From Bradyrhizobium tropiciagri (GTDB lineage: Bacteria; Pseudomonadota; Alphaproteobacteria; Rhizobiales; Xanthobacteraceae): DNA of 64,000 bases. The notes under the pieces are model-generated. The model was given only the letters and a program-made list of their open reading frames with translations, was not told the DNA's origin and searched no databases. The stretch lies in the NCBI RefSeq assembly GCF_001189845.1, contig NZ_LFLZ01000003.1, positions 186,001-250,000 of the forward strand. The letters are read 5' to 3'. How positions within the stretch are numbered: position 1 is the stretch's first letter; every line of letters begins with the position of its first letter. Positions 1 to 64,000 of this stretch are shown in pieces. Position numbers and translations under genes: made by a program.

Positions 1-85
1 CGATTTGTGGTTCACCACCGTGGAGTTTCTCGACAGCGCCAATGCTCCCCTGGAACTCGGCCATGCCGCCGTTCAAGCAGTCTGA
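1..85 (+). CDS. 3' end of an unidentified protein-coding gene (partial)
   Basis: Reading frame 2 is open from the window edge to a TGA at 83-85. It gives about 27 residues, beginning DLWFTTVEFLD and ending AAVQAV, with an ordinary globular-protein composition. The gene begins to the left of the window, so neither family nor length can be judged. It lies on the chromosomal side of the tRNA-Arg fragment at 173-226, so it may be the last gene before the island. The identification as coding rests only on composition and is weak. Confidence 0.3.
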   Translation, partial: DLWFTTVEFLDSANAPLELGHAAVQAV

Positions 86-172
86 GGTGCGATTCTCTGT
101 TGTTCGCGCGAATGAGACAGCACAGCACTTCCGAATTGCGCGTCGGTATCACGCTGTAAAGCAAAGCAAAAC

Positions 173-226
173 TGGCGCACCCGACACGATTCGAACGTGT
201 GACCTTTGCCTTCGGAGGGCAAGCGC
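173..226 (-). other. 3' fragment of a tRNA-Arg(CCG) gene, probable attachment-site remnant
   Basis: On the minus strand this stretch folds as the 3' half of a tRNA. It has an anticodon stem TTGCC/GGCAA around a loop containing CCG, a T-arm with stem ACACG/CGTGT and a TTCGAAT loop, an acceptor 3' strand CGGGTGC, then G and CCA. The matching 5' acceptor strand (GCACCCG) and a normal D-arm are absent upstream, so this is not a functional tRNA. Integrases that target tRNA genes leave exactly such 3' copies at the far end of an island. By its orientation the inserted DNA should lie to the right, and the intact tRNA-Arg should lie further right or elsewhere. Confidence 0.6.
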
Positions 227-465
227 TTGGCGCTACCAATCGCGGAATAACCCACGTAACCAATCGGAATAATCGCTTGAGCCACGCCACAGCGCCACTC
301 GAAGCCATGCCTGCGCGACACGCGCGGCCTTGTCTGGACCGCAAATGCCGATCGCATGTGCGATTTGACGCCGAATAGACGCCGCTGTGACGTCCTGGAG
401 ACGAACAACTGTTAGTGGTCCCGGAGTTACGGCTTTGACATTAGGTCGCGATTTAGAGAGCGCGA
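227..465. other. no confident gene between the tRNA-Arg fragment and the biosynthetic cluster
   Basis: Short overlapping frames exist on both strands. The best is on the minus strand, 532 to 233, 99 codons, with a segment reading VTAASIRRQIAHAIG. None has a recognisable domain, a convincing ribosome-binding site, or a length that would exclude chance. I regard the stretch as degenerate island-edge DNA. Confidence 0.4.
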
Positions 466-723
466 ATGAGCGGGGAAAAGCCGTCGGGTGACAACGAGGC
501 AGGTCAAAATCGGTCTCGCTTGCGCGAGGCATTTACTTTGGTGGTTCGGATATGGCGTCATTCATGGACAGCGCACGAAGGAACCCAAGACTGGCAGGCC
601 GAGATCTCGATCGTCGAACCAAAATCGACATCGTCGTCGACCCGCTATGCCATCGGTACCAAGCACATTGTCAACGCTGTCACTGAGTCGCTTGAGGACC
701 GGATGGATCGTGAATCACCGTAG
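466..723 (+). CDS. small hypothetical protein upstream of the cluster
   Basis: An 85-codon frame starts at ATG 466, preceded by a purine-rich AGAGAGCG, and ends 20 bases before the first confident gene of the cluster. The product has no signal peptide, membrane segment or family that I recognise. The C-terminal part (GTKHIVNAVTESLEDRMDR) looks protein-like, but a frame of 87 codons in another register (488-751) overlaps it, so only one can be real. It could be a leader or first gene of the operon. Coding status is uncertain. Confidence 0.22.
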   Translation: MSGEKPSGDNEAGQNRSRLREAFTLVVRIWRHSWTAHEGTQDWQAEISIVEPKSTSSSTRYAIGTKHIVNAVTESLEDRMDRESP

Positions 724-743
724 GCACGGGAGGGAGCAGCCCC

Positions 744-1565
744 ATGATTGAATCGCGCGCCAAGATTCTATTTGCCATCGTCCTTGCACTGTTCCTGCCG
801 CGATCGGCCTCTGCCGACCATCCGCTCCAAATCATGCGTGGCACTTACGCGGCCCGCTTCGCACTGATCTCACTGTTCGAGGTCCAACCAGGACATGAGA
901 CCGATTTCCAGACAATTCTAGCGCAATCTGGCCCGTTCAACCACGTTGTTCCAGGCTTTGCCAACGAGCGTGTGCTCGAAATGAGCACGACGGCCAACAC
1001 CGAGCCTGCCGCCGCCAAAACCATAGGGCAGCGCGTGGTTTCAGTGATCCGGTGCTTCGACGCCGAAAGCTGTCAGTACATTATGCAAGAACGGGCGCCG
1101 GCGATCAGAAGTGTACTGCGCAATGACCCGGTCTACACGCCCGTCAAGTTGGTTGCGCATTTGTTTGGTAACTGGAGTTGGGAAAAGCAGGGGGCGGCCG
1201 CTTCGGCCTTTGCAGTCACGATGACGGCGGTCAGCCAATCCCAAAATCTACTGGCACAAAGCGTCTCGCTCTTTGCGCAGCCGAATGTCAGCCTAAGCTT
1301 CCTCAAGGACGGTTATGTCGGCCAACTCGGAATGCTGGAAACAGCGCCAGCCAATTCCGACCTGCAGAGCATTCGAGGCCAACTGCAGCAACGTACCGCT
1401 CTCATGGGCGCCTCAATCTATCAAGCCGATGACAATTCCTACCTGGTCTACAGCGAGTACTTCCAGGCACCGTCCGCAACTAGGTCTGCCGCGCTCAGCG
1501 TCGAAGCGAACAAGTTGCAAGGCGGGCAACTTGGCTCTGTGGTCCAAAACTACGCCGCGCGCTAA
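744..1565 (+). CDS. exported protein with tandem ABM-like (ferredoxin-fold) modules
   Basis: The 273-residue product begins with a clear signal peptide (hydrophobic core about residues 8-20, cleavage near SASA-DH), so it is probably periplasmic. After it, a segment reading FALISLFEVQPGHETDFQTIL has the pattern of small dimeric alpha/beta-barrel monooxygenase or cyclase modules (ABM-like: strand, 'PG.E..F' turn, helix). A second similar module may follow around residue 140. The next gene has the same layout, so the two are probably paralogues acting as a heteromer. The start at 744 has a good site (GGGAGGGAG) about 10 bases upstream. It heads a co-directional cluster with ketosynthases and an acyl carrier protein, suggesting action on the pathway product. 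The function is inferred; no catalytic residues can be assigned. Confidence 0.6.
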   Translation: MIESRAKILFAIVLALFLPRSASADHPLQIMRGTYAARFALISLFEVQPGHETDFQTILAQSGPFNHVVPGFANERVLEMSTTANTEPAAAKTIGQRVVSVIRCFDAESCQYIMQERAPAIRSVLRNDPVYTPVKLVAHLFGNWSWEKQGAAASAFAVTMTAVSQSQNLLAQSVSLFAQPNVSLSFLKDGYVGQLGMLETAPANSDLQSIRGQLQQRTALMGASIYQADDNSYLVYSEYFQAPSATRSAALSVEANKLQGGQLGSVVQNYAAR

Positions 1566-1578
1566 AGGGGAAAAAGCT

Positions 1579-2403
1579 ATGCGCACCATGACACGACGCG
1601 GTTCGTTCATTCTCCTCACTGGGCTCGTCACATTGACGTCGCTTTCGCAACTCGAGGCTCGAACTCGTGTCCGCACGGCGGCTCCTGCCACGAAACTTAC
1701 GGCGCTCGTCGTTCTGTATGACGCTATCCCTGGGCAAGAAGCAGCGCTCGAACGCGAGTTGATGACACCGATATCGCAATCGGACATTGCTCGTTACGGC
1801 ATCGTCAACGACCGAGTTCTCAAAAATATCGATCCGGTGGCCGCCCAGTTCGCGAGCTACACTAAGTTCTCCGGGCGATCCAACAGCAACGACTTCCTTT
1901 CGGCGCGCCTCGACAAGGTCAAGAATCTCGTTCGACGAGCGCCCGAAAACCATATCGTCAAACTCGACAGTACGTTCACGCCAGGCCACCGAACGGATAG
2001 TCCGACCGGCAAGGAATTTGGCTACAAATCTGTGGGCCAGACAGCTCATTTGTTCCTGGGCGTGCCTGCCCCAAAGTTCGAGCAAGACTACGTGAACTCA
2101 TTAGCGCAAGTGAAAACCCTGACGGAGAATCGCTCTCCGCAAGGCTGGTTCGGAGACGACCTGTTGTCCTCAACGGCGCCGCGGTCGGCAGAACAACTCG
2201 CGCCTTATACGCCGCGCCCCGCGGCGTCGACAATGATGTCGATCAACTATGCAGAATATCAGACGTTCGAAGCGGCCGAAGACGCGTATCTGAATCGCCA
2301 GCAGTCCGACGATCCCACCTTCTTACAGTTAGCACGTGTGTTTTTTAGCTCGCTTGAGGTGCCGTCCCGTTTCTACATTTTTAAGGTCGTCGCAAACCGC
2401 TAA
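1579..2403 (+). CDS. exported ABM-like protein, paralogue of the preceding gene
   Basis: I chose ATG 1579, 13 bases after the preceding stop and behind an AAAGGGGAAAAAG ribosome-binding site. The longer open frame upstream is the shadow of the previous gene. The product of about 274 residues starts with a twin-arginine-like signal (MTRRGSFILLTGLV) and then a module TALVVLYDAIPGQEAALEREL. This mirrors FALISLFEVQPGHETDFQTIL in the neighbour. A second module reads QTAHLFLGVPAPKFEQDYV. I infer a periplasmic partner of the 744 product, perhaps binding or reshaping a small hydrophobic compound. No metal or haem motif is visible. Family assignment is by pattern only. Confidence 0.6.
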   Translation: MRTMTRRGSFILLTGLVTLTSLSQLEARTRVRTAAPATKLTALVVLYDAIPGQEAALERELMTPISQSDIARYGIVNDRVLKNIDPVAAQFASYTKFSGRSNSNDFLSARLDKVKNLVRRAPENHIVKLDSTFTPGHRTDSPTGKEFGYKSVGQTAHLFLGVPAPKFEQDYVNSLAQVKTLTENRSPQGWFGDDLLSSTAPRSAEQLAPYTPRPAASTMMSINYAEYQTFEAAEDAYLNRQQSDDPTFLQLARVFFSSLEVPSRFYIFKVVANR

Positions 2404-2430
2404 CTGCCTTGCCTACACTTGGAATCACCG

Positions 2431-3459
2431 ATGTATCAGCGCAAAAGCGAGTGCGTGGTCGCCGTCCATGGTGCCGGAAGCGTTCTTCCTGCTGGGGCGC
2501 TATGGACTGACGTAAATCGCGCAGAGACTGACGCCAACGCTGACAACCAGCGGAGGCTTCGGGACAACTTCCTAGCCGAAGGTACCGGCCTTAGTCGCCG
2601 CGATCTAAAGAAGATCGATCGGATGGCAATGCTAGCACTGTTTGCCGCGCGGTCTGCGATTGAAGAAGCCGCGCTATCTGAAGACGAAATAGCCGGTTGC
2701 GGAATTCTCACAGGTAACGCAGTCGCCGGTTGGTCATTCACCGAGCCGCAATTGCGCTCGCTCTATCAGAATGGCCTTTCCAATATCAGCCCCTATCTAG
2801 CCTCTGCTTGGTTTCCCGCCGCCTCCCAGGGGCAGATTGCTATCCACATGCACTTGCTCGGGTATGCGAAGACGGTCACGACTGACCGCTGTGCTGGAAC
2901 CCAGGCCATCGGGATGGCATACGATGCAGTTCGCGCGGGTCGCGCTACCCATCTGTTAGCTGGGGCAGCCGAAGCACCTGTCACGCCGTTCGTCGAAGGC
3001 GCGGCAAGACATGCGGGCGCGCCGGATATCAACCTTATCGAGGGAGCGGCCTATCTCGTGCTGGGCGAGTCTATGGCTCGCCGCGCGGCGATTGCCGAGT
3101 TGGCGGATCATTCGTCGTTCACCTTGCCGTCCGCAATGTCCGATCGGCTCGCTCTTTGCGCCAAGCAACTGATGCGCCTTTACCAACGCAATTGCGAGGT
3201 CGGGCAACTAGTCGACCTCATGATCGATAGCCGCCAGTCGGCGGACCGCGAGTTGGTCACCATATTGCGAGAGCGCGGCTGGCTGGGCGAAGCGCATTTC
3301 AATGGGACTATCAATGGTGATGCGCTTGCAGCGACCGGCCCGACCGCCGCAGTCACATTATGCCGTCGGTACATCACGACATCGTACAGGTTGCCGGCAA
3401 TCGTATTCTCCCTCGGCCGTGATTTCGCAAGTGCGATCTTACTTCGTCCTCCGCACTAA
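2431..3459 (+). CDS. degenerate beta-ketoacyl synthase, possible KS-beta/chain-length-factor partner
   Basis: The 342-residue protein keeps the thiolase/ketosynthase core. The nucleophile region reads TTDRCAGTQAIG with Cys154, followed by AYDAVRAGRATHLLAGAAEAPVTP. The C-terminal SLGRDFASAILL resembles the usual end of FabF. Both catalytic histidines are lost: the HGT motif is NGT (Asn291), and the GHxxGA motif reads TGPTAA. It is also about 70 residues shorter than FabF. In actinobacterial type II systems the KS-beta partner loses the cysteine, so this is the opposite pattern. It probably dimerises with the intact ketosynthase at 12545. ATG 2431 has GGAATC in front; a TTG at 2419 is an alternative start. 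Cytoplasmic. Confidence 0.75.
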   Translation: MYQRKSECVVAVHGAGSVLPAGALWTDVNRAETDANADNQRRLRDNFLAEGTGLSRRDLKKIDRMAMLALFAARSAIEEAALSEDEIAGCGILTGNAVAGWSFTEPQLRSLYQNGLSNISPYLASAWFPAASQGQIAIHMHLLGYAKTVTTDRCAGTQAIGMAYDAVRAGRATHLLAGAAEAPVTPFVEGAARHAGAPDINLIEGAAYLVLGESMARRAAIAELADHSSFTLPSAMSDRLALCAKQLMRLYQRNCEVGQLVDLMIDSRQSADRELVTILRERGWLGEAHFNGTINGDALAATGPTAAVTLCRRYITTSYRLPAIVFSLGRDFASAILLRPPH

Positions 3460-3474
3460 GAAAGGAAAGCAAAA

Positions 3475-3738
3475 ATGTCAGTCGCTCGAACCGACAAGCT
3501 GGAAAGCGCTGTGGTCGGACTGCTTCGAACTCTGGGGTGCGATGCACCGACAATTTTGCCTGTGCACGATCTTGCGATCGACCTGGGGATCGATTCAACC
3601 GAACTGATCGAACTCGCTATCCTCGTGCGAGATGAGTTTGGCCTCAGCATCAAGCCGGACTTGCGGTCAATGGGAACGGTTTCGGAACTGACAGCCGAAC
3701 TGTCGCGGTTGCTGAAGCAAGAGCAGATCAGTGTCTGA
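3475..3738 (+). CDS. acyl carrier protein
   Basis: This 87-residue acidic, helical protein has the phosphopantetheine attachment motif LGIDSTELIEL, with Ser41 as the acceptor. The size is normal for a stand-alone ACP. The start at 3475 follows a good AAGGAAAG site. It sits between the degenerate ketosynthase and the first beta-propeller gene, and a phosphopantetheinyl transferase that could activate it lies in the same cluster (13780). I infer that it carries the growing chain between the two ketosynthases in the cytoplasm. It differs from the housekeeping AcpP (the usual DSLD motif is DSTE), which supports a dedicated pathway role. Confidence 0.9.
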   Translation: MSVARTDKLESAVVGLLRTLGCDAPTILPVHDLAIDLGIDSTELIELAILVRDEFGLSIKPDLRSMGTVSELTAELSRLLKQEQISV

Positions 3739-6160
3739 GAAGCGCACGCCCTGGTTCATCGCGGCCTCGCAATGGCGCCGTGGTTTTTCGCTTGCAGAGG
3801 CCATCGCACTTGGTGGCATCCTGGGCGGTTGCCTCGGGATCGCTGTGGGTTCGGCCGAAACCATGCAAGGCGCGAGCCACGTCGTCAAGATGACCGATGC
3901 GGCTCCATACTTCAGTGAACCCGATCTGAATATCGCGGTCGGCGATTCAGTCGAATGGGTCAACGAGGGGCCGGAAAAAAAGCACATCGTTACCGACAAG
4001 CAGATGAACATGTTTTCCGGGTCGATCGAGATCAAGGATAGATGGAAGTACACTTTCGACCACGCCGGGATCTATGAAATAATCTGCGGTCAGCACTACT
4101 ACATGCGGTCTCGAATAGCGGTGCACAACGCCGATGGTTCGACCGAACGACGCTTCGAGTTCCCCTACCAGACTGCTTTCAAGGAGTTCGTTATCCCCAC
4201 GCCGGACGCTGTCCCGCGGATGATCATCAAGAGCAAGCTCGACAAGTCGATGTGGTTCACGATTGGCGGCGGCGGCTTCTACGGCTTTGAGGAGTTTCCG
4301 GCACAAAACAAACTCGCCCAAGTCACGGACGATGGCCAGTTTATCGAATATTCAACTCCTGCGCCGGATCACGATGGCTCCAAAGTGGGCGTTGATTCTC
4401 TAGTGATGGCCGACAACGGGGATATTTGGTTCACCGAGCGGTTGACCAATCGGATTGGTGTGCTGCGCGACGACGGCGTCATCAACGAATTTCAGATTCC
4501 AACTCCCGATGGTTACGCGTTGGGCGTCGATATCGACGCACACGGAAATATTTGGTTCGCCGAACGTCTGGGCAACCGGATTGGCTTCATTACCCCGGCC
4601 GGCGCAATTACCGAAATCGAAATGCCAAAGCCAAATTCCGAGCCGCGAACGATCTACGTGGATACCCGTGGGCGTGTCTGGTACACCGCGCGCGAGGCGA
4701 ACGAGATTGGCTACTACGACACGGGAACCAGGAGTTTCAATCACATCCTCATCCCGACAAAATTGGCGCGACCCGCTGGCATCGCTGAGGGCAAGGACGG
4801 CGCAATCTACTTCGTCCAAATGGTCGGCAACAAGATCGGTAAGATCGATGCGGACAAAGTAACCGAATATACGCTCCCAACCTCGTTCTCGGCGCCATTC
4901 AAGATCGTCGCCGACGACCAGGGAATTCTGTGGTTTACGGAGGTTTACGGAAATGCGATCGGCCGCTTTGATCCGCAGACCGGCGCGATCACGGAATATA
5001 AGATTCCTACCAAAGACAGCCGACCCGGCGGCATTTCGGTCGACGGCCAAGGGCGGATCTGGTTCATTGAGCAGAAGGGCAACAAGGTCGGCTATCTCGA
5101 TTCGAAGATGCTGCCCGGTCTCTCGAAGAACCAAAGTGCTGAAAAACAGAAGTCACCAGCGAGCCCGATCTCATTCGATAGCCGCGGGCCCGAGCTCGAA
5201 CAGGAAATCCGGCAGCTTGGCGTTCGGACCAATTTCTCCATTCCGGTGCCTGGCGCCCATCCGGGCAGTTCCCTGGTCGAGGATCGAAGCAAGCGCCTGT
5301 GGTTTCCCCTAATACTTGCCAACAGGGTCGCGGTTTACGATCGCAATTCGGGCGGCTACCGCGACTACCAGATGCCCACCGACATCAGCATGCCGACGGC
5401 GCTGGATATCGACCGCGCTGGTGATGTGTGGATCGCGGAATTTCGCGGTAACCGCCTAGCGCGTCTGGCCATGGATACCGGTCATATCTCTGAATATGAG
5501 ATCCCCATCGCCAATGCGCTTCCGAGCGGCGTGGCTATCGACGAGTCCGGCACGATCTGGACCACCCTTCTCAACGGCAATAGCATCGAGGCGTTCGACC
5601 GGACCACCCAGGGCTTCAAGAATTACCCACTGCCGCGCGCGGACAGTTCGCCGCTGAGCGTTATCGCCGATGGTCATGGTAGCCTGTGGGTGTCGGCGTC
5701 GAATGAAGATAACAGCTATCTAGCGCGCTTCGACCTCGCCTCGCGTCGCTTTGAAACTGTCGAACTTCCAGTCGAGCGGGCCGTTCCAGTCGGAATGATG
5801 GCGGGTAAGGACGAACTGTGGGTTGCGCTTGGAGGCGTAGGCGTCATTGCCCGGCTCGACACGGCTACGCGCAGCTGGTCGCAGTACCCTGTGCCCGGAT
5901 CGAGCTCCGAACCGGCAATGCTAGCTCGCGGACGCGACGGCAGGATCTGGGCTACCGACGGGGGAGGGCTCGGTTCTACCGGTGGAAACCAACTCGTCGT
6001 GGTGGATCCAAAATCGGGCTCGATCGGCACCGTGCCTATGACAACGCGCGAAGCAAAGCCAATGGGGATTCTCGCGGCGTCTGACGGTCAGATTTGGTTC
6101 ACCCAGCAAGGTGCCAATCGATTGTCGAGCATCGGTATTACAGAAGGGAGCAGGCCGTGA
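3731..6160 (+). CDS. exported cupredoxin fused to two seven-bladed Vgb-like beta-propellers
   Basis: The GTG start overlaps the acp stop by 8 bases. The N-terminus has a basic stretch and one hydrophobic segment (about 20-40) containing LGGC, so it is either a membrane anchor or a lipoprotein signal. Residues 48-133 form a cupredoxin with a complete type 1 copper site: His85, Cys119, His122 and Met125 (CxxHxxM spacing as in amicyanin). Then come 14 repeats of the 'IWFTE..GNRIG.. ITEY.IPT' type, seven before and seven after a linker around residues 465-505. That makes two complete propellers. The repeats resemble streptogramin B lyase (Vgb), but histidines are rare in them, so lyase activity is not supported. 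I infer periplasmic electron transfer joined to ligand binding. Confidence 0.85.
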   Translation: MSEKRTPWFIAASQWRRGFSLAEAIALGGILGGCLGIAVGSAETMQGASHVVKMTDAAPYFSEPDLNIAVGDSVEWVNEGPEKKHIVTDKQMNMFSGSIEIKDRWKYTFDHAGIYEIICGQHYYMRSRIAVHNADGSTERRFEFPYQTAFKEFVIPTPDAVPRMIIKSKLDKSMWFTIGGGGFYGFEEFPAQNKLAQVTDDGQFIEYSTPAPDHDGSKVGVDSLVMADNGDIWFTERLTNRIGVLRDDGVINEFQIPTPDGYALGVDIDAHGNIWFAERLGNRIGFITPAGAITEIEMPKPNSEPRTIYVDTRGRVWYTAREANEIGYYDTGTRSFNHILIPTKLARPAGIAEGKDGAIYFVQMVGNKIGKIDADKVTEYTLPTSFSAPFKIVADDQGILWFTEVYGNAIGRFDPQTGAITEYKIPTKDSRPGGISVDGQGRIWFIEQKGNKVGYLDSKMLPGLSKNQSAEKQKSPASPISFDSRGPELEQEIRQLGVRTNFSIPVPGAHPGSSLVEDRSKRLWFPLILANRVAVYDRNSGGYRDYQMPTDISMPTALDIDRAGDVWIAEFRGNRLARLAMDTGHISEYEIPIANALPSGVAIDESGTIWTTLLNGNSIEAFDRTTQGFKNYPLPRADSSPLSVIADGHGSLWVSASNEDNSYLARFDLASRRFETVELPVERAVPVGMMAGKDELWVALGGVGVIARLDTATRSWSQYPVPGSSSEPAMLARGRDGRIWATDGGGLGSTGGNQLVVVDPKSGSIGTVPMTTREAKPMGILAASDGQIWFTQQGANRLSSIGITEGSRP

Positions 6161-6654
6161 ATTCATTCCATTCCTCCGTTACTATCGCGCGCAACGTCAC
6201 CGAGGTTATGGCGGCCTTCTGGAGATTGGAGGAATGGCCAAAGATCACCGCGCACGTGCGCGCAATCGATCTTCTGTTCGATGACGAGAATGTGCAGGTA
6301 CTTTTGATGCACGTCGACTCGCGTGGCAAACGCGACGTCTTCAAATCGGTCCGCGTCAGGCAGGCTAACGTCATTTTCTATTTTCAGCCGGTACCACCTC
6401 CAACTCTGAAATTCCACCGCGGTGCTTGGGAATTCGAAGCCGTGCCGACTGGAACGCGAGTGACGTGCCGACACGAGATAGTCGCTGATCCAAACGGCTG
6501 TCGCCAGTTCTTCCTCAATACAGGGCTCGAACTTGAGGCGAACGCCGCCGTCGTCAAACTTGAGGATCTCATCAAGAACAACAGCAACCAGACCATGGAA
6601 GCGCTGAAGCGCAGCCTGGAAGCCATTGCGGTCGCCCAAGAGGCCGCCTCATGA
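6157..6654 (+). CDS. START/SRPBCC-family polyketide cyclase-like protein
   Basis: The start is GTG 6157, overlapping the previous stop (GTGA) and preceded by AAGGGAG. The 165-residue product reads as a Bet v 1/START fold: an N-terminal strand SFHSSVTIARNV, a helix VMAAFWRLEEWPKI, repeated strands ending in RVTCRHEIVAD, and a long C-terminal helix. This is typical of coenzyme Q-binding and polyketide cyclase/aromatase proteins. There is no signal peptide, so it should act in the cytoplasm. Between the ACP and ketosynthase genes its most likely job is folding, cyclising or aromatising the ACP-bound chain. START folds also act as lipid carriers, so the reaction is not certain. Confidence 0.75.
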   Translation: MNSFHSSVTIARNVTEVMAAFWRLEEWPKITAHVRAIDLLFDDENVQVLLMHVDSRGKRDVFKSVRVRQANVIFYFQPVPPPTLKFHRGAWEFEAVPTGTRVTCRHEIVADPNGCRQFFLNTGLELEANAAVVKLEDLIKNNSNQTMEALKRSLEAIAVAQEAAS

Positions 6655-8792
6655 TCATTCGCGATCTGTCTCGGACTAGGAAAGCCGCTTGGATCGCCGC
6701 GACCACGCTCGTCCTGGGTCTAGGGCTTTGTGATGTATGCGCAGCTGGGGAGCCGGGCGGCGCGGTAACGAGCCGTACGACGTCCGTCAATTTCGCCAGC
6801 CACATAGGTTTATCGTCGTTGGGCCAAAAATTCACCGTCTCAACCTACGACGTGCCAACGGCTGATGCCGTTCCGCATATCCTAGCGATCGACTCCGAAG
6901 ACCATGTGTGGTTCAGCGAAAGTGGGGGGCGTTTTGCGGGAAAATTCCTTGACGTTCCCCCGCAAAGCAAGATCGGCCGCATAGAATCTAACGGCGCGAT
7001 CACCGAATGGTCCTTGCCAGGTGAAGAAACGAGCCCGATGGGCGTGCTCTTCGACCGCAAAGGCTATCTCTGGATCGCCGAGCGGCTTGGCAACCGGATC
7101 ACACGGATGTCGTACGACGGCGCCGTTACGTACTTCCCCGTGCCGACCCAGGGATCCTGGCCGACCGGTCTCGCCTTCGATTCGCAAGGAGGTGTTTGGT
7201 TTACCGAGACCAAGGGAAACAGGATCGGGCGCGTGGATCCGTCAACTGGCCAAATCGAGGAATTTCCCTTTAAGCCAGAGGGCATGTCGGCGACGGGCAT
7301 CGCGATCGACAGTCGCGACCGTGTCTGGGTCGCCGGCCGCGACGCGAACATCATTGCTGAATGGGATCCACAGAGCAGGGAATTTCAGTACTTCCCACTA
7401 TCCACGCCGAACGCCAAACCGTGCGGTATCGTCGTCGATGCCCGTGATCGTGTCTGGTTCACTCAGCGCAACGCCGGCAAACTGGCCACGATTTCTGTCG
7501 ACGGACACATTCAAGAATTCGCGTTGAAAGAGATGAAAACCGGGCCGTTCCTGCCGGTGGTTGATCGCCAGGGCAACATCTGGTTCAGCCAAATTTGGTC
7601 GAACAAGGTCGCCAAGTTCAATCCTGAAGCGCGGGAATTCGAAGAATTCCAGGTCGCCGATGATATCAACCATGTCGCGGGCCTGGCTATCGACTCACGC
7701 GGCAACGTCTGGTTTGCCTCGCAAACAGGCAACAAAGTCGGCACCATCGCGCGACAAAATCTCACTTATTTCGGTGCCGACGACAAAACCCCAGTTGAGG
7801 AGCGGTTGGCCGTTAATGACTCGGACAAGTTCGACTTCCGCTCGTTGGAAGTGCCGACCAAGCAGTCTGTTCCCGGGATTGTTGAGGTCGCGCCCGACGA
7901 CACAATCTGGTTCACACAGATGGGCGGCGGCTTTGTCGTGCCTGGTTTCCCTCCCGGACCGCCGGGACAAAAGATCGGATACATCCGCGACGGAGCGATA
8001 GCGGAATTGGCCACGCCCACGCCCGAGTCGGGGCCGACTTCGATGGCGATCGACTCTAAGAATGGCGATGTTTGGGTAACGCTGCGCTCCGCCAACAAGA
8101 TTGCACTCGTCCGCAACTATACAGTGACGGAATTTGATTTGCCGGTCGCCAATACGTTGCCAGTGGGAATCACCGTAGACGGCGAGCATAACGTCTGGGT
8201 CGCGCTCAGTACGATCGGTGCAGTAGCGCGCCGAACTCCGGACGGCGAATGGCGAGTGCTCAATTTGCCGCATCGCGACGGGAACCCGCGCACGATCTAT
8301 GCCGATCGCTCAGACACCATCTGGTACACAGAGAAAGACGGTAATCGGCTGGGAGTAGTGAATCAGTCGGACTGGACCGTGCGTGAGTGGACGATCCCCA
8401 CCCGCGTGGCGTGGCCCTTGTCTCTTTCGGAAGATGACGCGGGCAATATCTGGTTTGCTGAAATGCGCGCGGACAAGCTCGCCCGTTTCGACCGCAAGCT
8501 CGAAAAGATTGAAGAGTTCAAGCTCCCAGCCCACTCCGCGCCCTTCAAGATTCTATTCGATCAGAGCAAGCAATTGTTCTGGATTTCGACAGTGTTCGGC
8601 AATTCCGTCCTGCGGTTCGACATCGGTCGCCAAAAGGCCACTGCTGCTTTCCGCGTTCCCCACGAGGGAGTGTGGCTTGGCGGTATCGCACGCATGAGCA
8701 ACGGTTGCTTCTGGGTCACCGAACAATTTGGCAATCGCGTGGATCAACTGTGCATACCAGAAAACTATACCAAGCGAGCAAGTGCTCCTTGA
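6651..8792 (+). CDS. exported double beta-propeller protein (Vgb-like)
   Basis: ATG 6651 overlaps the preceding stop as ATGA. A signal peptide (hydrophobic core about 12-30, ending CAAG) exports the 713-residue protein. The body has 14 blade repeats built on 'VWF.E..GNRIGR', seven up to the VGTIARQNLTYFG segment (about residue 365) and seven after it, so again two complete propellers. Unlike the 3731 product it has no cupredoxin. Blade 1 and blade 8 share a longer insert (RFAGKFLDVPPQ and FVVPGFPPGPPGQ), which indicates an internal duplication of a whole propeller. Cysteines occur only near the ends. I infer a periplasmic binding or maturation factor; an enzymatic role is possible but unproven. 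Confidence 0.8.
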   Translation: MIIRDLSRTRKAAWIAATTLVLGLGLCDVCAAGEPGGAVTSRTTSVNFASHIGLSSLGQKFTVSTYDVPTADAVPHILAIDSEDHVWFSESGGRFAGKFLDVPPQSKIGRIESNGAITEWSLPGEETSPMGVLFDRKGYLWIAERLGNRITRMSYDGAVTYFPVPTQGSWPTGLAFDSQGGVWFTETKGNRIGRVDPSTGQIEEFPFKPEGMSATGIAIDSRDRVWVAGRDANIIAEWDPQSREFQYFPLSTPNAKPCGIVVDARDRVWFTQRNAGKLATISVDGHIQEFALKEMKTGPFLPVVDRQGNIWFSQIWSNKVAKFNPEAREFEEFQVADDINHVAGLAIDSRGNVWFASQTGNKVGTIARQNLTYFGADDKTPVEERLAVNDSDKFDFRSLEVPTKQSVPGIVEVAPDDTIWFTQMGGGFVVPGFPPGPPGQKIGYIRDGAIAELATPTPESGPTSMAIDSKNGDVWVTLRSANKIALVRNYTVTEFDLPVANTLPVGITVDGEHNVWVALSTIGAVARRTPDGEWRVLNLPHRDGNPRTIYADRSDTIWYTEKDGNRLGVVNQSDWTVREWTIPTRVAWPLSLSEDDAGNIWFAEMRADKLARFDRKLEKIEEFKLPAHSAPFKILFDQSKQLFWISTVFGNSVLRFDIGRQKATAAFRVPHEGVWLGGIARMSNGCFWVTEQFGNRVDQLCIPENYTKRASAP

Positions 8793-8822
8793 TCGTGTGC
8801 AGCTTTGTCATGGAGCGGTGTG

Positions 8823-9893
8823 ATGGGTGCCTCGAACCAGTTCATCGTTGACCGGCTGCTGTTTGCTGGTCTGCCGTTCGGCGACCTTCGCCGCTCGGCG
8901 GAAACTGCGGCCGATCAAGGCGAGTGGGGCGCGACGTTTTGCGCCCTGGCTGACCGCTATGCAGAGAAGGCCAGCATGGCGGCAAACCGCGGATGGTTGG
9001 CCTCGGCACACACCTATTGGCGATGGTCCGCGATAGCGCTGCAGGGTGCTAGCTTCGAGCTTCACTTATTTCCCGAACGTCATCGCGAATATCTGCAAGC
9101 AGAACGTCTGCGCCGGAGTGCCCGGGCTGCCTATCGCAAGGCGCTGATGTATGCGGCGCCCGACAGGATTTCCCGCGAACCGGTGTGCATCGAGGCGATG
9201 GGCGAGCGAGTGGAGGGTTATCTCGATAAGCCACCTGGGCGCTCGCTGGGCTTGGTCATCTTGGTCAACGGCCTGGATTCCATCGCCGAGGTGGAGTTGC
9301 GGGCGTTCGGCACCTGGTTCCTGGAGCGCAGCAACGCAGTATTGTCGCTAAACATTCCAATCAATTACGCAGAAGAGCGACGACGTCCAGCGGTGGACGT
9401 CCGCCACCTGGTGCCGTCTATTTGCGATTGGATCGAGCGTAACGGCGGCGTCGAAACGGCAAAATATGGCGTCTTCGGCGTCAGCTTTGGCGGGCACCTC
9501 GTCGCGCAGTTTCTTTCAGCGGATCCGCGGATCGTTTGCGGCGTAGCCGTCTGTCCGCCCGCCTTCATCGGCACCAAGGAACTCGCGATCGATCGCATTC
9601 GCATCATGTGGGCCTGCGCCCTCGCCAAGTCGTTCAACGGGCTCAATGGCGCGGAGAATTCGCTGACGGACGTCAGGACGTTTGCGCCGCCGCTGGGAAA
9701 ACTACTGCTCTACGGATGTCACGCGGACCCCGTGTTCGGCGACGAACATCTAGATGCGTACCGCGAGTGGGCGGGCGATAGAGCCGACCTCCGCATGATG
9801 GCCGCGGAACATGTGGGGACCTCGCGGTTCTCGGATTGGATTCCTGAGGTCTCGGATTGGATCTGCGACCGGATTGCATCGGGTGGATCATGA
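8823..9893 (+). CDS. alpha/beta hydrolase of the FrsA/DUF1100 esterase type
   Basis: This 356-residue cytoplasmic protein has an N-terminal helical cap (about 1-115) and a C-terminal alpha/beta hydrolase core. The nucleophile elbow is GVSFGGH (Ser221). A probable acid lies in the YGCHADPVFGDEH segment, and the final histidine in AAEHVG. This layout matches FrsA-like esterases and related C-C or ester hydrolases. I chose ATG 8823 behind TGGAGCGG; GTG 8820 and TTG 8805 are in-frame alternatives. It follows a propeller gene by 30 bases and overlaps the next gene by ATGA. In a ketosynthase/ACP cluster it is a candidate for chain release or product cleavage. Confidence 0.8.
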   Translation: MGASNQFIVDRLLFAGLPFGDLRRSAETAADQGEWGATFCALADRYAEKASMAANRGWLASAHTYWRWSAIALQGASFELHLFPERHREYLQAERLRRSARAAYRKALMYAAPDRISREPVCIEAMGERVEGYLDKPPGRSLGLVILVNGLDSIAEVELRAFGTWFLERSNAVLSLNIPINYAEERRRPAVDVRHLVPSICDWIERNGGVETAKYGVFGVSFGGHLVAQFLSADPRIVCGVAVCPPAFIGTKELAIDRIRIMWACALAKSFNGLNGAENSLTDVRTFAPPLGKLLLYGCHADPVFGDEHLDAYREWAGDRADLRMMAAEHVGTSRFSDWIPEVSDWICDRIASGGS

Positions 9894-11749
9894 CCAGATT
9901 GTATCGGACCGGCTTCGTCGATTTGGTCGGCCTCGCCATGCTAGCGGTTGTGGCCGGGGGTAGTTGCGCTTTCGCAACGGAAATCATCAACGTTCCCGCC
10001 TCGCCCGAAGTGGCCAGGGTGGAGGGGCATTTCCGCGAGTATGCCCTCGATCATTTGCGCAGTGGCCCGGCCATCGTTGCGGTTGACCGCGATGACGACG
10101 TTTGGGTTGCTCTGGCGCGCAGTGGCAAACTTATGCGCCTGCGCAATGATCAATTGCGCGCGTATGATATTGGACAAGACAGCCGGCCGGTGGCGCTCGC
10201 GCTGGGCACCGCTGAGAATGGTCGTCCTAACGAAATCTGGATTTCTGCGGCCTTCGACGAGAAACTAGTGCGCTTCAACCGACAGACTGAAGCCGTCACG
10301 AAATACGCTGTCGGTGGTAGCGGCACTTTTTGGCCATTCATGATCGCTCTCGGGCCGCATGGCGAAGTCTGGTTCAGCGAGCGCGCGGCCGGCCAGATCG
10401 GTCGGCTGGATCCGGAAAGTGGGAAGGTCGAACATTTCAAACTCCATTCCGCGGAAGCCGGTCCGGCCGGCCTGGTAGTCGCTCCCAAGGACGGCACCCT
10501 ATGGTTCACCGAAGGTCAGACCGATCGGATTGGCCGGCTTGATCCCAAGACTGGCGTCGTCACCGACTATGTCATGGGCGAGCAGTCGACTGGTATGATC
10601 TCAGGACCCGCGGGCATTGCACTAGATGCCAGCGGTCGCGTCTGGTTCACGAAACTCGAAGGCAAACTCGGCGCCATCGATCCCGAGCACGATAAGGTGG
10701 AACTCATCGATCTTCCGGCTGATGCCCGCCGGCCGGCGGGTATAGCAGTTGCACCCGATGGTACCGTCTGGTGCCTTGCGCTCGACGGCAATATGGCCGT
10801 TCGCTACGAGCCGCAGACCCACAGATTCACGCTATATCCGCTTCCAACTGGAAGCCCGGACGAAGAACCGGATGCCCCGCCCAGTGCGCGCACCTCGCGG
10901 CCTTTCGGCATCGCGTTCGATCGATCCGGAAATCTCTGGTTCTCCGAACAATACACCGGGCAACTCGGCGTGCTGGTATTAGCTCCGCCGTCCGTCAATG
11001 TTGTCTCGCCGCGCGACAGGATCCAACAGCACGACCCGTTTGTCACCGTGCGTGCCCTGGACCGCGCCGGCGGGGTATCATCTTTGCAATATGCGCTGGA
11101 TGATCATCGCATCAGCCTAGACGCGGGCCGACTATCACTGCTGGATACGAAGCCTGGCCCACATCGGTTGGTGGTCACTGCGACCAACGCCGCCGGGCTT
11201 TCGGCGAGCGACAGCGTAACGTTCGAATTCCTTCCGGACAGCCCCACTGTCGACGCGCTGTTGAATCAACTCAAGCCGGTGGACGGAGCTGCTATAAGCT
11301 CGCGCAATCAGATGCGAACGATGTTGCAGCACGCGCCAAAAGACGAAGGTCGGTCGGCCGCGCTCGTCGCAATTTTGGAAGAACTTCAGACCAAAGCCGA
11401 CAGATTTGCGAATTTCCCGAGTGCCTACGTCAAAACACTGACCGCCTATTTCCGTCAAACTCAGGTGAGCTTGCTCGAGGTGAAAGTGCTTGATGAAGCG
11501 CCCTACTTTTCGCAGGCCACGCTGCGGATCCGGGCTGGCGAAACGGTGACCTGGCGCTACGATCCGCCCAGCCGTGGCCACGTCATGCCCCAATACCCCA
11601 ATCGAATTGAGATTCCCGGCGAAGGTGTAGTGTCGCCACAACTGCGGGCGGGTGAAAGCTTCGTGCATCGCTTTGCGAGCGTCGGGAAATTTTCCGTCTT
11701 GAACAGGGACCGCCCTGAGGCCCGCTTGACAATCGAGGTAATGGAATGA
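9890..11749 (+). CDS. exported beta-propeller with Ig-like domain and metal-less cupredoxin
   Basis: ATG 9890 overlaps the previous stop (ATGA). The 619-residue protein has a signal peptide (hydrophobic VGLAMLAVVAGGSCAFA). One seven-bladed propeller follows (blades around DVWVAL, EIWISA, EVWFSE, TLWFTE, RVWFTK, TVWCLA, NLWFSE), then a beta-sandwich from about residue 370. The last 90 residues match the cupredoxin of the 3731 product (VKVLDEAPYFSQ against VKMTDAAPYFSE). Only the first histidine (RGHV) is kept: the CxxHxxM loop is replaced by SVLNRDRPEA, so it should not hold type 1 copper. It may be a structural partner docking with the copper-bearing paralogue. Confidence 0.8.
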   Translation: MTRLYRTGFVDLVGLAMLAVVAGGSCAFATEIINVPASPEVARVEGHFREYALDHLRSGPAIVAVDRDDDVWVALARSGKLMRLRNDQLRAYDIGQDSRPVALALGTAENGRPNEIWISAAFDEKLVRFNRQTEAVTKYAVGGSGTFWPFMIALGPHGEVWFSERAAGQIGRLDPESGKVEHFKLHSAEAGPAGLVVAPKDGTLWFTEGQTDRIGRLDPKTGVVTDYVMGEQSTGMISGPAGIALDASGRVWFTKLEGKLGAIDPEHDKVELIDLPADARRPAGIAVAPDGTVWCLALDGNMAVRYEPQTHRFTLYPLPTGSPDEEPDAPPSARTSRPFGIAFDRSGNLWFSEQYTGQLGVLVLAPPSVNVVSPRDRIQQHDPFVTVRALDRAGGVSSLQYALDDHRISLDAGRLSLLDTKPGPHRLVVTATNAAGLSASDSVTFEFLPDSPTVDALLNQLKPVDGAAISSRNQMRTMLQHAPKDEGRSAALVAILEELQTKADRFANFPSAYVKTLTAYFRQTQVSLLEVKVLDEAPYFSQATLRIRAGETVTWRYDPPSRGHVMPQYPNRIEIPGEGVVSPQLRAGESFVHRFASVGKFSVLNRDRPEARLTIEVME

Positions 11750-12528
11750 TCGAGAGCTGCGATTTACTTGATCTTAGCGTGCCGCTCGGGCCTGGTCCCG
11801 GCAACGCCGTCCCAGTCGAGATCGAATATATGTCTCACGCCGCCGGCGGTGTGCACCTCGCGCAGCTCGTCGGCACGACACCGGAATGCCTGTGTGGCGG
11901 CAAGGCTTGGGCGAGTGAGCGCGTCTCGGCGATTACACACAGCGGCACCCATGTCGACGCTCCGTTCCACTATTCGGAACTGACAGGCACCCGCCCCAGT
12001 CGAACCATCGACCAGATGCCGCTCGACTGGTTTTGGGGGCCGGGCAAGAAGATCACCGTCGAACCCAGAGCGATCAATGTACCCGTTACGATCGAGGAAC
12101 TGATCGAAGCCGAAGGTAAGGCCGGCATGACGATCGAGGCCCACGACATCGTCGTGTTTGATACCGGCGCGCAGGCCTACTGGGATACGGCTAAGTACAA
12201 TCGACGGGGACGCGGATTGTCGCCACAGCTTATTAGACATTTAGTGGATCGCGGGGTGTGCGTATTCGGTACCGATGCTTGGAGCCTTGACCCGCCCTAT
12301 TGGGTGATGCGGCGCCGCATGAAGCGGTTCGGTGCCGATACTGTCTGGGGGGCGCATTACGTCGGCCGGGAGCAGGAATTCTGCGCGATCGAAAAACTGG
12401 CTAACCTAAATCTGTTGCCAGCACAGGGATTTTATGTGGCCGCGTTTCCGATCAAGGTTGTCGGCGGCAGCGCCGGTTGGGCACGCGTTGTCGGCTTTGT
12501 GCCCCGGAAAAGTCCAACAGACGCGTGA
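11746..12528 (+). CDS. metal-dependent 'cyclase' family hydrolase (kynurenine formamidase-like)
   Basis: The 260-residue protein starts at ATG 11746, overlapping the previous stop by ATGA. It carries the signature HSGTHVDAPFHY (His65, His69, Asp71, His75), the metal-binding motif of the PF04199 family. That family includes bacterial kynurenine formamidase and proteins called cyclases in polyketide clusters. There is no signal peptide, so it is cytoplasmic. Family members hydrolyse amides or esters, or close rings. Here the neighbours (ACP, ketosynthases, START proteins) favour a role on a pathway intermediate rather than tryptophan degradation. No kynureninase or dioxygenase gene is nearby. 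Confidence 0.85.
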   Translation: MIESCDLLDLSVPLGPGPGNAVPVEIEYMSHAAGGVHLAQLVGTTPECLCGGKAWASERVSAITHSGTHVDAPFHYSELTGTRPSRTIDQMPLDWFWGPGKKITVEPRAINVPVTIEELIEAEGKAGMTIEAHDIVVFDTGAQAYWDTAKYNRRGRGLSPQLIRHLVDRGVCVFGTDAWSLDPPYWVMRRRMKRFGADTVWGAHYVGREQEFCAIEKLANLNLLPAQGFYVAAFPIKVVGGSAGWARVVGFVPRKSPTDA

Positions 12529-12544
12529 TCCGAGAGGGAAGACA

Positions 12545-13780
12545 ATGTCGCGCAGGGTGGCGGTGACCGGTCTTGGCGTCGTATCGCCGGTAGGTGTCGG
12601 TACGGAATCGTTCTGGTCGGCTGTCAAAGCCGGCAACAATGGTGTGACCGAGATTCCTGCATCGATTCTGCAGATTCTTCCGGGCCTTCGAACCCGGTCG
12701 GCGGCAGGCATATCGGAGCATTGGCTCGCTCAGCCAAAGGGTTCTGGCGCGCGAGTCGAGCGGCTCGGCACCATTGCCTTTCGCCAAGCTCTTGATGACG
12801 CTGGGCTCGCGAGCCTGCAGGACGTAAGCAGCGGTCTCGTGTTCGGTACGGCCGTCGGGGATACCGCCGGCATGGAACGCAGTTTCGTCAGTATTGACGA
12901 GCGCGGAGCGTTCGACTTCACTAAGGCCGACACCCATCTATTCAATACAATGCATTTTCATGCGACCGCCGCGGAATGGGCGCGCTCATCTCGCTGCGAG
13001 GGGCCGACGATCGTGGTCTCGACCGGTTGCACAGCGGGAATCGATTCATTCGGCATTGCGTTCGATCTAGTTCGGAATAATAGGGTTGATGTGGCGGTCT
13101 GCGGCGCCGCAGACGCTCCTTTGACCCCCATCGTTTTCGCGGCATTCGATGCGCTTGGTGCATTGTCCAAACGCGACCATGATGTCACTCGCGCCTCGCG
13201 TCCGTTTGACCGCACTCGCGACGGCTTCGTACTCGGCGAGGGCGCCGGAGTTCTCGTGTTGGAGGAATACGAGCATGCGCTCAGGCGGGGCGCTAAGATT
13301 TACGCCGAAGCAAGCGGCTTTAGCTCGCTGAGCAACGGCTTCCACATGACGGACCTGCCGTCGGACGGTAAAGCGTTGGCTCGTTGCTTCGAACAGGCTA
13401 TTCTTGATGCCGGAATAAGAGCCTGCGAGATCGATTGCGTCAATGCACATGGCAGTTCTACCAAGCAAAATGACGTGTGCGAGACTAGCTCCATCGCGGC
13501 TGTGCTTGGCGATCAAGCTGAAAACGTATCAGTTAATTCGCTGAAGGCGATGGTCGGACATGCCCTCGGCGCGTCGAACGCTATCGAACTTGTGGCTTGT
13601 GCCCTCAGTATTCATGAGCAGTTCGTGTTTCCCACGATCAACCTCGATCATCCCGACCCGGACTGCTATCTCGATTATGTTCCCAATCGTGGGCGCAAGC
13701 GGCGCATCAGGCATCTCGCAAAATTGAGCAACGGATTTTCCGGAATCCACTCGACGGCCATTCTGAGTAGGGCCACGTAG
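12545..13780 (+). CDS. beta-ketoacyl-ACP synthase II (FabF type), catalytically complete
   Basis: ATG 12545 follows a GAGAGGGAAGA site, 17 bases after the previous stop. The 411-residue protein has the full ketosynthase triad: Cys162 in VSTGCTAGID, His302 in NAHGSSTKQND and His339 in VGHALGAS, with Lys334 in NSLKAM. The N-terminal RRVAVTGLGVVSPVG is classic for FabF/KS-alpha. It should condense malonyl-ACP with the chain on the cluster ACP. The degenerate ketosynthase at 2431 is the likely heterodimer partner, although the two genes lie 9 kb apart, unlike the adjacent KS-alpha/KS-beta genes of Streptomyces. No reductase or acyltransferase gene occurs in the cluster, so those steps may come from primary fatty-acid synthesis. 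Confidence 0.92.
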   Translation: MSRRVAVTGLGVVSPVGVGTESFWSAVKAGNNGVTEIPASILQILPGLRTRSAAGISEHWLAQPKGSGARVERLGTIAFRQALDDAGLASLQDVSSGLVFGTAVGDTAGMERSFVSIDERGAFDFTKADTHLFNTMHFHATAAEWARSSRCEGPTIVVSTGCTAGIDSFGIAFDLVRNNRVDVAVCGAADAPLTPIVFAAFDALGALSKRDHDVTRASRPFDRTRDGFVLGEGAGVLVLEEYEHALRRGAKIYAEASGFSSLSNGFHMTDLPSDGKALARCFEQAILDAGIRACEIDCVNAHGSSTKQNDVCETSSIAAVLGDQAENVSVNSLKAMVGHALGASNAIELVACALSIHEQFVFPTINLDHPDPDCYLDYVPNRGRKRRIRHLAKLSNGFSGIHSTAILSRAT

Positions 13781-14448
13781 TGAAGCACGAGACCGACCAG
13801 AACGTTGATACCCTAGTTCAGTGTCCGGTCGGGGCGCTGGTCCTGGTTTCGCTGAAAAGGCTCCGGATCGTCTTCAGCATTGGCCGGACGCCTCAGATGC
13901 TAACCGGTTGCGAGGTTGCTCTCTGGCAGCGTCTGCAAACCGATCGGCGCCGACTCGAATTTATCGGCGGTCGTCTTGCCGCGAAACTTGCTATCGCGCG
14001 GTTGTCGACCGACAACATTGCGTTGTGCAACATCGAGGTGGCGCGGTCAGAAAGTGGAAAGCCGGTCGTGCGTGGAATGATGGGACCTGTCACTGAGGTC
14101 TCAATTTCGCATACGCGTGAGTGGGCCGTGGCGCTGGCAGTTCCTGGGCAAGCTCCGTGTGGTATCGACATCGAAGATCGGACTTCGCGGGTACGACTGT
14201 CCGGCGACTACTTTCATAAGTCTGAAATCGAACTCGCCGCCAGAATAGGTCCGAAGCGGCATTGGGTGCTCAAGGAAGCCCTGGCGAAACTGAGCAGCAA
14301 GGGGCTTGGCGGGGATCCGCATTCCGTCAAACTTGTTGAAGCCCGATCTCCCTCCGAAGCGGCAATATGCCAACGTCAGTCGACTGTTCATGCCTTCTCA
14401 GGCGTGCGCCGTTCGCTTGCGGTGGGAATTGCGCTCGGTCGAACTTGA
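13780..14448 (+). CDS. 4'-phosphopantetheinyl transferase
   Basis: The GTG start shares one base with the ketosynthase stop (TAGTG). The 222-residue protein has the Sfp-type motifs GIDIED (Asp130, Glu132, magnesium binding) and HWVLKEALAKL (Trp162, Lys165, Glu166). Its N-terminal half, about 110 residues, is the pseudo-repeat typical of Sfp-like enzymes and not of the shorter AcpS. It transfers phosphopantetheine from coenzyme A to Ser41 of the cluster ACP, making the holo form. A dedicated transferase beside an ACP and ketosynthases is strong support for a real secondary-metabolite pathway. Confidence 0.9.
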   Translation: MKHETDQNVDTLVQCPVGALVLVSLKRLRIVFSIGRTPQMLTGCEVALWQRLQTDRRRLEFIGGRLAAKLAIARLSTDNIALCNIEVARSESGKPVVRGMMGPVTEVSISHTREWAVALAVPGQAPCGIDIEDRTSRVRLSGDYFHKSEIELAARIGPKRHWVLKEALAKLSSKGLGGDPHSVKLVEARSPSEAAICQRQSTVHAFSGVRRSLAVGIALGRT

Positions 14449-14479
14449 GTTGTGGGAAGTCAAACCGGTATTTGTTACG

Positions 14480-15091
14480 ATGGGCCAGGAAATAAAGTGC
14501 AAGGTGGTAGTTGGCGGCCGCAAGGCCGAAGGGCGCCTCCAACTCGAGACGGAGCGACTGTATTTCCGCTCGCCAACTGAAAAACTAGACGTCGCGACGA
14601 AAGATGTGAAGGTCAAGGCCAGCAAAGGCGTGTTGTTTGTCAGCATTGGCAAGACCCAATACGAGTTCGAACTTGGCGCGGTCGCCGAGCGATGGGCGGA
14701 TCGCATTCAGAATCCTAAAAGCTTAGTTCAAAAACTCGGCGTGAAAGCCGGCGCATCCATTGTAGCCATTGGTCGCCGGGATGCAGAACTCATCGACGAG
14801 TTGAAGAAGGTCGGCGCAAAAATATCAGCAAGGAAAGGTGGCAAAGACCACGACTGGGTGTTTGTTGGCGTGGAGCAACCCGGCGACCTCAATTTGCTAG
14901 AAGGTTTGACAGATACGATCAAGTCGAACGGCGCTGTCTGGATCATATTCCCGAAGGGCCGCTCCGACCTGAAAGCCGAGCACCTTATCGCAACTGGAAA
15001 GGCGAATGGCCTTGTCGATACGAAGGTCGCGCGTGTATCGGACCGGTTGACCGGCATGAAGTTCGTGATTCCTGTCAAACAGCGGAAATGA
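14480..15091 (+). CDS. DUF3052-like protein
   Basis: I chose ATG 14480 because the upstream open frame overlaps the transferase gene in another register. The 203-residue product has an N-terminal beta-rich segment (GQEIKCKVVVGG to about 75). After it comes a Rossmann-like domain reading LVQKLGVKAGASIVAIG, AVWIIFPKG and GLVDTKVARVSDRLTGMKFVIP. This second part follows the pattern of DUF3052 proteins of unknown function. Charged and without a signal peptide, it should be cytoplasmic. Nothing in the sequence indicates a reaction; similar domains elsewhere are small nucleotide-fold proteins. Its place between the transferase and a START protein suggests a pathway accessory. Confidence 0.65.
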   Translation: MGQEIKCKVVVGGRKAEGRLQLETERLYFRSPTEKLDVATKDVKVKASKGVLFVSIGKTQYEFELGAVAERWADRIQNPKSLVQKLGVKAGASIVAIGRRDAELIDELKKVGAKISARKGGKDHDWVFVGVEQPGDLNLLEGLTDTIKSNGAVWIIFPKGRSDLKAEHLIATGKANGLVDTKVARVSDRLTGMKFVIPVKQRK

Positions 15092-15101
15092 TGGTGAGCA
15101 A

Positions 15102-15629
15102 ATGACGATAGCCTTTGTTGTTGTCGCAATTCTGGTCCTGCTGATTGCTGCGGTATTCGGTATTGGTGCGGCGTTGCCGAAGGAGCACCGCGCAGAGGTT
15201 GATGCCGTCGTACCGCTCAGTCCGGATCACCTATGGAAACTTATCGCTGATCCAAGCCAAGCGACAAAGTGGCGAACTGATCTTGCAAGTGCAGAGGAGA
15301 TCTCTCCAAACGTTGTGCGCGAGACCTCCAAAAAGGGTGAAGCCATGACGTTCGAGACGATGCACAGCGATCCACCGAACGTTCTTGTGCGTCGGATCGC
15401 GGATACCAACCTGCCGTTCGGCGGACAATGGAGAATCACCATCGACCCGGATCAGGGGCAGTCGCGGATTAACATCGTCGAAGACGGTTTCGTAAAGCCT
15501 GCCTTGTTCCGATTTGTATCGCGCTTTGCGATGGGCCACGACCGCACGATCAAGAATTTCCTGAGTGACCTGAAGGATTACAGCAGCAAGTTGTCTGCTT
15601 CTTCGGACGAATGGACTAGGAAGGAGTAA
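15102..15629 (+). CDS. membrane-anchored SRPBCC/START-domain protein
   Basis: ATG 15102 lies 10 bases after the previous stop with GGTGAGC in front. Residues 3-25 form one hydrophobic helix, a membrane anchor. The rest is a START-like domain (EHRAEVDAVVPLSPDHLWKLIADPSQATKW is the usual N-terminal strand-helix-helix, then repeated strands). The C-terminus is charged. It is the second START protein of the cluster and differs from the 6157 product by its anchor. The domain may face the periplasm and receive or shield a hydrophobic product at the membrane, but topology cannot be settled from sequence. Length (175) is normal for such proteins. Confidence 0.7.
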   Translation: MTIAFVVVAILVLLIAAVFGIGAALPKEHRAEVDAVVPLSPDHLWKLIADPSQATKWRTDLASAEEISPNVVRETSKKGEAMTFETMHSDPPNVLVRRIADTNLPFGGQWRITIDPDQGQSRINIVEDGFVKPALFRFVSRFAMGHDRTIKNFLSDLKDYSSKLSASSDEWTRKE

Positions 15630-15634
15630 ACTCC

Positions 15635-16792
15635 ATGAATCGTCGCGGCGTATTGCTCCGACGTTTCTTTTCAATCGGCGTCACGGGTTTGCTTACACTT
15701 TGCGGCGGAGTCTTGGTGGATGCGAGGCCGTTGAACTCCGAACTCTCCGACGTCGATCCGCTTTTTGCACCGCTCCAAGATCGTCAGGCACCGCCTGTCG
15801 ATGCTCGCAACGTCGAACAAATCGAATTAGGAAAGATGCTGTTTTTTGATACGCGCCTGTCTGGCGACGCTTCGATTTCGTGCGCCTCGTGCCACGATCC
15901 TGAGCAAGGTTGGTCCTTCGCTGACGAGCTTTCACGCGGGTATCCGGGGACTGCGAACTGGAGAAACAGCCCGACCATCGTTAACGCAGTATTTTTGCGT
16001 CGGTTTTTCTGGACAGGGCATGCTCCGACGCTAGAAGCGCAGGCGAAGGCCGCTGGTATGGGTGCCATTGAGATGCATGGCACGCCAGGTCTCGTCGAAT
16101 TGCGCCTTGCGGCCATCCCCGAATATCGCGAACGTTTTGCCCGCGCGTTCGGCGGCGAGATACCGAAGAGCGATGACGTCTGGCGCGCGATCGCTGCCTT
16201 CGAACGGACACTGACACAAACCGACACGCCGTTCGATCGCTTCCTACGCGGCGACAGAACGGCTTTGGATGAGAGTCAGGTCAGGGGATTCTCCCTCTTC
16301 AAGGGCAAAGCGGGTTGCGCGCGCTGCCACCATGGGCCGCTTCTTACAGACGAGCAATTCCACAACACCGGTGTTCCCGCAAGCACGCGTTGGCGGACCG
16401 ACACACTTGCCCGCATCAGTTTCAACTTCATGCAGGCTGAACTAGGTGAGGCTAAGGCGGGGCTAAGTGACGACGCAGGGTTGTTTCTATTCAGCAAGCG
16501 CCGGGAAGACCTGGGAAAGTTCCGAACGGCCCCGCTTCGCTACACCAAGTACACCGCACCATACATGCATAACGGCTCCTTGGCCGACTTGCGTCAGGTG
16601 GTCGAGTTCTATAACGGCGGCGGTGATGTCAATCCCTTCAACGACAACAAGGATGTCAAAATGTCGAGGCTGAACCTCTCGGACAGCGAGATAGCCGACC
16701 TCGTTGATTTCCTAGAGTCGCTAAGCGGCGATGAAGTCCGGGTCACAAAGCCAAGGCTTCCCTCCTATCCGGCGCGACCGGTTGACGACTAG
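15635..16792 (+). CDS. di-heme cytochrome c peroxidase / MauG-family protein
   Basis: The start follows GGAAGGAG. A signal peptide (VTGLLTLCGGVLVDA) exports the 385-residue protein. Two c-type haem sites are visible: CASCH (Cys83, Cys86, His87) and CARCH (Cys228, Cys231, His232). They are followed by KYTAPYMHNGSL, whose Met311 is the usual distal ligand of the high-potential haem in peroxidases; MauG has Tyr at that position. The protein is therefore closer to bacterial cytochrome c peroxidase, but the two are one family. It would take electrons from a small periplasmic carrier, and two cluster proteins have type 1 copper sites. Substrate: peroxide, or oxidation of the cluster product or a partner protein. 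Confidence 0.92.
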   Translation: MNRRGVLLRRFFSIGVTGLLTLCGGVLVDARPLNSELSDVDPLFAPLQDRQAPPVDARNVEQIELGKMLFFDTRLSGDASISCASCHDPEQGWSFADELSRGYPGTANWRNSPTIVNAVFLRRFFWTGHAPTLEAQAKAAGMGAIEMHGTPGLVELRLAAIPEYRERFARAFGGEIPKSDDVWRAIAAFERTLTQTDTPFDRFLRGDRTALDESQVRGFSLFKGKAGCARCHHGPLLTDEQFHNTGVPASTRWRTDTLARISFNFMQAELGEAKAGLSDDAGLFLFSKRREDLGKFRTAPLRYTKYTAPYMHNGSLADLRQVVEFYNGGGDVNPFNDNKDVKMSRLNLSDSEIADLVDFLESLSGDEVRVTKPRLPSYPARPVDD

Positions 16793-16797
16793 GCGTA

Positions 16798-17577
16798 ATG
16801 GCTATGTCAAGGCGGGCCCGTCAGCAGTTGTTGCGCGTCATAGCGGGAGGATTCCTGGTCGGATTGTCAGGTGGTCTCTTGTTGGTGAGGTCCCAAGCCG
16901 GAGTCCCCGAAGGGGTATATCAAGCAGTTGAGCTTGCCGATGCTGGCAGCATTGTTGGCGAGGTGCTGCGGCCGTCGGGCGAGGGAGAAACAGAGGAATT
17001 CCCTGTCAACAAAGACTTCGCCGCGTGCGGCAAGGAACCGCGGCACATAGAGTGGGTACGCGTCAAGGACGGCCGGCTTTTGGATGCCGTGGTTTTTATC
17101 GACCGCATTGGATCGGGTAAGCCATTTTCAGCGGCAGAAGACACGGTAGCCTTGCGACAGACTCATTGCAGTTTCGAGCCGCAGCTGCAAATTGTCCGCG
17201 ATGGCGGAAATCTCGAACTGCGTAACCTCGATCCAGTCATGCACAGCGCCCGGATCTACGAGGTTATCCAGTCAGCGCGGCGTCAAATCCTCAATGCAGT
17301 ACAGGATCGCGACGCCGATCCGATCTCGACCGTGATAGGCGCTACTCGCGGAAACGCCGTGAAGATCGAATGCGGTGTTCATGATTTTATGTATGCCTGG
17401 ATCTTTGTTGCTCGCAATCCCTACTATGCCGTGGTGGACGACCGCGGTGTCTTTCACATCGACAATGTACCAGCCGGGACGTACCGCCTTCGAGCGTGGC
17501 ATGGGCGGCTAGGGTACCGAGAGACGAAAGTGGTCATCTCCGCGCGAGAACAATCTCACGTTGAGTTCATTTACTGA
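16798..17577 (+). CDS. exported single-copper cupredoxin with C-terminal regulatory-like beta domain
   Basis: This 259-residue protein follows the peroxidase by 5 bases. A hydrophobic N-terminal segment (14-35) anchors or exports it. A full type 1 copper set is present: His149 in NLDPVMHSAR, then CGVHDFM with Cys192, His195 and Met198 (CxxHxxM). The strand VFHIDNVPAGTYRLRAWH after the site resembles carboxypeptidase regulatory-like domains often paired with methylamine-utilisation type plastocyanins. I infer that it is the electron partner of the di-heme peroxidase. Its last bases overlap the end of the convergent regulator gene. ATG 16804 is an equally possible start. Confidence 0.8.
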   Translation: MAMSRRARQQLLRVIAGGFLVGLSGGLLLVRSQAGVPEGVYQAVELADAGSIVGEVLRPSGEGETEEFPVNKDFAACGKEPRHIEWVRVKDGRLLDAVVFIDRIGSGKPFSAAEDTVALRQTHCSFEPQLQIVRDGGNLELRNLDPVMHSARIYEVIQSARRQILNAVQDRDADPISTVIGATRGNAVKIECGVHDFMYAWIFVARNPYYAVVDDRGVFHIDNVPAGTYRLRAWHGRLGYRETKVVISAREQSHVEFIY

Positions 17578-18505
17578 GGCGGCTAGGGTCGTTGGGCGCT
17601 CGGTTTTTCTCTTGGGACGGCCCTGCCAATTGAGCCAGGCGCGCTTCAAAGTGCGATGTCGCTCGCGCAATATCCTGGCGCATAGCGCTGAGCGCGCGTG
17701 AGATCATTTCCTGATCTAACGCAACTCGAAAACTGGTCCTGTTAAAAGGCTTCCCGGTACGAGTCTGCTGCTTAGCAATCCGTTCAGCCAATGCAGTTGT
17801 CTCGGGCATTGGTGAGATGTTGAATGTTGTGGCAAGCGTCCGCCTATAAGTATCATATTGTCGCACCGCTGCGGCACGATTACCCGTCGCGGTGTAACAC
17901 TCCATCAATTTGACATGGATGTGCTCGGCGAAGGGATCGTAGATCAAGAATCGAATCCCAAGCTCGATGGCTTCACGGTAACGCTTCTCAGCTGCGTTGA
18001 TGTCAATCATCTCCTCCAGGACAGACAGATAACGCGTCCTGTAAAGCTCGCGATGATAGATACACCAATCTGCGTCGATGCCTTCCAGCAAGTCACCGCT
18101 GTACAATGAAGTCGCCTTTTGAAGACGCTCGAATTTGTCCGCTGTCTCGTTGCTCAAAATGACATCGAATTGCTCGAAATCGACCAAGCATTCCAGTGCG
18201 GGTACGAAACTTAGTCCCGATCCTGTCTCTGCAAATATTGCCTTGGCATCTTCATGAGCGCTGCCAAATATTGTGCGGATGCGCCACAACTCGGTACGAA
18301 GCGAACCCTGACCTTGAGTTAAGTCACGATCTGGCCAAAATAGCTCGACCAGATACTCCCTTCGGAAGAAGCGCCCTCTATTCAAGATTAGGAAATAGAG
18401 TAGTTTTTGAGCACGAGCTGTATGGAAATGCTTTAGCTCGCGCCCGCCGACCGAAATTCGTGCGCCGCCAAAAAAAGCCACTGAAATTTTAGGTTTGGGA
18501 GGCAT
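17567..18505 (-). CDS. SARP-like transcription regulator with bacterial transcriptional activation domain
   Basis: The 312-residue protein has an N-terminal winged-helix (about 7-100) with the SARP pattern: RAQKLLYFLILNRGRFFRREYLVELFWPD, then LRTELWRIR. It is followed by a helical BTAD region (about 115-250: YSGDLLEGIDADW, RYREAIELGIRFLIYDPFAEHIHVKLMECY). This architecture is well known in Streptomyces antibiotic regulators. It is unusual beside a type II ketosynthase cluster in an alphaproteobacterium. The C-terminal 60 residues are extra and helical. It converges on the cluster, overlapping the copper-protein gene by 11 bases, and is the only regulator nearby, so I infer that it activates the cluster. 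Confidence 0.85.
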   Translation of the reverse strand: MPPKPKISVAFFGGARISVGGRELKHFHTARAQKLLYFLILNRGRFFRREYLVELFWPDRDLTQGQGSLRTELWRIRTIFGSAHEDAKAIFAETGSGLSFVPALECLVDFEQFDVILSNETADKFERLQKATSLYSGDLLEGIDADWCIYHRELYRTRYLSVLEEMIDINAAEKRYREAIELGIRFLIYDPFAEHIHVKLMECYTATGNRAAAVRQYDTYRRTLATTFNISPMPETTALAERIAKQQTRTGKPFNRTSFRVALDQEMISRALSAMRQDIARATSHFEARLAQLAGPSQEKNRAPNDPSRLSK

Positions 18506-18577
18506 GCGAACTCCCTAAGATTGTATTGCAGTATGCAACAACCATAGCGAAGTTATCGTAATTTGCGAGTCCCAAAT

Positions 18578-18970
18578 TTATGAGATCCGCTGGGTCCTGG
18601 AGGCAACCACTGCTGCCGCAGCCCTTTCTGCTGCCGGGTCAGCCGCTGGCTTGGGCTGCGTAGGGTGGATGTCGATCGCCTTCGGGATCTCATCCCTCAG
18701 GAATGGAAGTTTCAAGGTGACGACCGGCTTTCCGGCTTCCTTCTTGGCCCAGTGGCCTCGTGGAGGATAAGGCACGTCCAGCTTGTCGCAGACCTTGGCG
18801 AGACCGTTTCCTGTGATCCCGAATTCCTCGGCAAGCCGAATAATCGGCTTAAGCCAAACCATCCGGTACAGTTCTTCGCGCGTAACGCGCCGTGCATGGG
18901 AAGGTGTCGGTACTTCCACCGTTGTTCGCTCCCGGTTAGGTCTTGAAGGGGCAAAGTTCCGGCACAGCAT
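18578..18970 (-). CDS. probable truncated helix-turn-helix-like hypothetical protein
   Basis: The 130-residue product contains SREELY-type text (VTREELYRMVWLKPIIRLAEEFGITGNGLAKVC) and VPYPPRGHWAKKEAGKPV. This is the N-terminal signature of a rhizobial hypothetical family with a helix-turn-helix-like start. As I recall those proteins are longer and continue with a large C-terminal region. Here the frame ends about 60 residues after the signature in an Ala-rich tail, so the gene is probably cut short. It stands alone between the cluster regulator and the ImmA gene. No operon partner is evident. Function unknown. Confidence 0.5.
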   Translation of the reverse strand: MLCRNFAPSRPNRERTTVEVPTPSHARRVTREELYRMVWLKPIIRLAEEFGITGNGLAKVCDKLDVPYPPRGHWAKKEAGKPVVTLKLPFLRDEIPKAIDIHPTQPKPAADPAAERAAAAVVASRTQRIS

Positions 18971-19137
18971 AACTCAAGGGTTGAAGGACGAAAGAAAATC
19001 GCCGTTTGCCGCTGAACTCGAAGCGTTGGCGGCAATGGCGGTGCTGAGGACACAAAGACTCACAACTCCGGCTTGACGCTCGGCCCACAATTGACACCGA
19101 TCGTGCACGCGATGACCGCGCCGGCCTTAGCGGTCAG

Positions 19138-20103
19138 CTAGGAAGGTTTGGCGATTTTGCCAAGAGTTGCGCGAAACTCTTGCATGCCGGGCATGATAAC
19201 CGTCGTCGTGTTGACCGGGCGATGGTCGCGCAACAAGACCAGCGTCTGATGGCCCGTGTGGAATGCTTCGCCAATACATTCCCGCGGTTCGCCGTTACGG
19301 TCCGTCAATTGAACGCCGCGCGGCGCGATCATGCGCTGCTTGCCGCGGGGCACGAGGGAGCGGAGGGCATGCTGGCCCGTTACCGGCAGCGCCAGCGCCG
19401 CGCTGTCATAGATCCTATCGAATGAGATCGATGCAACCACGCGGCGAACATTTGCCCTGAAACCACCAGCGCCGTCGGACGATGCTGGCTCCAGAACAAT
19501 CAAACAGCAGGCGTGCGGGTTCGTCGTCACATAGCGGCGGAACGTGGCGTAGTTCGACCCGCCGAACTGCTTCGCGAGCGCCATCGCCGTCTTGACTCCG
19601 AATTCACGGTCGTGGGCGTGCTTGGCAAACACCTCGCCCTGGAACATGGCCTCCGAGGCGAACACGTTGGCCTCGCGCTCGAACAGGTCCGTGATCTCGG
19701 GGTCCAGGGTCTTCTCGCAGTCCTGCATCAAGGCGTACAGCCTCGTTTGATGCGGCATCGAGCCATGGCCGGTTTCATGGAGCTTGACGAAGGCAATCCG
19801 GGGGCGCGGCACATCCTTGTCGATAACCACAAGGCGGTCATTGGCTTCGAACAGGCCCAGCACCTTGCTCAGCGCGGATTTGATCGTGGCCAGCCCCGCC
19901 GCTGCCTTGGCCGCGAGGCGTTTCATGAAGCTTTCGTTGAGAATCTCGTCGTCGACGACCGTCACTTTCGCGGCCGCGAGGATGTCGTCGATAGGGGTTG
20001 GAAATCGTCCGAGCGCGGCGGCGTCTCGTAGAAGACGGTCGGCGTGGCGCCGGACGTTCGCGAGTTGCTCAGGGGTCAGGTAGGAATCGTCGGGCCTGCT
20101 CAC
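19138..20103 (-). CDS. ImmA/IrrE-family metallopeptidase
   Basis: This 321-residue protein overlaps the upstream repressor gene by 4 bases (ATGA), so the two are translated together. It has the zinc motif HETGH (His109, Glu110, His113), with a further candidate acidic ligand in FEREANVFASE (about 142-144), the pattern of ImmA/IrrE peptidases. Family members cleave a partner XRE repressor to switch on phage, ICE or stress genes. The C-terminal 120 residues are a beta-rich extension that may sense a signal. The partner is the XRE gene just upstream, and the ubiquitin-like operon on the other side of the promoter region is the obvious target of regulation. Confidence 0.88.
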   Translation of the reverse strand: MSRPDDSYLTPEQLANVRRHADRLLRDAAALGRFPTPIDDILAAAKVTVVDDEILNESFMKRLAAKAAAGLATIKSALSKVLGLFEANDRLVVIDKDVPRPRIAFVKLHETGHGSMPHQTRLYALMQDCEKTLDPEITDLFEREANVFASEAMFQGEVFAKHAHDREFGVKTAMALAKQFGGSNYATFRRYVTTNPHACCLIVLEPASSDGAGGFRANVRRVVASISFDRIYDSAALALPVTGQHALRSLVPRGKQRMIAPRGVQLTDRNGEPRECIGEAFHTGHQTLVLLRDHRPVNTTTVIMPGMQEFRATLGKIAKPS

Positions 20104-20480
20104 TTCTGCTTCTTTTGCTGCCGGATGAAACCGAGATAGGCAATAAGTGCCTTTTCTTCCTCCGGCGTCAGGTTTTCGATCGCAAACGTAGCGGCGCGAG
20201 CTTGCCTGCGTCCCGATGCTTCTGAATGTGCAGGCAAATAACCCGCCCGCTCCATAAGGTCTTCGTAGGAGGTGCTGTAGACCTCGGACAGCGCGTACAA
20301 AATGTTGGGCGAAGGTTTGCTTATTTTATCCTTTTCGAGCTGGCTCAAATACGCGTTCGAGACTTCCTTGTCCGTCGCCTCCTCCACCTGGCGCAAGGTC
20401 AGTCCGGCGGCGTTGCGTAGGGCTGCGAGATGCTCTCCTAGCGTTGGCTTTTGATGCGGGCGGTTGCTGCCCTCCGGCAT
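20100..20480 (-). CDS. XRE-family repressor, partner of the ImmA-type protease
   Basis: This 126-residue protein has a lambda-type helix-turn-helix at about 14-70 (LGEHLAALRNAAGLTLRQVEEAT, then NAYLSQLEKDKISKPSPNILYALS). A short C-terminal helical tail (LTPEEEKALIAYLGFIRQQ) could serve for dimerisation or as the protease target. The stop overlaps the ImmA start. The gene is divergent from the ubiquitin-like operon, with 147 bases between them holding promoters for both directions. I infer that it represses the operon and probably itself, and is removed by its co-translated protease when the cell is challenged. Confidence 0.88.
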   Translation of the reverse strand: MPEGSNRPHQKPTLGEHLAALRNAAGLTLRQVEEATDKEVSNAYLSQLEKDKISKPSPNILYALSEVYSTSYEDLMERAGYLPAHSEASGRRQARAATFAIENLTPEEEKALIAYLGFIRQQKKQK

Positions 20481-20512
20481 GGCATCCTCTTATCTTATTG
20501 ATTCATAGTCCA

Positions 20513-20586
20513 TTTTAGCGTTGAGGCTTGGCCTGTCAAGCAGCGCTATTGATTTGCTTGACATATTTAGCAATGCCTCATAAATG
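20513..20586. promoter_or_regulatory. divergent promoters between the repressor and the ubiquitin-like operon
   Basis: Rightward: TTGACA at 20558-20563, then TAAATG/ATAAAT at about 20580-20586 (16-17 bp spacing). Leftward: TTGACA on the minus strand (20539-20534), 16 bases, then TAAAAT (20517-20512). A repeated TTTAGC..TG element occurs at about 20513 and 20566, beside a small AGGC-N3-GCCT inverted repeat at 20525-20535. These are candidate repressor-binding elements by position; none is proven. Confidence 0.55.
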
Positions 20587-20627
20587 TAGCGTGACGCTCG
20601 CGTTGCGGGCCCGAAAAGGAACAAGAT

Positions 20628-21116
20628 ATGGATTCGAGTGCCGACCACGAGGTGCGCGTTCACATCGACCAGCACCCCTACCGCTCGCCGACCCCGACCA
20701 CGGGCGCGGCGCTTTACACGCTGGGCCAGGTGCAGCCGCACCACGAGCTCTTCCGGGAAGTCGAGGGCGACCGCGAAGACACGCCGGTCCCGAACGACGG
20801 CACGCCCCTGCATCTGCAACAGGACGACCACTTCCACAGCGCTGAGGCGCGGCCCGACGAGGTGAAGGTCGAGTTCGAGGACATCAACGCGGTCGAGACC
20901 GTCGATTTCCGGACCTCGCTCGCGACTACGCTCAACGCGGCCTGGGACGAGGCGGTGACGCTGCTCGGCGAGCCGCGCAAACCGACCGATCGCTTGCAGA
21001 CGCCAGGCGGCGCCGACCTGATGCCCTATCTCGGCCTGACGTTGCGTGAACTGAGGGAGCGCAAGATCGTCCACGCGTTCAAGTTCCAGATCGTCGGACC
21101 GACGGGCGGGGCGTGA
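20628..21116 (+). CDS. tandem ubiquitin-like protein ending in Gly-Gly-Ala
   Basis: ATG 20628 follows AAAAGGA. Residues 6-75 match the 'multiubiquitin' prokaryotic Ubl pattern (VRVHIDQHPY, a TGAALYTLG helix, LHLQQDDHFHSA). Residues 85-162 look like a second beta-grasp fold ending FQIVGPTGGA. A C-terminal GG followed by a single alanine implies trimming before adenylation, a job for the JAMM peptidase two genes downstream. Two Ubl domains in one chain recall the ISG15-like BilA of bacterial antiphage systems. It is the modifier conjugated by the E1 and E2 of the same operon. The second domain assignment is by inspection only. Confidence 0.82.
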   Translation: MDSSADHEVRVHIDQHPYRSPTPTTGAALYTLGQVQPHHELFREVEGDREDTPVPNDGTPLHLQQDDHFHSAEARPDEVKVEFEDINAVETVDFRTSLATTLNAAWDEAVTLLGEPRKPTDRLQTPGGADLMPYLGLTLRELRERKIVHAFKFQIVGPTGGA

Positions 21117-21619
21117 TGTCGATCCATGGCAACGCGCCGGTGCAGGACATCGCGCGAGGGCAGCAGGCTTTCGCCGACCATCTCGAGCGCGTCCTGCGCG
21201 GACGAACGCTCGACGATCTCGGCTGGGCGAAGCCCGATGACTTGACCCTGCAGGTGCCCATGTTCGGCACGACTGCGGCCGGGCGCAAGGACCTTTACCT
21301 GCTGCAGCTTTATTTTGATCATTACCCCGCCTGGCCGCCGGGCGCGCAGTTCGTCAATCCGCTCACCTTGGAATATCGCGTGGGCCAGGACGCCAAGTGG
21401 GTGCCCCAGTCGAACGGCCATCAGGAGATTGCCTTTCACACCGACTACACCAATCGAGGTCAGCTCATATGCTGCTCGCTGACGCTTGAATTCTACAAGG
21501 TCAACCACTCGGTCGAGCCCCATCTCGTATGGAACGGCGAGAAGCAGACCTTCGCCGCGACCATCGCGGCCATCAAGCGGGCGCTGGTGCCGCCCTATTA
21601 CGCGGGGCGATTTTCATGA
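21116..21619 (+). CDS. E2-like ubiquitin-conjugating protein
   Basis: ATG 21116 overlaps the TGA of the Ubl gene; a GTG just before it is an alternative. The 167-residue protein shows E2 core features: YFDHYPAWPPGAQFVNPL is close to the 'YP..PP...F..P' element of UBC folds. A conserved His (H108 in AFHTDY) precedes two adjacent cysteines, Cys119-Cys120 in QLICCSLTLEFY, one of which is the thioester residue. It would accept the activated Ubl from the E1 and pass it to target proteins. Its place between Ubl and JAMM genes matches known prokaryotic conjugation operons. No E3 gene is visible. Confidence 0.82.
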   Translation: MSIHGNAPVQDIARGQQAFADHLERVLRGRTLDDLGWAKPDDLTLQVPMFGTTAAGRKDLYLLQLYFDHYPAWPPGAQFVNPLTLEYRVGQDAKWVPQSNGHQEIAFHTDYTNRGQLICCSLTLEFYKVNHSVEPHLVWNGEKQTFAATIAAIKRALVPPYYAGRFS

Positions 21620-22161
21620 AGAATGCCATTGTTCGAGCCGGCCTCGCGGTCCCGGCGGACGCCATCCGCATGACCTCTGCCTTTCTGCAATCGATGACCG
21701 GCGTCGAAAGCTGCTGCTTCTGGCTCGGTTCGCGGAATCCGAGCGGCAAAGCGACGGTCATGGCGATCGTCGTCCCGCGCCAACGCAACCAGCCCGGCAA
21801 CTATCACGTCGAGGCAGACGCCATGGTGGGCGTCGCCGACGTCGCGCGGCAGCGCGGATGGACCAACCTCGCGCAGATTCACTCGCATCCGGGTACCGAC
21901 GTCAGGCATTCCGGCTATGACGACGAGATGGCCAACAGCCGGCGCGCCCTCTCGCTGGTCTACCCCACCTACGGCGCCCTTCCGGGAATGTGGTGCTTCC
22001 GCGGGTGGCTCTGGCGGCTATGGCCGGTACCGATTCCCCAGGAAATCGGCGTTCACGCCTTCCTGCGCGCCAAATGGACCCTGCTCGATGCGGCAGGCGT
22101 CGCGGCGGCGATGCAGGTCATCTCCGGTCCGAAGCCGGCCTTCATCGACCTGCGCACATGA
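21616..22161 (+). CDS. JAMM/MPN+ metallopeptidase (Ubl processing and deconjugation)
   Basis: ATG 21616 overlaps the E2 stop (ATGA); the longer upstream frame is a shadow. The 181-residue protein has a complete JAMM motif: Glu31 (TGVESCCFW), then HSHP (His89, His91), Ser99 and Asp102 in the HxHx7Sx2D arrangement. These bind zinc and the catalytic water, so the enzyme should be active. Expected roles are removal of the terminal Ala from the Ubl to expose Gly-Gly, and cleavage of conjugates. The C-terminal part is Trp-rich (CFRGWLWRLWPVP), which may pack on the Ubl. Confidence 0.88.
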   Translation: MKNAIVRAGLAVPADAIRMTSAFLQSMTGVESCCFWLGSRNPSGKATVMAIVVPRQRNQPGNYHVEADAMVGVADVARQRGWTNLAQIHSHPGTDVRHSGYDDEMANSRRALSLVYPTYGALPGMWCFRGWLWRLWPVPIPQEIGVHAFLRAKWTLLDAAGVAAAMQVISGPKPAFIDLRT

Positions 22162-23711
22162 CAGCTGATCTTGATCAACTGGCCGACCGCCACTTCCGGC
22201 CAGACCCGCAAGGCGCGCTCGCAACACCTGAGTCGGCGCGCCGCGCCTGCGTGCTGGTGGCGATCGACCCGGCCGTCGCCGAGACCAAGGCGGGCCAGGA
22301 CACGGTCTGGATGCTGGCGAATCTGCTTTCTCGGCAGTTCAAGCTCGTGACCGGCATCACGCTCGACATTCCCTCGCAGGTGGCGCTTCGCCCTAGCGTC
22401 GCCGCTTTCGGGGAGGCGCCGACGCTCAAGGAGACTATCGCCAATTGCATACGCCTGGTTGCAGGTAAGCACGTCTCGGTGCACGACCATGGCAGCGCGG
22501 TCGAGCCGCATCCGATCGAGATTTTCATCGGCCGCCCTTCCGGCGCACCGCGCGCCGCGCTGCGGCTCGTGCTCTTTGCCGACGGCTGGCGTCTTTTCCT
22601 CGGCGACGCGTTTGCGGCGGCGGATCTGCCGCGTTCGGAACTCACCTTCGGTCCCTATATGGGCGCATGCTTTGCCGCCGGAGAAGTCTTCAAGCATCTG
22701 CGCGGCATGAAGCCCGGCAAAGGGCAATTCATCGGTGAGGGCCACGATCTATGCCTGTCACTATGGACCACGAGGACCGCGGCGTCCTGGGTGGAGCTCG
22801 ATCCCGATCCGGCCATCGAGCGGCTCGATTTTCCGCCGTTCTATCTTGCCGGCGCCGGTGCCGTTGCCCAGGCCGCGGCCTTGTCGATCGGAGGCTTGCC
22901 CGGCGTGACGGGGCACGCGACCGGCGTCGACCACGACCCGCTCGATCTCTCCAACGACAACCGCTATGCGCTCGCAACGCTAGACGATGACCGGGAGCCA
23001 AAGGCGCCGTTCCTGACGGCGTTTCTCGCTGGGCGGGGCTTCACGCAATATCCTCACGCCGGCACATGGCAGGATTATGTGACGCGGCGCAACCGCCCCC
23101 CCAACCGCTCCGAACTCGATGCGCTCGAAGCCCACTTTCGCTACCGCGTCATCCTGTCCTGCGTCGACGACAACGCCGCGCGGCACGCGATCCAGAACCT
23201 CTGGCCCGAACTCATTATTGGCGGCAGCACACACGGCCTTACCGCCAAGGCGATCGCCTACGACATGGCCGGCGATCAGCTCTGCCTCAAATGCTATAAC
23301 CCGGTCGTCGAGCGCAACGAGCTTGTCAAAAAGCGGCTCGAAGAGTTGCGGCCCATGACCCCTGAAGCGCGTGCCCAACTGTTCGTCGAGCTCGGCGTCG
23401 ATCCGGTCAAGGCGGAAGAGCACCTGCGCGATCCCCGCTGCGGGCAATTGTCGGAACAGGACTTGAACCGGTTTGCCGCCGGCGAGCCTATGATGTCGGT
23501 CGGATTCGTATCCGTGGCGGCCGGCGTGCTGCTGGCCGCGCAGTTTCTGCGCTTCGTTCATCTAGGCCGCGAGGGCCTCGTTGAGGATGGTCCCATGTTG
23601 ATCGCCAACTTCTACCGACCTGGCCTTCGCTGGCTCCGAACGTCGCCCGAACAAGGATGTGATTGCGCCACCCGGCGGTTGACGGACTGGTCCTCGCGGT
23701 GGGTCGCATGA
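22158..23711 (+). CDS. E1-like ThiF-family activating enzyme with N-terminal extension
   Basis: ATG 22158 overlaps the JAMM stop. The 517-residue protein has an N-terminal domain of about 220 residues of uncertain fold, then a ThiF adenylation core. That core has the nucleotide loop AGAGAVAQA (231-239), [13 protein letters not shown] (Asp258, Asp260, Asn266, Arg269), and [12 protein letters not shown] (Cys335). CLKC (376-379) and a late CDC (about 504-506) may bind zinc. One of the cysteines should be the catalytic thioester residue. It would adenylate the C-terminal Gly of the Ubl and load the E2. The order Ubl, E2, JAMM, E1 is the same as in Bil-type operons. Confidence 0.88.
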
Positions 23712-24427
23712 GTCAGGACCGCACAGCGAACGGGACGCTTCCCGCGCCATTTCTGCCCGCCCAGCCGTACACGATTGCAGAGCTGAGGCGCACGGCCGCC
23801 GCGACCCTGCAACAGCGGCAACGCGACCCAGCGCTGTCGGCCAAGCTTCGCACACAGTTACGCTCGGACATTCCCTGGGCCAAGAGCTGGAACGAAGAGT
23901 TCTTTCCACTGACGATGTTTGCCGACCACGCGGGGCTGGCCGACGAGGATATGTTTCGATGGACGCCCGACGCGGCTGCGGATTTTACGGTCACGTCCTC
24001 GGGGGAAATCATCGCGCTCCAATGTACGATGGCCTATCCGGTCTGGACCGCCGCCGGAGACATGCCGCCCGGCCAGGTTCATCATCTTGAGATGCGCCAG
24101 TTCAACACGGTCGGTTACTCGTACCGTGGTGGCCTTGTGTCGGGCCCCTGTGCGCGCGGGCCCGACGAGGACCTAAGGGCATGGCGTTCCGCCATATCCG
24201 ACGCGCTCAGGAACAAGCTCAAGCCCGGTTACGAAGCATGCGGTCTTTTGATTTTCGCGCGAGGCTGCCAGATCGACACCATCGATTTTGATTTTGGCGA
24301 AGTCGTCAGGCCCGCGATCGAGAGCATTGGCCGCCAGACGTGGGGACAATATTTTCAGGCGATCTATGTGCTGGATTCGCCCAAGGCCGCCTTTTGCGCC
24401 TTTCACGGCGCTAGCCAGGAGCGATAA
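23708..24427 (+). CDS. unknown fifth gene of the ubiquitin-like operon
   Basis: ATG 23708 overlaps the E1 stop (ATGA), so it belongs to the operon. The 239-residue protein has no signal peptide or membrane segment. A central part reads [20 protein letters not shown], a strand-turn-strand with Asp and Glu that could be a weak PD-(D/E)xK-like nuclease core, but the usual Lys is absent, so I do not assign it. The C-terminal half has [21 protein letters not shown]. Tight coupling suggests an effector, a target or a specificity factor of the conjugation system. I do not recognise the family. Confidence 0.7.
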
Positions 24428-24697
24428 ACCCGCTTCGCTTGGCCAAGCCAAGGCTCGACCAGGATCGAAAGATTCTGAGCAGAATCGGTATGCCGGCCAG
24501 CGAACGGCAGCACCGCGGTCAGGTAGTGCTCGAGCTTGCTTTTTTCGTGGTTGCAGCCCTTCGCAGGCGGGAACCTTCGGAAGGTTCCCGCGGCGCACGT
24601 TGATGAAAAACTCGCGCGCGAAGACATGATCGCGAGTAGTCGTCGACGGCGCCGCGCCGCAATACACGCAGGTCTTACCTTTGAATCGCTTGTTCAT
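24403..24697 (-). pseudogene. HNH endonuclease, frameshifted and truncated
   Basis: The minus-strand frame begins MNKRFKGKTCVYCGAAPS, then TRDHVFAREFF and LPKVPACEG. This is an HNH nuclease start with a CxxC zinc knuckle and the DHV motif. In the next register the sequence continues CNHEKSKLEHYLTAVLPFAGRH, the expected second CxxCN knuckle. The two halves join if one C is removed from the CCC at 24557-24559, so a one-base insertion breaks the gene. The second frame stops at 24403, overlapping the end of the ubiquitin-like operon, so the C-terminal part is also missing. It is either a dead island gene or a sequencing error. Confidence 0.7.
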
Positions 24698-24935
24698 AGG
24701 CCATTATACCATAGCCGGCGCGGAGTTGCCGGTCGCGCAACTGGCCGCTGTTGGGTTATCAGAATCTGCCAGGTGCCAATTCCCCCCGGCGACACTGTCG
24801 AGCAGGAGCGTGCTCGTCGAGATCAGCGACAAATCGATCCGCTTCCAGCACGAGATGCACAAGCGTCGACGATTATCAGATGAGCTTGCCACGGGTTGAA
24901 TTGGGCCACATTAACCAGGCCTGATGATGGGCGGC

Positions 24936-26306
24936 TCAAGCCTGCGCGCCTCCCTTGATCGGCATCACCTTCTTGGGATCGAGCCACTGGTCGATCCGAT
25001 CAGCCCAATGCTGCATCAGCTTCGTGCGCGAGCCGATCAACGCGAGCGGTCCGTGCTTCTTGTAGAGACCTTCGACAGTAGAGTTATCGAGATGCGCGAG
25101 CTGCAGCTCGACGACATCGCCATCCCATGCCTTGGCATCCTTGATCTCTTCGTGATGAGATAGCGTCGAGAACGTGGTCCGGAATCCGTGGGCACAATGA
25201 TCAGTCTTGGTGTCAATGCCAAGCAGCCGCAAGCGCTTGTTGAGCGTGTTGTTTGATAGCGGGGCGTCCTTCGAGCAGGAAAACGCGTACCGGCGATGGC
25301 CGGTCAGCTTCTGAACGCTGCGCAGGATTGCGAGTGCCTGCCGTGACAAAGGCACGACATGGTCCCAACCGGTCTTCATCTTGGCGGCTGGAACAGTCCA
25401 GCGTTCTGTATCCCAATCGACTTCGCTCCACTCCATTTCATTGACCATGCCGGGGCGCGGAATGGTCAGCGCATCGAAGCGCAAGGCAAGGCCAACAACG
25501 TCACCAAACCTCGCTCTCGTCCACGGTGTGCTGATGAGCTTGAAGACGCGCGTCACGTCGCGTGGTTCGGTGACGCCGGGACGTGGCGTCGAAATGTTGG
25601 CAATCATCTGTCCATTCAGGTTGCGGAATGGATTGTAGCCGTCGCCTTCGACGTCGGCATAGTCGCAGATTTGCTCACAGATGCTCCGCACTCGGTCCCG
25701 GGTTTCCAGCCTTCCCTCTGCTTCATATGAACGCATGAAGGCGAGCACGTCGGGACGCTTGATTTCCTGCCTGCACAGCTTGCCGAAGCGAGCCTTGACG
25801 TAGCCGACGCGCAGCTCGAGCACCTCGACGGTCTTGGGGTCGCGCACTGCGACGATCCTGCCGCGCTTGACTTTCTCCACCTTCTTCTTGGCGAGCCACT
25901 CATCGGCCCATTGCGCGAAAGGCCGGGCGGCGGCCTGCCTGTGCTTTTCGAGCTGCTTCTCGATGCTCGGGTCTTTGCCTTCCTTGAGCAGGTCTTTGGC
26001 CTTGTCGCGCTCGCGCCGCGCGTCTGCGAGCGAGAACGTGCCATCCCTCCCGTTGCCGTAGGGGCCGATGGAGTAGGTTTTCTGGCGGCCGTGGAAACGG
26101 TAGTCCATCCGCCAGAGCTTGGAGGCAGCGTTGCCGGGCCTGCTCACGTCCGGCGTGACGAAGAGATAGAGCCAGCCGCCGGTCACGTCGGAAATCTTGG
26201 CGGGACTCCACGCGCCATTGTCGAATTTCGGTCGGGCGGCGCGGCAGTCGAGGTCGGTCTTGATCTGCTTGGGATTGGCGCACGCGCCGTCGTTCTTGCC
26301 GGCCAT
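24936..26306 (-). CDS. tyrosine-recombinase integrase of a genomic island
   Basis: I chose ATG 26306 (MAGKNDGACANPKQ), with AAGGA about 10 bases upstream; ATG 26372 is in frame but weaker. The 456-residue protein has an arm-binding N-terminus with GRQKTYSIGPYGN (DUF4102-like), a SAM-like core-binding domain, and the catalytic residues of the family. These are Arg in PRPGMVNEMEW, HxxR in HCAHGFRTTFST, His in LAHLDNS and Tyr in EGLYKK. The gene points away from the tRNA-Leu gene 220 bases to its right, the standard layout for an integrase that inserted into the tRNA 3' end. It marks the right boundary of the island. Confidence 0.92.
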   Translation of the reverse strand: MAGKNDGACANPKQIKTDLDCRAARPKFDNGAWSPAKISDVTGGWLYLFVTPDVSRPGNAASKLWRMDYRFHGRQKTYSIGPYGNGRDGTFSLADARRERDKAKDLLKEGKDPSIEKQLEKHRQAAARPFAQWADEWLAKKKVEKVKRGRIVAVRDPKTVEVLELRVGYVKARFGKLCRQEIKRPDVLAFMRSYEAEGRLETRDRVRSICEQICDYADVEGDGYNPFRNLNGQMIANISTPRPGVTEPRDVTRVFKLISTPWTRARFGDVVGLALRFDALTIPRPGMVNEMEWSEVDWDTERWTVPAAKMKTGWDHVVPLSRQALAILRSVQKLTGHRRYAFSCSKDAPLSNNTLNKRLRLLGIDTKTDHCAHGFRTTFSTLSHHEEIKDAKAWDGDVVELQLAHLDNSTVEGLYKKHGPLALIGSRTKLMQHWADRIDQWLDPKKVMPIKGGAQA

Positions 26307-26528
26307 CTGCTCAATTCCTTCATTCGGAAAAGCGAAAGTCGCCGTGAACGTTTGTTCTCCCGAGACCAACACGATGCCAGCAAAAATACCAGCAAATCGG
26401 GCGGCTGGGATCGGAGGAGAACAAACGGTGACGAACTAGAATGTACGCGGAAGTGCCTATTTTTCAAGGGTTTCCGAGCACTGCGCGAACGGTTGGGGAC
26501 GTTTTGGAACGGGCCCGAACAGCCTAGA

Positions 26529-26613
26529 TGGTGCCCCTGGCCGGAATCGAACCAGCACTCCTTGCGGAACTCGATTTTGAGTCGAGCGCGTCTACCAGTT
26601 CCGCCACAGGGGC
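26529..26613 (-). tRNA. tRNA-Leu (anticodon CAA)
   Basis: The minus strand folds as a class II tRNA: acceptor GCCCCTG/CAGGGGC, D-arm GGCGGAACTGGTAGACGC, anticodon stem CTCGA/TCGAG with loop CTCAAAA (anticodon CAA), a variable region and T-arm GGTTCGATTCC. Discriminator A and an encoded CCA follow (26532-26529). The 3' end faces the integrase, so this end is the likely attachment site and integration has kept the tRNA intact. Confidence 0.93.
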
Positions 26614-26807
26614 ATTCACGATGATCCAGGCCCGGAAGGGCCTGAGGTCGCGAAGCGCGGCGGACTATAGCGGCCGGCCCGTCGCGGTCAACCCGCGCGG
26701 ATGTGATTGTCCCGCGCCTCGACAGCGGTATTTCCACGCGATACGACCCGGAGCGAGCATGGGGCAGGGCCTGACCTTGCCGAATGGATGCTCGCAGGAG
26801 GACCGCC

Positions 26808-27344
26808 GTGACGACCGCCACCGCCCATCCGTCGGATGCTTCCGCGACCGGCAATCCGGCGCTGACCTCGGCTCTGGCGATCGCCGTGATCGCAGCAGTG
26901 ACGCTGGCCGGTGCCTGGTTCTTCCAGCTCGTGCTGGAGATCATGCCCTGTCCGCTCTGCCTCGAGCAGCGCTATGCCTATTATCTTGCGGTCCCGCTCG
27001 GCGCCGTGGTGGCGCTGGCGGCCGCCCGCGGCACGGCGCGCCCGGTGCTGCTCGCGGGGCTTGCGATCCTTGGCCTCGCCGCGCTCGCCAATGCCGGGCT
27101 CGGCGCCTATCACGCCGGCGTCGAATGGGGCTTCTGGCAGGGGCCGACCGATTGCAGCGGCCCGATGGTGGATTTCGGCAAGGCCGGCTCGCTGCTGGAT
27201 CAACTCGACAAGGTCAAGGTGGTCCGTTGCGACGAGGTGCAGTGGCGCTTCCTCGGCATCTCGCTCGCCGGTTACAACGTGTTGATCTCGCTCTTGATGG
27301 CCGCGATCGCCGGCTGGGGCGTGATGCGGGCCGCGAAAGCTTGA
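26808..27344 (+). CDS. dsbB: disulfide bond formation protein B
   Basis: I prefer GTG 26808, which has AGGAGGA five bases upstream, over ATG 26784, which lacks a site. The product of about 178 residues has four hydrophobic helices. CPLC (in MPCPLCLEQRYAYY) lies in the first periplasmic loop, and a second pair lies in the later loop (TDCSGP and VVRCDEVQWRF). These are the redox cysteines of DsbB, which reoxidises DsbA and passes electrons to quinone in the inner membrane. It is the first core gene after the tRNA-Leu and ends opposite the AbrB gene with a palindrome between. Confidence 0.88.
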   Translation: MTTATAHPSDASATGNPALTSALAIAVIAAVTLAGAWFFQLVLEIMPCPLCLEQRYAYYLAVPLGAVVALAAARGTARPVLLAGLAILGLAALANAGLGAYHAGVEWGFWQGPTDCSGPMVDFGKAGSLLDQLDKVKVVRCDEVQWRFLGISLAGYNVLISLLMAAIAGWGVMRAAKA

Positions 27345-27353
27345 GCCCGTACT

Positions 27354-27440
27354 GCGTAGGGTGGGTAGAGCGAAGCGAAACCCACCATCTCAATCCACGA
27401 CGAAAGTGATGGGTTTCGCTGCGCTCTACCCATCCTACGC
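27354..27440. repeat. large intergenic inverted repeat between convergent genes
   Basis: The left arm GCGTAGGGTGGGTAGAGCG is mirrored by CGCTCTACCCATCCTACGC on the right, with further pairing of CGAAACCCACC/GGGTTTCG inside. It lies between two convergent stops, so a long hairpin could end transcription from both sides. The type is a common rhizobial palindromic element. Confidence 0.8.
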
Positions 27441-27447
27441 TTTCGAG

Positions 27448-28533
27448 CTAATCGTCGACGTCGTCCTGCGGCCGTCCGAACAGATGGATGATGCCCGGCG
27501 TCGAGATGGTGACGAACAAGAACCGCGACAGGTGATGCGCGCCGACGAAGATCGGGTCGATGTGCAGCGTCAGGGCCAGCGCCAGCATCGCGTCCATCGC
27601 ACCGGGCGCGAAGGCGACCACGACGTCGGCGAGCCGCACGTGGGTGGTGAAGGCGATCACCGCGACGAACACGGCCGAGATCAGGATGGCGATCGCAAAC
27701 GAGCCGAGCCCGGCATTGACATGGCTGAGCAGCGTCGAGGTCTTCATCCGCGCGAAGCGGGTGCCGATAATGGCGCCGATGCCGACCAGCGCGATATTGC
27801 GGAGCCAGGGCGGCAGGCCGCCATCGACCAGGCCCGAGCCATGCAGCAGGCTGGAGGCGAGCATCGCACCGAACATCCAGCTGGCGGGAAACTTGATCCA
27901 GCGCAGCAGCAACGAGACGCCGATCGACCCGGCGACCAGGGCGATCAGGCCGAACGGCGAGGCGACGGTCGTCGGCAATGGCGGCGGCGCGGCATGCGTC
28001 ACCCCGGTCAGCGCCAGCACCAGCGGCAGGGCTGCGGTCAGAATGATGACGCGCATGGTCTGCACCACGGCGATCGCCGCGACGTCGGCGCCCTTCTCCG
28101 CGGCGAGGATCGTGATCTGCGAGAGCGCGCCGGGGCTGCCGGCGAGGAAGGCCGAGGTCTGGTCCCAGCCATGGATGCGCTGGAGGTACAGGCTCGAGCC
28201 GAAGGTCGAGCAGAACGTCGCCAGCGCCAACAGGGCGATGGTGAGGGGATAGGAGCTCATATGCTGCAGCAGTTGCTGTGACATCAGCGAGCCCAGCGAG
28301 ATACCGAGCAGCAGCAGCACGGATTGTGTCAGCACCGGCGGCACCGCGAGCGGCCGGCCGGCCAGTGCGGCGATTCCGACCGCGCACATCGCCCCCGAGA
28401 TCAGGCCGCCCGGCAAGCCCGCCCATAAAAACAGCAGGCCGCCGCCGGCGCCGATGACGAGAGTCTCGAGCCCGTTCAGAACTTTGCTGCGGTCGGGAAT
28501 GGCTGACGCCATCGAAGCGCGGATCAGGGTCAC
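27448..28533 (-). CDS. AbrB-family membrane transporter
   Basis: The GTG start at 28533 gives 361 residues; ATG 28512 is in frame. There are about ten hydrophobic segments in two similar halves, with repeated motifs (LPGGLISGAMCAVGIAAL in the first half, FPASWMFGAMLASSLL in the second). This is the PF05145 'AbrB' fold, once named putative ammonia monooxygenase. FLAGSPGALSQITILAAEKGADV and FAPGAMDAMLALAL are the paired conserved segments. These are inner-membrane proteins of unclear substrate; the old enzyme name is not supported by any catalytic motif. The C-terminus is acidic. Confidence 0.85.
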   Translation of the reverse strand: MTLIRASMASAIPDRSKVLNGLETLVIGAGGGLLFLWAGLPGGLISGAMCAVGIAALAGRPLAVPPVLTQSVLLLLGISLGSLMSQQLLQHMSSYPLTIALLALATFCSTFGSSLYLQRIHGWDQTSAFLAGSPGALSQITILAAEKGADVAAIAVVQTMRVIILTAALPLVLALTGVTHAAPPPLPTTVASPFGLIALVAGSIGVSLLLRWIKFPASWMFGAMLASSLLHGSGLVDGGLPPWLRNIALVGIGAIIGTRFARMKTSTLLSHVNAGLGSFAIAILISAVFVAVIAFTTHVRLADVVVAFAPGAMDAMLALALTLHIDPIFVGAHHLSRFLFVTISTPGIIHLFGRPQDDVDD

Positions 28534-28781
28534 GCCGCCTTATGGCAAATTCGCGCGGACGCGACAAATGCATCTCGCGATTGCAGCATTGCGCCCCGAA
28601 TTCCCGGGGAATCTTCCTTCAACCTCGCCTGGAGGGGGACGAGACGAGCGAAGCGCGCTCTTGGGTCGACGCGAAATGAAATGAGCGGCGGGGTGGGGGG
28701 ACGGTCTCTCCTATCGGGAGCTGCCCGTGTTGAGAGATCACCCCACCCCGACACACGTTTCGCTGCGCTCAACGTGTGCCG

Positions 28782-28804
28782 ACCCTCCCCCTCCAGGGGA
28801 GGGT
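28782..28804. terminator. GC-rich hairpin downstream of the PsiF-like gene
   Basis: The stem ACCCTCCCC/GGGGAGGGT (9 bp) has a 5-base CTCCA loop and lies 17 bases beyond the stop of the minus-strand gene at 28821. There is no clear U-run, so it may act as a weak terminator or as part of a repeat. A second imperfect repeat (ACACGTT/AACGTGT) lies at 28752-28778. Confidence 0.45.
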
Positions 28805-28820
28805 GGCCACGGCGTGTGTG

Positions 28821-29102
28821 TTACTTCGTGCCCGCGGGCGCAGCGGCGCCGCCGCCCGACGCGTTCTTCTTGCACTCGGAGCGGAATTTCTTGCGCTCCT
28901 TGCCGTGCAGGCCCTTGGCGTCGGCCTCCTTCGAGCATTCCAACGATTCGGCGGTACGCGGCTTGGCTTCCTTGGCCATCTTGGCGTCGGCCTTCGGAGC
29001 GGCGTCCTTGGCAGCGGGCGCGGCGGTCTGCGCGAAGGCACCGCCGATCAGCAGCGCGGAGGCAAGGGCGGTCACGGTCGCAAGGGAGGAAATCTTCATC
29101 AT
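28821..29102 (-). CDS. PsiF-repeat periplasmic small protein
   Basis: I use the first of two adjacent ATGs (29102 or 29099), behind CGAGGTG. The product of about 93 residues has a signal peptide cut near GAFA-QT. An Ala/Lys-rich stretch follows, then one PsiF-type motif: TAESLECSKEADAKGLHGKERKKFRSECKK, with its two cysteines. PsiF in enterobacteria is phosphate-starvation inducible, but its role is unknown. Family members usually have one or two such repeats; this has one. A similar layout (signal, Ala/Pro linker, Cys pair) appears in the divergent gene at 29291, so the two may be related. Confidence 0.8.
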   Translation of the reverse strand: MMKISSLATVTALASALLIGGAFAQTAAPAAKDAAPKADAKMAKEAKPRTAESLECSKEADAKGLHGKERKKFRSECKKNASGGGAAAPAGTK

Positions 29103-29290
29103 GGGGCACCTCGTGAGGAAAGGAGCCGAAACGTTGCGCGGCGATGCTGAACCGTGGATGAACATGCAGTGGTCCTGCCGCCACAATATTTTAATGCGCT
29201 GGCGCGCCCGCACGTTGTCGCAAGTCCGGGTTGCGCTAGGATAATGGTCTTACGCCAATGCCCCCAACCAGGGATGACGGGAGACCAGGG

Positions 29291-29782
29291 ATGACCATTC
29301 AGACCAGATTGTTGTGTGTGATTGCGGTGTCGGGCTTTGCAGCCTTTGCGGCGAGCGCCCCGGCGCAGGCCCTGACCGCGCAGGAATGCAGCGCCAAGTA
29401 CCAGGCGGCCAAGACGGCCGGCACCCTCAACGGCCAGAAGTGGAATGATTTCCGCAAGGCGCAATGCGGCGCCGACGCGACCCCGGCCGCGGCGCCCGCC
29501 GCGCCGCCGCCCGCTGCCGCCGCGCCTGCTCCGGCCGCGCCGAAGGAAGCCAAGCGCGAAGCCGCTCCCGCGGCAGCACCCGCGGCGCCGGCAGGGCCCG
29601 CCGTGTTTCCGAACGCGGTCGATCCCAAATACGCCAAGGAAACCGAGGGCAAGCAGCGCATGCACAGCTGCCTCGACCAGTACAACGCCAACAAGACCAC
29701 CGGCGGCAATGGCGGCATGAAGTGGATCCAGAAGGGCGGCGGCTATTACAGCGAATGCAACAAGCATCTGAAGGGCGCCTGA
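29291..29782 (+). CDS. periplasmic Ala/Pro-rich protein with paired cysteine modules
   Basis: ATG 29291 gives 163 residues. A signal peptide (cleaved near AQA-LT) precedes a module TAQECSAKYQAAKTAGTLNGQKWNDFRKAQC. Then comes a low-complexity Ala/Pro/Lys linker of about 60 residues and a second module HSCLDQYNANK ... YYSECNKHL. Both modules have one Cys at each end and the pattern 'C...Y.A.K..GTLNG..W..F....C', like the PsiF-type repeat of the neighbour. I infer disulfide-bonded periplasmic modules joined by a flexible arm. The function is unknown; DsbB and DsbA-like genes lie in the same region. Confidence 0.75.
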   Translation: MTIQTRLLCVIAVSGFAAFAASAPAQALTAQECSAKYQAAKTAGTLNGQKWNDFRKAQCGADATPAAAPAAPPPAAAAPAPAAPKEAKREAAPAAAPAAPAGPAVFPNAVDPKYAKETEGKQRMHSCLDQYNANKTTGGNGGMKWIQKGGGYYSECNKHLKGA

Positions 29783-29848
29783 GCCTCTCTGCGATGCGTT
29801 TTCGAGGAGGCGGCCGGCGTAAGCCGGCCGCTTTCTTTTGGCCGAAGC

Positions 29849-30406
29849 TCACTGGCCTTCCGCAAGCAGCTTGTCTGCCGATTGCGCCAGCAGTTGCGCG
29901 CGCTTGCGCGGGCCGCGCTCGAGAAACAACAGGCTCTGGCCGAAGATGAAGCAGTAGAACAGGAAGGCCTGCGCATCGGCCTCTTCAGTCGGCAGCCCCG
30001 TGGCGCGATAGAGCTGGCCGACCTGCTTCAGTCGTGCCGCATCGACACTCGCGGCGGCGGTCGCAGCGGCCTCGTCGGTGCGCGCCCATTGCCGGATCGC
30101 GAGCTCGACTGCCATCGCCTCGGTGTTCATGCGCTCCGAATAGAGCGTGATGATCGCCTTCAGCCGTTCGCGCGCGCTCGCACCGTCGAGCGCAGTCTGC
30201 TTCTCGATCGATGCGATGCGGCCATCGCGCCAGCGCGTCAGCATGGCCTCGAGCAGCGCGGCGCGATCCCTGAAGCGGCGGTAGAAGCCGCCCTTGGTGA
30301 CGCCGAGATTCTTCGCCAGCACCTCGACCCGCACGCCGTCGACGCCGTTATGGGCGAGTTCGGCAAAGCCGGCGGCGACCCAGACATCGCCCTTGCTCTC
30401 AGTCAT
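29849..30406 (-). CDS. TetR-family transcriptional regulator
   Basis: I chose ATG 30406 behind GCGGAGAT; an in-frame ATG 30442 would add 12 residues. The 185-residue product has an N-terminal TetR helix-turn-helix (AAGFAELAHNGVDGVRVEVLAKNLGVTKGGFYRRF, about 10-45) and a helical ligand domain. The intergenic region to its right holds two near-identical palindromes (30512 and 30547) that fit TetR operators. The divergent gene encodes a thioesterase, so the regulator probably senses an acyl or aromatic compound and controls that gene and itself. Confidence 0.88.
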   Translation of the reverse strand: MTESKGDVWVAAGFAELAHNGVDGVRVEVLAKNLGVTKGGFYRRFRDRAALLEAMLTRWRDGRIASIEKQTALDGASARERLKAIITLYSERMNTEAMAVELAIRQWARTDEAAATAAASVDAARLKQVGQLYRATGLPTEEADAQAFLFYCFIFGQSLLFLERGPRKRAQLLAQSADKLLAEGQ

Positions 30407-30463
30407 GTGATCTCCGCGGATCCCAATGCGCGATCGGGTCATCGCGCATTAGTCTCTTGTTTG

Positions 30464-30510
30464 AGCACGATCTTTTCGGAAAACCGCTGCGCACTCTTCC
30501 GGATCGTGCT
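30464..30510. repeat. palindromic intergenic repeat, copy 1
   Basis: AGCACGATC and GATCGTGCT bound a 47-base hairpin with the inner text TTTTCGGAAAACCGC. Near-identical copies lie at 41492-41538 and 59543-59591. It overlaps the upstream region of the TetR gene. Confidence 0.8.
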
Positions 30511-30511
30511 T

Positions 30512-30562
30512 GATACGGTACCGTATTGCTAGCCCACCTTGCGCTTGATACGCTACCGTATC
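30512..30562. promoter_or_regulatory. twin TetR-type operators
   Basis: Two 16-base palindromes, GATACGGTACCGTATT (30512-30527) and GATACGCTACCGTATC (30547-30562), are 35 bases apart centre to centre. They lie between the divergent tetR and thioesterase genes, the second 20 bases before the thioesterase start. Spacing and symmetry match a regulator that represses both genes. Confidence 0.75.
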
Positions 30563-30581
30563 ACAATCGGGGAGAACCAGA

Positions 30582-31016
30582 ATGGAAGGCGAGGCGACCT
30601 ACCGCGGCACGGTCTATCCCTGGCACTGCGACCACATCGGCCACATGAACGTTATGTGGTATGTCGGCAAGTTCGACGAAGCGAGCTGGAATATGTTTGC
30701 GCGGCTTGGCCTCACGCCCACCTATCTGCGCGAGTCCGGCCGCGGCATGGCCGCCGTGCAGCAGAACATCGCCTACAAGCGCGAACTGCTCGCCGGCGAT
30801 CTCGTCGAGGTCAAGAGCCGGCTGGTCGAGTTCCGCGACAAGTCGATCCGCATCCTGCACGAGATGCGCAACGCCGAGACCGGCGAGATCGCCGCGACCT
30901 GCGAGATCACCGCCGTGCACATCGACCGTGCCGCGCGCAAGGCGGCGCCGTTTGCGCCGGCGATCCGCTACGCGGCGATGCCGCATCTCGTCCCGTCAGA
31001 ACCCGCGATCGCATGA
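30582..31016 (+). CDS. acyl-CoA thioesterase, 4-hydroxybenzoyl-CoA (YbgC/FadM-like) family
   Basis: ATG 30582 follows GGGGAGAAC. The 144-residue hotdog-fold protein has the family signature YPWHCDHIGHMNVMWYVGKFDEA near the N-terminus, whose Asp is the likely catalytic residue. It hydrolyses acyl-CoA or aryl-CoA thioesters in the cytoplasm. It overlaps the next gene, a PaaI-type thioesterase, by ATGA, giving a two-thioesterase operon under the TetR regulator. The substrate cannot be read from the sequence. Confidence 0.88.
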   Translation: MEGEATYRGTVYPWHCDHIGHMNVMWYVGKFDEASWNMFARLGLTPTYLRESGRGMAAVQQNIAYKRELLAGDLVEVKSRLVEFRDKSIRILHEMRNAETGEIAATCEITAVHIDRAARKAAPFAPAIRYAAMPHLVPSEPAIA

Positions 31017-31465
31017 CCGCCATGCCCCGTTTCGAGCCGAAGAATCCCGACTATCGCGCAATTGCAGGCGAGACGTTCGCGCGCCAGCGCGCGATGCAGA
31101 CGCTTGGTATCTCGATCGCGCGGATCGAGCCGGGCGAAGTCGATCTCGCGATGCCCTATGCGCCTGAGTACAGCCAGCAGAACGGCTTCGTGCATGCCGG
31201 AATCATCACCGCGGGGCTCGACAATGCCTGCGGCATTGCCGCCTTCACGCTGATGCCCGAAGGCTCCGACATCCTCACCGTCGAGTTCAAGACCAATCTG
31301 CTGGCGCCGGCACGTGGCGAGCGGTTCGTGTTCCGCGGCGTGGTGGTCAAGCCCGGCCGCACGCTGACCGTCTGCGACGGCCGTGCCTATGCCGTGCAGG
31401 ACGGCATTGAGACGCTGGTCGCGACCATGAGCGGCACACTGATGGCGCTGCAGCGGCGGGCATAA
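31013..31465 (+). CDS. PaaI-family thioesterase
   Basis: ATG 31013 overlaps the stop of the preceding thioesterase. The 150-residue hotdog protein carries the PaaI-type segment NGFVHAGIITAGLDNACGIAAFTLMPEGSDILTVEFKTN. Its HAG motif and the following helix form the active site. PaaI members hydrolyse phenylacetyl-CoA-like thioesters. Co-expression with a 4HBT-type enzyme suggests release of CoA from related acyl groups, but no phenylacetate genes are present, so the substrate is unknown. Confidence 0.88.
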   Translation: MTAMPRFEPKNPDYRAIAGETFARQRAMQTLGISIARIEPGEVDLAMPYAPEYSQQNGFVHAGIITAGLDNACGIAAFTLMPEGSDILTVEFKTNLLAPARGERFVFRGVVVKPGRTLTVCDGRAYAVQDGIETLVATMSGTLMALQRRA

Positions 31466-31490
31466 GCGGTCATCGGGACGAACAATCTTT

Positions 31491-31595
31491 CCCCGTCATG
31501 CTGAGGAGCCGCGAAGCGGCGTCTCGAAGCATGCACGGCCCGGCTGGTGGCCGTCGACCCTTCGAGGCGCGCTGCGCGCTCCTCAGGGTGACGGG
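31491..31595. repeat. intergenic palindromic repeat of the CCGTCATCCTGAGG family
   Basis: CCCGTCATGCTGAGGAGC on the left and GCTCCTCAGGGTGACGGG on the right frame a 105-base element with inner arms CGAAGC/CTTCG. A related copy is at 55229-55334. It fills most of the gap before the LrgA gene, and I see no gene in the remaining bases. Confidence 0.8.
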
Positions 31596-31719
31596 TCTCA
31601 GAGACCCGCGTGCTTAGGACAGGCATGCCCAACATCTGCGCATCCATTTGAGATCGGCGCATTGACAAGCCTCCGTCACGGCGACCTGATAGGCGGATGT
31701 TTCGCGTGAGCGCCTTGTC

Positions 31720-32106
31720 ATGATCGCCAGCCTCAGCCTGATCCTGCTTTGTCAGCTCGTCGGTGAGGTTGCCGTGCGCGCGCTCGCGGTGCCGGTGCCG
31801 GGCCCGGTGGTTGGTCTCGTGCTCCTGCTGTTGCTGCTGCTGGCGCGCGACCGCTATCCGGCGCTGGCGCGCGGGCCGCTTGGCAATGACGGCGTCGAGA
31901 GCGCAAGCCGCGGCATGCTCGCCAATCTCTCGCTGCTGTTCATTCCGGCCGGCGTCGGCGTGGTGCAGAAGCTCGATCTGCTCGCCGAGCACGGCATCGC
32001 GATCCTTGTGATCCTCGCGGTGTCGGTCATCGTCACGCTGCTGGCGACGGTCGCGACCTTTGTCGCGGTGAGCAGTCTCTTCTCGCGCGAGGACGAGACG
32101 CCGTGA
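31720..32106 (+). CDS. lrgA: LrgA/CidA-family membrane protein
   Basis: The 128-residue protein has four hydrophobic helices. The CidA/LrgA signature appears in the first half (LCQLVGEVAVRALAVPVPGPVVGLVLLLLLLL) and in GMLANLSLLFIPAGVGVV. These small membrane proteins act with LrgB in control of murein hydrolase or overflow-metabolite transport. The gene overlaps lrgB by 4 bases, as in other bacteria. The gap upstream holds a repeat and no further gene, so the promoter should lie just before 31720. Confidence 0.88.
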   Translation: MIASLSLILLCQLVGEVAVRALAVPVPGPVVGLVLLLLLLLARDRYPALARGPLGNDGVESASRGMLANLSLLFIPAGVGVVQKLDLLAEHGIAILVILAVSVIVTLLATVATFVAVSSLFSREDETP

Positions 32107-32825
32107 ACGACAATCCGTTCTCGCTCTGGGTCTATCTCTCGCAGTCGCCGCTGCTCTGGCTGACGGTGACGCTCGTGACCTATGCCGCGACCGATGCGGT
32201 GTCGCTGAAGACCAGGCGGCATCCGCTCGCCAATCCGGTGCTGCATTCGCTGTGGATCATCGGCCTGTTCCTGCTGCTGACCAACACCTCCTACACCACC
32301 TACTTCGCCGGCGCGCAGTTCGTGCACTTCCTGCTCGGGCCGGCGACAGTCGCGCTCGCGGTGCCGCTCTACGAGAACCGCACGCGGGTTGCAGCGGCGG
32401 TCCTGCCGATGCTGGTTGCGCTCGCGGTCGGCTCGCTGACGGCGATCGTCTCGGTGGTGCTGCTGGCGCGGGCCTTCGGCCTGCCGCGCGAGATCATCCT
32501 GTCACTGGCGCCGAAATCGGTGACGGCCGGCGTCGCGATGGGCGTCAGCGAATCCCTGCATGCCGATCCCTCGCTGACCGCGGTGTCGGTGATCCTCACC
32601 GGCATCATGGGGGCGATCATCGTCACGCCGCTGATGAACTTCGCAGGGATTACCGACTTCCGCGGCCGCGGCTTTGCCGCCGGCATCGCCGCCCATGGCA
32701 TCGGCACCGCGCGGGCCTTCCAGGTCGACGAGGTCGCCGGCGTCTTTGCCGGCATCGCGATGAGCCTGAACGCGCTGGTCACCTCGCTGCTGGTGCCCCT
32801 GGCCGTGACATATCTGCTGCGCTGA
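32103..32825 (+). CDS. lrgB: LrgB-family membrane protein
   Basis: The GTG start overlaps the lrgA stop (GTGA). The 240-residue protein has about six or seven membrane helices. It has the conserved LrgB segment LAPKSVTAGVAMGVSESLHADPSLTAVSVILTGIMGA, with AHGIGTARAFQVDEVAGVFAGIAMSLNALVTSLLVP near the C-terminus. It works with LrgA at the inner membrane, in control of cell-wall hydrolase export in Gram-positives and glycolate/pyruvate export in plants. Length is normal for the family. Confidence 0.9.
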   Translation: MNDNPFSLWVYLSQSPLLWLTVTLVTYAATDAVSLKTRRHPLANPVLHSLWIIGLFLLLTNTSYTTYFAGAQFVHFLLGPATVALAVPLYENRTRVAAAVLPMLVALAVGSLTAIVSVVLLARAFGLPREIILSLAPKSVTAGVAMGVSESLHADPSLTAVSVILTGIMGAIIVTPLMNFAGITDFRGRGFAAGIAAHGIGTARAFQVDEVAGVFAGIAMSLNALVTSLLVPLAVTYLLR

Positions 32826-32882
32826 CTGCCGTTACGGGGCGGTTTTGTGCTATGGGTATGGCACTGGGCAGCAAATCCTTCT

Positions 32883-33698
32883 ATGGTCGCCGCCGCAAAC
32901 GCGAGTCTGTTCCCCTTGGTCTTCTCCGCAACCCAGAGCGTGCTTGGGCTGGCATCGGGCATGCTGGTCGGCTTTTCGCTTGGCCTGGTCGGCGGCGGCG
33001 GATCGATCCTGGCCGTGCCGCTGATGGTCTATGTGGTCGGGGTGCCCCAGCCGCATGTCGCGATCGGCACCTCGGCGATCGCGGTCGCCGCTAACGCTGC
33101 GATCAACCTGTCGAACCACGCCCGCGGCGGCACGGTGATATGGTCCTGCGCGCTGGTATTCGCGCTGTCAGGCATGTTCGGCGCCTTCGGCGGCTCGATC
33201 CTCGGCAAGATGCTGGACGGGCAGAAGCTGCTGGCGCTGTTTTCGGTGGTGATGCTTGTCATCGCGGGCCTGATGCTGAAGACCCGCGCGCGGGTCGGGC
33301 TGACCGACGTCAAGATCTCGATGTCCAACATGCCCGCGATCATCGGTCTCGGGCTTGCCACCGGAACCATGTCCGGCTTCTTCGGCATCGGCGGCGGCTT
33401 TTTGATCGTGCCGGCCCTGATGCTGGCGACCGGGATGCCGATCATGAACGCGGTCAGTTCCTCGCTGGTGGCGGTCACCGCCTTCGGCGTGACCACGGCC
33501 CTGAGCTATGCGTGGTCAGGGCTGGTGTCATGGGGCCTTGCGGGGCTATTCGTCGCCGGCGGCATCGCGGGCGGCCTCCTGGGTACGAGGAGCGCCCGGC
33601 ACCTGTCGGAACGTCGCGGCGCGCTCAATATCGTGTTCGCGGCTGTGATTATCGTCGTGGCGATCTATATGCTGCTGCGTAACATCAATGTGTCCTGA
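32883..33698 (+). CDS. TauE/SafE-type sulfite/anion exporter family permease
   Basis: I chose ATG 32883 (MVAAANASLFPL); the frame extends upstream without a better site. The 271-residue protein has eight or so membrane helices in two repeats. Each holds the family's glycine-rich turn: GFSLGLVGGGGSILAVPLMVYVVGVPQPHVAIGTS and SGFFGIGGGFLIVPALMLATGMPIMNAVSSS. Members move sulfur oxyanions or organic acids across the inner membrane. The next gene encodes a DsbA-like thioredoxin, with no obvious metabolic link. Confidence 0.88.
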   Translation: MVAAANASLFPLVFSATQSVLGLASGMLVGFSLGLVGGGGSILAVPLMVYVVGVPQPHVAIGTSAIAVAANAAINLSNHARGGTVIWSCALVFALSGMFGAFGGSILGKMLDGQKLLALFSVVMLVIAGLMLKTRARVGLTDVKISMSNMPAIIGLGLATGTMSGFFGIGGGFLIVPALMLATGMPIMNAVSSSLVAVTAFGVTTALSYAWSGLVSWGLAGLFVAGGIAGGLLGTRSARHLSERRGALNIVFAAVIIVVAIYMLLRNINVS

Positions 33699-33734
33699 AC
33701 GTAGAAGGGCGAGGAGCCCTTCCGGAAGCCAGCT

Positions 33735-34412
33735 ATGAACCATCTGACGAAATCACCCTTCGACAATGCCGGCGCCACCCGCCGCGACGCGCTCGGCCTT
33801 ATCGGTGCCGGCATCGCGCTGCTGGCCGCGAGCGGCGCGCGCGCCGAGGACGACAAGGTTCTGACCGAGGAGCAGGTGCTGCGCGATCCGGATATTCCCG
33901 TGATCGGCAATGCCAAGGGCGACATCACGATCGTCGAATGGTTCGATTACAACTGCCCGTATTGCCGCAAGCTCGCGCCGGAACTCCGCCAGGTAGTGCA
34001 GGACGACGGCAAGGTCCGCCTGGTGCTGAAGGACTGGCCGATCCTCGGGCCGGTCTCCAAGGTCGCGGCGCGGATGGCGCTGGCGGCGAAGTACCAGGGC
34101 AAGTTCGACACTGCGCATGAGGCGATGATCTCGGTCAATTCGCGCATCACTGAGCCGCGCATTGCCGAACTGCTCTCGGGCGCCGGCCTCGACATGGACA
34201 AGCTGAAGAAGGATCTCGACGCCAACGCCAAGGCGATCGACGCGATCCTCGCGCGCAACGACGAGCAGGCGCAGGCGTTCGGCTTCAACGGCACGCCGTC
34301 ATTCATTGTCGGCAAGTATCGCGTGCCGGGCGTGCTCAGCATCGATCAGTTCGAGCAGGTGATTGCCGACGCCCGCAAGGCCAATATGGGCCGCAAGACC
34401 GAGCAGAATTAG
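33735..34412 (+). CDS. DsbA-family thiol:disulfide oxidoreductase
   Basis: The 225-residue product has a twin-arginine-like signal (TRRDALGLIGAGIALLAASGARA), so it is exported. The catalytic CPYC lies in WFDYNCPYCRKLAPEL. A cis-Pro is present in FNGTPSFIVGKYRVPGV. The fold is a thioredoxin with the DsbA helical insert. CPYC is less oxidising than CPHC, so an isomerase or reductase role is possible. It could be linked to the DsbB-type protein at 26808. Confidence 0.88.
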   Translation: MNHLTKSPFDNAGATRRDALGLIGAGIALLAASGARAEDDKVLTEEQVLRDPDIPVIGNAKGDITIVEWFDYNCPYCRKLAPELRQVVQDDGKVRLVLKDWPILGPVSKVAARMALAAKYQGKFDTAHEAMISVNSRITEPRIAELLSGAGLDMDKLKKDLDANAKAIDAILARNDEQAQAFGFNGTPSFIVGKYRVPGVLSIDQFEQVIADARKANMGRKTEQN

Positions 34413-34429
34413 ACGCCTTCGCGTTCGGC

Positions 34430-35032
34430 TTACGCTGAGCCCTTGCGCTTGGCGTAGGCGCGCCGGGCGCGCTCGCGATTGCCGCACACCTCGCTCGAGC
34501 ACCATCGGCGGGTCCGGTTCGGGCTCTCGTCGACAAAGAACCAGCCGCAGCCGTCGGCCTCGCAGCATCCGATCCGCCTGGCGTCGTCGGACGCCAGCAG
34601 GGCCGTCAGCGACCAAAGCACCGGCCATAACGGCTCGCTCACGTCGGTCCCCGCGAAGGCGTGGCGATATGCTCGATCCTGCCGCACGAGGTCGGGTTGC
34701 CGCGGCGCCGCCGAGAGCATCTGATTGATCAGACGAAGGTCAGCACCGCGGCCGCCGCGCAGCGCGTCCGAGATGGTCCAGATGTCGCGGCGCAAATCAT
34801 ATGCCTTCTGCATCGCAGCCGCTGCCTCGCTGCTTGCCGAACGCGCCTTCAGCTTCCTGGTCGCGGCAAGGGGCAGGGTCCCGCGGCGTTCGCTCCAGGA
34901 CAACAGCGCCGCATAGTCCGGAATCAGCTCCTGCGGATCGTCCGAGGTGCGCCAGTCCAGCGTGTTCGCGAAGTCAAGGCAGACCCGTCCACCGAAGAAC
35001 TGCGTCGCTGCCCGCGCGGGATCTCTTGACAT
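34430..35032 (-). CDS. CGNR zinc-finger transcription regulator with ABATE domain
   Basis: ATG 35032 gives 200 residues; a GTG at 35035 is adjacent. The N-terminal half (FFGGRVCLDFANTLDWR, PDYAALLSWSERRG) is the ABATE stress-response domain. The C-terminal 45 residues carry the four-cysteine CGNR zinc finger: CCEADGCGWFFVDESPNRTRRWCSSEVCGNRERARRAY. These are DNA-binding regulators of poorly known function. The gene is divergent from azlC with 26 bases between starts, so I infer control of that branched-chain amino acid exporter. Confidence 0.88.
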   Translation of the reverse strand: MSRDPARAATQFFGGRVCLDFANTLDWRTSDDPQELIPDYAALLSWSERRGTLPLAATRKLKARSASSEAAAAMQKAYDLRRDIWTISDALRGGRGADLRLINQMLSAAPRQPDLVRQDRAYRHAFAGTDVSEPLWPVLWSLTALLASDDARRIGCCEADGCGWFFVDESPNRTRRWCSSEVCGNRERARRAYAKRKGSA

Positions 35033-35058
35033 CACGGCCTCTCACCAAGTCTAATCTA

Positions 35059-35778
35059 ATGGTCATGACCATTACAAGCGCCTCGCCATCAGCCTCCACG
35101 ATGACTGCCGCAGGTTTCAGGCGCGGCCTGGTCGCGGCGTTGCCGTTCCTGCTCAGCAATGGCGCCGCCGGCCTCGTGATGGGACTGACGTACAAGGGAC
35201 TTGGGCTGGGGGCAGAGCACGCCATTCTGTTCAGCCTGCTGGTCTACTCCGCCACGGCGCAAGCGATCACGCTGAGCATGTGGGCTCATCCGCTGCCGGT
35301 CGTCGCCATGGTCGTTGCCTGCATTGCCACGAATTCGCGATACTTACTGATGGGCGCCCATCTGCGCCAGCTGTTTGGCGGACTGGCACCCCGGAAGGTG
35401 CTGCCCACGCTGTTCCAGCTGGCGGATGCATCGTGGCTGATGACGAGCTCGGACGCCGACCGCAATGGACCTGACGCAGGCTATCTGCTCGGATCGAGCA
35501 TCCCGATGGCGATCGGCTGGGTCGGCGGCACCGCGCTCGCCTATGCCGCTCCGCTCGCGGCGAACGAACCGCTCAGGCTCGCCGCTACGTTGCTGCCGAC
35601 GATGTTCATCGCGACCCTGCTGCCCAGCCAATGGAAGAATGTGAGATCGCTTTGGCCGTGGCTGACCTCGGCCGTCGCGGCACTTCTCGTGGCCCGGTTC
35701 GTGGATCCCAGCTGGTCGATGCTGATCGGAGGCGGATGCGGCACGCTTGTGAGCATGATGGAGCCGAAAGATGCATGA
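35059..35778 (+). CDS. azlC: AzlC-family branched-chain amino acid permease
   Basis: ATG 35059 gives 239 residues; ATG 35065 and 35101 are in frame, and none has a strong ribosome-binding site. The protein has about six helices with the AzlC pattern (LPFLLSNGAAGLVMGLTYKGLGLGAEHAILFSLLVYSATAQ, ATNSRYLLMGAHLRQL). With AzlD it forms an inner-membrane exporter of branched-chain or related amino acids. Its promoter must lie in or very near the short gap shared with the CGNR regulator. Confidence 0.88.
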   Translation: MVMTITSASPSASTMTAAGFRRGLVAALPFLLSNGAAGLVMGLTYKGLGLGAEHAILFSLLVYSATAQAITLSMWAHPLPVVAMVVACIATNSRYLLMGAHLRQLFGGLAPRKVLPTLFQLADASWLMTSSDADRNGPDAGYLLGSSIPMAIGWVGGTALAYAAPLAANEPLRLAATLLPTMFIATLLPSQWKNVRSLWPWLTSAVAALLVARFVDPSWSMLIGGGCGTLVSMMEPKDA

Positions 35779-36073
35779 CCTTAAGGTGCTCGGCGTCATC
35801 TGCATCCTCGGCGTCACCTGCTATGTCATGCGCGCCAGCGGATACGTCCTTGCTGCATCGATGCGCGACGACGGCATCGCCGCGCGGTTCTTGCAGCTCG
35901 CGCCCGGCAATCTGTTCATTGCATTCATTGTCGGCGGTTGCCTATCAGGCGGGCTGGCTGGCTTCGTCGGGACCGTGGTCGCGCTTGCGACCATGGCCAT
36001 CACGGCGCGGGAATGGGCCGCGCTGGGAGCCGGATTCGGCGCAGCCTTGGCGGCGTCTGCGCTCGGGCTGTGA
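35771..36073 (+). CDS. azlD: AzlD-family membrane subunit
   Basis: This 100-residue protein overlaps azlC by 8 bases. It has three or four hydrophobic helices and the AzlD signature with a positively charged loop (CYVMRASGYVLA), then FLQLAPGNLFIAFIVGGCLSGG. It pairs with AzlC to make the exporter. The coding order and overlap match many other azlCD pairs. Confidence 0.85.
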   Translation: MHDLKVLGVICILGVTCYVMRASGYVLAASMRDDGIAARFLQLAPGNLFIAFIVGGCLSGGLAGFVGTVVALATMAITAREWAALGAGFGAALAASALGL

Positions 36074-36100
36074 CGCCGATCGGATTGTGAACGTCGGTCG

Positions 36101-36307
36101 TTACTTCGACGCGATCTTGCCCCACTGCTCGCGGGTGCGCGTCTTCAGCAGGTTCCAGTCATGCGCCGCGACGTCCCAATTGACGATGGTGCGCGCGTCC
36201 CGCGCCATCTCGCCATTGGCTGCGCTCGATGTCCGCATCGAGTCATAGAGATAGACGCTGCATATCAGCAGCAGCGCGCCCAAAATCATTCCGAAAAACG
36301 TCCGCAT
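36101..36307 (-). CDS. small single-pass membrane protein
   Basis: The 68-residue product has a hydrophobic N-terminal helix (about 4-21) and a soluble, charged C-terminal tail (residues 22-68) with WDVAAHDWNLLKTRTREQW. It is either anchored or cleaved late. I do not recognise a family beyond a rhizobial hypothetical protein of this size. It is convergent with azlD and precedes nothing on the same strand within 60 bases. Its coding status rests on the typical anchor-and-tail composition and a start at ATG 36307. Confidence 0.6.
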   Translation of the reverse strand: MRTFFGMILGALLLICSVYLYDSMRTSSAANGEMARDARTIVNWDVAAHDWNLLKTRTREQWGKIASK

Positions 36308-36370
36308 CGCTTAATCCCTCCGGTGTCGAAGGGATAACGTCGCGGGGTTCGCCGTGGTTCCGGCGGCCGA

Positions 36371-37258
36371 TCAACTGCGCGCGAACACGCGCATGACATA
36401 ATCGATGAACACGCGCACGCGCGGCGAAAGCTGGCGGTTGCGTGGATAGAGCAGGTTGATCGGCACCATTGGCGGCGGCCATTGCTGCAGCACTGCAACG
36501 AGCGTGCCGTTGGCGAGATCGGCCTCGGCGTGGAAGCGCGGCACCTGCACGAGGCCGAGGCCGAGCCTGGCGCTCGCGAGATAGCTCTCGGGTCCGGTCA
36601 CCGACATCGGTGCGGGCAGCGGAAACTGCTTCACGGCACCGTCGATCACGAACTCCATCGGCCGCAGGCGTCCTGTCGTCAGCGAGCGGATGCCGATCAT
36701 GCGATGGCCGTCGAGCGCGAACGGATCGGCCGGCAGACCGAAGCGCGCGAAATAGTCAGGCGCGGCGCAGGTCAATCGCTCCAGCATCGTCACCTGCCGC
36801 GCGATCATGTCGCTGTCGGGCAGGCGGCCGAAGCGCAGCACGCAGTCGACGCCTTCGCGGATCACGTCGATGAAGCGATCGCTCTCGCTCATGTTGATCT
36901 CGATGTCGGGATACTCGGTGAGGAAGCCCGGCAGGTTCGGCAGCAGGAAGTGCCGCGCCAGCGTGCCCTGCACTTCGAGCCGGAGCAGCCCCTTCGGCCG
37001 CGCGCCGCCGAACGCGCCCTCGGCATCTTCGAGATCTGATATCAGCGACACGCAGCGGCGGTAGTGCGCCTCGCCGTCGAGCGTCGGGCGCACCGTGCGC
37101 GTGGTGCGCTCGAGCAGGCGGACGCCGAGCCGCGCTTCCAGCCCCTTCACGGCGTCCGTCACCGTCGAGCGCGGCAGGCCGAGATCGTCGGCGGCCAGCG
37201 AAAAGCTGCGCCGCTCGACCACCCGGGTGAACACGCGCATCGCGTCGAAGCGGTCCAT
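36371..37258 (-). CDS. LysR-family transcriptional regulator
   Basis: The 295-residue protein has the LysR winged helix at about 1-60 (FDAMRVFTRVVERRSFSLAADDLGLPRSTVTDAVKGLEARLGVRLLERTTR) and a substrate-binding domain. The VERRSFSLAA.DLGLPRST variant is typical of the group regulating short-chain dehydrogenases. It is divergent from the SDR gene at 37379. A perfect palindrome ATTCGCGAAT (37271-37280) lies 13 bases before its start and is a candidate binding site. Confidence 0.9.
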   Translation of the reverse strand: MDRFDAMRVFTRVVERRSFSLAADDLGLPRSTVTDAVKGLEARLGVRLLERTTRTVRPTLDGEAHYRRCVSLISDLEDAEGAFGGARPKGLLRLEVQGTLARHFLLPNLPGFLTEYPDIEINMSESDRFIDVIREGVDCVLRFGRLPDSDMIARQVTMLERLTCAAPDYFARFGLPADPFALDGHRMIGIRSLTTGRLRPMEFVIDGAVKQFPLPAPMSVTGPESYLASARLGLGLVQVPRFHAEADLANGTLVAVLQQWPPPMVPINLLYPRNRQLSPRVRVFIDYVMRVFARS

Positions 37259-37270
37259 CTATTGTCCGAA

Positions 37271-37280
37271 ATTCGCGAAT
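37271..37280. promoter_or_regulatory. candidate LysR-type binding palindrome
   Basis: The perfect 10-base palindrome ATTCGCGAAT lies in the 120-base gap between the divergent lysR and SDR genes. Position and symmetry suggest an operator; it lacks the exact T-N11-A core, so the call is tentative. Confidence 0.4.
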
Positions 37281-37378
37281 AGTGATGCCAAAAAATGCCA
37301 GATTATCCGGTCGATGCCAAGCCGTAGCGTCCTCCCATCGAACGCGGCCGTAGCCGCTCAACTGATGGGAGATCGAAA

Positions 37379-38119
37379 ATGACCAACCAGACCAACAAGG
37401 TAGCTCTGGTGACGGGCGCCTCGCGCGGTATCGGCGCGGCGGTCGCCGAGCGCCTCGCCAAGGACGGCTTCACTGTCGTCATCAACTATTCCGGCGATGC
37501 CAAGCCCGCCCAGGCGGTTGCCGACCGGATCGAGGCCGCCGGCGGTCGGGCGCTGACGGCGAAGGCCGATGTCAGCGATCCCAACGCGGTGCGCGGCATG
37601 TTCGACGCGGCGGAAGCGGCGTTCGGCGGCGTCGACGTGCTGGTCAACAATGCCGGCATCATGAAGCTCGGCAAGATCGCCGACAGCGACGATGCAACCT
37701 TCGACCAACAGGTCGCGGTCAACCTGAAGGGCAGCTTCAACACCATGCGCGAGGCGGCCCGCCGGCTGCGCAACGGCGGACGCATCGTCAATTTCTCGAC
37801 CAGCGTCGTCGGCACCAAGCTCGAGACCTACGGCATCTATGTCGCCACCAAGGCGGCGATCGAATCCCTCACCGCGATCCTCTCCAAGGAATTGCGCGGC
37901 CGCGGCATCACCGTGAATGCGATCGCGCCGGGCCCGACAGCGACCGATCTGTTCCTCAACGGCAAGTCAGACGAACTGATCGACCGCTTCGCCAAGATGG
38001 TCCCGCTGGAGCGGCTCGGCACGCCCGACGACATCGCGAATGCCGTGTCGTTCCTCGCCGGTCCCGACGGCTCCTGGATCAACGGTCAGACCCTGCGCGC
38101 GAATGGCGGCCTGGTCTGA
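37379..38119 (+). CDS. short-chain dehydrogenase/reductase
   Basis: The 246-residue protein has the classical SDR cofactor motif TGASRGIG near residue 14, the NNAG structural motif (LVNNAGIM), and the catalytic Tyr and Lys in YGIYVATKAA. The cofactor motif followed by an NYSGDAK loop resembles 3-oxoacyl-ACP reductase-like enzymes that use NADP(H). It is controlled by the divergent LysR gene. Another SDR gene follows 56 bases downstream but is broken. The substrate is unknown. Confidence 0.9.
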   Translation: MTNQTNKVALVTGASRGIGAAVAERLAKDGFTVVINYSGDAKPAQAVADRIEAAGGRALTAKADVSDPNAVRGMFDAAEAAFGGVDVLVNNAGIMKLGKIADSDDATFDQQVAVNLKGSFNTMREAARRLRNGGRIVNFSTSVVGTKLETYGIYVATKAAIESLTAILSKELRGRGITVNAIAPGPTATDLFLNGKSDELIDRFAKMVPLERLGTPDDIANAVSFLAGPDGSWINGQTLRANGGLV

Positions 38120-38175
38120 CGCTCTCGCGCCTTCAACCCAACTCCCGTTCAATCCGTCATCACAAGGCACGTGTC

Positions 38176-39073
38176 ATGAAACAGGTCATCGTCATCACCG
38201 GCGCCTCGAGCGGCTTCGGCCGCCTCACCGCCAACGCGCTCGCCAAGCGGCCACATTGTCTACGCCTCGATGCGCCACACCACCGGCCGCAATGCTGCCG
38301 CGGTCGCCGATATCGAGGAGTTCGCGAGGGACAACAAGGTCGATCTGCGCTCGCTCGAGCTCGATGTCGGCTCGCAGGCGTCAGTCGACAAGGCCATTGC
38401 GCAGATCGTCGCCGAAGAAGGCCGCCTCGACGTCGTGATGCACAATGCCGGCCACATGGTGTTCGGCCCGGCGGAGGCCTTCACGCCCGAGCAGCTCGCC
38501 GAGCTCTACGACGTCAACGTCCTCTCGACCCAGCGCGTCAATCGCGCGGCGCTGCCGCAGCTGCGCAAGCAGGGCAGGGGACTTGTGGTCTGGGTGTCGA
38601 GCAGCTCTTCGGCCGGCGGCACGCCGCCCTATCTCGCGCCGTATTTCGCGGCGAAGGCCGGCATGGATGCGATGGCCGTGATCTATGCCCGCGAGCTCGC
38701 GCGCTGGGGCATCGAGACCTCGATCATCGTGCCCGGCGCCTTCACCGGCGGCACCAATCACTTCGCGCATTCCGGCCGTCCTGCCGACGAAGCGCGGGTC
38801 GCCGAATATGAAGCCGGTCCCTATGCCGGCTTCGGCGATGAGATCATGAAGGCGTTCGCGGCGATCGTGCCCGAGGATGCCGACGCGTCGCTGGTCGCGG
38901 ATGCGATCGTCAGGGTGCTCGACACGCCGTTCGGCAAGCGGCCATTCCGCGTCCACATCGATCCGACCCAGGACGGTGCCGAGGTCGCCTTCGGCGTGAT
39001 CGACCGCGTCCGCAACGAGATGCTGCACCGGGTCGGCTTTTCAGACCTGCTCAAGCCGCGGGTGAACACGTAA
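38176..39073 (+). pseudogene. SDR-family gene broken by a frameshift
   Basis: The first frame begins MKQVIVITGASSGFGRLTANALAK, a good SDR N-terminus with the cofactor loop. It then loses similarity after position 38247 (RPHCLRLDAP). The next frame from about 38250 restores the family text: YASMRHTTGRNAAAVADIEEF, then LDVVMHNAGHMVFGP and the catalytic YLAPYFAAKAG, to a stop at 39073. The two halves join if two bases are added where AAGCGGCCACATT stands (AAGGCGGGCCACATT would be in frame). The gene is therefore either a recent pseudogene or a sequencing error. Intact length would be about 299 residues. Confidence 0.75.
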
Positions 39074-39091
39074 CGAGGTAGATTCTATCCA

Positions 39092-39175
39092 CGTCATTGC
39101 GAGCGAAGCGAAGCAATCCATCGCGCCGCAGGCGGAGACATGGATTGCTTCGTCGCTTCGCTCCTCGCAATGACG
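39092..39175. repeat. intergenic palindromic repeat
   Basis: CGTCATTGCGAGCGAAGCGAAGCAATCC is mirrored by GGATTGCTTCGTCGCTTCGCTCCTCGCAATGACG. The 84-base element lies between the convergent SDR pseudogene and the esterase gene and could end transcription from both. Confidence 0.85.
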
Positions 39176-39214
39176 GGGATAGAGCCGTGTAACTCGGTGC
39201 CAACCGACGATGCT

Positions 39215-40297
39215 CTAAGCGCCGCCGGCCTGTTCACCATTCAGCCACTTCATGATCCCCGCATTGATCTCGCGCGGATAGGTGTGGCTGAGATCGTCGA
39301 TCTCGCGATAGACGACCCTGGCGCCGGCGGCCGACAGCAGGCCCTGGGTCTGCCGCGCGGTCTGTACCGGGAACATCCAGTCGAGCCGGCCATGGGTGAT
39401 GAAGATCGGCAAGTCCCGTAGCCGCTCCGCATCGGCCATCTCAGCCATCAGTGGGTGGAAGGTCGCCGCGACCGGCGCCAGATGCGTGAAGCGCGAGGCG
39501 CCGTCGAGCCCGGTCACATAGCTGAACGTGCCGCCGTCGCTCATGCCGGTCAGCAGCATCCGCGTCGCGTCGATATTCCAGCGCGCGCACACCTGGTCGA
39601 GAATGCGGTTGAGGTTCGGCGTGTCGGTGTCGTCGCCCATCAGCGCCCAGGTCTGGCCGGTTGCGGTCGGCGCCACCAGGATGGCGCCGCGGCTGCGCGC
39701 GTCGCGCAGCCAGCTCCACAGGAAGCCGCGGCCATTGCCGCTGCCGCCATGCAGCGCCATCACCAGCGGCCAGGTACTTTCAGGCGTGTAGTATTCCGGC
39801 ACATACATCGAGAAGCCGCCGCGGCTGCCCGGCTCGTTGCGCTCATGGAAGATGCCGGTGTCGGCGTTCGGCGTCGCCGCGAGTTTTGCCTGCAGCCCGG
39901 CATCCTCGCGCAAGTCGGGCGCGATGAAGAAGCCGCTGACCGGCGGCAGTTCGGTCAAGGGATAGAGCGCTTCCTGGGCGCGCGGCAGATAGCGCAGCGC
40001 GCGGAATACGCTGACCAGGTCGCCTTCGCCGTTCTGCACCGCGCGCAGCCCCGCATAGCCGGCGAGCGCCGGTTCGATCGCAGCCTCAAGTGCAGTCTTG
40101 ATGTGCGCGAATTTCTCCGGCCAATCGGCCAGCCGCGGCCGCACCGCCTGCAGTGCCTCCTCGGGTTCGCCCGCGATCTGCATCACGCGATCGAAGTCCG
40201 GCGGATTGAGGTTGCGCGCGACAAAGGACAGCGATTCCAGGGTCTGCAACAGCGGCGGCAGCACGGCCACGATGTCGTCAACCACGGCCTCGCTCAT
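39215..40297 (-). CDS. alpha/beta hydrolase, esterase/PHB-depolymerase-like
   Basis: The 360-residue protein has an N-terminal helical region of about 120 residues. Its hydrolase core has ALHGGSGNGRGFLWSW (oxyanion region), the nucleophile elbow GMSDGG (Ser in LLTGMSDGGTFSY) and the late His in DLSHTYP. The layout matches dienelactone-hydrolase or polyhydroxybutyrate-esterase-like enzymes. There is no signal peptide. It lies 22 bases downstream of the HtrA-like gene on the same strand, so they probably share a transcript. The substrate is unknown. Confidence 0.82.
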   Translation of the reverse strand: MSEAVVDDIVAVLPPLLQTLESLSFVARNLNPPDFDRVMQIAGEPEEALQAVRPRLADWPEKFAHIKTALEAAIEPALAGYAGLRAVQNGEGDLVSVFRALRYLPRAQEALYPLTELPPVSGFFIAPDLREDAGLQAKLAATPNADTGIFHERNEPGSRGGFSMYVPEYYTPESTWPLVMALHGGSGNGRGFLWSWLRDARSRGAILVAPTATGQTWALMGDDTDTPNLNRILDQVCARWNIDATRMLLTGMSDGGTFSYVTGLDGASRFTHLAPVAATFHPLMAEMADAERLRDLPIFITHGRLDWMFPVQTARQTQGLLSAAGARVVYREIDDLSHTYPREINAGIMKWLNGEQAGGA

Positions 40298-40319
40298 CGC
40301 AGCTGCTCCTCTTTCTTGC

Positions 40320-41291
40320 TTAGTGCAGCCGCGGCGCCTTGAGCAGCTTCATGCGGTCGATCGAGGTCAGCGTCACGTCGAAGGTGACGCCTTCGTGATA
40401 GACCGTCAACGGCACGTCAACGCCGGCTGCGCCGAGCGACCAGAGCTTGCGATAGAAGCCGGTCTGGCTCGTCACCTTGTCGCCGTCGACCGCGAGGATC
40501 ACGTCGCCGGTCTTCAGCTCGGCGCGCGCCGCCGGTCCCTTGCTGGCAACGCCGACCACCACGAGGCGGTTGTCGATCTCGGTCGTGTACATGCCGAGCC
40601 ACGGTCGCGCAGGCTTGTCGACACGGCCGAATTTGCGCAGGTCGCTCAACACCGGGTTCAGCAGATCGATCGGCACGATCATGTTGACGTGCTCGGCGCG
40701 GCCCGAGCGTTCGCGCTCGAGCTGCAGCGAGCCGATGCCGATCAGCTCGCCGGCATTGTTGATCAGTCCGGTGCCACCCCAGTTCGGATGCGACGGATAG
40801 GTGAAGATCGCCTCGTCGAGCAGATACTCCCAGTAGCCCGCGAATTCCTGCTTCGCCGCGATCTGGCTTGCGACCGAGCGCGTGCGGCCGCCGGCACCAC
40901 CGAGCACGACATTGTCGCCGACCTGCGTTGCCGCGGACGAGCCGATCCGCAGCGGATCGATGTCGAGCTTGCCCAGCGCCTGCACCAGGCCGAAGCCGGA
41001 TTCGAAATCGAAGCCGAGCGCGTGACCCTCGACCGCGCGGCCGTCGCCGAGATGCAGCCACACCGTGGCGGCTTCGGTGATCAGATAGCCGATCGTCAGC
41101 ACCAGCCCGTCGTCGATCAGCACGCCGTTGCCCGCGCGTTCGGTGCCGAGCGTCTCGGCGCTGAAAGCATCAGGCGGAATGATCGAATGCAGCCCAACCA
41201 CGCTCATCAGCGCACGATCGAGGTCATAGCGATAATCTTCGGGGCGGGGCTGAAAGGCCGCCGGCACTTTCGGTTCGGTCGTGGAAGTCAT
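40320..41291 (-). CDS. HtrA-like PDZ protein without the catalytic triad
   Basis: ATG 41291 (behind CCAGGAGATC) gives 323 residues; there is no signal peptide. The chymotrypsin-like domain follows HtrA, but all three catalytic positions differ. The usual TNxHV is TIGYL (His lost), the DxxxDLA segment is DFESGFGLV (Asp lost), and GNSGGP is PNWGGT (Ser to Trp). A PDZ domain follows (RPWLGMYTTE, AELKTGDVILAVDG). The protein should not be a protease. It may bind protein C-termini or act as a chaperone. The first gene of a two-gene operon with the esterase. Confidence 0.82.
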   Translation of the reverse strand: MTSTTEPKVPAAFQPRPEDYRYDLDRALMSVVGLHSIIPPDAFSAETLGTERAGNGVLIDDGLVLTIGYLITEAATVWLHLGDGRAVEGHALGFDFESGFGLVQALGKLDIDPLRIGSSAATQVGDNVVLGGAGGRTRSVASQIAAKQEFAGYWEYLLDEAIFTYPSHPNWGGTGLINNAGELIGIGSLQLERERSGRAEHVNMIVPIDLLNPVLSDLRKFGRVDKPARPWLGMYTTEIDNRLVVVGVASKGPAARAELKTGDVILAVDGDKVTSQTGFYRKLWSLGAAGVDVPLTVYHEGVTFDVTLTSIDRMKLLKAPRLH

Positions 41292-41491
41292 CTGGGATCT
41301 CCTGGCGTGCAGGGCGCGCTGGAACCTCAAGGTAGTCCGAGGTTCTGCCGGCAGGGAAGATGGAATGATATACCCTGCGCGGCGGCCTGCACAGCTCATC
41401 TGGCGTGCAGACCTGCCCCTCGCAAGATAGATGAATCTGTTCGCCTCTAGAGCGCGATGAGATCTGTCATCGCGCCTTAGCTTCTTGTTTG

Positions 41492-41538
41492 GGCATGATC
41501 TTTTCGGAAAACCGCTTCGCACTTTTCCGCATCATGCC
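41492..41538. repeat. palindromic intergenic repeat, copy 2
   Basis: GGCATGATCTTTTCGGAAAACCGC and GCATCATGCC form the same hairpin as at 30464-30510. It overlaps the 3' end of the synthetase gene below. A smaller inverted repeat (GCGCGATG/CATCGCGC) lies just to the left (about 41452-41475), as it does near copy 1. Confidence 0.8.
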
Positions 41539-43040
41539 TTCGCGCGCGCCGGCATGATGCGGAAGGCGCGGTTGTCCTTGATCCACGCGGCGCGCTCGTC
41601 GCGCAGCATGGTGCGGCGGACCTTTCCGGAATCATCGCGCGGCGCGGTGCCGACGCGCTCGAAGCTTTCCGGATGCTTGTAGCGGCTGAGCCGGTCTTTC
41701 AGGAAATCGCCCATGCCGTCGGCGATCTTCTGCGCATCGGCGTCGTCGGCGAGCTCGAGGATCGCATGCACGCGCTGGCCGAATTCCGGATCGGGCAATC
41801 CGACCACGACGCAGGAGCGCACATCAGGATGTTCGCTGACCGCGGCCTCGACCTCGGCCGGATAGATATTGGCGCCGCCGCGCAGCACCATGTCGGCGAG
41901 CCGGTCGCCGAGATAGAGATAGCCCTCTTCATCCAGACGTCCGATATCGCCGAGCGATTCCCAACCGTCCGGCCGCCGCTTCGGTGTTGCGCCGAGATAA
42001 TGATAGGTGGAGCCGACGCCGTCATTGGGCAGGAAGTAGATCTCGCCGGTCTCGCCGGGCGCGACGTCGTTGCCGTCCTCGCCGATGATACGCAGCTTAG
42101 CGGTCTCGCCGATCTTGCCGACCGAGCCCTTATGCGCCATCCATTCGACGCCCGAGATCACGCAGGCGCCTTGCCGCTCGGTGCCGCCATAGAGTTCCCA
42201 GACACGCTCCGGGCCGAGCCATTCGATCCACTTCTCCTTCAGCCAGGGCGGCATCGGCGCTGCCATGTGAAACACGATTTGCAGGCTTGAGACGTCGTAG
42301 CGGTTGCGCACCTCCTCGGGCAGCGCCCAGATCCGGTGCATCATCGTTGGCACGAAGTTGACCCATTGCACGCGTTCGCGTTCGATCAGCCGCAGCGTCT
42401 CCTCGGCGTCGAACTTCACCATGCCGGTCAGCTTGCCGCCGCCGAACAGCGCGGAGTGCGACAGGATGAACGGTGCATTGTGATAGAGCGGGCCCGGGTT
42501 GAGCAGCGAGGCCTGATGCGGAATCCCGAGCATCAGCGGCGTCGTGGTTTCGATCACGGCGGGGTTGTGATCGAGGATCACCTTCGGCCGTCCGGTCGAG
42601 CCGCCGCTCGTCATCGCCTTCCAGTAGCGCGCAAGCGGCGCATCGAGCGGCTCCCCGGAAAATCCCTCCGGCACGAAATTCACCGGCAGTGAATTCGGCG
42701 CATTCCAGTCGGCCTCGCCGCCGACCACCAGCGACGGCTTCAGGATCTCGAGCACCGCGGCGGCTTCGCCGCGCGGCAGCCGCCATGACAGCGAGGTCGG
42801 CGTCGCCCCGCATTTCCACACCGCGAACGTGGTCTCGAAGAACGCGTTGCTGTTGGGCAGCCCGATCGCGACGAAGTCGCCGGGCTTGACGCCCTTGGCG
42901 GCAAAGGCCCGCGCCCGCGCATTGGCGCGGCGCTCGAGCTCATGCCAGGTCAGCGTATCCGCGCCGTGACTGACGGCGATCGCATCCGTGGGCTTGCGTT
43001 CGGCATACCAGCGCGGCACGTCGGCGAGGGGGATCAGCAT
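41532..43040 (-). CDS. AMP-dependent acyl-CoA synthetase/ligase
   Basis: ATG 43040 (MLIPLADVPRWY) gives 502 residues; the frame before it lacks a site. Adenylation motifs are clear: the P-loop MTSGGSTGRPK, YGGTE (Thr-Glu in ELYGGTERQG) and SLGDIGRLDEEGYLYLGDR. The C-terminal subdomain has ANIYPAEVEAA and the catalytic-lysine region DDSGKVRRTML. It forms acyl-adenylate, then acyl-CoA. The sequence is shorter than fatty acyl ligases and resembles bile-acid or aromatic acid CoA ligases, but the substrate cannot be read. It ends in the palindromic repeat and has no co-directional partner. Confidence 0.88.
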   Translation of the reverse strand: MLIPLADVPRWYAERKPTDAIAVSHGADTLTWHELERRANARARAFAAKGVKPGDFVAIGLPNSNAFFETTFAVWKCGATPTSLSWRLPRGEAAAVLEILKPSLVVGGEADWNAPNSLPVNFVPEGFSGEPLDAPLARYWKAMTSGGSTGRPKVILDHNPAVIETTTPLMLGIPHQASLLNPGPLYHNAPFILSHSALFGGGKLTGMVKFDAEETLRLIERERVQWVNFVPTMMHRIWALPEEVRNRYDVSSLQIVFHMAAPMPPWLKEKWIEWLGPERVWELYGGTERQGACVISGVEWMAHKGSVGKIGETAKLRIIGEDGNDVAPGETGEIYFLPNDGVGSTYHYLGATPKRRPDGWESLGDIGRLDEEGYLYLGDRLADMVLRGGANIYPAEVEAAVSEHPDVRSCVVVGLPDPEFGQRVHAILELADDADAQKIADGMGDFLKDRLSRYKHPESFERVGTAPRDDSGKVRRTMLRDERAAWIKDNRAFRIMPARAKA

Positions 43041-43361
43041 GGGTCGTTTCCGTCGGAAATGGCGGCTTGAAGCGCTCTTGTTGCAGGGATGTGGCCAAAG
43101 CCACGGCCGCCACTTCACCAACAGTGCGGTCGCGGTGTCAAGGTCCGGAACGCCAGTGCGGCCGGTATCCCGCTGAGGGAATTGCAGAATCCCTGTTTGC
43201 TAAAAGCCGGGTCAAGATTCCGGTAAAGTTCAAGCGATCGCGCTAAGCCGGACTTTACGGGGGGACGGCATTGTGGCCGCTGCGGTTATGTGCCGGGCGC
43301 GTCGATCGACCTGCGCGGTCTTGCAAGTTTTCAATGACCAATGTCTTCAAGGACGACGACG
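43041..43361. other. intergenic region without a gene
   Basis: About 320 bases lie between the divergent ligase and PilZ genes. Small frames here are shadows. GTAAAGT (43223-43229) and ACTTTAC (43252-43258) form a weak inverted repeat. Both genes must have promoters here, but I see no strong -35/-10 pair. Confidence 0.5.
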
Positions 43362-43682
43362 ATGGCGAGCAATGGAGCACGTATCAAGGTCAGTCGCGAG
43401 CCGCGGCGCCAGCTCAACAACCGTGCGGCCTGGATCACGGTCGACGATGGCGTGACCGAGAACGCCTGCGCCGTGGTCGACATCTCGCCCGGCGGCGCCA
43501 AGATCACCACCGAGGTCGAGTTCGACGTCAAGGACCGCCTCGCGCTGACGCTGCTCGCCGACCATGCCAAGCGCTACCCCTGCGAGGTGGTGTGGCGCCG
43601 CGGCAAGACCTACGGGCTGAAATTCGTGACTGCGGATGTGGAGCCGGACGAACCGGCCGCGGAGCCGGTCGGCGCGGTCTAG
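43362..43682 (+). CDS. PilZ-domain protein
   Basis: I chose ATG 43362 (MASNGARIK); ATG 43341 is in frame but has no site. The 106-residue protein is almost entirely a PilZ domain. It has the RxxxR-like cluster REPRRQLNNR, the DISPGGAKI turn and the C-terminal strand TYGLKFVTAD. PilZ domains bind cyclic di-GMP and pass the signal to flagellar, polysaccharide or regulatory targets. This one is stand-alone, so it must act on a partner. Its acidic tail (DVEPDEPAAEP) is not part of the domain. Confidence 0.88.
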   Translation: MASNGARIKVSREPRRQLNNRAAWITVDDGVTENACAVVDISPGGAKITTEVEFDVKDRLALTLLADHAKRYPCEVVWRRGKTYGLKFVTADVEPDEPAAEPVGAV

Positions 43683-43761
43683 AACATGGTCCTCTGAACC
43701 GAACGGCGGACAGGCGGCTATCGCAAGCGCACTTCATCTTTGGCCGCGTTGCCGTTCGCGG

Positions 43762-44655
<894 letters not shown>

Positions 44656-44698
44656 TCATGAACCCTGCTCATAAGTCCATCCCGGTTTCTACGTCTAA

Positions 44699-45757
<1,059 letters not shown>

Positions 45758-45780
45758 GGAAGTCGAGCCACACACCCAGT

Positions 45781-45905
45781 GTCGTCCCGGGCTTGACCCA
45801 GGGACCCATAACCACGAATGGCAATTGTCGCGCGACGTTGGGGCCACAGCGCACCTCAACAACGCAAGCCTGTGGTTATGGGTCCCGGCTTTCGCCGGGA
45901 CGACG
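45781..45905. repeat. intergenic palindromic repeat, first of a tandem pair
   Basis: GTCGTCCCGGGCTTGACCCAGGGACCCATAACCAC and GTGGTTATGGGTCCCGGCTTTCGCCGGGACGAC are mirror arms of a 125-base element. It lies after the aldo/keto reductase stop. Confidence 0.85.
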
Positions 45906-45937
45906 ATTGTGGATGCAGGCCGTACCGCACAATCGCT

Positions 45938-46058
45938 GTCGTCCTGGCGAAGGCCAGGACCCATTACCCCAAATCTCGATTGTTGCACGACGCTGGGATC
46001 ACGATCCCGTTCATCACCCAATTCGGTGGTTATGGGTCCTGGCTTTCGCCAGGACGAC
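45938..46058. repeat. intergenic palindromic repeat, second of a tandem pair
   Basis: GTCCTGGCGAAGGCCAGGACCCAT and GGTTATGGGTCCTGGCTTTCGCCAGGACGAC repeat the pattern of the copy at 45781 with CCTGG in place of CCCGG. The two copies fill the 336-base gap between the reductase and the MotB-like gene. Confidence 0.85.
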
Positions 46059-46093
46059 GGATGGTTAGGGCCGGAATGGTTGGCCGCGCTGCC

Positions 46094-47125
46094 TTATTTC
46101 TCCGTCAGCTTCAGCTCGATGCGGCGGTTGCGCTTGTAGGCGTCTTCGGTTTGCGCGGTGTCGAGCGGCTGGAATTCGGCGAAGCCGGCGGCGACGAGGC
46201 GCTGCGCCGGCACGCCGAGCGAGATCAGGTATTGCACCACCGAGATCGCGCGCGCCGAAGACAATTCCCAGTTCGACTTGAACAGCGGACTGTTGGTGAT
46301 CGGCCGCACGTCGGTGTGGCCGTCGACCCGCAGCACCCAGGCGATCTCGGGTGGGATCTGCTTGTCGAGGTCGATCAGCGCGTTCGCCACGGTATCGAGC
46401 TCGGTCTTGCCTTCCGGCAGCAAGGTCGCCTGGCCGGTGTCGAAGAACACTTCGGACTGGAACACGAAGCGGTCGCCGACGATGCGGATATCGGGGCGGT
46501 TGCCGAGGATCGCACGTAGCCGGCCGAAGAATTCCGAACGGTATTTCGACAATTCCTGTACCCGCTGCGCCAGCGCGACGTTGAGGCGCTGGCCGAGATC
46601 GGCGATCCGGTTCTGCGATTCCTTGTCGCGCTTCTCGGAGGCGTCGAGCGCCTCCTCGAGCGCGGCGAGCTGGCGGCGCAGCGCGCTGATCTGCTGGTTC
46701 AGCACCTCGATCTGCGCCAGCGCGCGCGATGACACGCTCTTTTCGGACTCCAGCGCCTTGTTGAGCTCGTTGGCGCGGCCCTGCGCATCGTTGCCGGAAT
46801 TGGCGAGCCCCTCATACAGCCCCTTCATGCGATCGCGCTCGCCCTCGGCGGAAGCGAGGCCGGCGCGGAGCTGCGACACCTGGTCGTCGAGCGTCAGCTT
46901 GGAGAGCTTCTCCAGCGACAACAGCTCGTTGAGCTGGGCGATCTTGGCGGTGAGCTGCTCCAGCGCCTTGTCCTTGCCTGTCACTTCCTGCGACAGGAAG
47001 AACTGCACGACAAGGAACACCGACAACAGGAACACGATCGACAGCACCAGCGTCGACAGCGCGTCGACAAAGCCGGGCCAGTAGTTGAAGCCGGATTCGC
47101 TGCGGCGCGAGCGGGCGAGGGCCAT
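46094..47125 (-). CDS. OmpA/MotB-domain membrane protein with coiled coil
   Basis: ATG 47125 (MALARSRRSES), behind GGAGATTG, gives 343 residues. A single transmembrane helix (WPGFVDALSTLVLSIVFLLSVFLVVQFFL) is followed by a long coiled coil of heptads (about 45-190). A C-terminal OmpA-type peptidoglycan-binding domain follows (ILRVDGHTDVRPI, SSARAISVVQYLISLGVPAQRLVAAGFAEFQPL). The MotB/TolR-like layout indicates a stator or wall-linked protein, but there is no periplasmic plug like MotB. The ExbB/MotA-like gene just upstream on the same strand is its likely partner. Confidence 0.87.
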   Translation of the reverse strand: MALARSRRSESGFNYWPGFVDALSTLVLSIVFLLSVFLVVQFFLSQEVTGKDKALEQLTAKIAQLNELLSLEKLSKLTLDDQVSQLRAGLASAEGERDRMKGLYEGLANSGNDAQGRANELNKALESEKSVSSRALAQIEVLNQQISALRRQLAALEEALDASEKRDKESQNRIADLGQRLNVALAQRVQELSKYRSEFFGRLRAILGNRPDIRIVGDRFVFQSEVFFDTGQATLLPEGKTELDTVANALIDLDKQIPPEIAWVLRVDGHTDVRPITNSPLFKSNWELSSARAISVVQYLISLGVPAQRLVAAGFAEFQPLDTAQTEDAYKRNRRIELKLTEK

Positions 47126-47212
47126 CAAACAATCTCCTCTCTCGTGTCCCGGACGCGCTGCGGCGTGCAACGCCGCTCCGCAGAGCCGGGACCCAAATCC
47201 TCTAGGCCCCTC

Positions 47213-48208
47213 TCAGCTCTTCTCGGGCTGGCGGGCGAGGCGTTCGAGCAGCCGCTTGATCTCGCGGTTCTGCTCGCCCTGGCCGTCGGCCCATTCGCGG
47301 ATCATCTGTTGCTCGGTGCGCATATGCGCAACCAGCCCCTGGATCGCCTCGGCAAGATTGGCCATCGCCGCCGTGGTGTTGCGGCCGCCGCCGGCGCCGC
47401 CTTCCTCGAAGGTGGCACGCAGCCGGTCGATCGCGCCCTGCAAATCGGCGCCGCCGGCCCCGACGCCGTCGCCGGAAATGCCGCGCACGGTGGTGGCGAG
47501 CCAGTCCTCGAGGTCGGTGTAGAAGCGGTTCTGGGCCTGGCTCGATTGCAGATCGAGGAAGCCGAGGATCAGTGAGCCGGCAAGGCCGAACAGCGAGGAC
47601 GAGAACGAAATGCCCATGCCGCCGAGCGGGGCGGCAAGGCCCTCCTTCAGCGTATCGAACAGCGCGCCGGCGTCGCCGCCGACCTTTAGTCCGTCGATCA
47701 CCTTGCCGACCGAGCCGACCGTCTCGATCAGGCCCCAGAAGGTGCCGAGCAGGCCGAGGAACACCAGAAGGCCGGTCATGTAGCGCGAGATGTCGCGGGC
47801 TTCATCGAGGCGGGTTGCGATTGAATCGAGCAGATGCCGCATTGTCTGCTGCGAGATCGACATCCGGCCCGCGCGCTCGCCGCCGAGAATGGCGGCCATC
47901 GGCGCAAGCAGCGTCGGGCGGCGCTCGATCGCAAGGCCGGGATCGGCGATGCGGAAATTATTGACCCAGGCCACTTCAGGATAGAGCCGGATCACCTGGC
48001 GGAACGCCAGGATGACACCGATCAGCAGCACCGCGCCGATCAGGGCGTTCAGCCCGGGATTGGCGAAGAAGGCGGTGACGATCTGCTTGTACAGCACCAC
48101 CCCGACCAGGCCGCAGAGCACCAGGAATACCAGCATCCGCACCAGGAAGATCCTGGGCGAGGACAGCTTGCTCAGTTCGATCTCCATCTCGGAGCGGGAA
48201 GGGGGCAT
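47213..48208 (-). CDS. MotA/TolQ/ExbB-like membrane protein
   Basis: The 331-residue protein has three or four membrane helices (LVRMLVFLVLCGLVGVVLY, LIGAVLLIGVILAF, YMTGLLVFLGLLGTFWGLIETV). It carries the typical segment TGLLVFLGLLGTFWGLIETVGSVG and a second SGLGISFSS-like part, LGGMGISFSSSLFGLAGSLILGFLD. These match the proton channel subunits of MotA/TolQ/ExbB. It has a long C-terminal cytoplasmic part. With the downstream OmpA-domain gene it forms a two-gene unit 87 bases apart, suggesting an energised complex of unknown purpose; no flagellar genes are adjacent. Confidence 0.85.
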   Translation of the reverse strand: MPPSRSEMEIELSKLSSPRIFLVRMLVFLVLCGLVGVVLYKQIVTAFFANPGLNALIGAVLLIGVILAFRQVIRLYPEVAWVNNFRIADPGLAIERRPTLLAPMAAILGGERAGRMSISQQTMRHLLDSIATRLDEARDISRYMTGLLVFLGLLGTFWGLIETVGSVGKVIDGLKVGGDAGALFDTLKEGLAAPLGGMGISFSSSLFGLAGSLILGFLDLQSSQAQNRFYTDLEDWLATTVRGISGDGVGAGGADLQGAIDRLRATFEEGGAGGGRNTTAAMANLAEAIQGLVAHMRTEQQMIREWADGQGEQNREIKRLLERLARQPEKS

Positions 48209-48738
48209 TGCCGGATCATCCGTTCGCGAAGGCCGCATCTGTCAGCAATATGGCACAGCGGCGCAGTGAGGAAAGCCGAATCCAAAGGCGGATGGCTGAG
48301 ACCCGGCGAGCTGTTGCCGCTTTGCGCAGCTTTCTGGGCGGCCGCCGTATCGCCGTTTGCACAGGTCCCCCGCCACCACGCGTAGATCGCGAGATCTGGC
48401 CGGATTGCACGCCTCGTCGGGAAACGGGTGCGACGCGTGCTGATTCGGCCGGAGCGCACGATGTCGCAAGGTGCGGCATTCTTGCGCAGGCAAAATGGCG
48501 TGTTCCCGCGCACGCAGTCCTTAACGCATTCCCACAGCCTGCGATGGAACCCGCTCACAATGCGGTGACAAGATAAAACATGCCGCGAAATCAGGGTGAT
48601 AGCGTTCTGTGACAATGAGCCGCCCGAGAAACGCATTGCGTCGCAGCAAGCAGATTTTATTTTCACCGCAGCAACGCGAGCGCTGTCGCCGTGACACCGC
48701 CGTTCGCTTGCCCAAACCTTTCAGGGGCGATCATCTCA
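48209..48738. other. intergenic region without a confident gene
   Basis: About 530 bases lie between the divergent MotA-like and RND adaptor genes. Open frames on both strands are short, mutually overlapping and lack a plausible start site. I see no RNA gene, palindrome or repeat of note. Promoters for both neighbours should be here. Confidence 0.5.
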
Positions 48739-49941
48739 ATGTCTGGACTTCGCGCGCAATCGGCATGCATTGCTCTGATGCTGGCCGTGACGGCGCCACT
48801 GCTTGCTGGCTGCGACGAACCGAATTCGGCAACCGCCGCCGTGCAAGCACCCGAGCCGGACGTCAGCGTGGTCACCGTGAAGCCGCAGGCGCGCGCGATG
48901 GTGCGCGAGCTGCCGGGCCGCATCGCCCCGACCCGTGTCTCCGAGGTGCGCCCGCGCGTCTCGGGCATCGTCGTCAACCGCATGTTCCATCAGGGCAGCG
49001 AGGTGAAGGTCGGCGATCCCCTGTATCAGATCGATCCGCGTCCGTTCGAAGTCGAATTGCAGTCGACCGAGGCGGCGCTGGCGCGCGCCAAGGCGGTGCT
49101 CGAGCAGACCGCGCTGCAGGCCCGCCGTATCGCGACGCTGACCCAACAGCGCGCGACCTCCGAGGCCGAAAACGAGAAGGCGATCGCCAACCTGAAGCAG
49201 GCCGAAGCCGACGTGCAGGGCCGTGAGGCCGACGTCGCGCGTGCGAAGCTCAACCTGGACTATGCGACGATCCGTGCGCCGATCGACGGCACCATCGGTG
49301 CTGCGGTCATCAGCGAAGGCGCGCTCGTGGTCCAGAACGACGCCGCGAGCCTTGCGACCATCCAGCAGCTCGACCCGATCTACGCCGACTTCCAGCAGTC
49401 GGTGACCGAGATGAACCAGCTCCGCCGCGCCTTCGAGAGCGGCGACCTCGAGCGCATCGCGCCTGACGCCATGAAGGTCCGCCTCGTGCTCGACGACGGC
49501 TCGATCTATCCGGTGCCGGGCAAGCTGTTGTTCTCCGACGCCAAGGTCGATGCCTATACCGGGCAGGTCACCCTGCGCGGCGAATTCCCGAACCCGCATC
49601 GCATCCTGCTGCCGGGCATGTATGTCCGCGTGCTGATCGAGCAGGGCATCGACAGCGATGCGATCGCGGTGCCGCAGCAGGCGATCCAGCGCAATGGCGG
49701 CGGCGGCAGCGAGGTGTTCGTCGTCAAGGACGACAATCACGTCGCGGTGCAGCCGGTGCGCACCGGCTCGCTGCAGGGCGGCTCCTGGTTCGTGAGCGAA
49801 GGCCTCAAGGCCGGCGACAAGGTCGTCGTCGAGGGGTTCCAGAAATTCGCCGCCGGCGACAAGGTCCGGCCGCTGGCCTGGCGTGAGATCGACGCTGCGT
49901 CGGCACCGGATTCGCATCAGACCGCCCACGCGGTGCGGTGA
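48739..49941 (+). CDS. RND efflux periplasmic adaptor (membrane fusion protein)
   Basis: ATG 48739 (MSGLRAQSACI) gives 400 residues. The leader has a lipobox (LLAGC), so it is a lipoprotein of the inner membrane facing the periplasm. The barrel-sandwich text VSEVRPRVSGIVVNRMFHQGSEVKVGDPLYQIDPRPFE, then a helical hairpin (residues about 90-170) and LDYATIRAPIDGTIG, are typical of AcrA/MexA-type adaptors. The next gene encodes the inner-membrane pump 6 bases downstream. No TolC-like gene is present in the window, so the outer-membrane channel must be elsewhere. Confidence 0.92.
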   Translation: MSGLRAQSACIALMLAVTAPLLAGCDEPNSATAAVQAPEPDVSVVTVKPQARAMVRELPGRIAPTRVSEVRPRVSGIVVNRMFHQGSEVKVGDPLYQIDPRPFEVELQSTEAALARAKAVLEQTALQARRIATLTQQRATSEAENEKAIANLKQAEADVQGREADVARAKLNLDYATIRAPIDGTIGAAVISEGALVVQNDAASLATIQQLDPIYADFQQSVTEMNQLRRAFESGDLERIAPDAMKVRLVLDDGSIYPVPGKLLFSDAKVDAYTGQVTLRGEFPNPHRILLPGMYVRVLIEQGIDSDAIAVPQQAIQRNGGGGSEVFVVKDDNHVAVQPVRTGSLQGGSWFVSEGLKAGDKVVVEGFQKFAAGDKVRPLAWREIDAASAPDSHQTAHAVR

Positions 49942-49947
49942 TCGGAC

Positions 49948-52900
49948 ATGCCCAGCTTCTTCATCGACAGGCCGATCTTCGCCTGGGTCGTCGCGCTGTT
50001 CATCTGTCTGATCGGCGCGATCTCGATCCCGCTGCTCGCCGTCGCGCAGTATCCGATCATCGCGCCGCCCTCGATCTCGATCTCGACGAGCTATCCCGGC
50101 GCGTCGCCGGAGAACCTGTACAACAGCGTGACGCGGCTGATCGAGGAAGAGCTCAACGGCGCCGCCAACATCCTGAACTTCGAATCGACCTCCGACTCGC
50201 TCGGCCAGGTCGAGATCATCGCCAACTTCAAGCCGGGCACTGACACCAGCCAGGCTTCGGTCGAGGTGCAGAACCGCCTCAAGCGCGTCGAGGCGCGGCT
50301 GCCGCGCGCCGTGATCCAGCAGGGCATCCTGGTCGAGGAAGCCTCGTCCGCGGTACTGCAGATCATCACGCTGAACTCGACCGACGGCTCGCTGGATGAA
50401 GTGGGCCTCGGCGACTTCATGATCCGCAACGTGCTGGGCGAGGTGCGCCGCATCCCCGGCGTCGGCCGCGCCACGCTGTATTCGACCGAGCGCAGCTTGC
50501 GCATCTGGATCGATCCGGCCAAGCTGGTCGGATACGGCCTCTCGGCCGACGACGTCAACCGGGCGATCACGGCGCAGAACGCTCAGGTCGCCTCCGGCAG
50601 CATCGGCGCCGAGCCGAGCACCGATACGCAGAAGATCTCCGCGCAGGTGCTGGTGAAGGGCCAGCTCTCCTCGCCCGACGAATTCGGCGCCATCATCCTG
50701 CGCGCCAATGCCGACGGCTCGACGGTCCGCCTGCGCGACGTCGCGCGGGTCGAGATCGGCGGCCTCAGCTACCAGTTCAACACCCGTCTCGACGGCAGGC
50801 CGACCGCAGGTCTCTCGGTGCTGCTGTCGCCGAAGGGCAATGCGCTGGCGACCGCGAGCGCGGTCGAGGCCAAGATGAAGGAGCTGTCGCGCTTCTTCCC
50901 GGCCAACATCTCCTACGAGATTCCCTACAACATCACGCCGGTGGTCAAGGCCTCGATCGAGAAGGTCCTGATGACCCTCGTCGAGGCGGTGGTGCTGGTG
51001 TTCATCGTGATGTTCCTGTTCCTGCAGAACATCCGCTACACCATCATCCCGACCATCGTGGTGCCGGTGGCGCTGCTCGGAACCTGCGCGACCCTGATGG
51101 CCGTGGGCTACTCCATCAACATGCTGACCATGTTCGGCATGGTGCTGGCGGTCGGCATCCTGGTCGACGACGCCATCGTCGTGGTCGAGAACGTCGAGCG
51201 CATCATGGCCGAAGAGGGCCTGCCGCCGAAGGAAGCGACCAGGAAGGCGATGTCGCAGATCACCGGCGCCATCATCGGCATCACGCTGGTGCTGATGGCG
51301 GTGTTCGTGCCGATGGCGTTCTTCCCCGGCTCGGTCGGCATCATCTACCGCCAGTTCTCGGTCACCATGGTGGCGGCGATCGCGTTCTCGGCGCTGCTCG
51401 CGCTGTCGCTGACGCCGGCGCTGTGTGCGACCTTGCTCAAGCCGGTCGAGAAGGGCCACGGCCATGCCCGCAAGGGCGTGTTCGGCTGGTTCAACCGCGT
51501 GCTCGACAACAGTCGCGCCGGCTACACGCGCACCGTGCAGGGTTCGCTGAACCGCACCGGCCGCCTGATGCTGATCTATCTCGTGCTGTTCGCAGGCGTC
51601 GCCTACGGCTTCGTGCGGTTGCCCGGCGGCTTCCTCCCGGTCGACGACCAGGGCTTCATCACGACCGACGTGCAGACGCCGTCGGAATCGTCCTATGCGC
51701 GCACGGAAGGTGCGGTCGAGCAGGTCGAGAAGTACCTGAAGGATCGCGCCGGCATCGAGAACGTCACGTTCCTCACCGGCTTCAGCTTCCTCGGCCAGGG
51801 CATGAACACCGCGCAGGCCTTCATCACGCTGAAGGACTGGTCGGAGCGCGGCCCGAAGGAGTCCGCTGCCGCGATCGTCGCCGACATCAACCGCGATTTG
51901 TCGTCGGTGCGCGACGCAAAAATCTCGGCGCTGCAACCGCCGCCGATCGACAACCTCGGCAACTCGTCGGGCTTCTCGTTCCGCCTGCAGGACCGTGGCC
52001 AGAAGGGCTATGCCGCGCTGATTGCCGCCTCCGACCGCCTGATCGCGGAGGCCAATGCCAGCCCGATCCTGCAGAAGGTCTATGTCGAAGGCCTGCCGCC
52101 GGCGCCGCAGGTCAATCTGATGATCGACCGCGAGAAGGCCGGTGCGTTCGGCCTCACCTTCGAGGACATCAACAACACGATCTCGACCAACCTCGGCTCG
52201 AACTACATCAACGACTTCCCGAACCGCGGGCGCATGCAGCGCGTCATCGTGCAGGCGGACAAGACCAGCCGCATGAACGCGGACGACATCCTCAACTACA
52301 ACGTCAAGAACAGCCGCGGGCAATTGGTGCCGTTCTCGGCCTTCGCCACCATCGAATGGACGAAGGGGCCGACCCAGATCGCGGGCTTCAACTACTACCC
52401 GGCGGTGCGCATCTCCGGCGAGGCGAAGCCCGGCTTCACCTCGGGCGACGCGATCGCGGAGATGGAGCGGCTTGCCGACAAGCTGCCGCGCGGCTTCGGC
52501 TATGAATGGACCGGCCAGTCGCTGCAGGAGAAGCTGTCGGGCTCGCAGGCGCCGTTCCTGCTCGCGCTGTCGCTGCTGGTGGTGTTCCTGCTGCTCGCCG
52601 CGCTCTACGAGAGCTGGACCATTCCGCTCGCGGTGCTGCTCACCATCCCGCTCGGCATTCTCGGCGCCGTGGTGGCGGCGACGCTGCGCGGGCTCTCCAA
52701 CGACGTCTATTTCACCGTCGGCCTGATCACCATCATCGGTCTTGCCGCCAAGGACGCGATCCTGATCATCGAGTTCGCCAAGGACCTGCGGGCGCAGGGC
52801 AAGCCGCTGGTCGAGGCGACGATCGAGGCGTGCAGTCTCAGATTCCGCCCGATCCTGATGACCGGTCTCGCCTTCGTCTGTGGCGTGCTGCCGATGGCGA

Positions 52901-53103
52901 TCGCGACCGGCGCCGGCGGCGCCAGCCAGCAGGCGCTCGGCACGTCAGTGATGGGCGGCATGATCGCCGTCGTGATCCTCGCGTTGCTCTTGGTGCCGGT
53001 GTTCTTCGTCAGCGTGCAGCGCGTGCTCGCCGGTGATCGCGAGAAGGCGCCTGACAACGCCGAGGTGTACGGCCCGCCCGCACCGGTAAGGATCGGACAC
53101 TGA
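49948..53103 (+). CDS. RND multidrug efflux transporter, HAE1 (AcrB/MexB) type
   Basis: This 1051-residue protein is full length for the family. Features in order: N-terminal FFIDRPIFAWVVALFICLIGAISIPLLAVAQYP; porter domains; LFLQNIRYTIIPTIVVPVALLGT; TM4 GILVDDAIVVVENVERIM with the proton-relay Asp-Asp pair; and the late GLITIIGLAAKDAILIIEFAKDL and RPILMTGLAFVCGVLP. The last is followed by the GTSVMGGM helix. It exports amphipathic compounds with the adaptor at 48739. Spacing of 6 bases means one transcript. The very long open frame on the opposite strand (48736-52323) is a shadow of this gene. Confidence 0.95.
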   Translation: MPSFFIDRPIFAWVVALFICLIGAISIPLLAVAQYPIIAPPSISISTSYPGASPENLYNSVTRLIEEELNGAANILNFESTSDSLGQVEIIANFKPGTDTSQASVEVQNRLKRVEARLPRAVIQQGILVEEASSAVLQIITLNSTDGSLDEVGLGDFMIRNVLGEVRRIPGVGRATLYSTERSLRIWIDPAKLVGYGLSADDVNRAITAQNAQVASGSIGAEPSTDTQKISAQVLVKGQLSSPDEFGAIILRANADGSTVRLRDVARVEIGGLSYQFNTRLDGRPTAGLSVLLSPKGNALATASAVEAKMKELSRFFPANISYEIPYNITPVVKASIEKVLMTLVEAVVLVFIVMFLFLQNIRYTIIPTIVVPVALLGTCATLMAVGYSINMLTMFGMVLAVGILVDDAIVVVENVERIMAEEGLPPKEATRKAMSQITGAIIGITLVLMAVFVPMAFFPGSVGIIYRQFSVTMVAAIAFSALLALSLTPALCATLLKPVEKGHGHARKGVFGWFNRVLDNSRAGYTRTVQGSLNRTGRLMLIYLVLFAGVAYGFVRLPGGFLPVDDQGFITTDVQTPSESSYARTEGAVEQVEKYLKDRAGIENVTFLTGFSFLGQGMNTAQAFITLKDWSERGPKESAAAIVADINRDLSSVRDAKISALQPPPIDNLGNSSGFSFRLQDRGQKGYAALIAASDRLIAEANASPILQKVYVEGLPPAPQVNLMIDREKAGAFGLTFEDINNTISTNLGSNYINDFPNRGRMQRVIVQADKTSRMNADDILNYNVKNSRGQLVPFSAFATIEWTKGPTQIAGFNYYPAVRISGEAKPGFTSGDAIAEMERLADKLPRGFGYEWTGQSLQEKLSGSQAPFLLALSLLVVFLLLAALYESWTIPLAVLLTIPLGILGAVVAATLRGLSNDVYFTVGLITIIGLAAKDAILIIEFAKDLRAQGKPLVEATIEACSLRFRPILMTGLAFVCGVLPMAIATGAGGASQQALGTSVMGGMIAVVILALLLVPVFFVSVQRVLAGDREKAPDNAEVYGPPAPVRIGH

Positions 53104-53219
53104 TGTCAGCGACCGGTGCCGATCGGATCAGCGGCTTGCTTTCGCAAGCCTGCCAATCCAGATTGCAGCTCTGGATTGAACGGGGAGCGCGCAGGCAACC
53201 CGGGGATTGAGGGCATGTG

Positions 53220-54368
53220 ATGCGGCCGACCGACATTGCGATCTCGAATTATCGCTCTATTCGGCGGCTCTTCATGCCCATTCAACCGCTATCCGTCTTC
53301 ATCGGCGAGAACGGCGTCGGCAAATCCAATCTCTATAAGTCGCTGTCGCTGCTGCGCGACGCGGCAACCGGCCGGATCACGCGCACGATCGCCGACGAAG
53401 GCGGGTTGAACTCGGTCTGCTGGTCCGGGCTTCGCAAGCGAGGCGAGGATGGGCGGCTGCGGCTGGCGGCCAGATTCGAACACGTCAATTACTCGATCGA
53501 GCTCGGACATCCCGGCCCGGTCGAGGCGGCGTTTCCCGGCGAGCCAATGATCAAGTCCGAACGCATCGAGACGATCCACGGCAAGCGAAAAGTCCTGATG
53601 ATGGAGCGGACCAATTCGCACGTCAGCGTCCGCGGCGAGAACGGTGCCTGGAGCGAGCACAAGGATGCGGTGCTGCCGTCGGAAACCGCGCTCGCCGATT
53701 TCTTCGACGGCCAGACATGTCCCGAAGTCGGCCTGATCAGGAACGCCTTACAGAGCTGGCGCTTCTATCACGATTTCCGTACCGACCCGGCGTCGCCGAT
53801 CCGCAAGCCATGTCTCGCGATCACGACGCCGTCGCTGAGCGCCGATGGCAGCGATTTGGCAGCCGCTTTGGCAACGCTCAGCGCGATCAGACAAGATGCG
53901 GCCGACCTCCAGGATGCGATCGAGGATGCGTTCCCGGACGCCGAGCTCCGGGCATGGGAAGAAAACGGCCGGTGCGAATTCGAGCTGCGGCAGACAGACA
54001 TGCCGCGGCCGTTCAAGGCCCACGAACTCTCCGACGGGACGCTGAAATATATCTGCCTGCTCGCCGTGTTCATGGGCTATCGGCTGCCGCCGTTCATCGC
54101 GCTGAACGAGCCCGAGACCAGTCTGCATCCGTCGCTGCTGGCGCCATTGGCGAGGTTGATCGCCAAGGCGTCGCGCCGCGCCGATATCTGGATCGTCACC
54201 CATTCGGAACAGCTGATGGAGGCGTTGCGCAGCGAGAGTTCGGTCCCGCTGCGCCGGGTGATCAAAGCGAAGGGCGCCACGGCCATCGAGGGCCTGACCG
54301 CCGGCGGCGAGTTTCGTGACCGGCAAGAAGACCATGACGATGACGATGACGACAGCGACGACGATTAG
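53220..54368 (+). CDS. AAA-family ATPase (RecF/OLD-like, AAA_21)
   Basis: ATG 53220 (the GTG three bases earlier is an alternative) gives 382 residues. Walker A is GENGVGKS at about 31-38 after ISNYRSIRRL, the signature is ELSDGTLKY and Walker B is FIALNEPETSLHPSLL. A late switch His lies in IVTHSEQL. The fold is that of SMC-like ATPases of the OLD/RecF group, lacking a TOPRIM domain. The C-terminus is an unusual run of Asp residues (about 15). The function is unknown; such proteins occur alone or with a toprim nuclease. No partner gene is adjacent. It follows the RND operon by 116 bases. Confidence 0.85.
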   Translation: MRPTDIAISNYRSIRRLFMPIQPLSVFIGENGVGKSNLYKSLSLLRDAATGRITRTIADEGGLNSVCWSGLRKRGEDGRLRLAARFEHVNYSIELGHPGPVEAAFPGEPMIKSERIETIHGKRKVLMMERTNSHVSVRGENGAWSEHKDAVLPSETALADFFDGQTCPEVGLIRNALQSWRFYHDFRTDPASPIRKPCLAITTPSLSADGSDLAAALATLSAIRQDAADLQDAIEDAFPDAELRAWEENGRCEFELRQTDMPRPFKAHELSDGTLKYICLLAVFMGYRLPPFIALNEPETSLHPSLLAPLARLIAKASRRADIWIVTHSEQLMEALRSESSVPLRRVIKAKGATAIEGLTAGGEFRDRQEDHDDDDDDSDDD

Positions 54369-54380
54369 ATCGCGCCGGCG

Positions 54381-55175
54381 CTACTGCCCGAGCGGCTTCA
54401 GGATCTTGATCAACTCGCCGTGCACGAACTCGTTGCCGCCGACGACGTGGCCGGTCTGCAGCGGGTCGTCATTGCCCCGGATGCCGGAGACGGTGCCGCC
54501 GGCTTCCCGGATCATCAGCAGGCCGGCCGCGAGGTCCCAGGGCTGCAGATTGCGTTCCCAATAGCCGTCGAGGCGGCCGGCTGCGACGAAGGCGAGATCG
54601 AGCGAGGCGGCGCCGAAGCGGCGGAAGCCCGCGACCTTGCTCTGCAGCGCGGCCATCTCCTGCAGCGCCAGCTGATGGTTGCCGCGGCCGATATGCGGAA
54701 GGCCGCAGGCGACCACGCATTCGTTGAGCTGGCGGCGGCCGGCGACGCGCAGCCGCTGGTCGTTGAGGAACGCGCCCTTGCCGCGCTCGGCAATGTAGAG
54801 CTCGTCATTGGCGGGATTGTAGATCACGCCCGCGATCACGGTGTCCTCGCGGAGCAGCCCGATCGAGATCGCGAATTGCGGGATGCCGTGCAGGAAGTTG
54901 GTGGTGCCGTCCAAGGGATCGACGATCCAGGTGTGGCTCTTGTCCGAGCCTTCGCGCCTGCCGCCTTCCTCGCCGAGGAACCCGTAACCGGGGCGAGCCT
55001 TTTCGAGGTCGGTGTAGAGCATCTCTTCGGCGCGCTTGTCGGCGAGCGAGACGAAGTTCGCCGGGCCCTTCAGCGAGACCTGGAGATGTTCGATCTCGCC
55101 GAGGTCGCGCTTGAGGCTGCGGCCGGCGCGGCGCGCGGCCTTGACCATGACATTGATGAGGGCGGAGTAGAGCAT
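54381..55175 (-). CDS. suhB: inositol monophosphatase family protein (SuhB-like)
   Basis: The 264-residue protein has the metal-dependent phosphatase motifs: FLGEEGG (the GEE metal ligands), WIVDPLDGTTNFLHG, and WDLAAGLLMIREAGG. It dephosphorylates inositol-1-phosphate or related sugar phosphates. SuhB can also bind RNA polymerase or NusA in other bacteria. The gene ends 12 bases from the stop of the AAA ATPase gene (convergent). Length is normal. Confidence 0.9.
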   Translation of the reverse strand: MLYSALINVMVKAARRAGRSLKRDLGEIEHLQVSLKGPANFVSLADKRAEEMLYTDLEKARPGYGFLGEEGGRREGSDKSHTWIVDPLDGTTNFLHGIPQFAISIGLLREDTVIAGVIYNPANDELYIAERGKGAFLNDQRLRVAGRRQLNECVVACGLPHIGRGNHQLALQEMAALQSKVAGFRRFGAASLDLAFVAAGRLDGYWERNLQPWDLAAGLLMIREAGGTVSGIRGNDDPLQTGHVVGGNEFVHGELIKILKPLGQ

Positions 55176-55228
55176 GATGGACGGCTTCTTCGGTGCGATT
55201 GTGCTGGGACGGCGGGTTCAAACCTAAT

Positions 55229-55334
55229 CCCGTCATCCTGAGGAGCGCGGAACGCGCGTCTCGAAGGATGAACGGCTACCAGCCGGGCCGTTCATCCTTC
55301 GAGGCTCGCCCCGCTCGCACCTCAGGATGACGGG
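55229..55334. repeat. intergenic palindromic repeat of the CCGTCATCCTGAGG family
   Basis: CCGTCATCCTGAGGAGCGCGG and CACCTCAGGATGACGGG are the outer arms, with CGAAGGATGAACGG/CCGTTCATCCTTCG inside. The 106-base element is related to 31491-31595. Confidence 0.85.
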
Positions 55335-55399
55335 GTGGAGGGGAACTGTGCCTTGGATTTCCGGACTGGGTGCCCTCTGGAAGTGGCGCCGTCAAGGCG

Positions 55400-56473
55400 T
55401 CATTTGACGTTGTTTCCGATCCATTTTCGGGCCGCTGCCTCGCCCTTGGCGCGGTCTTCCGGGCTCATATCGGCGAGGATGTCGTCGAGATCGGGGTCGC
55501 CCTTGCCGGCGGTCTTGGCGACGGTGTGCCATTTCAGCGCCTCGACCTTGTCCACCGGGGCGCCGGCGCCGGTCGCCAGCACATGGGCGAGGCGGTTCTG
55601 CGCGATCGGGCTGTTCTGCCGGGCCGCCTTGCGCAGCAGCGTGATCGCCGCCGGCACGTTCCGCGGCGTGCCGGCGCCATTGTAGAGCGCGATGGCGTAT
55701 TCGACCTCGGCGTCGACATTGTCGGCCACCGAGGCCGCCTGCAGCAGCCGCGCCGCCTTTTCGAGGTCCTTCGGCACGCCGGTGCCTTCCTTGTAGAAGG
55801 TCGCCAGCGCGTATTGCGCCTCGGGGCTGCCGGCGTCCGCGGCCATCCGCAACAGCTCGGCGGAGCGCTTGAGGTCCTGCGGCAGGGTCTGGCCGTCGAG
55901 ATAGAGCAGCGCAAGATTATAGGCCGCCTTCGGTTCGCCGAGCTTGGCGGCCGACGCCAGCAGCTTGACCGCGGAATCCTTGTCCACCGTGCCGCCGCGG
56001 CCCGCGATCCGCATCATGGCGAGTGCGAACATCGCCTCGCGGTCGCCGGCATCGGAGGCGCGCTTGTACCAGTCGTCGGCCTTGACGTAGTCGCGCTTGA
56101 CGCCGAGCCCATTGGCATAGAGCTCGCCAAGCATCGTCATGGCCTTGGCATCGTTGTTGTTCTGCGCGCGCACCGTCGCGAGATCGAATGCGGTCTTGTA
56201 CATGCCGCGCTGATAGGCGCCGTAGACGAGGTCGACATTGGGATCGTCCGGCGGCGGGGTCGGCGAGGGTGTCGGCGTCGGGGTGGGCGTGGCCGCAGGC
56301 TTCGGCGCGGGCTTCTTCGCGACCGGCGTATGCACCTTCGGCTTTTCCTTCGGAGCCTCCTTCTTCGCAGGCGGCGGCGTCTGGGCCGGCGGCGTGATCG
56401 AGAGCTGCGCCATCGCGCCGCTCGCCAGCATCGTGCAGCCGAGCGCAACACCTATCGGACGCAGGCATTTCAT
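55400..56473 (-). CDS. exported Sel1-repeat protein
   Basis: ATG 56473 (MKCLRPIGVALG) gives 357 residues. A signal peptide (cleaved near AMA-QL) is followed by a Lys/Pro/Thr-rich stretch (about 27-80). Then come about six Sel1-type helical repeats such as AKAMTMLGELYANGLGVKRDYVKADDWYKRA, with the LY.NG.GV..D..KA..WY pattern. Sel1 proteins are periplasmic adaptors in protein-protein contacts. It is 7 bases before thiE on the minus strand, so they may share a transcript with no clear functional link. Confidence 0.87.
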   Translation of the reverse strand: MKCLRPIGVALGCTMLASGAMAQLSITPPAQTPPPAKKEAPKEKPKVHTPVAKKPAPKPAATPTPTPTPSPTPPPDDPNVDLVYGAYQRGMYKTAFDLATVRAQNNNDAKAMTMLGELYANGLGVKRDYVKADDWYKRASDAGDREAMFALAMMRIAGRGGTVDKDSAVKLLASAAKLGEPKAAYNLALLYLDGQTLPQDLKRSAELLRMAADAGSPEAQYALATFYKEGTGVPKDLEKAARLLQAASVADNVDAEVEYAIALYNGAGTPRNVPAAITLLRKAARQNSPIAQNRLAHVLATGAGAPVDKVEALKWHTVAKTAGKGDPDLDDILADMSPEDRAKGEAAARKWIGNNVK

Positions 56474-56480
56474 TCCGGCG

Positions 56481-57170
56481 TCATCCCTCGGCCTTCCCCT
56501 CGACCTTGGCCTTGCCGAATGTGCCGGCATGCGCCCGCGCAATCGTCTCGCCGATCTCGACGAGGGCCGCCTTCGCGCCGCGCGGATCGGACCAGATGAA
56601 GTCTCCGACCAGCACGAAATCCGCGCCGGCCGCCGCGAACGCCTCGGCCTCCTCGCGCGAGGTTGCAAAGCCGACGCAGGGCGGCTCGAACAATTCGTCC
56701 CACCATTGCAGCCGCTCGGCGATCGCCTCGCTCGACGGCCGCTGGCCCTTGGTGTCGGGCTCGCCGAACAGCACGTAGTCGGCACCGGCTTCGCCCGCCG
56801 CCATGGAATCGTGGCGCGTCGCGAGCCCGCCGACGCCGACGATGCGGTCGGGCCTCAGCGCGGGCGCAGCCTCTTCCATCGCGGCGATGCCGGTTAGATG
56901 CGCGCCGTCGGCACCGGCGCGGGCCACGATGTCGGGTTGGCCGTCGATCAAGAGCGCCGCACCGGCGTTCTGGATCGCAGGCGCCAGCGCCTTGACGGTC
57001 GAGATCATGCTGCGCGGGTCGCTCTCGCGCAGCCGCACCAGAACCGCCGCGACGTCGGCGGCGGCAAGCAATTCGGCAAGCTCGGCCGCAAGCCGCGCGG
57101 GCTCGTCGACCGGCGGGGTTGCCAGATAGAGGCGCGGCACCGGCCGCGGCGGAACGGGCTTGGTGGCCAA
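56481..57170 (-). CDS. thiE: thiamine-phosphate synthase-like protein
   Basis: The start is TTG 57170, immediately after the aldolase stop (TAG|TTG), with CAGGCGG just inside the upstream gene. The 229-residue TIM barrel has ThiE features: LYLATPP at the first strand, ADVAAVLVRLRESDPR (the pyrophosphate-binding part), GAALLIDGQPDIVARAGADGAHLTG and GADYVLFGEPDTKG. It would join thiazole and pyrimidine phosphates. The strand VGVGGLATRHDSM differs from canonical ThiE (usually GxSxH), so activity is not certain. A short form of the family is common in rhizobia beside fba. Confidence 0.78.
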   Translation of the reverse strand: MATKPVPPRPVPRLYLATPPVDEPARLAAELAELLAAADVAAVLVRLRESDPRSMISTVKALAPAIQNAGAALLIDGQPDIVARAGADGAHLTGIAAMEEAAPALRPDRIVGVGGLATRHDSMAAGEAGADYVLFGEPDTKGQRPSSEAIAERLQWWDELFEPPCVGFATSREEAEAFAAAGADFVLVGDFIWSDPRGAKAALVEIGETIARAHAGTFGKAKVEGKAEG

Positions 57171-58196
57171 CTATGCCGCCTGTTTTTCGAGGCCGGCTTC
57201 CCAATTGCCGGTGCTCGCGAGCCCGTTCATCCGGGCGCGATGCGAGAAGGCGCGCTGGCCCGCGGGGACGTTGTCGGGCTTGCCGGACCACGCCTTCTGC
57301 GGCGCCGCCTGCAACGCACGGCCATAGGAGAAGGTCAGCCGCCAGGGCAGATGGCCGATCTTGTTCATGGCGTCGAGATGTGCAGTCGCCTCCTCGTCGC
57401 TCTGTCCGCCGGAGAGGAAGGCGATGCCGGGCACCGCGGCCGGCACGCAGCTCTTGAGCAGGCGGACGGTCTTTTCGGCGACTTCCTGCACCGAGGCCTG
57501 TTTCGGGCACTTCTTGCCCGAGATCGCCATGTTGGGCTTCAGGATCATGCCTTCGAGCGCGACGCGCTGCACCCGCAATTCCTGGAAGGTGCGGTTCAGC
57601 ACCCGCTGCGTCACCTCGTAGCAGCGGTCGATGTCGTGATCGCCGTCCATCAGCACTTCGGGCTCGACGATCGGGACGATTTGCGCGGCCTGGCACAGCG
57701 CGGCGTAGCGCGCCAGCGCATGGGCGTTGACGCGGATCGCGGTCTGGGTCGGGATTCGCGGTCCGATATCGATCACCGCGCGCCACTTCGCAAAGCGCGC
57801 ACCGCGCTCGTAATATTTCTTCAGCCGCTCGGCGAGCTTGTCGAGGCCAACGGTCACGAGTTCGCCCGGGCAGTTCGGCAGCGCTTGCGTGCCTTCATCG
57901 ACCTTGATGCCGGGGATCGCGCCCGCTTGCTCGATCAGCTTGACCAGCGGCGTGCCGTCCTTGGCGTTTTGCCAGATCGTCTCGTCGTAGAGGATGACGC
58001 CGGAGATATACTTGCTCATCGCCTCCTGCGAGCGGAACAGCATCTCGCGATAGTCGCGGCGATTGTCCTCAGTCGAATCGACCTTGATGGCGTCGAAACG
58101 CTTCTTGATGGTGCCGGAGGATTCGTCGGCGGCGAGGATGCCCTTGCCCGGGGTGACCATGGCAAGCGCAATTTTGTTGAGGTCGGAGAGGTTCAT
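57171..58196 (-). CDS. fructose-bisphosphate aldolase class I
   Basis: ATG 58196 behind GGAGGACAC gives 341 residues. The sequence GKGILAADESSGTIKKRF and the Schiff-base strand with Lys in EGMILKPNMAIS are those of class I aldolases. Class I enzymes are uncommon in bacteria, and a class II aldolase gene lies 190 bases upstream in the same block, so the cell has both types in one locus. It splits or forms fructose 1,6-bisphosphate in the cytoplasm. Confidence 0.92.
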   Translation of the reverse strand: MNLSDLNKIALAMVTPGKGILAADESSGTIKKRFDAIKVDSTEDNRRDYREMLFRSQEAMSKYISGVILYDETIWQNAKDGTPLVKLIEQAGAIPGIKVDEGTQALPNCPGELVTVGLDKLAERLKKYYERGARFAKWRAVIDIGPRIPTQTAIRVNAHALARYAALCQAAQIVPIVEPEVLMDGDHDIDRCYEVTQRVLNRTFQELRVQRVALEGMILKPNMAISGKKCPKQASVQEVAEKTVRLLKSCVPAAVPGIAFLSGGQSDEEATAHLDAMNKIGHLPWRLTFSYGRALQAAPQKAWSGKPDNVPAGQRAFSHRARMNGLASTGNWEAGLEKQAA

Positions 58197-58310
58197 GGGG
58201 AGTGTCCTCCAGAGCATTGCCTTTGCAAACCAAAATAGGCGGTTCTCGGGCAAATGCCTAGAAAACGTTCGTCGCGGCCAGCGTTTGCCGTGGCCGGCGA
58301 TCAAGCCTTC

Positions 58311-58347
58311 GGGACACCGTTTCCGACTGCGTCGGAGCCGGTGTCCC
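58311..58347. terminator. strong hairpin between the two aldolase genes
   Basis: GGGACACCG pairs with CGGTGTCCC, and TCCGAC with GTCGGA inside, separated by short bulges. It lies 40 bases after the class II aldolase stop, upstream of the class I gene, so it may end or attenuate transcription. No U-run follows. Confidence 0.5.
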
Positions 58348-58386
58348 GCCTTAATGATTCAGGCAAGAAGTTGTCAGGTTGCCTCG

Positions 58387-59454
58387 TCAGGCGATCTTGG
58401 GGTCGAGCTGGCCCGCGGCATAGCGCTTGGCCATCTCCGCCGTGGTCAGCACCTTCTTGATCTTGCTGGCCTGGCCCGCGGTGTTGAACTCCTGCAGGCG
58501 CTGCTTGCACAGCTTGGTCATCGCCTCCATCGCAGGCTTCAGATACTTGCGCGGATCAAACTCTTCCGGATTGTCCTTCAGAACTTTCCGGATCTGGCCG
58601 GTCATCGCCATCCGGTTGTCGGTGTCGATGTTGATCTTGCGCACGCCGTTCTTGATGCCGCGCTGGATCTCGGCGACCGGCACGCCCCAGGTCGGCTTCA
58701 TCTTGCCGCCATTGGCGTTGATGATCTCCTGCAGCTCCTGCGGCACCGACGAGGAGCCGTGCATGACGAGATGCGTGTTCGGCAGCTTGCGATGGATTTC
58801 CTCGATCACGTTCATTGCGAGGATGTCGCCGTCGGGCTTGCGGGTGAACTTGTAGGCACCGTGCGAGGTGCCCATCGCGATCGCGAGCGCGTCGACCTTG
58901 GTCTCCTTGACGAACTTCACGGCTTCGTCCGGATTGGTCAGCAGCTGGTCATGCGACAGCTTGCCCTCGGCGCCGTGGCCGTCTTCCTTGTCGCCCATGC
59001 CGGTCTCGAGCGAGCCGAGCACGCCGAGCTCGCCTTCCACCGAGATGCCGCCAAGATGGGCCATGCCGGTCACCGTCCGGGTGACGCCGACATTGTAGTC
59101 CCAGTCGCCTGGGGTCTTGCCGTCGGCCTTCAGCGAGCCGTCCATCATGACCGAGGTGAAGCCGGCCTGGATCGCGGTCATGCAGGTCGCAGGCTCGTTG
59201 CCGTGGTCGAGATGCACGCAGACCGGGATCTGCGGATAGATCTCGGTGACGGCGTCCATCATGTGCTTGAGCATGACGTCGTTGGCGTAGGACCGCGCGC
59301 CGCGCGAGGCCTGGATGATGACCGGTGCGTCGACCTCGGAGGCCGCGGCCATGATCGACAGCGCCTGCTCCATGTTGTTGATGTTGAAGGCAGGTACGCC
59401 GTAATCATGCTCGGCCGCGTGATCGAGCAGTTGCCGCAACGTTATGCGAGCCAT
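58387..59454 (-). CDS. fba: fructose-bisphosphate aldolase class II, Calvin-cycle subtype
   Basis: ATG 59454 ([16 protein letters not shown]), behind CAGGGAGA, gives 355 residues. The zinc ligands are visible: HLDHGNE (His) and the later [10 protein letters not shown] and HGSSSVP segments. [13 protein letters not shown] is the conserved phosphate-binding part. The length and the start match the Calvin-cycle type (cbbA-like) rather than the enterobacterial FbaA. It works next to pgk, gap and tkt in glycolysis and gluconeogenesis or the Calvin cycle. An upstream palindromic repeat separates it from pgk. Confidence 0.93.
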
Positions 59455-59542
59455 TCCATTTCTCCCTGTAGTGCGCGTTCGGATTCGAACCAGATCATGA
59501 TGCATTTCCACGGAAACGCATCATGATCTCATCTCTTTGTTT

Positions 59543-59591
59543 GAGCATGATCTTTTCGGAAAACCGCTTCACACTTTTCCGGATCATGCTC
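59543..59591. repeat. palindromic intergenic repeat, copy 3
   Basis: GAGCATGATCTTTTCGGAAAACCGC and CGGATCATGCTC form the same hairpin as at 30464 and 41492. It is preceded by a second palindromic part (GCATCATGATC/GATCATGATGC) at 59496-59530, between pgk and fba. Confidence 0.85.
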
Positions 59592-59606
59592 TCGATCAAC
59601 CCTTTT

Positions 59607-60791
59607 TCAGAACTTCGCGCCCGGCAGCGGCTTGCCTTCCATCCATTCAAGAAACGCGCCGCCCGCGGTCGAGACATAGGAAAAATCGCCGGCCACGCCC
59701 GCCTGGTTCAGCGCCGCGACGGTATCGCCGCCGCCGGCGACCGAGATCAGCTTCTTGGCCCTGGTCCGCTCGGCGGCATGCTTGGCCGAAACCATGGTGC
59801 CGCGGTCGAACGGCGTCAGCTCGAAGGCGCCGAGCGGCCCGTTCCAGACCAGCGTCGCCGCATCGTCGATCGCGGCATGGATCCGCGCGATCGATTGCGG
59901 GCCGACGTCGAGGATCATGCCGTCCGCCGGGATCGCGTCGAGGCCGTAGGCATGTGAGGGCGCGTTGGCGGCGAACTGGTTGGCGACGACAGCGTCGACC
60001 GGGAGGATGATCGCGCAATTGGCGGCGTTGGCCTTCTCCATGATCCGCAGCGCGGTCGCGGCGAGGTCCTTCTCGGCGAGCGACTTGCCGACCGCGACGC
60101 CCTGCGCGTGCAGGAAGGTGTTGGCCATGCCGCCGCCGATCACCAGCGCGTCGACCTTGTTCACGAGGTTTTCCAGGAGATCGATCTTGGTCGAGACCTT
60201 GGCGCCGCCGATGATCGCGATCACGGGTTTCGTCGGCGCTTCCAGCGCCTTACCGAGCGCGTCGAGCTCGGCCTGCATGGTGCGGCCGGCGTAGGCCGGC
60301 AGCTTGTGGCCGAGGCCTTCGGTCGAGGCGTGGGCGCGATGGGCGGCGGAGAACGCGTCGTTGACCCAGATGTCTCCGAGTTTTGCCAGCTCAGCAACGA
60401 AGCCGGCGTCGTTCTTTTCTTCTTCCTTGTGGAAGCGGGTGTTTTCCAGACAGAGGATGTCGCCATCCTTGAGTGCTGCAACTGCCGTGGCTGCGGCGTC
60501 GCCGATGCAATCCTCGGCGAAAGCGACCGGGCGCTTGATCACCTTCGACAGCGCTTCAGCTACCGGCTTCAGCGACTCCTTGGGATCGCGTCCCTTGGGC
60601 CGGCCGAAATGGGCGAGCAGGATCACCTTGCCGCCCTTGTCGGAGATTTCGGTGATGGTGGGGGCAACGCGCTCGAGCCTTGTTGCGTCGGTGACGCGGC
60701 CGCCTTCCATGGGTACGTTGAGGTCGACGCGCAGCAGCACGCGCTTGCCCTTCAAATTGACGTCGTCGAGGGTGCGGAACGATTTTGTCAT
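59607..60791 (-). CDS. pgk: phosphoglycerate kinase
   Basis: ATG 60791 ([15 protein letters not shown]) gives 394 residues. Conserved pieces include [16 protein letters not shown] near the N-terminus, [62 protein letters not shown] and [12 protein letters not shown]. The size is normal. The enzyme makes ATP and 3-phosphoglycerate from 1,3-bisphosphoglycerate in either direction. The gene follows gap by 143 bases, as in other rhizobial chromosomes. Confidence 0.96.
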
Positions 60792-60934
60792 GAGCGTTTC
60801 CTGTGCGGCCGGACACAGCCGTCCTGGGGACGGCGTCGCTTTCGCTTGCCGATGTCGCGGCCGTCGAAGCCGCGAGTGCGAGGGGCAAAGACGCAGATGC
60901 CCGGCGCGGGGCCGGGCATCACGAACAGTCGAAC

Positions 60935-61942
<1,008 letters not shown>

Positions 61943-62102
61943 GCTCGTCTCCTCTAATGCTGTTGTCAGCCCCGCGGGAGGGCTCCCACGAGGTTTTTAC
62001 GGCGGAACGCCCGGTTCGGCCGGGCGCGTACGGAAAAGATGGAGCTTAGGTAATCCTTTTTCGCGACAAGCTCAACCTTGGCCCGCGGGTGTCAGGCCAG
62101 CG

Positions 62103-64000
62103 TCAGACGCGCTTCGTGGCAGCGTTAACGACGGCCTCAGCGGTAATGCCGAAATGCGGGAAAAGGTCCTTCGCCGGGGCGCTGGCGCCGAAACCGTGCA
62201 TGCCGATGAATTCGCCATCATGGCCGATCACGGCATCCCAGCCCCAGCGCACCGCGGCCTCGATCGCAATCTTGACCGGAGCGTTGCCGATAATGGCATT
62301 TTGTCGCTCGGCAGGCTGCGCCAGCAGCAATTCCAGCGACGGGACCGAGACGACCCGCGTCGCGATGCCGCGCCCGGCCAGCTGCTTCTGCGCCTCGACC
62401 GCGATCTGGACCTCGGAACCGGACGCGAACAATGACACTTTTGCGTCACCCTGGGCCGCGACCAGTTCGTAGGCGCCGTGGCTGCAGGGATTGTCGTTCG
62501 GCGCCGTGGTGCGGAGCTGCGGCAGGTTCTGGCGGGTCAGCGCCAGCACCGTCGGTCCGTCGATGCGGTTGAGCGCCAGTTCCCAGCACTCGGCGGTCTC
62601 GACCGCGTCGCAGGGACGGAACACGCGCATGTTGGGGATCGCGCGCAGCGCCGAGAGATGCTCCACCGGCTGGTGCGTCGGGCCGTCCTCGCCGAGGCCG
62701 ATCGAGTCATGGGTCATGACATAGACCACGCCGGTGCCCATCAGCGCCGACAGCCGCATCGCGGGGCGCGCATAGTCGGTGAACACCAGGAAGGTGGCGC
62801 CGTTCGGCGCGAAACCGCCATGCAGGAAGATGCCGTTGAGGCACGCCGCCATGCCGTGTTCGCGGATGCCGTAATGGATGAAGCGGCCCTTCGGCGTCTT
62901 GGCGCCGAACGCTGTCGCCGACTTTGCCTTGTTGTTGTTGGAGCCGGTGAGGTCGGCGGAGCCGGCTACGAATTCCATCGGCATCGCGGCCGCGATCACC
63001 TCGATCGCAGCTTCCGATGATTTGCGGGAGGCGACGTTGAGCGGGTTTTCCAAGAGGCCCTTCTTGAAGGCGCGCAGCCCCTTGGCGAGCGACTGCGGCC
63101 GCTCGTGTCGGATGCGGCGCTCGAACTCGGCGCGCTTGCGGTTGCCGAGCTGCGCGAACTGCTCGTCCCATGCCTTGTGCTCGACGGCGCCGCGGGCACC
63201 CGCCTCGCGCCAGGCCTTCAGCACATCGTCGGGCACCGAGAACGGCTCGAGCGAGATGCCGAGCTTTTCCTTGGCGGCCTTGAGCTCGTCGGCGCCGAGC
63301 GCTTCGCCATGGGCTTTCGCAGTGCCGGCCTTGTGCGGCGCGCCGTAACCGATCGTGGTCTTGCAGGCGATCATCGAAGGCTTGCTGGATTTCTGTGCGC
63401 GGGTGATCGCAGCCGCAATCGCCTGCGGATCATGGCCGTCGATCAATTCGGCGGCCCAGCCTGCCGACTTGAAGCGCTTCACCTGGTCGACGGAATCGGA
63501 GATCGAGGTCGGGCCGTCGATCGAGATGCCGTTGTCGTCGTACAGCACGATCATCTTGTTGAGCCGCCAGACGCCGGCGAGCGCGATCGCTTCCTGCGAG
63601 ATGCCTTCCATCAGGTCGCCGTCGGAGGCGAGCACATAGGTGTGGTGGTTGACGATCTTCTTGCCGAACTCGGCGGCGAGCATCTTCTCGGCGAGCGCCA
63701 TGCCGACCGCGGTCGCAATGCCCTGGCCGAGCGGGCCGGTGGTGGTCTCGATGCCCTTCGTGTGGAAATTCTCCGGGTGTCCCGGCGTCAGCGATCCGAG
63801 CTGGCGGAAGCGCTTGATCTGGTCGAGCGTCATGTCCTTGTTGCCGGTGAGGTACAGCAACGCATAGAGCAGCATCGAGCCGTGGCCGGCCGACAGCACG
63901 AAGCGATCGCGGTCGGGCCACGCGGTGTCGGCGGCATCGAATTTCAGAAACTTTGTGAACAGCACGGTCGCGATGTCGGCGGCGCCCATCGGCAGGCCGG
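62103..64000 (-). CDS. tkt: transketolase (5' end beyond the window)
   Basis: The frame is open to the right edge. The product has [18 protein letters not shown], the [18 protein letters not shown] helix, the thiamine-diphosphate motif [36 protein letters not shown], and the late transketolase parts [35 protein letters not shown] and ALTRQNLP. The N-terminus of the family usually begins with about 30 residues before [11 protein letters not shown], so the start codon lies beyond 64000. It transfers two-carbon units between sugar phosphates and is the last gene of the block. Confidence 0.95.

What the first reader, a model, noticed from the sequence alone, without database searches (positions are those of the whole stretch)
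744..18505. Undescribed type II polyketide/fatty-acyl cluster joined to a periplasmic copper/haem module
Seen: an ACP, an intact ketosynthase, a degenerate ketosynthase, a phosphopantetheinyl transferase, two START proteins, a cyclase-family hydrolase and a FrsA-like hydrolase. Co-directional and tightly coupled with them are three exported propellers, a di-heme peroxidase, two type 1 copper sites and two exported ABM-like proteins, and a SARP-like regulator. Known: type II systems pair ketosynthases with an ACP, and MauG/CCP proteins pair with cupredoxins. Inference: the chain is built in the cytoplasm and the product, or a precursor protein, is oxidised or held in the periplasm. I know of no described cluster with this set.
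Basis: partly seen in the sequence, partly recalled or inferred. Interest (0 to 1): 0.92.

Follow-up and report, generated by a model that had tools for sequence, protein, structure and literature searches.

The report
Type II polyketide cluster with periplasmic oxidases
A rare, horizontally spread gene cluster builds an aromatic polyketide inside the cell and appears to finish it by copper/haem oxidation in the periplasm; the same cluster recurs in Shewanella, a Woeseiaceae, a Pseudolabrys and an acidobacterium, with the oxidising enzyme exchanged.

Summary
The 'degenerate ketosynthase' is a chain-length factor (CLF). With the intact KS, ACP, PPTase, an aromatase/cyclase and a hydrolase whose best solved match is AntI, this is an aromatic type II PKS, not a fatty-acyl system. 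Orthologous clusters were found in five further genomes: Pseudolabrys, Woeseiaceae and Acidobacteria MAGs and two Shewanella. The oxidative part has two forms: MauG-type dihaem protein plus blue-copper protein (window, Woeseiaceae), or cytochrome c plus laccase-type oxidase (both Shewanella, Acidobacteria); in Pseudolabrys it is not visible. I infer a phenol trimmed by the AntI/Ayg1-type hydrolase, exported and oxidised in the periplasm, as in fungal DHN-melanin and scytonemin. Product and propeller function are untested. KS and CLF lie 8.4-10.5 kb apart; the published type II PKS catalogue drops pairs over 2 kb apart, so it would miss this family. New variant of a known kind.

The parts
744..1565 (+). 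g1, exported ABM-like protein, homologous to g2
   Evidence: No Pfam/NCBIfam match; orthologues in Woeseiaceae 31% and Acidobacteria 27%; g1 and g2 profiles match, prob 94.7; low-confidence model, pLDDT 49.9
1579..2403 (+). g2, exported ABM-like protein
   Evidence: Orthologues 43% and 36%; model pLDDT 44.6, first domain matches ABM folds incl. WhiE-ORFI 9lmn E 4e-5
2434..3459 (+). g3, chain-length factor (KS-beta)
   Evidence: Best PDB 6smo_C; CLF stretch WFPAA.QG; Arg at the KS Cys position in 5 of 5 rows; CLF clade 100/99
3475..3738 (+). g4, acyl carrier protein
   Evidence: PF00550; DS motif kept in 5 of 5 rows
3731..6160 (+). g5, exported amicyanin-like cupredoxin plus two Vgb-type propellers
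   Evidence: PF24684; amicyanin TIGR02657 25.4 bits, below its cut-off 110.2, and PDB amicyanin 7.9e-6; Cu ligands kept in 4 of 4 readable rows; Vgb catalytic residues absent in the first propeller
6160..6654 (+). g6, START aromatase/cyclase
   Evidence: Best PDB BexL 7.4e-7, then StfQ 3e-4; 38% to the second half of an Azospirillum SRPBCC protein
6651..8792 (+). g7, exported double Vgb-type propeller
   Evidence: PF24684; 50-74% identical in three orthologues; dN/dS 0.017 between two Shewanella
8805..9893 (+). g8, AntI/Ayg1-type alpha/beta hydrolase
   Evidence: Best PDB AntI 6hxa 3.7e-8, 36 bits; Ser-Asp-His and GLD motif kept in 4 of 4 rows
9890..11749 (+). g9, exported Vgb-type propeller with a cupredoxin-like C-terminal domain lacking the CxxH ligands
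   Evidence: PF24684; alignment of 4 rows
11746..12528 (+). g10, PF04199 cyclase
   Evidence: 58% Shewanella, 56% Acidobacteria; not found between g9 and KS in Woeseiaceae and Pseudolabrys
12545..13780 (+). g11, ketosynthase KS-alpha
   Evidence: Best PDB 6smo_B 1.4e-98, ahead of actinorhodin KS and FabF; Cys-His-His triad; tree
13780..14448 (+). g12, phosphopantetheinyl transferase
   Evidence: PF01648, PF17837; 34% orthologue in Woeseiaceae
14480..15091 (+). g13, unknown; DUF3052-like name is recalled
   Evidence: No Pfam; 36% orthologue next to g14 in Acidobacteria
15102..15629 (+). g14, START-fold protein with an N-terminal membrane anchor (by eye)
   Evidence: PF10604; 36% orthologue in Acidobacteria; no significant PDB match
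15635..16792 (+). g15, exported MauG-type dihaem protein
   Evidence: PF03150; Tyr at the CCP Met position; 55-56% to the C-terminal half of a fused pair in Woeseiaceae
16798..17577 (+). g16, exported blue-copper protein with carboxypeptidase-regulatory-like domain
   Evidence: PF14686; H...CxxHxxM in both rows; 38% orthologue in Woeseiaceae
17567..18505 (-). g17, SARP-type (BTAD) regulator
   Evidence: PF03704; 31% orthologue just upstream of g1 in Woeseiaceae

Best explanation
One biosynthetic unit. Shown: an aromatic-type type II polyketide machinery (KS, CLF, ACP, PPTase, aromatase/cyclase, cyclase, AntI-type hydrolase) is inherited with exported propeller, copper and haem proteins. Inferred steps: (1) KS/CLF on the ACP builds a poly-beta-keto chain; no ketoreductase is in the window cluster, so it stays highly oxygenated. 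(2) The START and PF04199 proteins fold and aromatise it. (3) The AntI/Ayg1-type hydrolase takes the intermediate off the ACP and trims it, giving a phenol of naphthol or anthrone type. (4) The phenol is exported; in Shewanella genes that look MacAB-like (by eye) follow directly. (5) In the periplasm the propellers bind and orient it, and a copper/haem oxidant turns it into a quinone or couples it into a dimer or polymer. The oxidant is MauG-type protein plus blue-copper protein in one form and laccase-type multicopper oxidase plus cytochrome c in the other. The exported ABM-like pair probably helps oxygenation in the lineages that have it. Most likely result: a protective pigment-like aromatic compound at the cell surface.
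For: Gene set conserved in five other genomes. Five KS and five CLF each form a 100/99 clade, the KS inside a type II PKS set apart from FabF. Best solved relatives: 6smo, AntI, BexL/StfQ. Active-site residues kept. Two exchangeable oxidative modules. The 15 of 16 genes that could be scored have dN/dS 0.017-0.19 between two Shewanella, lowest in a propeller gene. AntI and fungal Yg1p share polyketide trimming, and the A. fumigatus cluster pairs ayg1 with a multicopper oxidase and a laccase (PMC11165489, passages). Periplasmic ScyE, of the beta-propeller clan, is held to dimerise the exported scytonemin monomer (PMC6282210 and PMC4870267, passages).
Against: No metabolite is known. No exporter gene was identified in the window cluster. 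The propeller g9 misses the ScyE model (26.1 bits against cut-off 80), and the 2016 scytonemin paper had doubted a direct role of ScyE in the last steps. MauG-type proteins mostly act on proteins, to my knowledge. The AntI match is remote (36 bits). Three of the five other genomes are MAGs, two with the cluster on two contigs. The Pseudolabrys MAG has no g15 relative at E<=1e-20 and only a 37% multicopper oxidase on another contig, so its oxidant is unknown. Exported ABM-like genes are absent next to the Shewanella clusters.
Confidence: 0.6

Rival explanations
1. The exported proteins are a holding or self-resistance system: the Vgb-type propellers bind or open the product in the periplasm, and the copper/haem proteins only balance redox stress.
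For: The propellers belong to the streptogramin B lyase family, a resistance family.
Against: In the aligned first propeller of g5 the residues I recall as catalytic in Vgb (His228, Glu268, His270) read Phe, Arg, Gly; the other propellers were not checked residue by residue. g5 misses both lyase cut-offs (398.9 and 282.7 against 600).
Confidence: 0.13
2. The product is a copper- or iron-binding metallophore and the periplasmic proteins load or unload the metal.
For: Two type 1 copper sites and a MauG/MbnH-like protein; MbnH acts in maturation of a copper-binding protein (recalled). In Woeseiaceae an ORF that looks like a TonB-dependent receptor lies about 6 kb beyond g16 (by eye).
Against: No receptor or metal importer by Pfam among the window's cluster genes, and none noticed by eye inside the Woeseiaceae and Shewanella clusters; a laccase-type oxidase stands in place of the MauG/blue-copper pair in three genomes.
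Confidence: 0.13
3. The MauG-type protein and cupredoxins modify a propeller protein itself, making a protein-derived cofactor as in methylamine dehydrogenase, and that enzyme then acts on the polyketide.
For: MauG-like Tyr, amicyanin-like domain, Vgb-type propellers, a combination recalled from methylamine dehydrogenase.
Against: No TTQ-type small subunit recognised in the cluster (Pfam). The S. hanedai relatives of g15 lie on other contigs and the Acidobacteria MAG has none at E<=1e-20, while their propellers are conserved.
Confidence: 0.1
4. Two unrelated operons happen to be adjacent.
For: The functions look dissimilar.
Against: The interleaved order CLF-ACP-propeller-aromatase-propeller-hydrolase-propeller-KS is kept in four contiguous copies (window, Woeseiaceae, two Shewanella) and fits the two-contig copies.
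Confidence: 0.02

Closest known systems
Photorhabdus ant cluster (AQ-256 anthraquinone, type II PKS)
   Same: Best solved relatives of KS, CLF and hydrolase are 6smo_B, 6smo_C and AntI 6hxa (that 6smo is the AntDE:AntF complex is recalled).
   Different: No exported propellers, copper or haem proteins are described in the passages read; AQ-256 forms by spontaneous oxidation (PMC12186476, passages).
Fungal DHN-melanin pathway (PksP, Ayg1, Abr1/Abr2)
   Same: Polyketide synthase, trimming hydrolase and multicopper oxidase together (PMC11165489, passages; Shewanella/Acidobacteria form).
   Different: Type II instead of type I PKS, propellers, no reductase/dehydratase recognised, and in the window a MauG-type protein in place of the laccase.
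Scytonemin scy/ebo pathway
   Same: Cytoplasmic monomer, export, periplasmic propeller-clan protein (ScyE) held to carry out oxidative dimerisation (PMC6282210, PMC4870267, passages).
   Different: Indole alkaloid, not polyketide; g9 is below the ScyE cut-off. Whether ebo genes exist in these genomes was not searched.
Type II PKS clusters of Azospirillum and Bacillota plasmids
   Same: KS, CLF, ACP; ABM, SRPBCC, PPTase (Azospirillum) or PF04199-type cyclase and SRPBCC (Bacillota).
   Different: KS and CLF adjacent; no propellers or copper/haem proteins annotated in the stretches seen.

Membership tests
Type II polyketide synthase | KS-alpha with Cys-His-His | tested here: met
   Cys162, His302, His339; Cys kept in 5 of 5 rows, each His in 4 of 4 rows that reach it
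Type II polyketide synthase | CLF partner lacking the catalytic Cys | tested here: met
   Arg at that position in 5 of 5 rows, CLF clade 100/99
Type II polyketide synthase | Separate ACP | tested here: met
   PF00550 with DS motif
Type II polyketide synthase | KS and CLF adjacent (within 2 kb, the catalogue's filter) | tested here: not met
   9,086 bases apart; 8,426 Woeseiaceae and 10,547 Shewanella. I take this as a gene-order filter (PMC10132072), not as a biochemical criterion
Type II polyketide synthase | Aromatic product | not testable with these tools
   Inferred from aromatase/cyclase and AntI-type genes
AntI/Yg1p trimming hydrolases | Ser-Asp-His triad and GLD motif | tested here: met
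   4 of 4 rows; triad and motif described in PMC11165489
AntI/Yg1p trimming hydrolases | C-C trimming activity | not testable with these tools
   Needs enzyme assay
Streptogramin B lyase (Vgb) | Catalytic His/Glu/His and family cut-off | tested here: not met
   Phe/Arg/Gly in g5 propeller 1 (residues recalled); 398.9 against 600 bits. Fold family PF24684 is met
MauG | Two CxxCH and axial Tyr | tested here: met
   Tyr in place of the CCP Met by the alignment; that MauG has Tyr there is recalled
MauG | TIGR03791 curated cut-off | tested here: not met
   209.5 against 443.85 bits, so MauG-like, not MauG
Bacterial melanin-type pathway | Laccase-type oxidase in the cluster | tested here: inconclusive
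   Present in Shewanella (2) and Acidobacteria; not in the window cluster (Pfam) and no relative at E<=1e-20 in the Woeseiaceae genome
ScyE family | NF033206 cut-off | tested here: not met
   26.1 against 80 bits for g9

The most novel reading that the evidence does not exclude
A bacterial counterpart of fungal DHN-melanin and of scytonemin: a type II PKS makes a trimmed phenol that is exported and coupled on propeller scaffolds in the periplasm, by an oxidant that evolution exchanges between a laccase and a MauG-type haem/blue-copper pair. This would be the first family of type II polyketides finished outside the cytoplasm that I know of, and the first polyketide role for Vgb-type propellers and MauG-type proteins that I know of.
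Probability: 0.38. Interest if true: 0.9.

Novelty: new variant of a known kind. Interest (0 to 1): 0.8.

Why it matters
To my knowledge aromatic type II polyketides are thought of as finished in the cytoplasm and as mainly actinobacterial. Here a Gram-negative family found in two phyla keeps exported propeller genes between CLF and KS and conserves them about as well as the synthase. It predicts a new compound class, a new role for Vgb-type propellers and a natural swap of laccase for MauG-type oxidant. Its gene order would fail the 2-kb KS-CLF pairing filter used in the published catalogue, which could explain why it was not reported there. One host, Shewanella hanedai JCM 20706, is a named strain, so the reading can be tested directly.

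Tried and rejected
Rejected: decayed KS (CLF residues conserved in five genomes). Fatty-acyl or aryl-polyene reading (aromatase/cyclase and AntI-type relatives, no KR/DH recognised among the sixteen genes). FrsA esterase (below cut-off). Streptogramin lyase. CCP-type peroxidase (Tyr ligand). Insertion at the adjacent tRNA-Arg: no exact copy of its 18- or 22-base ends further on in the window on the + strand. The other KS cluster of the same genome (contig C1) looks like an ordinary acyl-chain operon (by eye).

Led nowhere: viral-contig scan with g15; genome-contig scan with g3 alone; Pseudomonadota sample with g11, whose one extra hit G992 is a FabF in what looks like a fab operon; at most 4-6 first-look candidates per genome were scored. 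Profile match of g1 to the Azospirillum ABM proteins failed (E 0.39) and that of g2 was weak (E 5e-4, prob 31). Structure models of g1 and g2 are of low confidence and the fold search with g1 gave nothing at E<=0.001. In the dN/dS run the cytochrome gene of the second Shewanella gave one stop in the coordinates used and was left out. Literature: searches found no paper with enough of the terms; one listed 2 of 2; others listed only 20 of 26, 12 of 33, 8 of 2,320 and 8 of 30, and of those listed none describes this gene set by title and abstract start. One search was too broad to say anything about S. hanedai.
Full report
OBSERVATION. The window lies in an unnamed 9.77-Mb genome. From 744 to 17577 sixteen genes run in one direction with gaps of -8 to +31 bases; a SARP-type regulator follows on the other strand. 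Pfam confirms KS, CLF (as KS), ACP, PPTase, two SRPBCC proteins, PF04199 cyclase, dihaem protein and three Vgb-type propeller proteins. G+C is 0.576 in the cluster, against 0.640-0.659 in 56 overlapping equal-length stretches of the remaining window, which fits recent arrival.

THE SYNTHASE. g11 matches 6smo_B best (1.4e-98), then actinorhodin KS (1.9e-86), then FabF-type entries (1.3e-76 and weaker). g3 matches 6smo_C best (2.8e-22; next 1.5e-16, a FabF-type entry). That 6smo is the Photorhabdus AntDE:AntF complex is recalled. g3 matches the second KS-like protein of the Azospirillum plasmid PKS better than its KS (108 against 64 bits) and shares the WFPAA.QG stretch with such proteins of Azospirillum, Priestia and two Lactobacillaceae. 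The KS triad is complete; in the CLF the Cys position is Arg in all five rows. In a tree of 51 rows the five KS of this family form a clade (100/99) inside a 21-row KS set separate from FabF (100/99), and the five CLF form a clade (100/99); several CLF branches are long. g8's best solved relative is AntI (3.7e-8); Ser, Asp, His and the GLD motif are kept in four of four rows. g6 matches the aromatase/cyclases BexL and StfQ. No ketoreductase, dehydratase or adenylating gene was recognised among the sixteen.

CONSERVATION TEST. g3 alone found nothing in genome contigs. A five-row CLF alignment matched 324 stretches, 237 of them relatives; the best 80 were kept. Four of the 80 also carry the propellers, and these are the four best CLF matches: Pseudolabrys MAG L047, Shewanella hanedai L048, Acidobacteria MAG L049, Woeseiaceae MAG L050. 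The other 76 showed no propeller match above 60 bits, but only 41 of the 80 loci have 5 kb on both sides. Longer stretches gave: Woeseiaceae, one contig: SARP, g1, g2, CLF, ACP, g5, g6, g7, g8, g9, KS, PPTase, two fused MauG-type units, g16. S. hanedai, one contig: CLF, ACP, g5 as two genes, g6, g7, g8, g9, g10, cytochrome c with three CxxCH, KS, multicopper oxidase, efflux genes that look MacAB-like by eye. Pseudolabrys, two contigs: CLF, ACP, g5, g6 and g7, g8, g9, KS. Acidobacteria, two contigs: g1, g2, CLF, ACP, g5 and end of g9 (by eye), g10, cytochrome, KS, multicopper oxidase (61% to Shewanella's), g13, g14; g6-g8 are not on the contigs seen. g10 is missing between g9 and KS in Woeseiaceae and Pseudolabrys.

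TEST FROM THE PROPELLER SIDE. With g9 as query at E<=1e-60: own genome only of 297 in the order; 1 of 147 in the order of the Woeseiaceae MAG, the MAG itself; 2 of 117 Shewanella. The second Shewanella, G1370, holds the whole cluster including the efflux genes. Between the two Shewanella 15 of 16 genes tested gave dN/dS 0.017-0.19; the cytochrome was dropped because the coordinates used held a stop. The propeller gene g7 is lowest (0.017); the CLF has 0.125 and the ACP 0.189.

RARITY. g11 at E<=1e-82: own genome only of 265 in the genus and of 385 in the class; 2 of 398 in the phylum, the second being a FabF. g3: among 196 other relatives the best foreign match, 5e-15 at 32%, is an ordinary KS. 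These searches score few candidates per genome, so rarity is approximate.

OXIDATIVE MODULE. Form 1 (window, Woeseiaceae): MauG-type protein with Tyr where CCP has Met, and g16 with H...CxxHxxM. Form 2 (two Shewanella, Acidobacteria): cytochrome c and multicopper oxidase (Pfam for the S. hanedai and Acidobacteria oxidases and the Acidobacteria cytochrome). At E<=1e-20 no multicopper oxidase relative was found in the Woeseiaceae genome and no g15 relative in the Acidobacteria MAG; the S. hanedai g15 relatives lie on other contigs. The Pseudolabrys MAG has no g15 relative and only a 37% multicopper oxidase on another contig, so its oxidant is unknown. The exchange of one oxidant for another around a fixed PKS-propeller core is the main new evidence that oxidation outside the cytoplasm is the module's job. 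g5 carries an amicyanin-like copper site in four of four readable rows. g9's C-terminal domain lacks the CxxH ligands in four of four rows.

MECHANISM. AntI takes its substrate off the ACP, trims it and closes a ring; Yg1p hydrolases trim to THN in DHN-melanin, whose A. fumigatus cluster also holds a multicopper oxidase and a laccase (PMC11165489, PMC12186476; passages read). Periplasmic ScyE, of the beta-propeller clan, is held by the 2018 paper to dimerise exported scytonemin monomer, though the 2016 paper had doubted a direct role (PMC6282210, PMC4870267; passages). By analogy I infer a trimmed phenol, exported and oxidised or coupled in the periplasm with propellers as binding scaffold. 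Product, substrate and propeller role are not shown. The first propeller of g5 is not a lyase by the residues (catalytic residues recalled), and g5 misses the Vgb cut-offs.

NOVELTY. The catalogue of type II PKS clusters removes KS/CLF pairs more than 2 kb apart (PMC10132072, passages read); here the gap is 9,086, 8,426 and 10,547 bases (the Woeseiaceae figure runs to the start of the KS match). Its main text holds none of the words copper, propeller, peroxidase or Bradyrhizobium. Searches of the held open-access library showed no description of this gene set among the papers listed, which for four of them is part of the hits; subscription papers are outside it. I file the synthase as type II PKS and the whole as a new variant.

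Noticed in passing
L040 (Azospirillum brasilense Sp7 plasmid ABSP7_p3), 8796-21347: Type II PKS cluster with KS, CLF, ACP, four ABM genes, two SDR, SRPBCC, PPTase and an RND pump; its KS is 45% identical to g11.
   Followed up: partly
L041, L042, L045 (Priestia, Lactobacillus gasseri, Apilactobacillus kunkeei plasmids): Plasmid-borne type II PKS clusters with kynurenine-formamidase/cyclase-family and SRPBCC or polyketide-cyclase genes in Bacillota.
   Followed up: partly
L055-L126, many loci: KS/CLF pairs near a PF04199-type cyclase are common in Candidatus Omnitrophota MAGs (65 of the 80 loci, of all origins, have the cyclase match); product unknown.
   Followed up: no
L069, 1501-10018: Gammaproteobacteria MAG with KS, CLF, aromatase, cyclase and an AntI-type hydrolase (26% to g8) but no propeller match on its 12.3-kb contig.
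   Followed up: no
Woeseiaceae contig (G1072:C25), between PPTase and MauG-type gene: An ORF that looks like a metallo-beta-lactamase-fold protein on the opposite strand inside the cluster (by eye).
   Followed up: no
Woeseiaceae contig (G1072:C25), about 6 kb beyond g16: An ORF that looks like a TonB-dependent receptor (by eye).
   Followed up: no
window 19138-20480, minus strand: IrrE-like peptidase (PF06114) and XRE-type regulator (PF01381) beside the cluster, as often seen on mobile elements.
   Followed up: partly
window 49948-53103: AcrB-type RND pump 31 kb from the cluster; whether it exports the product is unknown.
   Followed up: no
G1370:C1:3400100-3432000 (L159, L160): Second Shewanella species with the whole cluster; genes on both flanks also match S. 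hanedai, so it seems to sit at the same place in both.
   Followed up: yes
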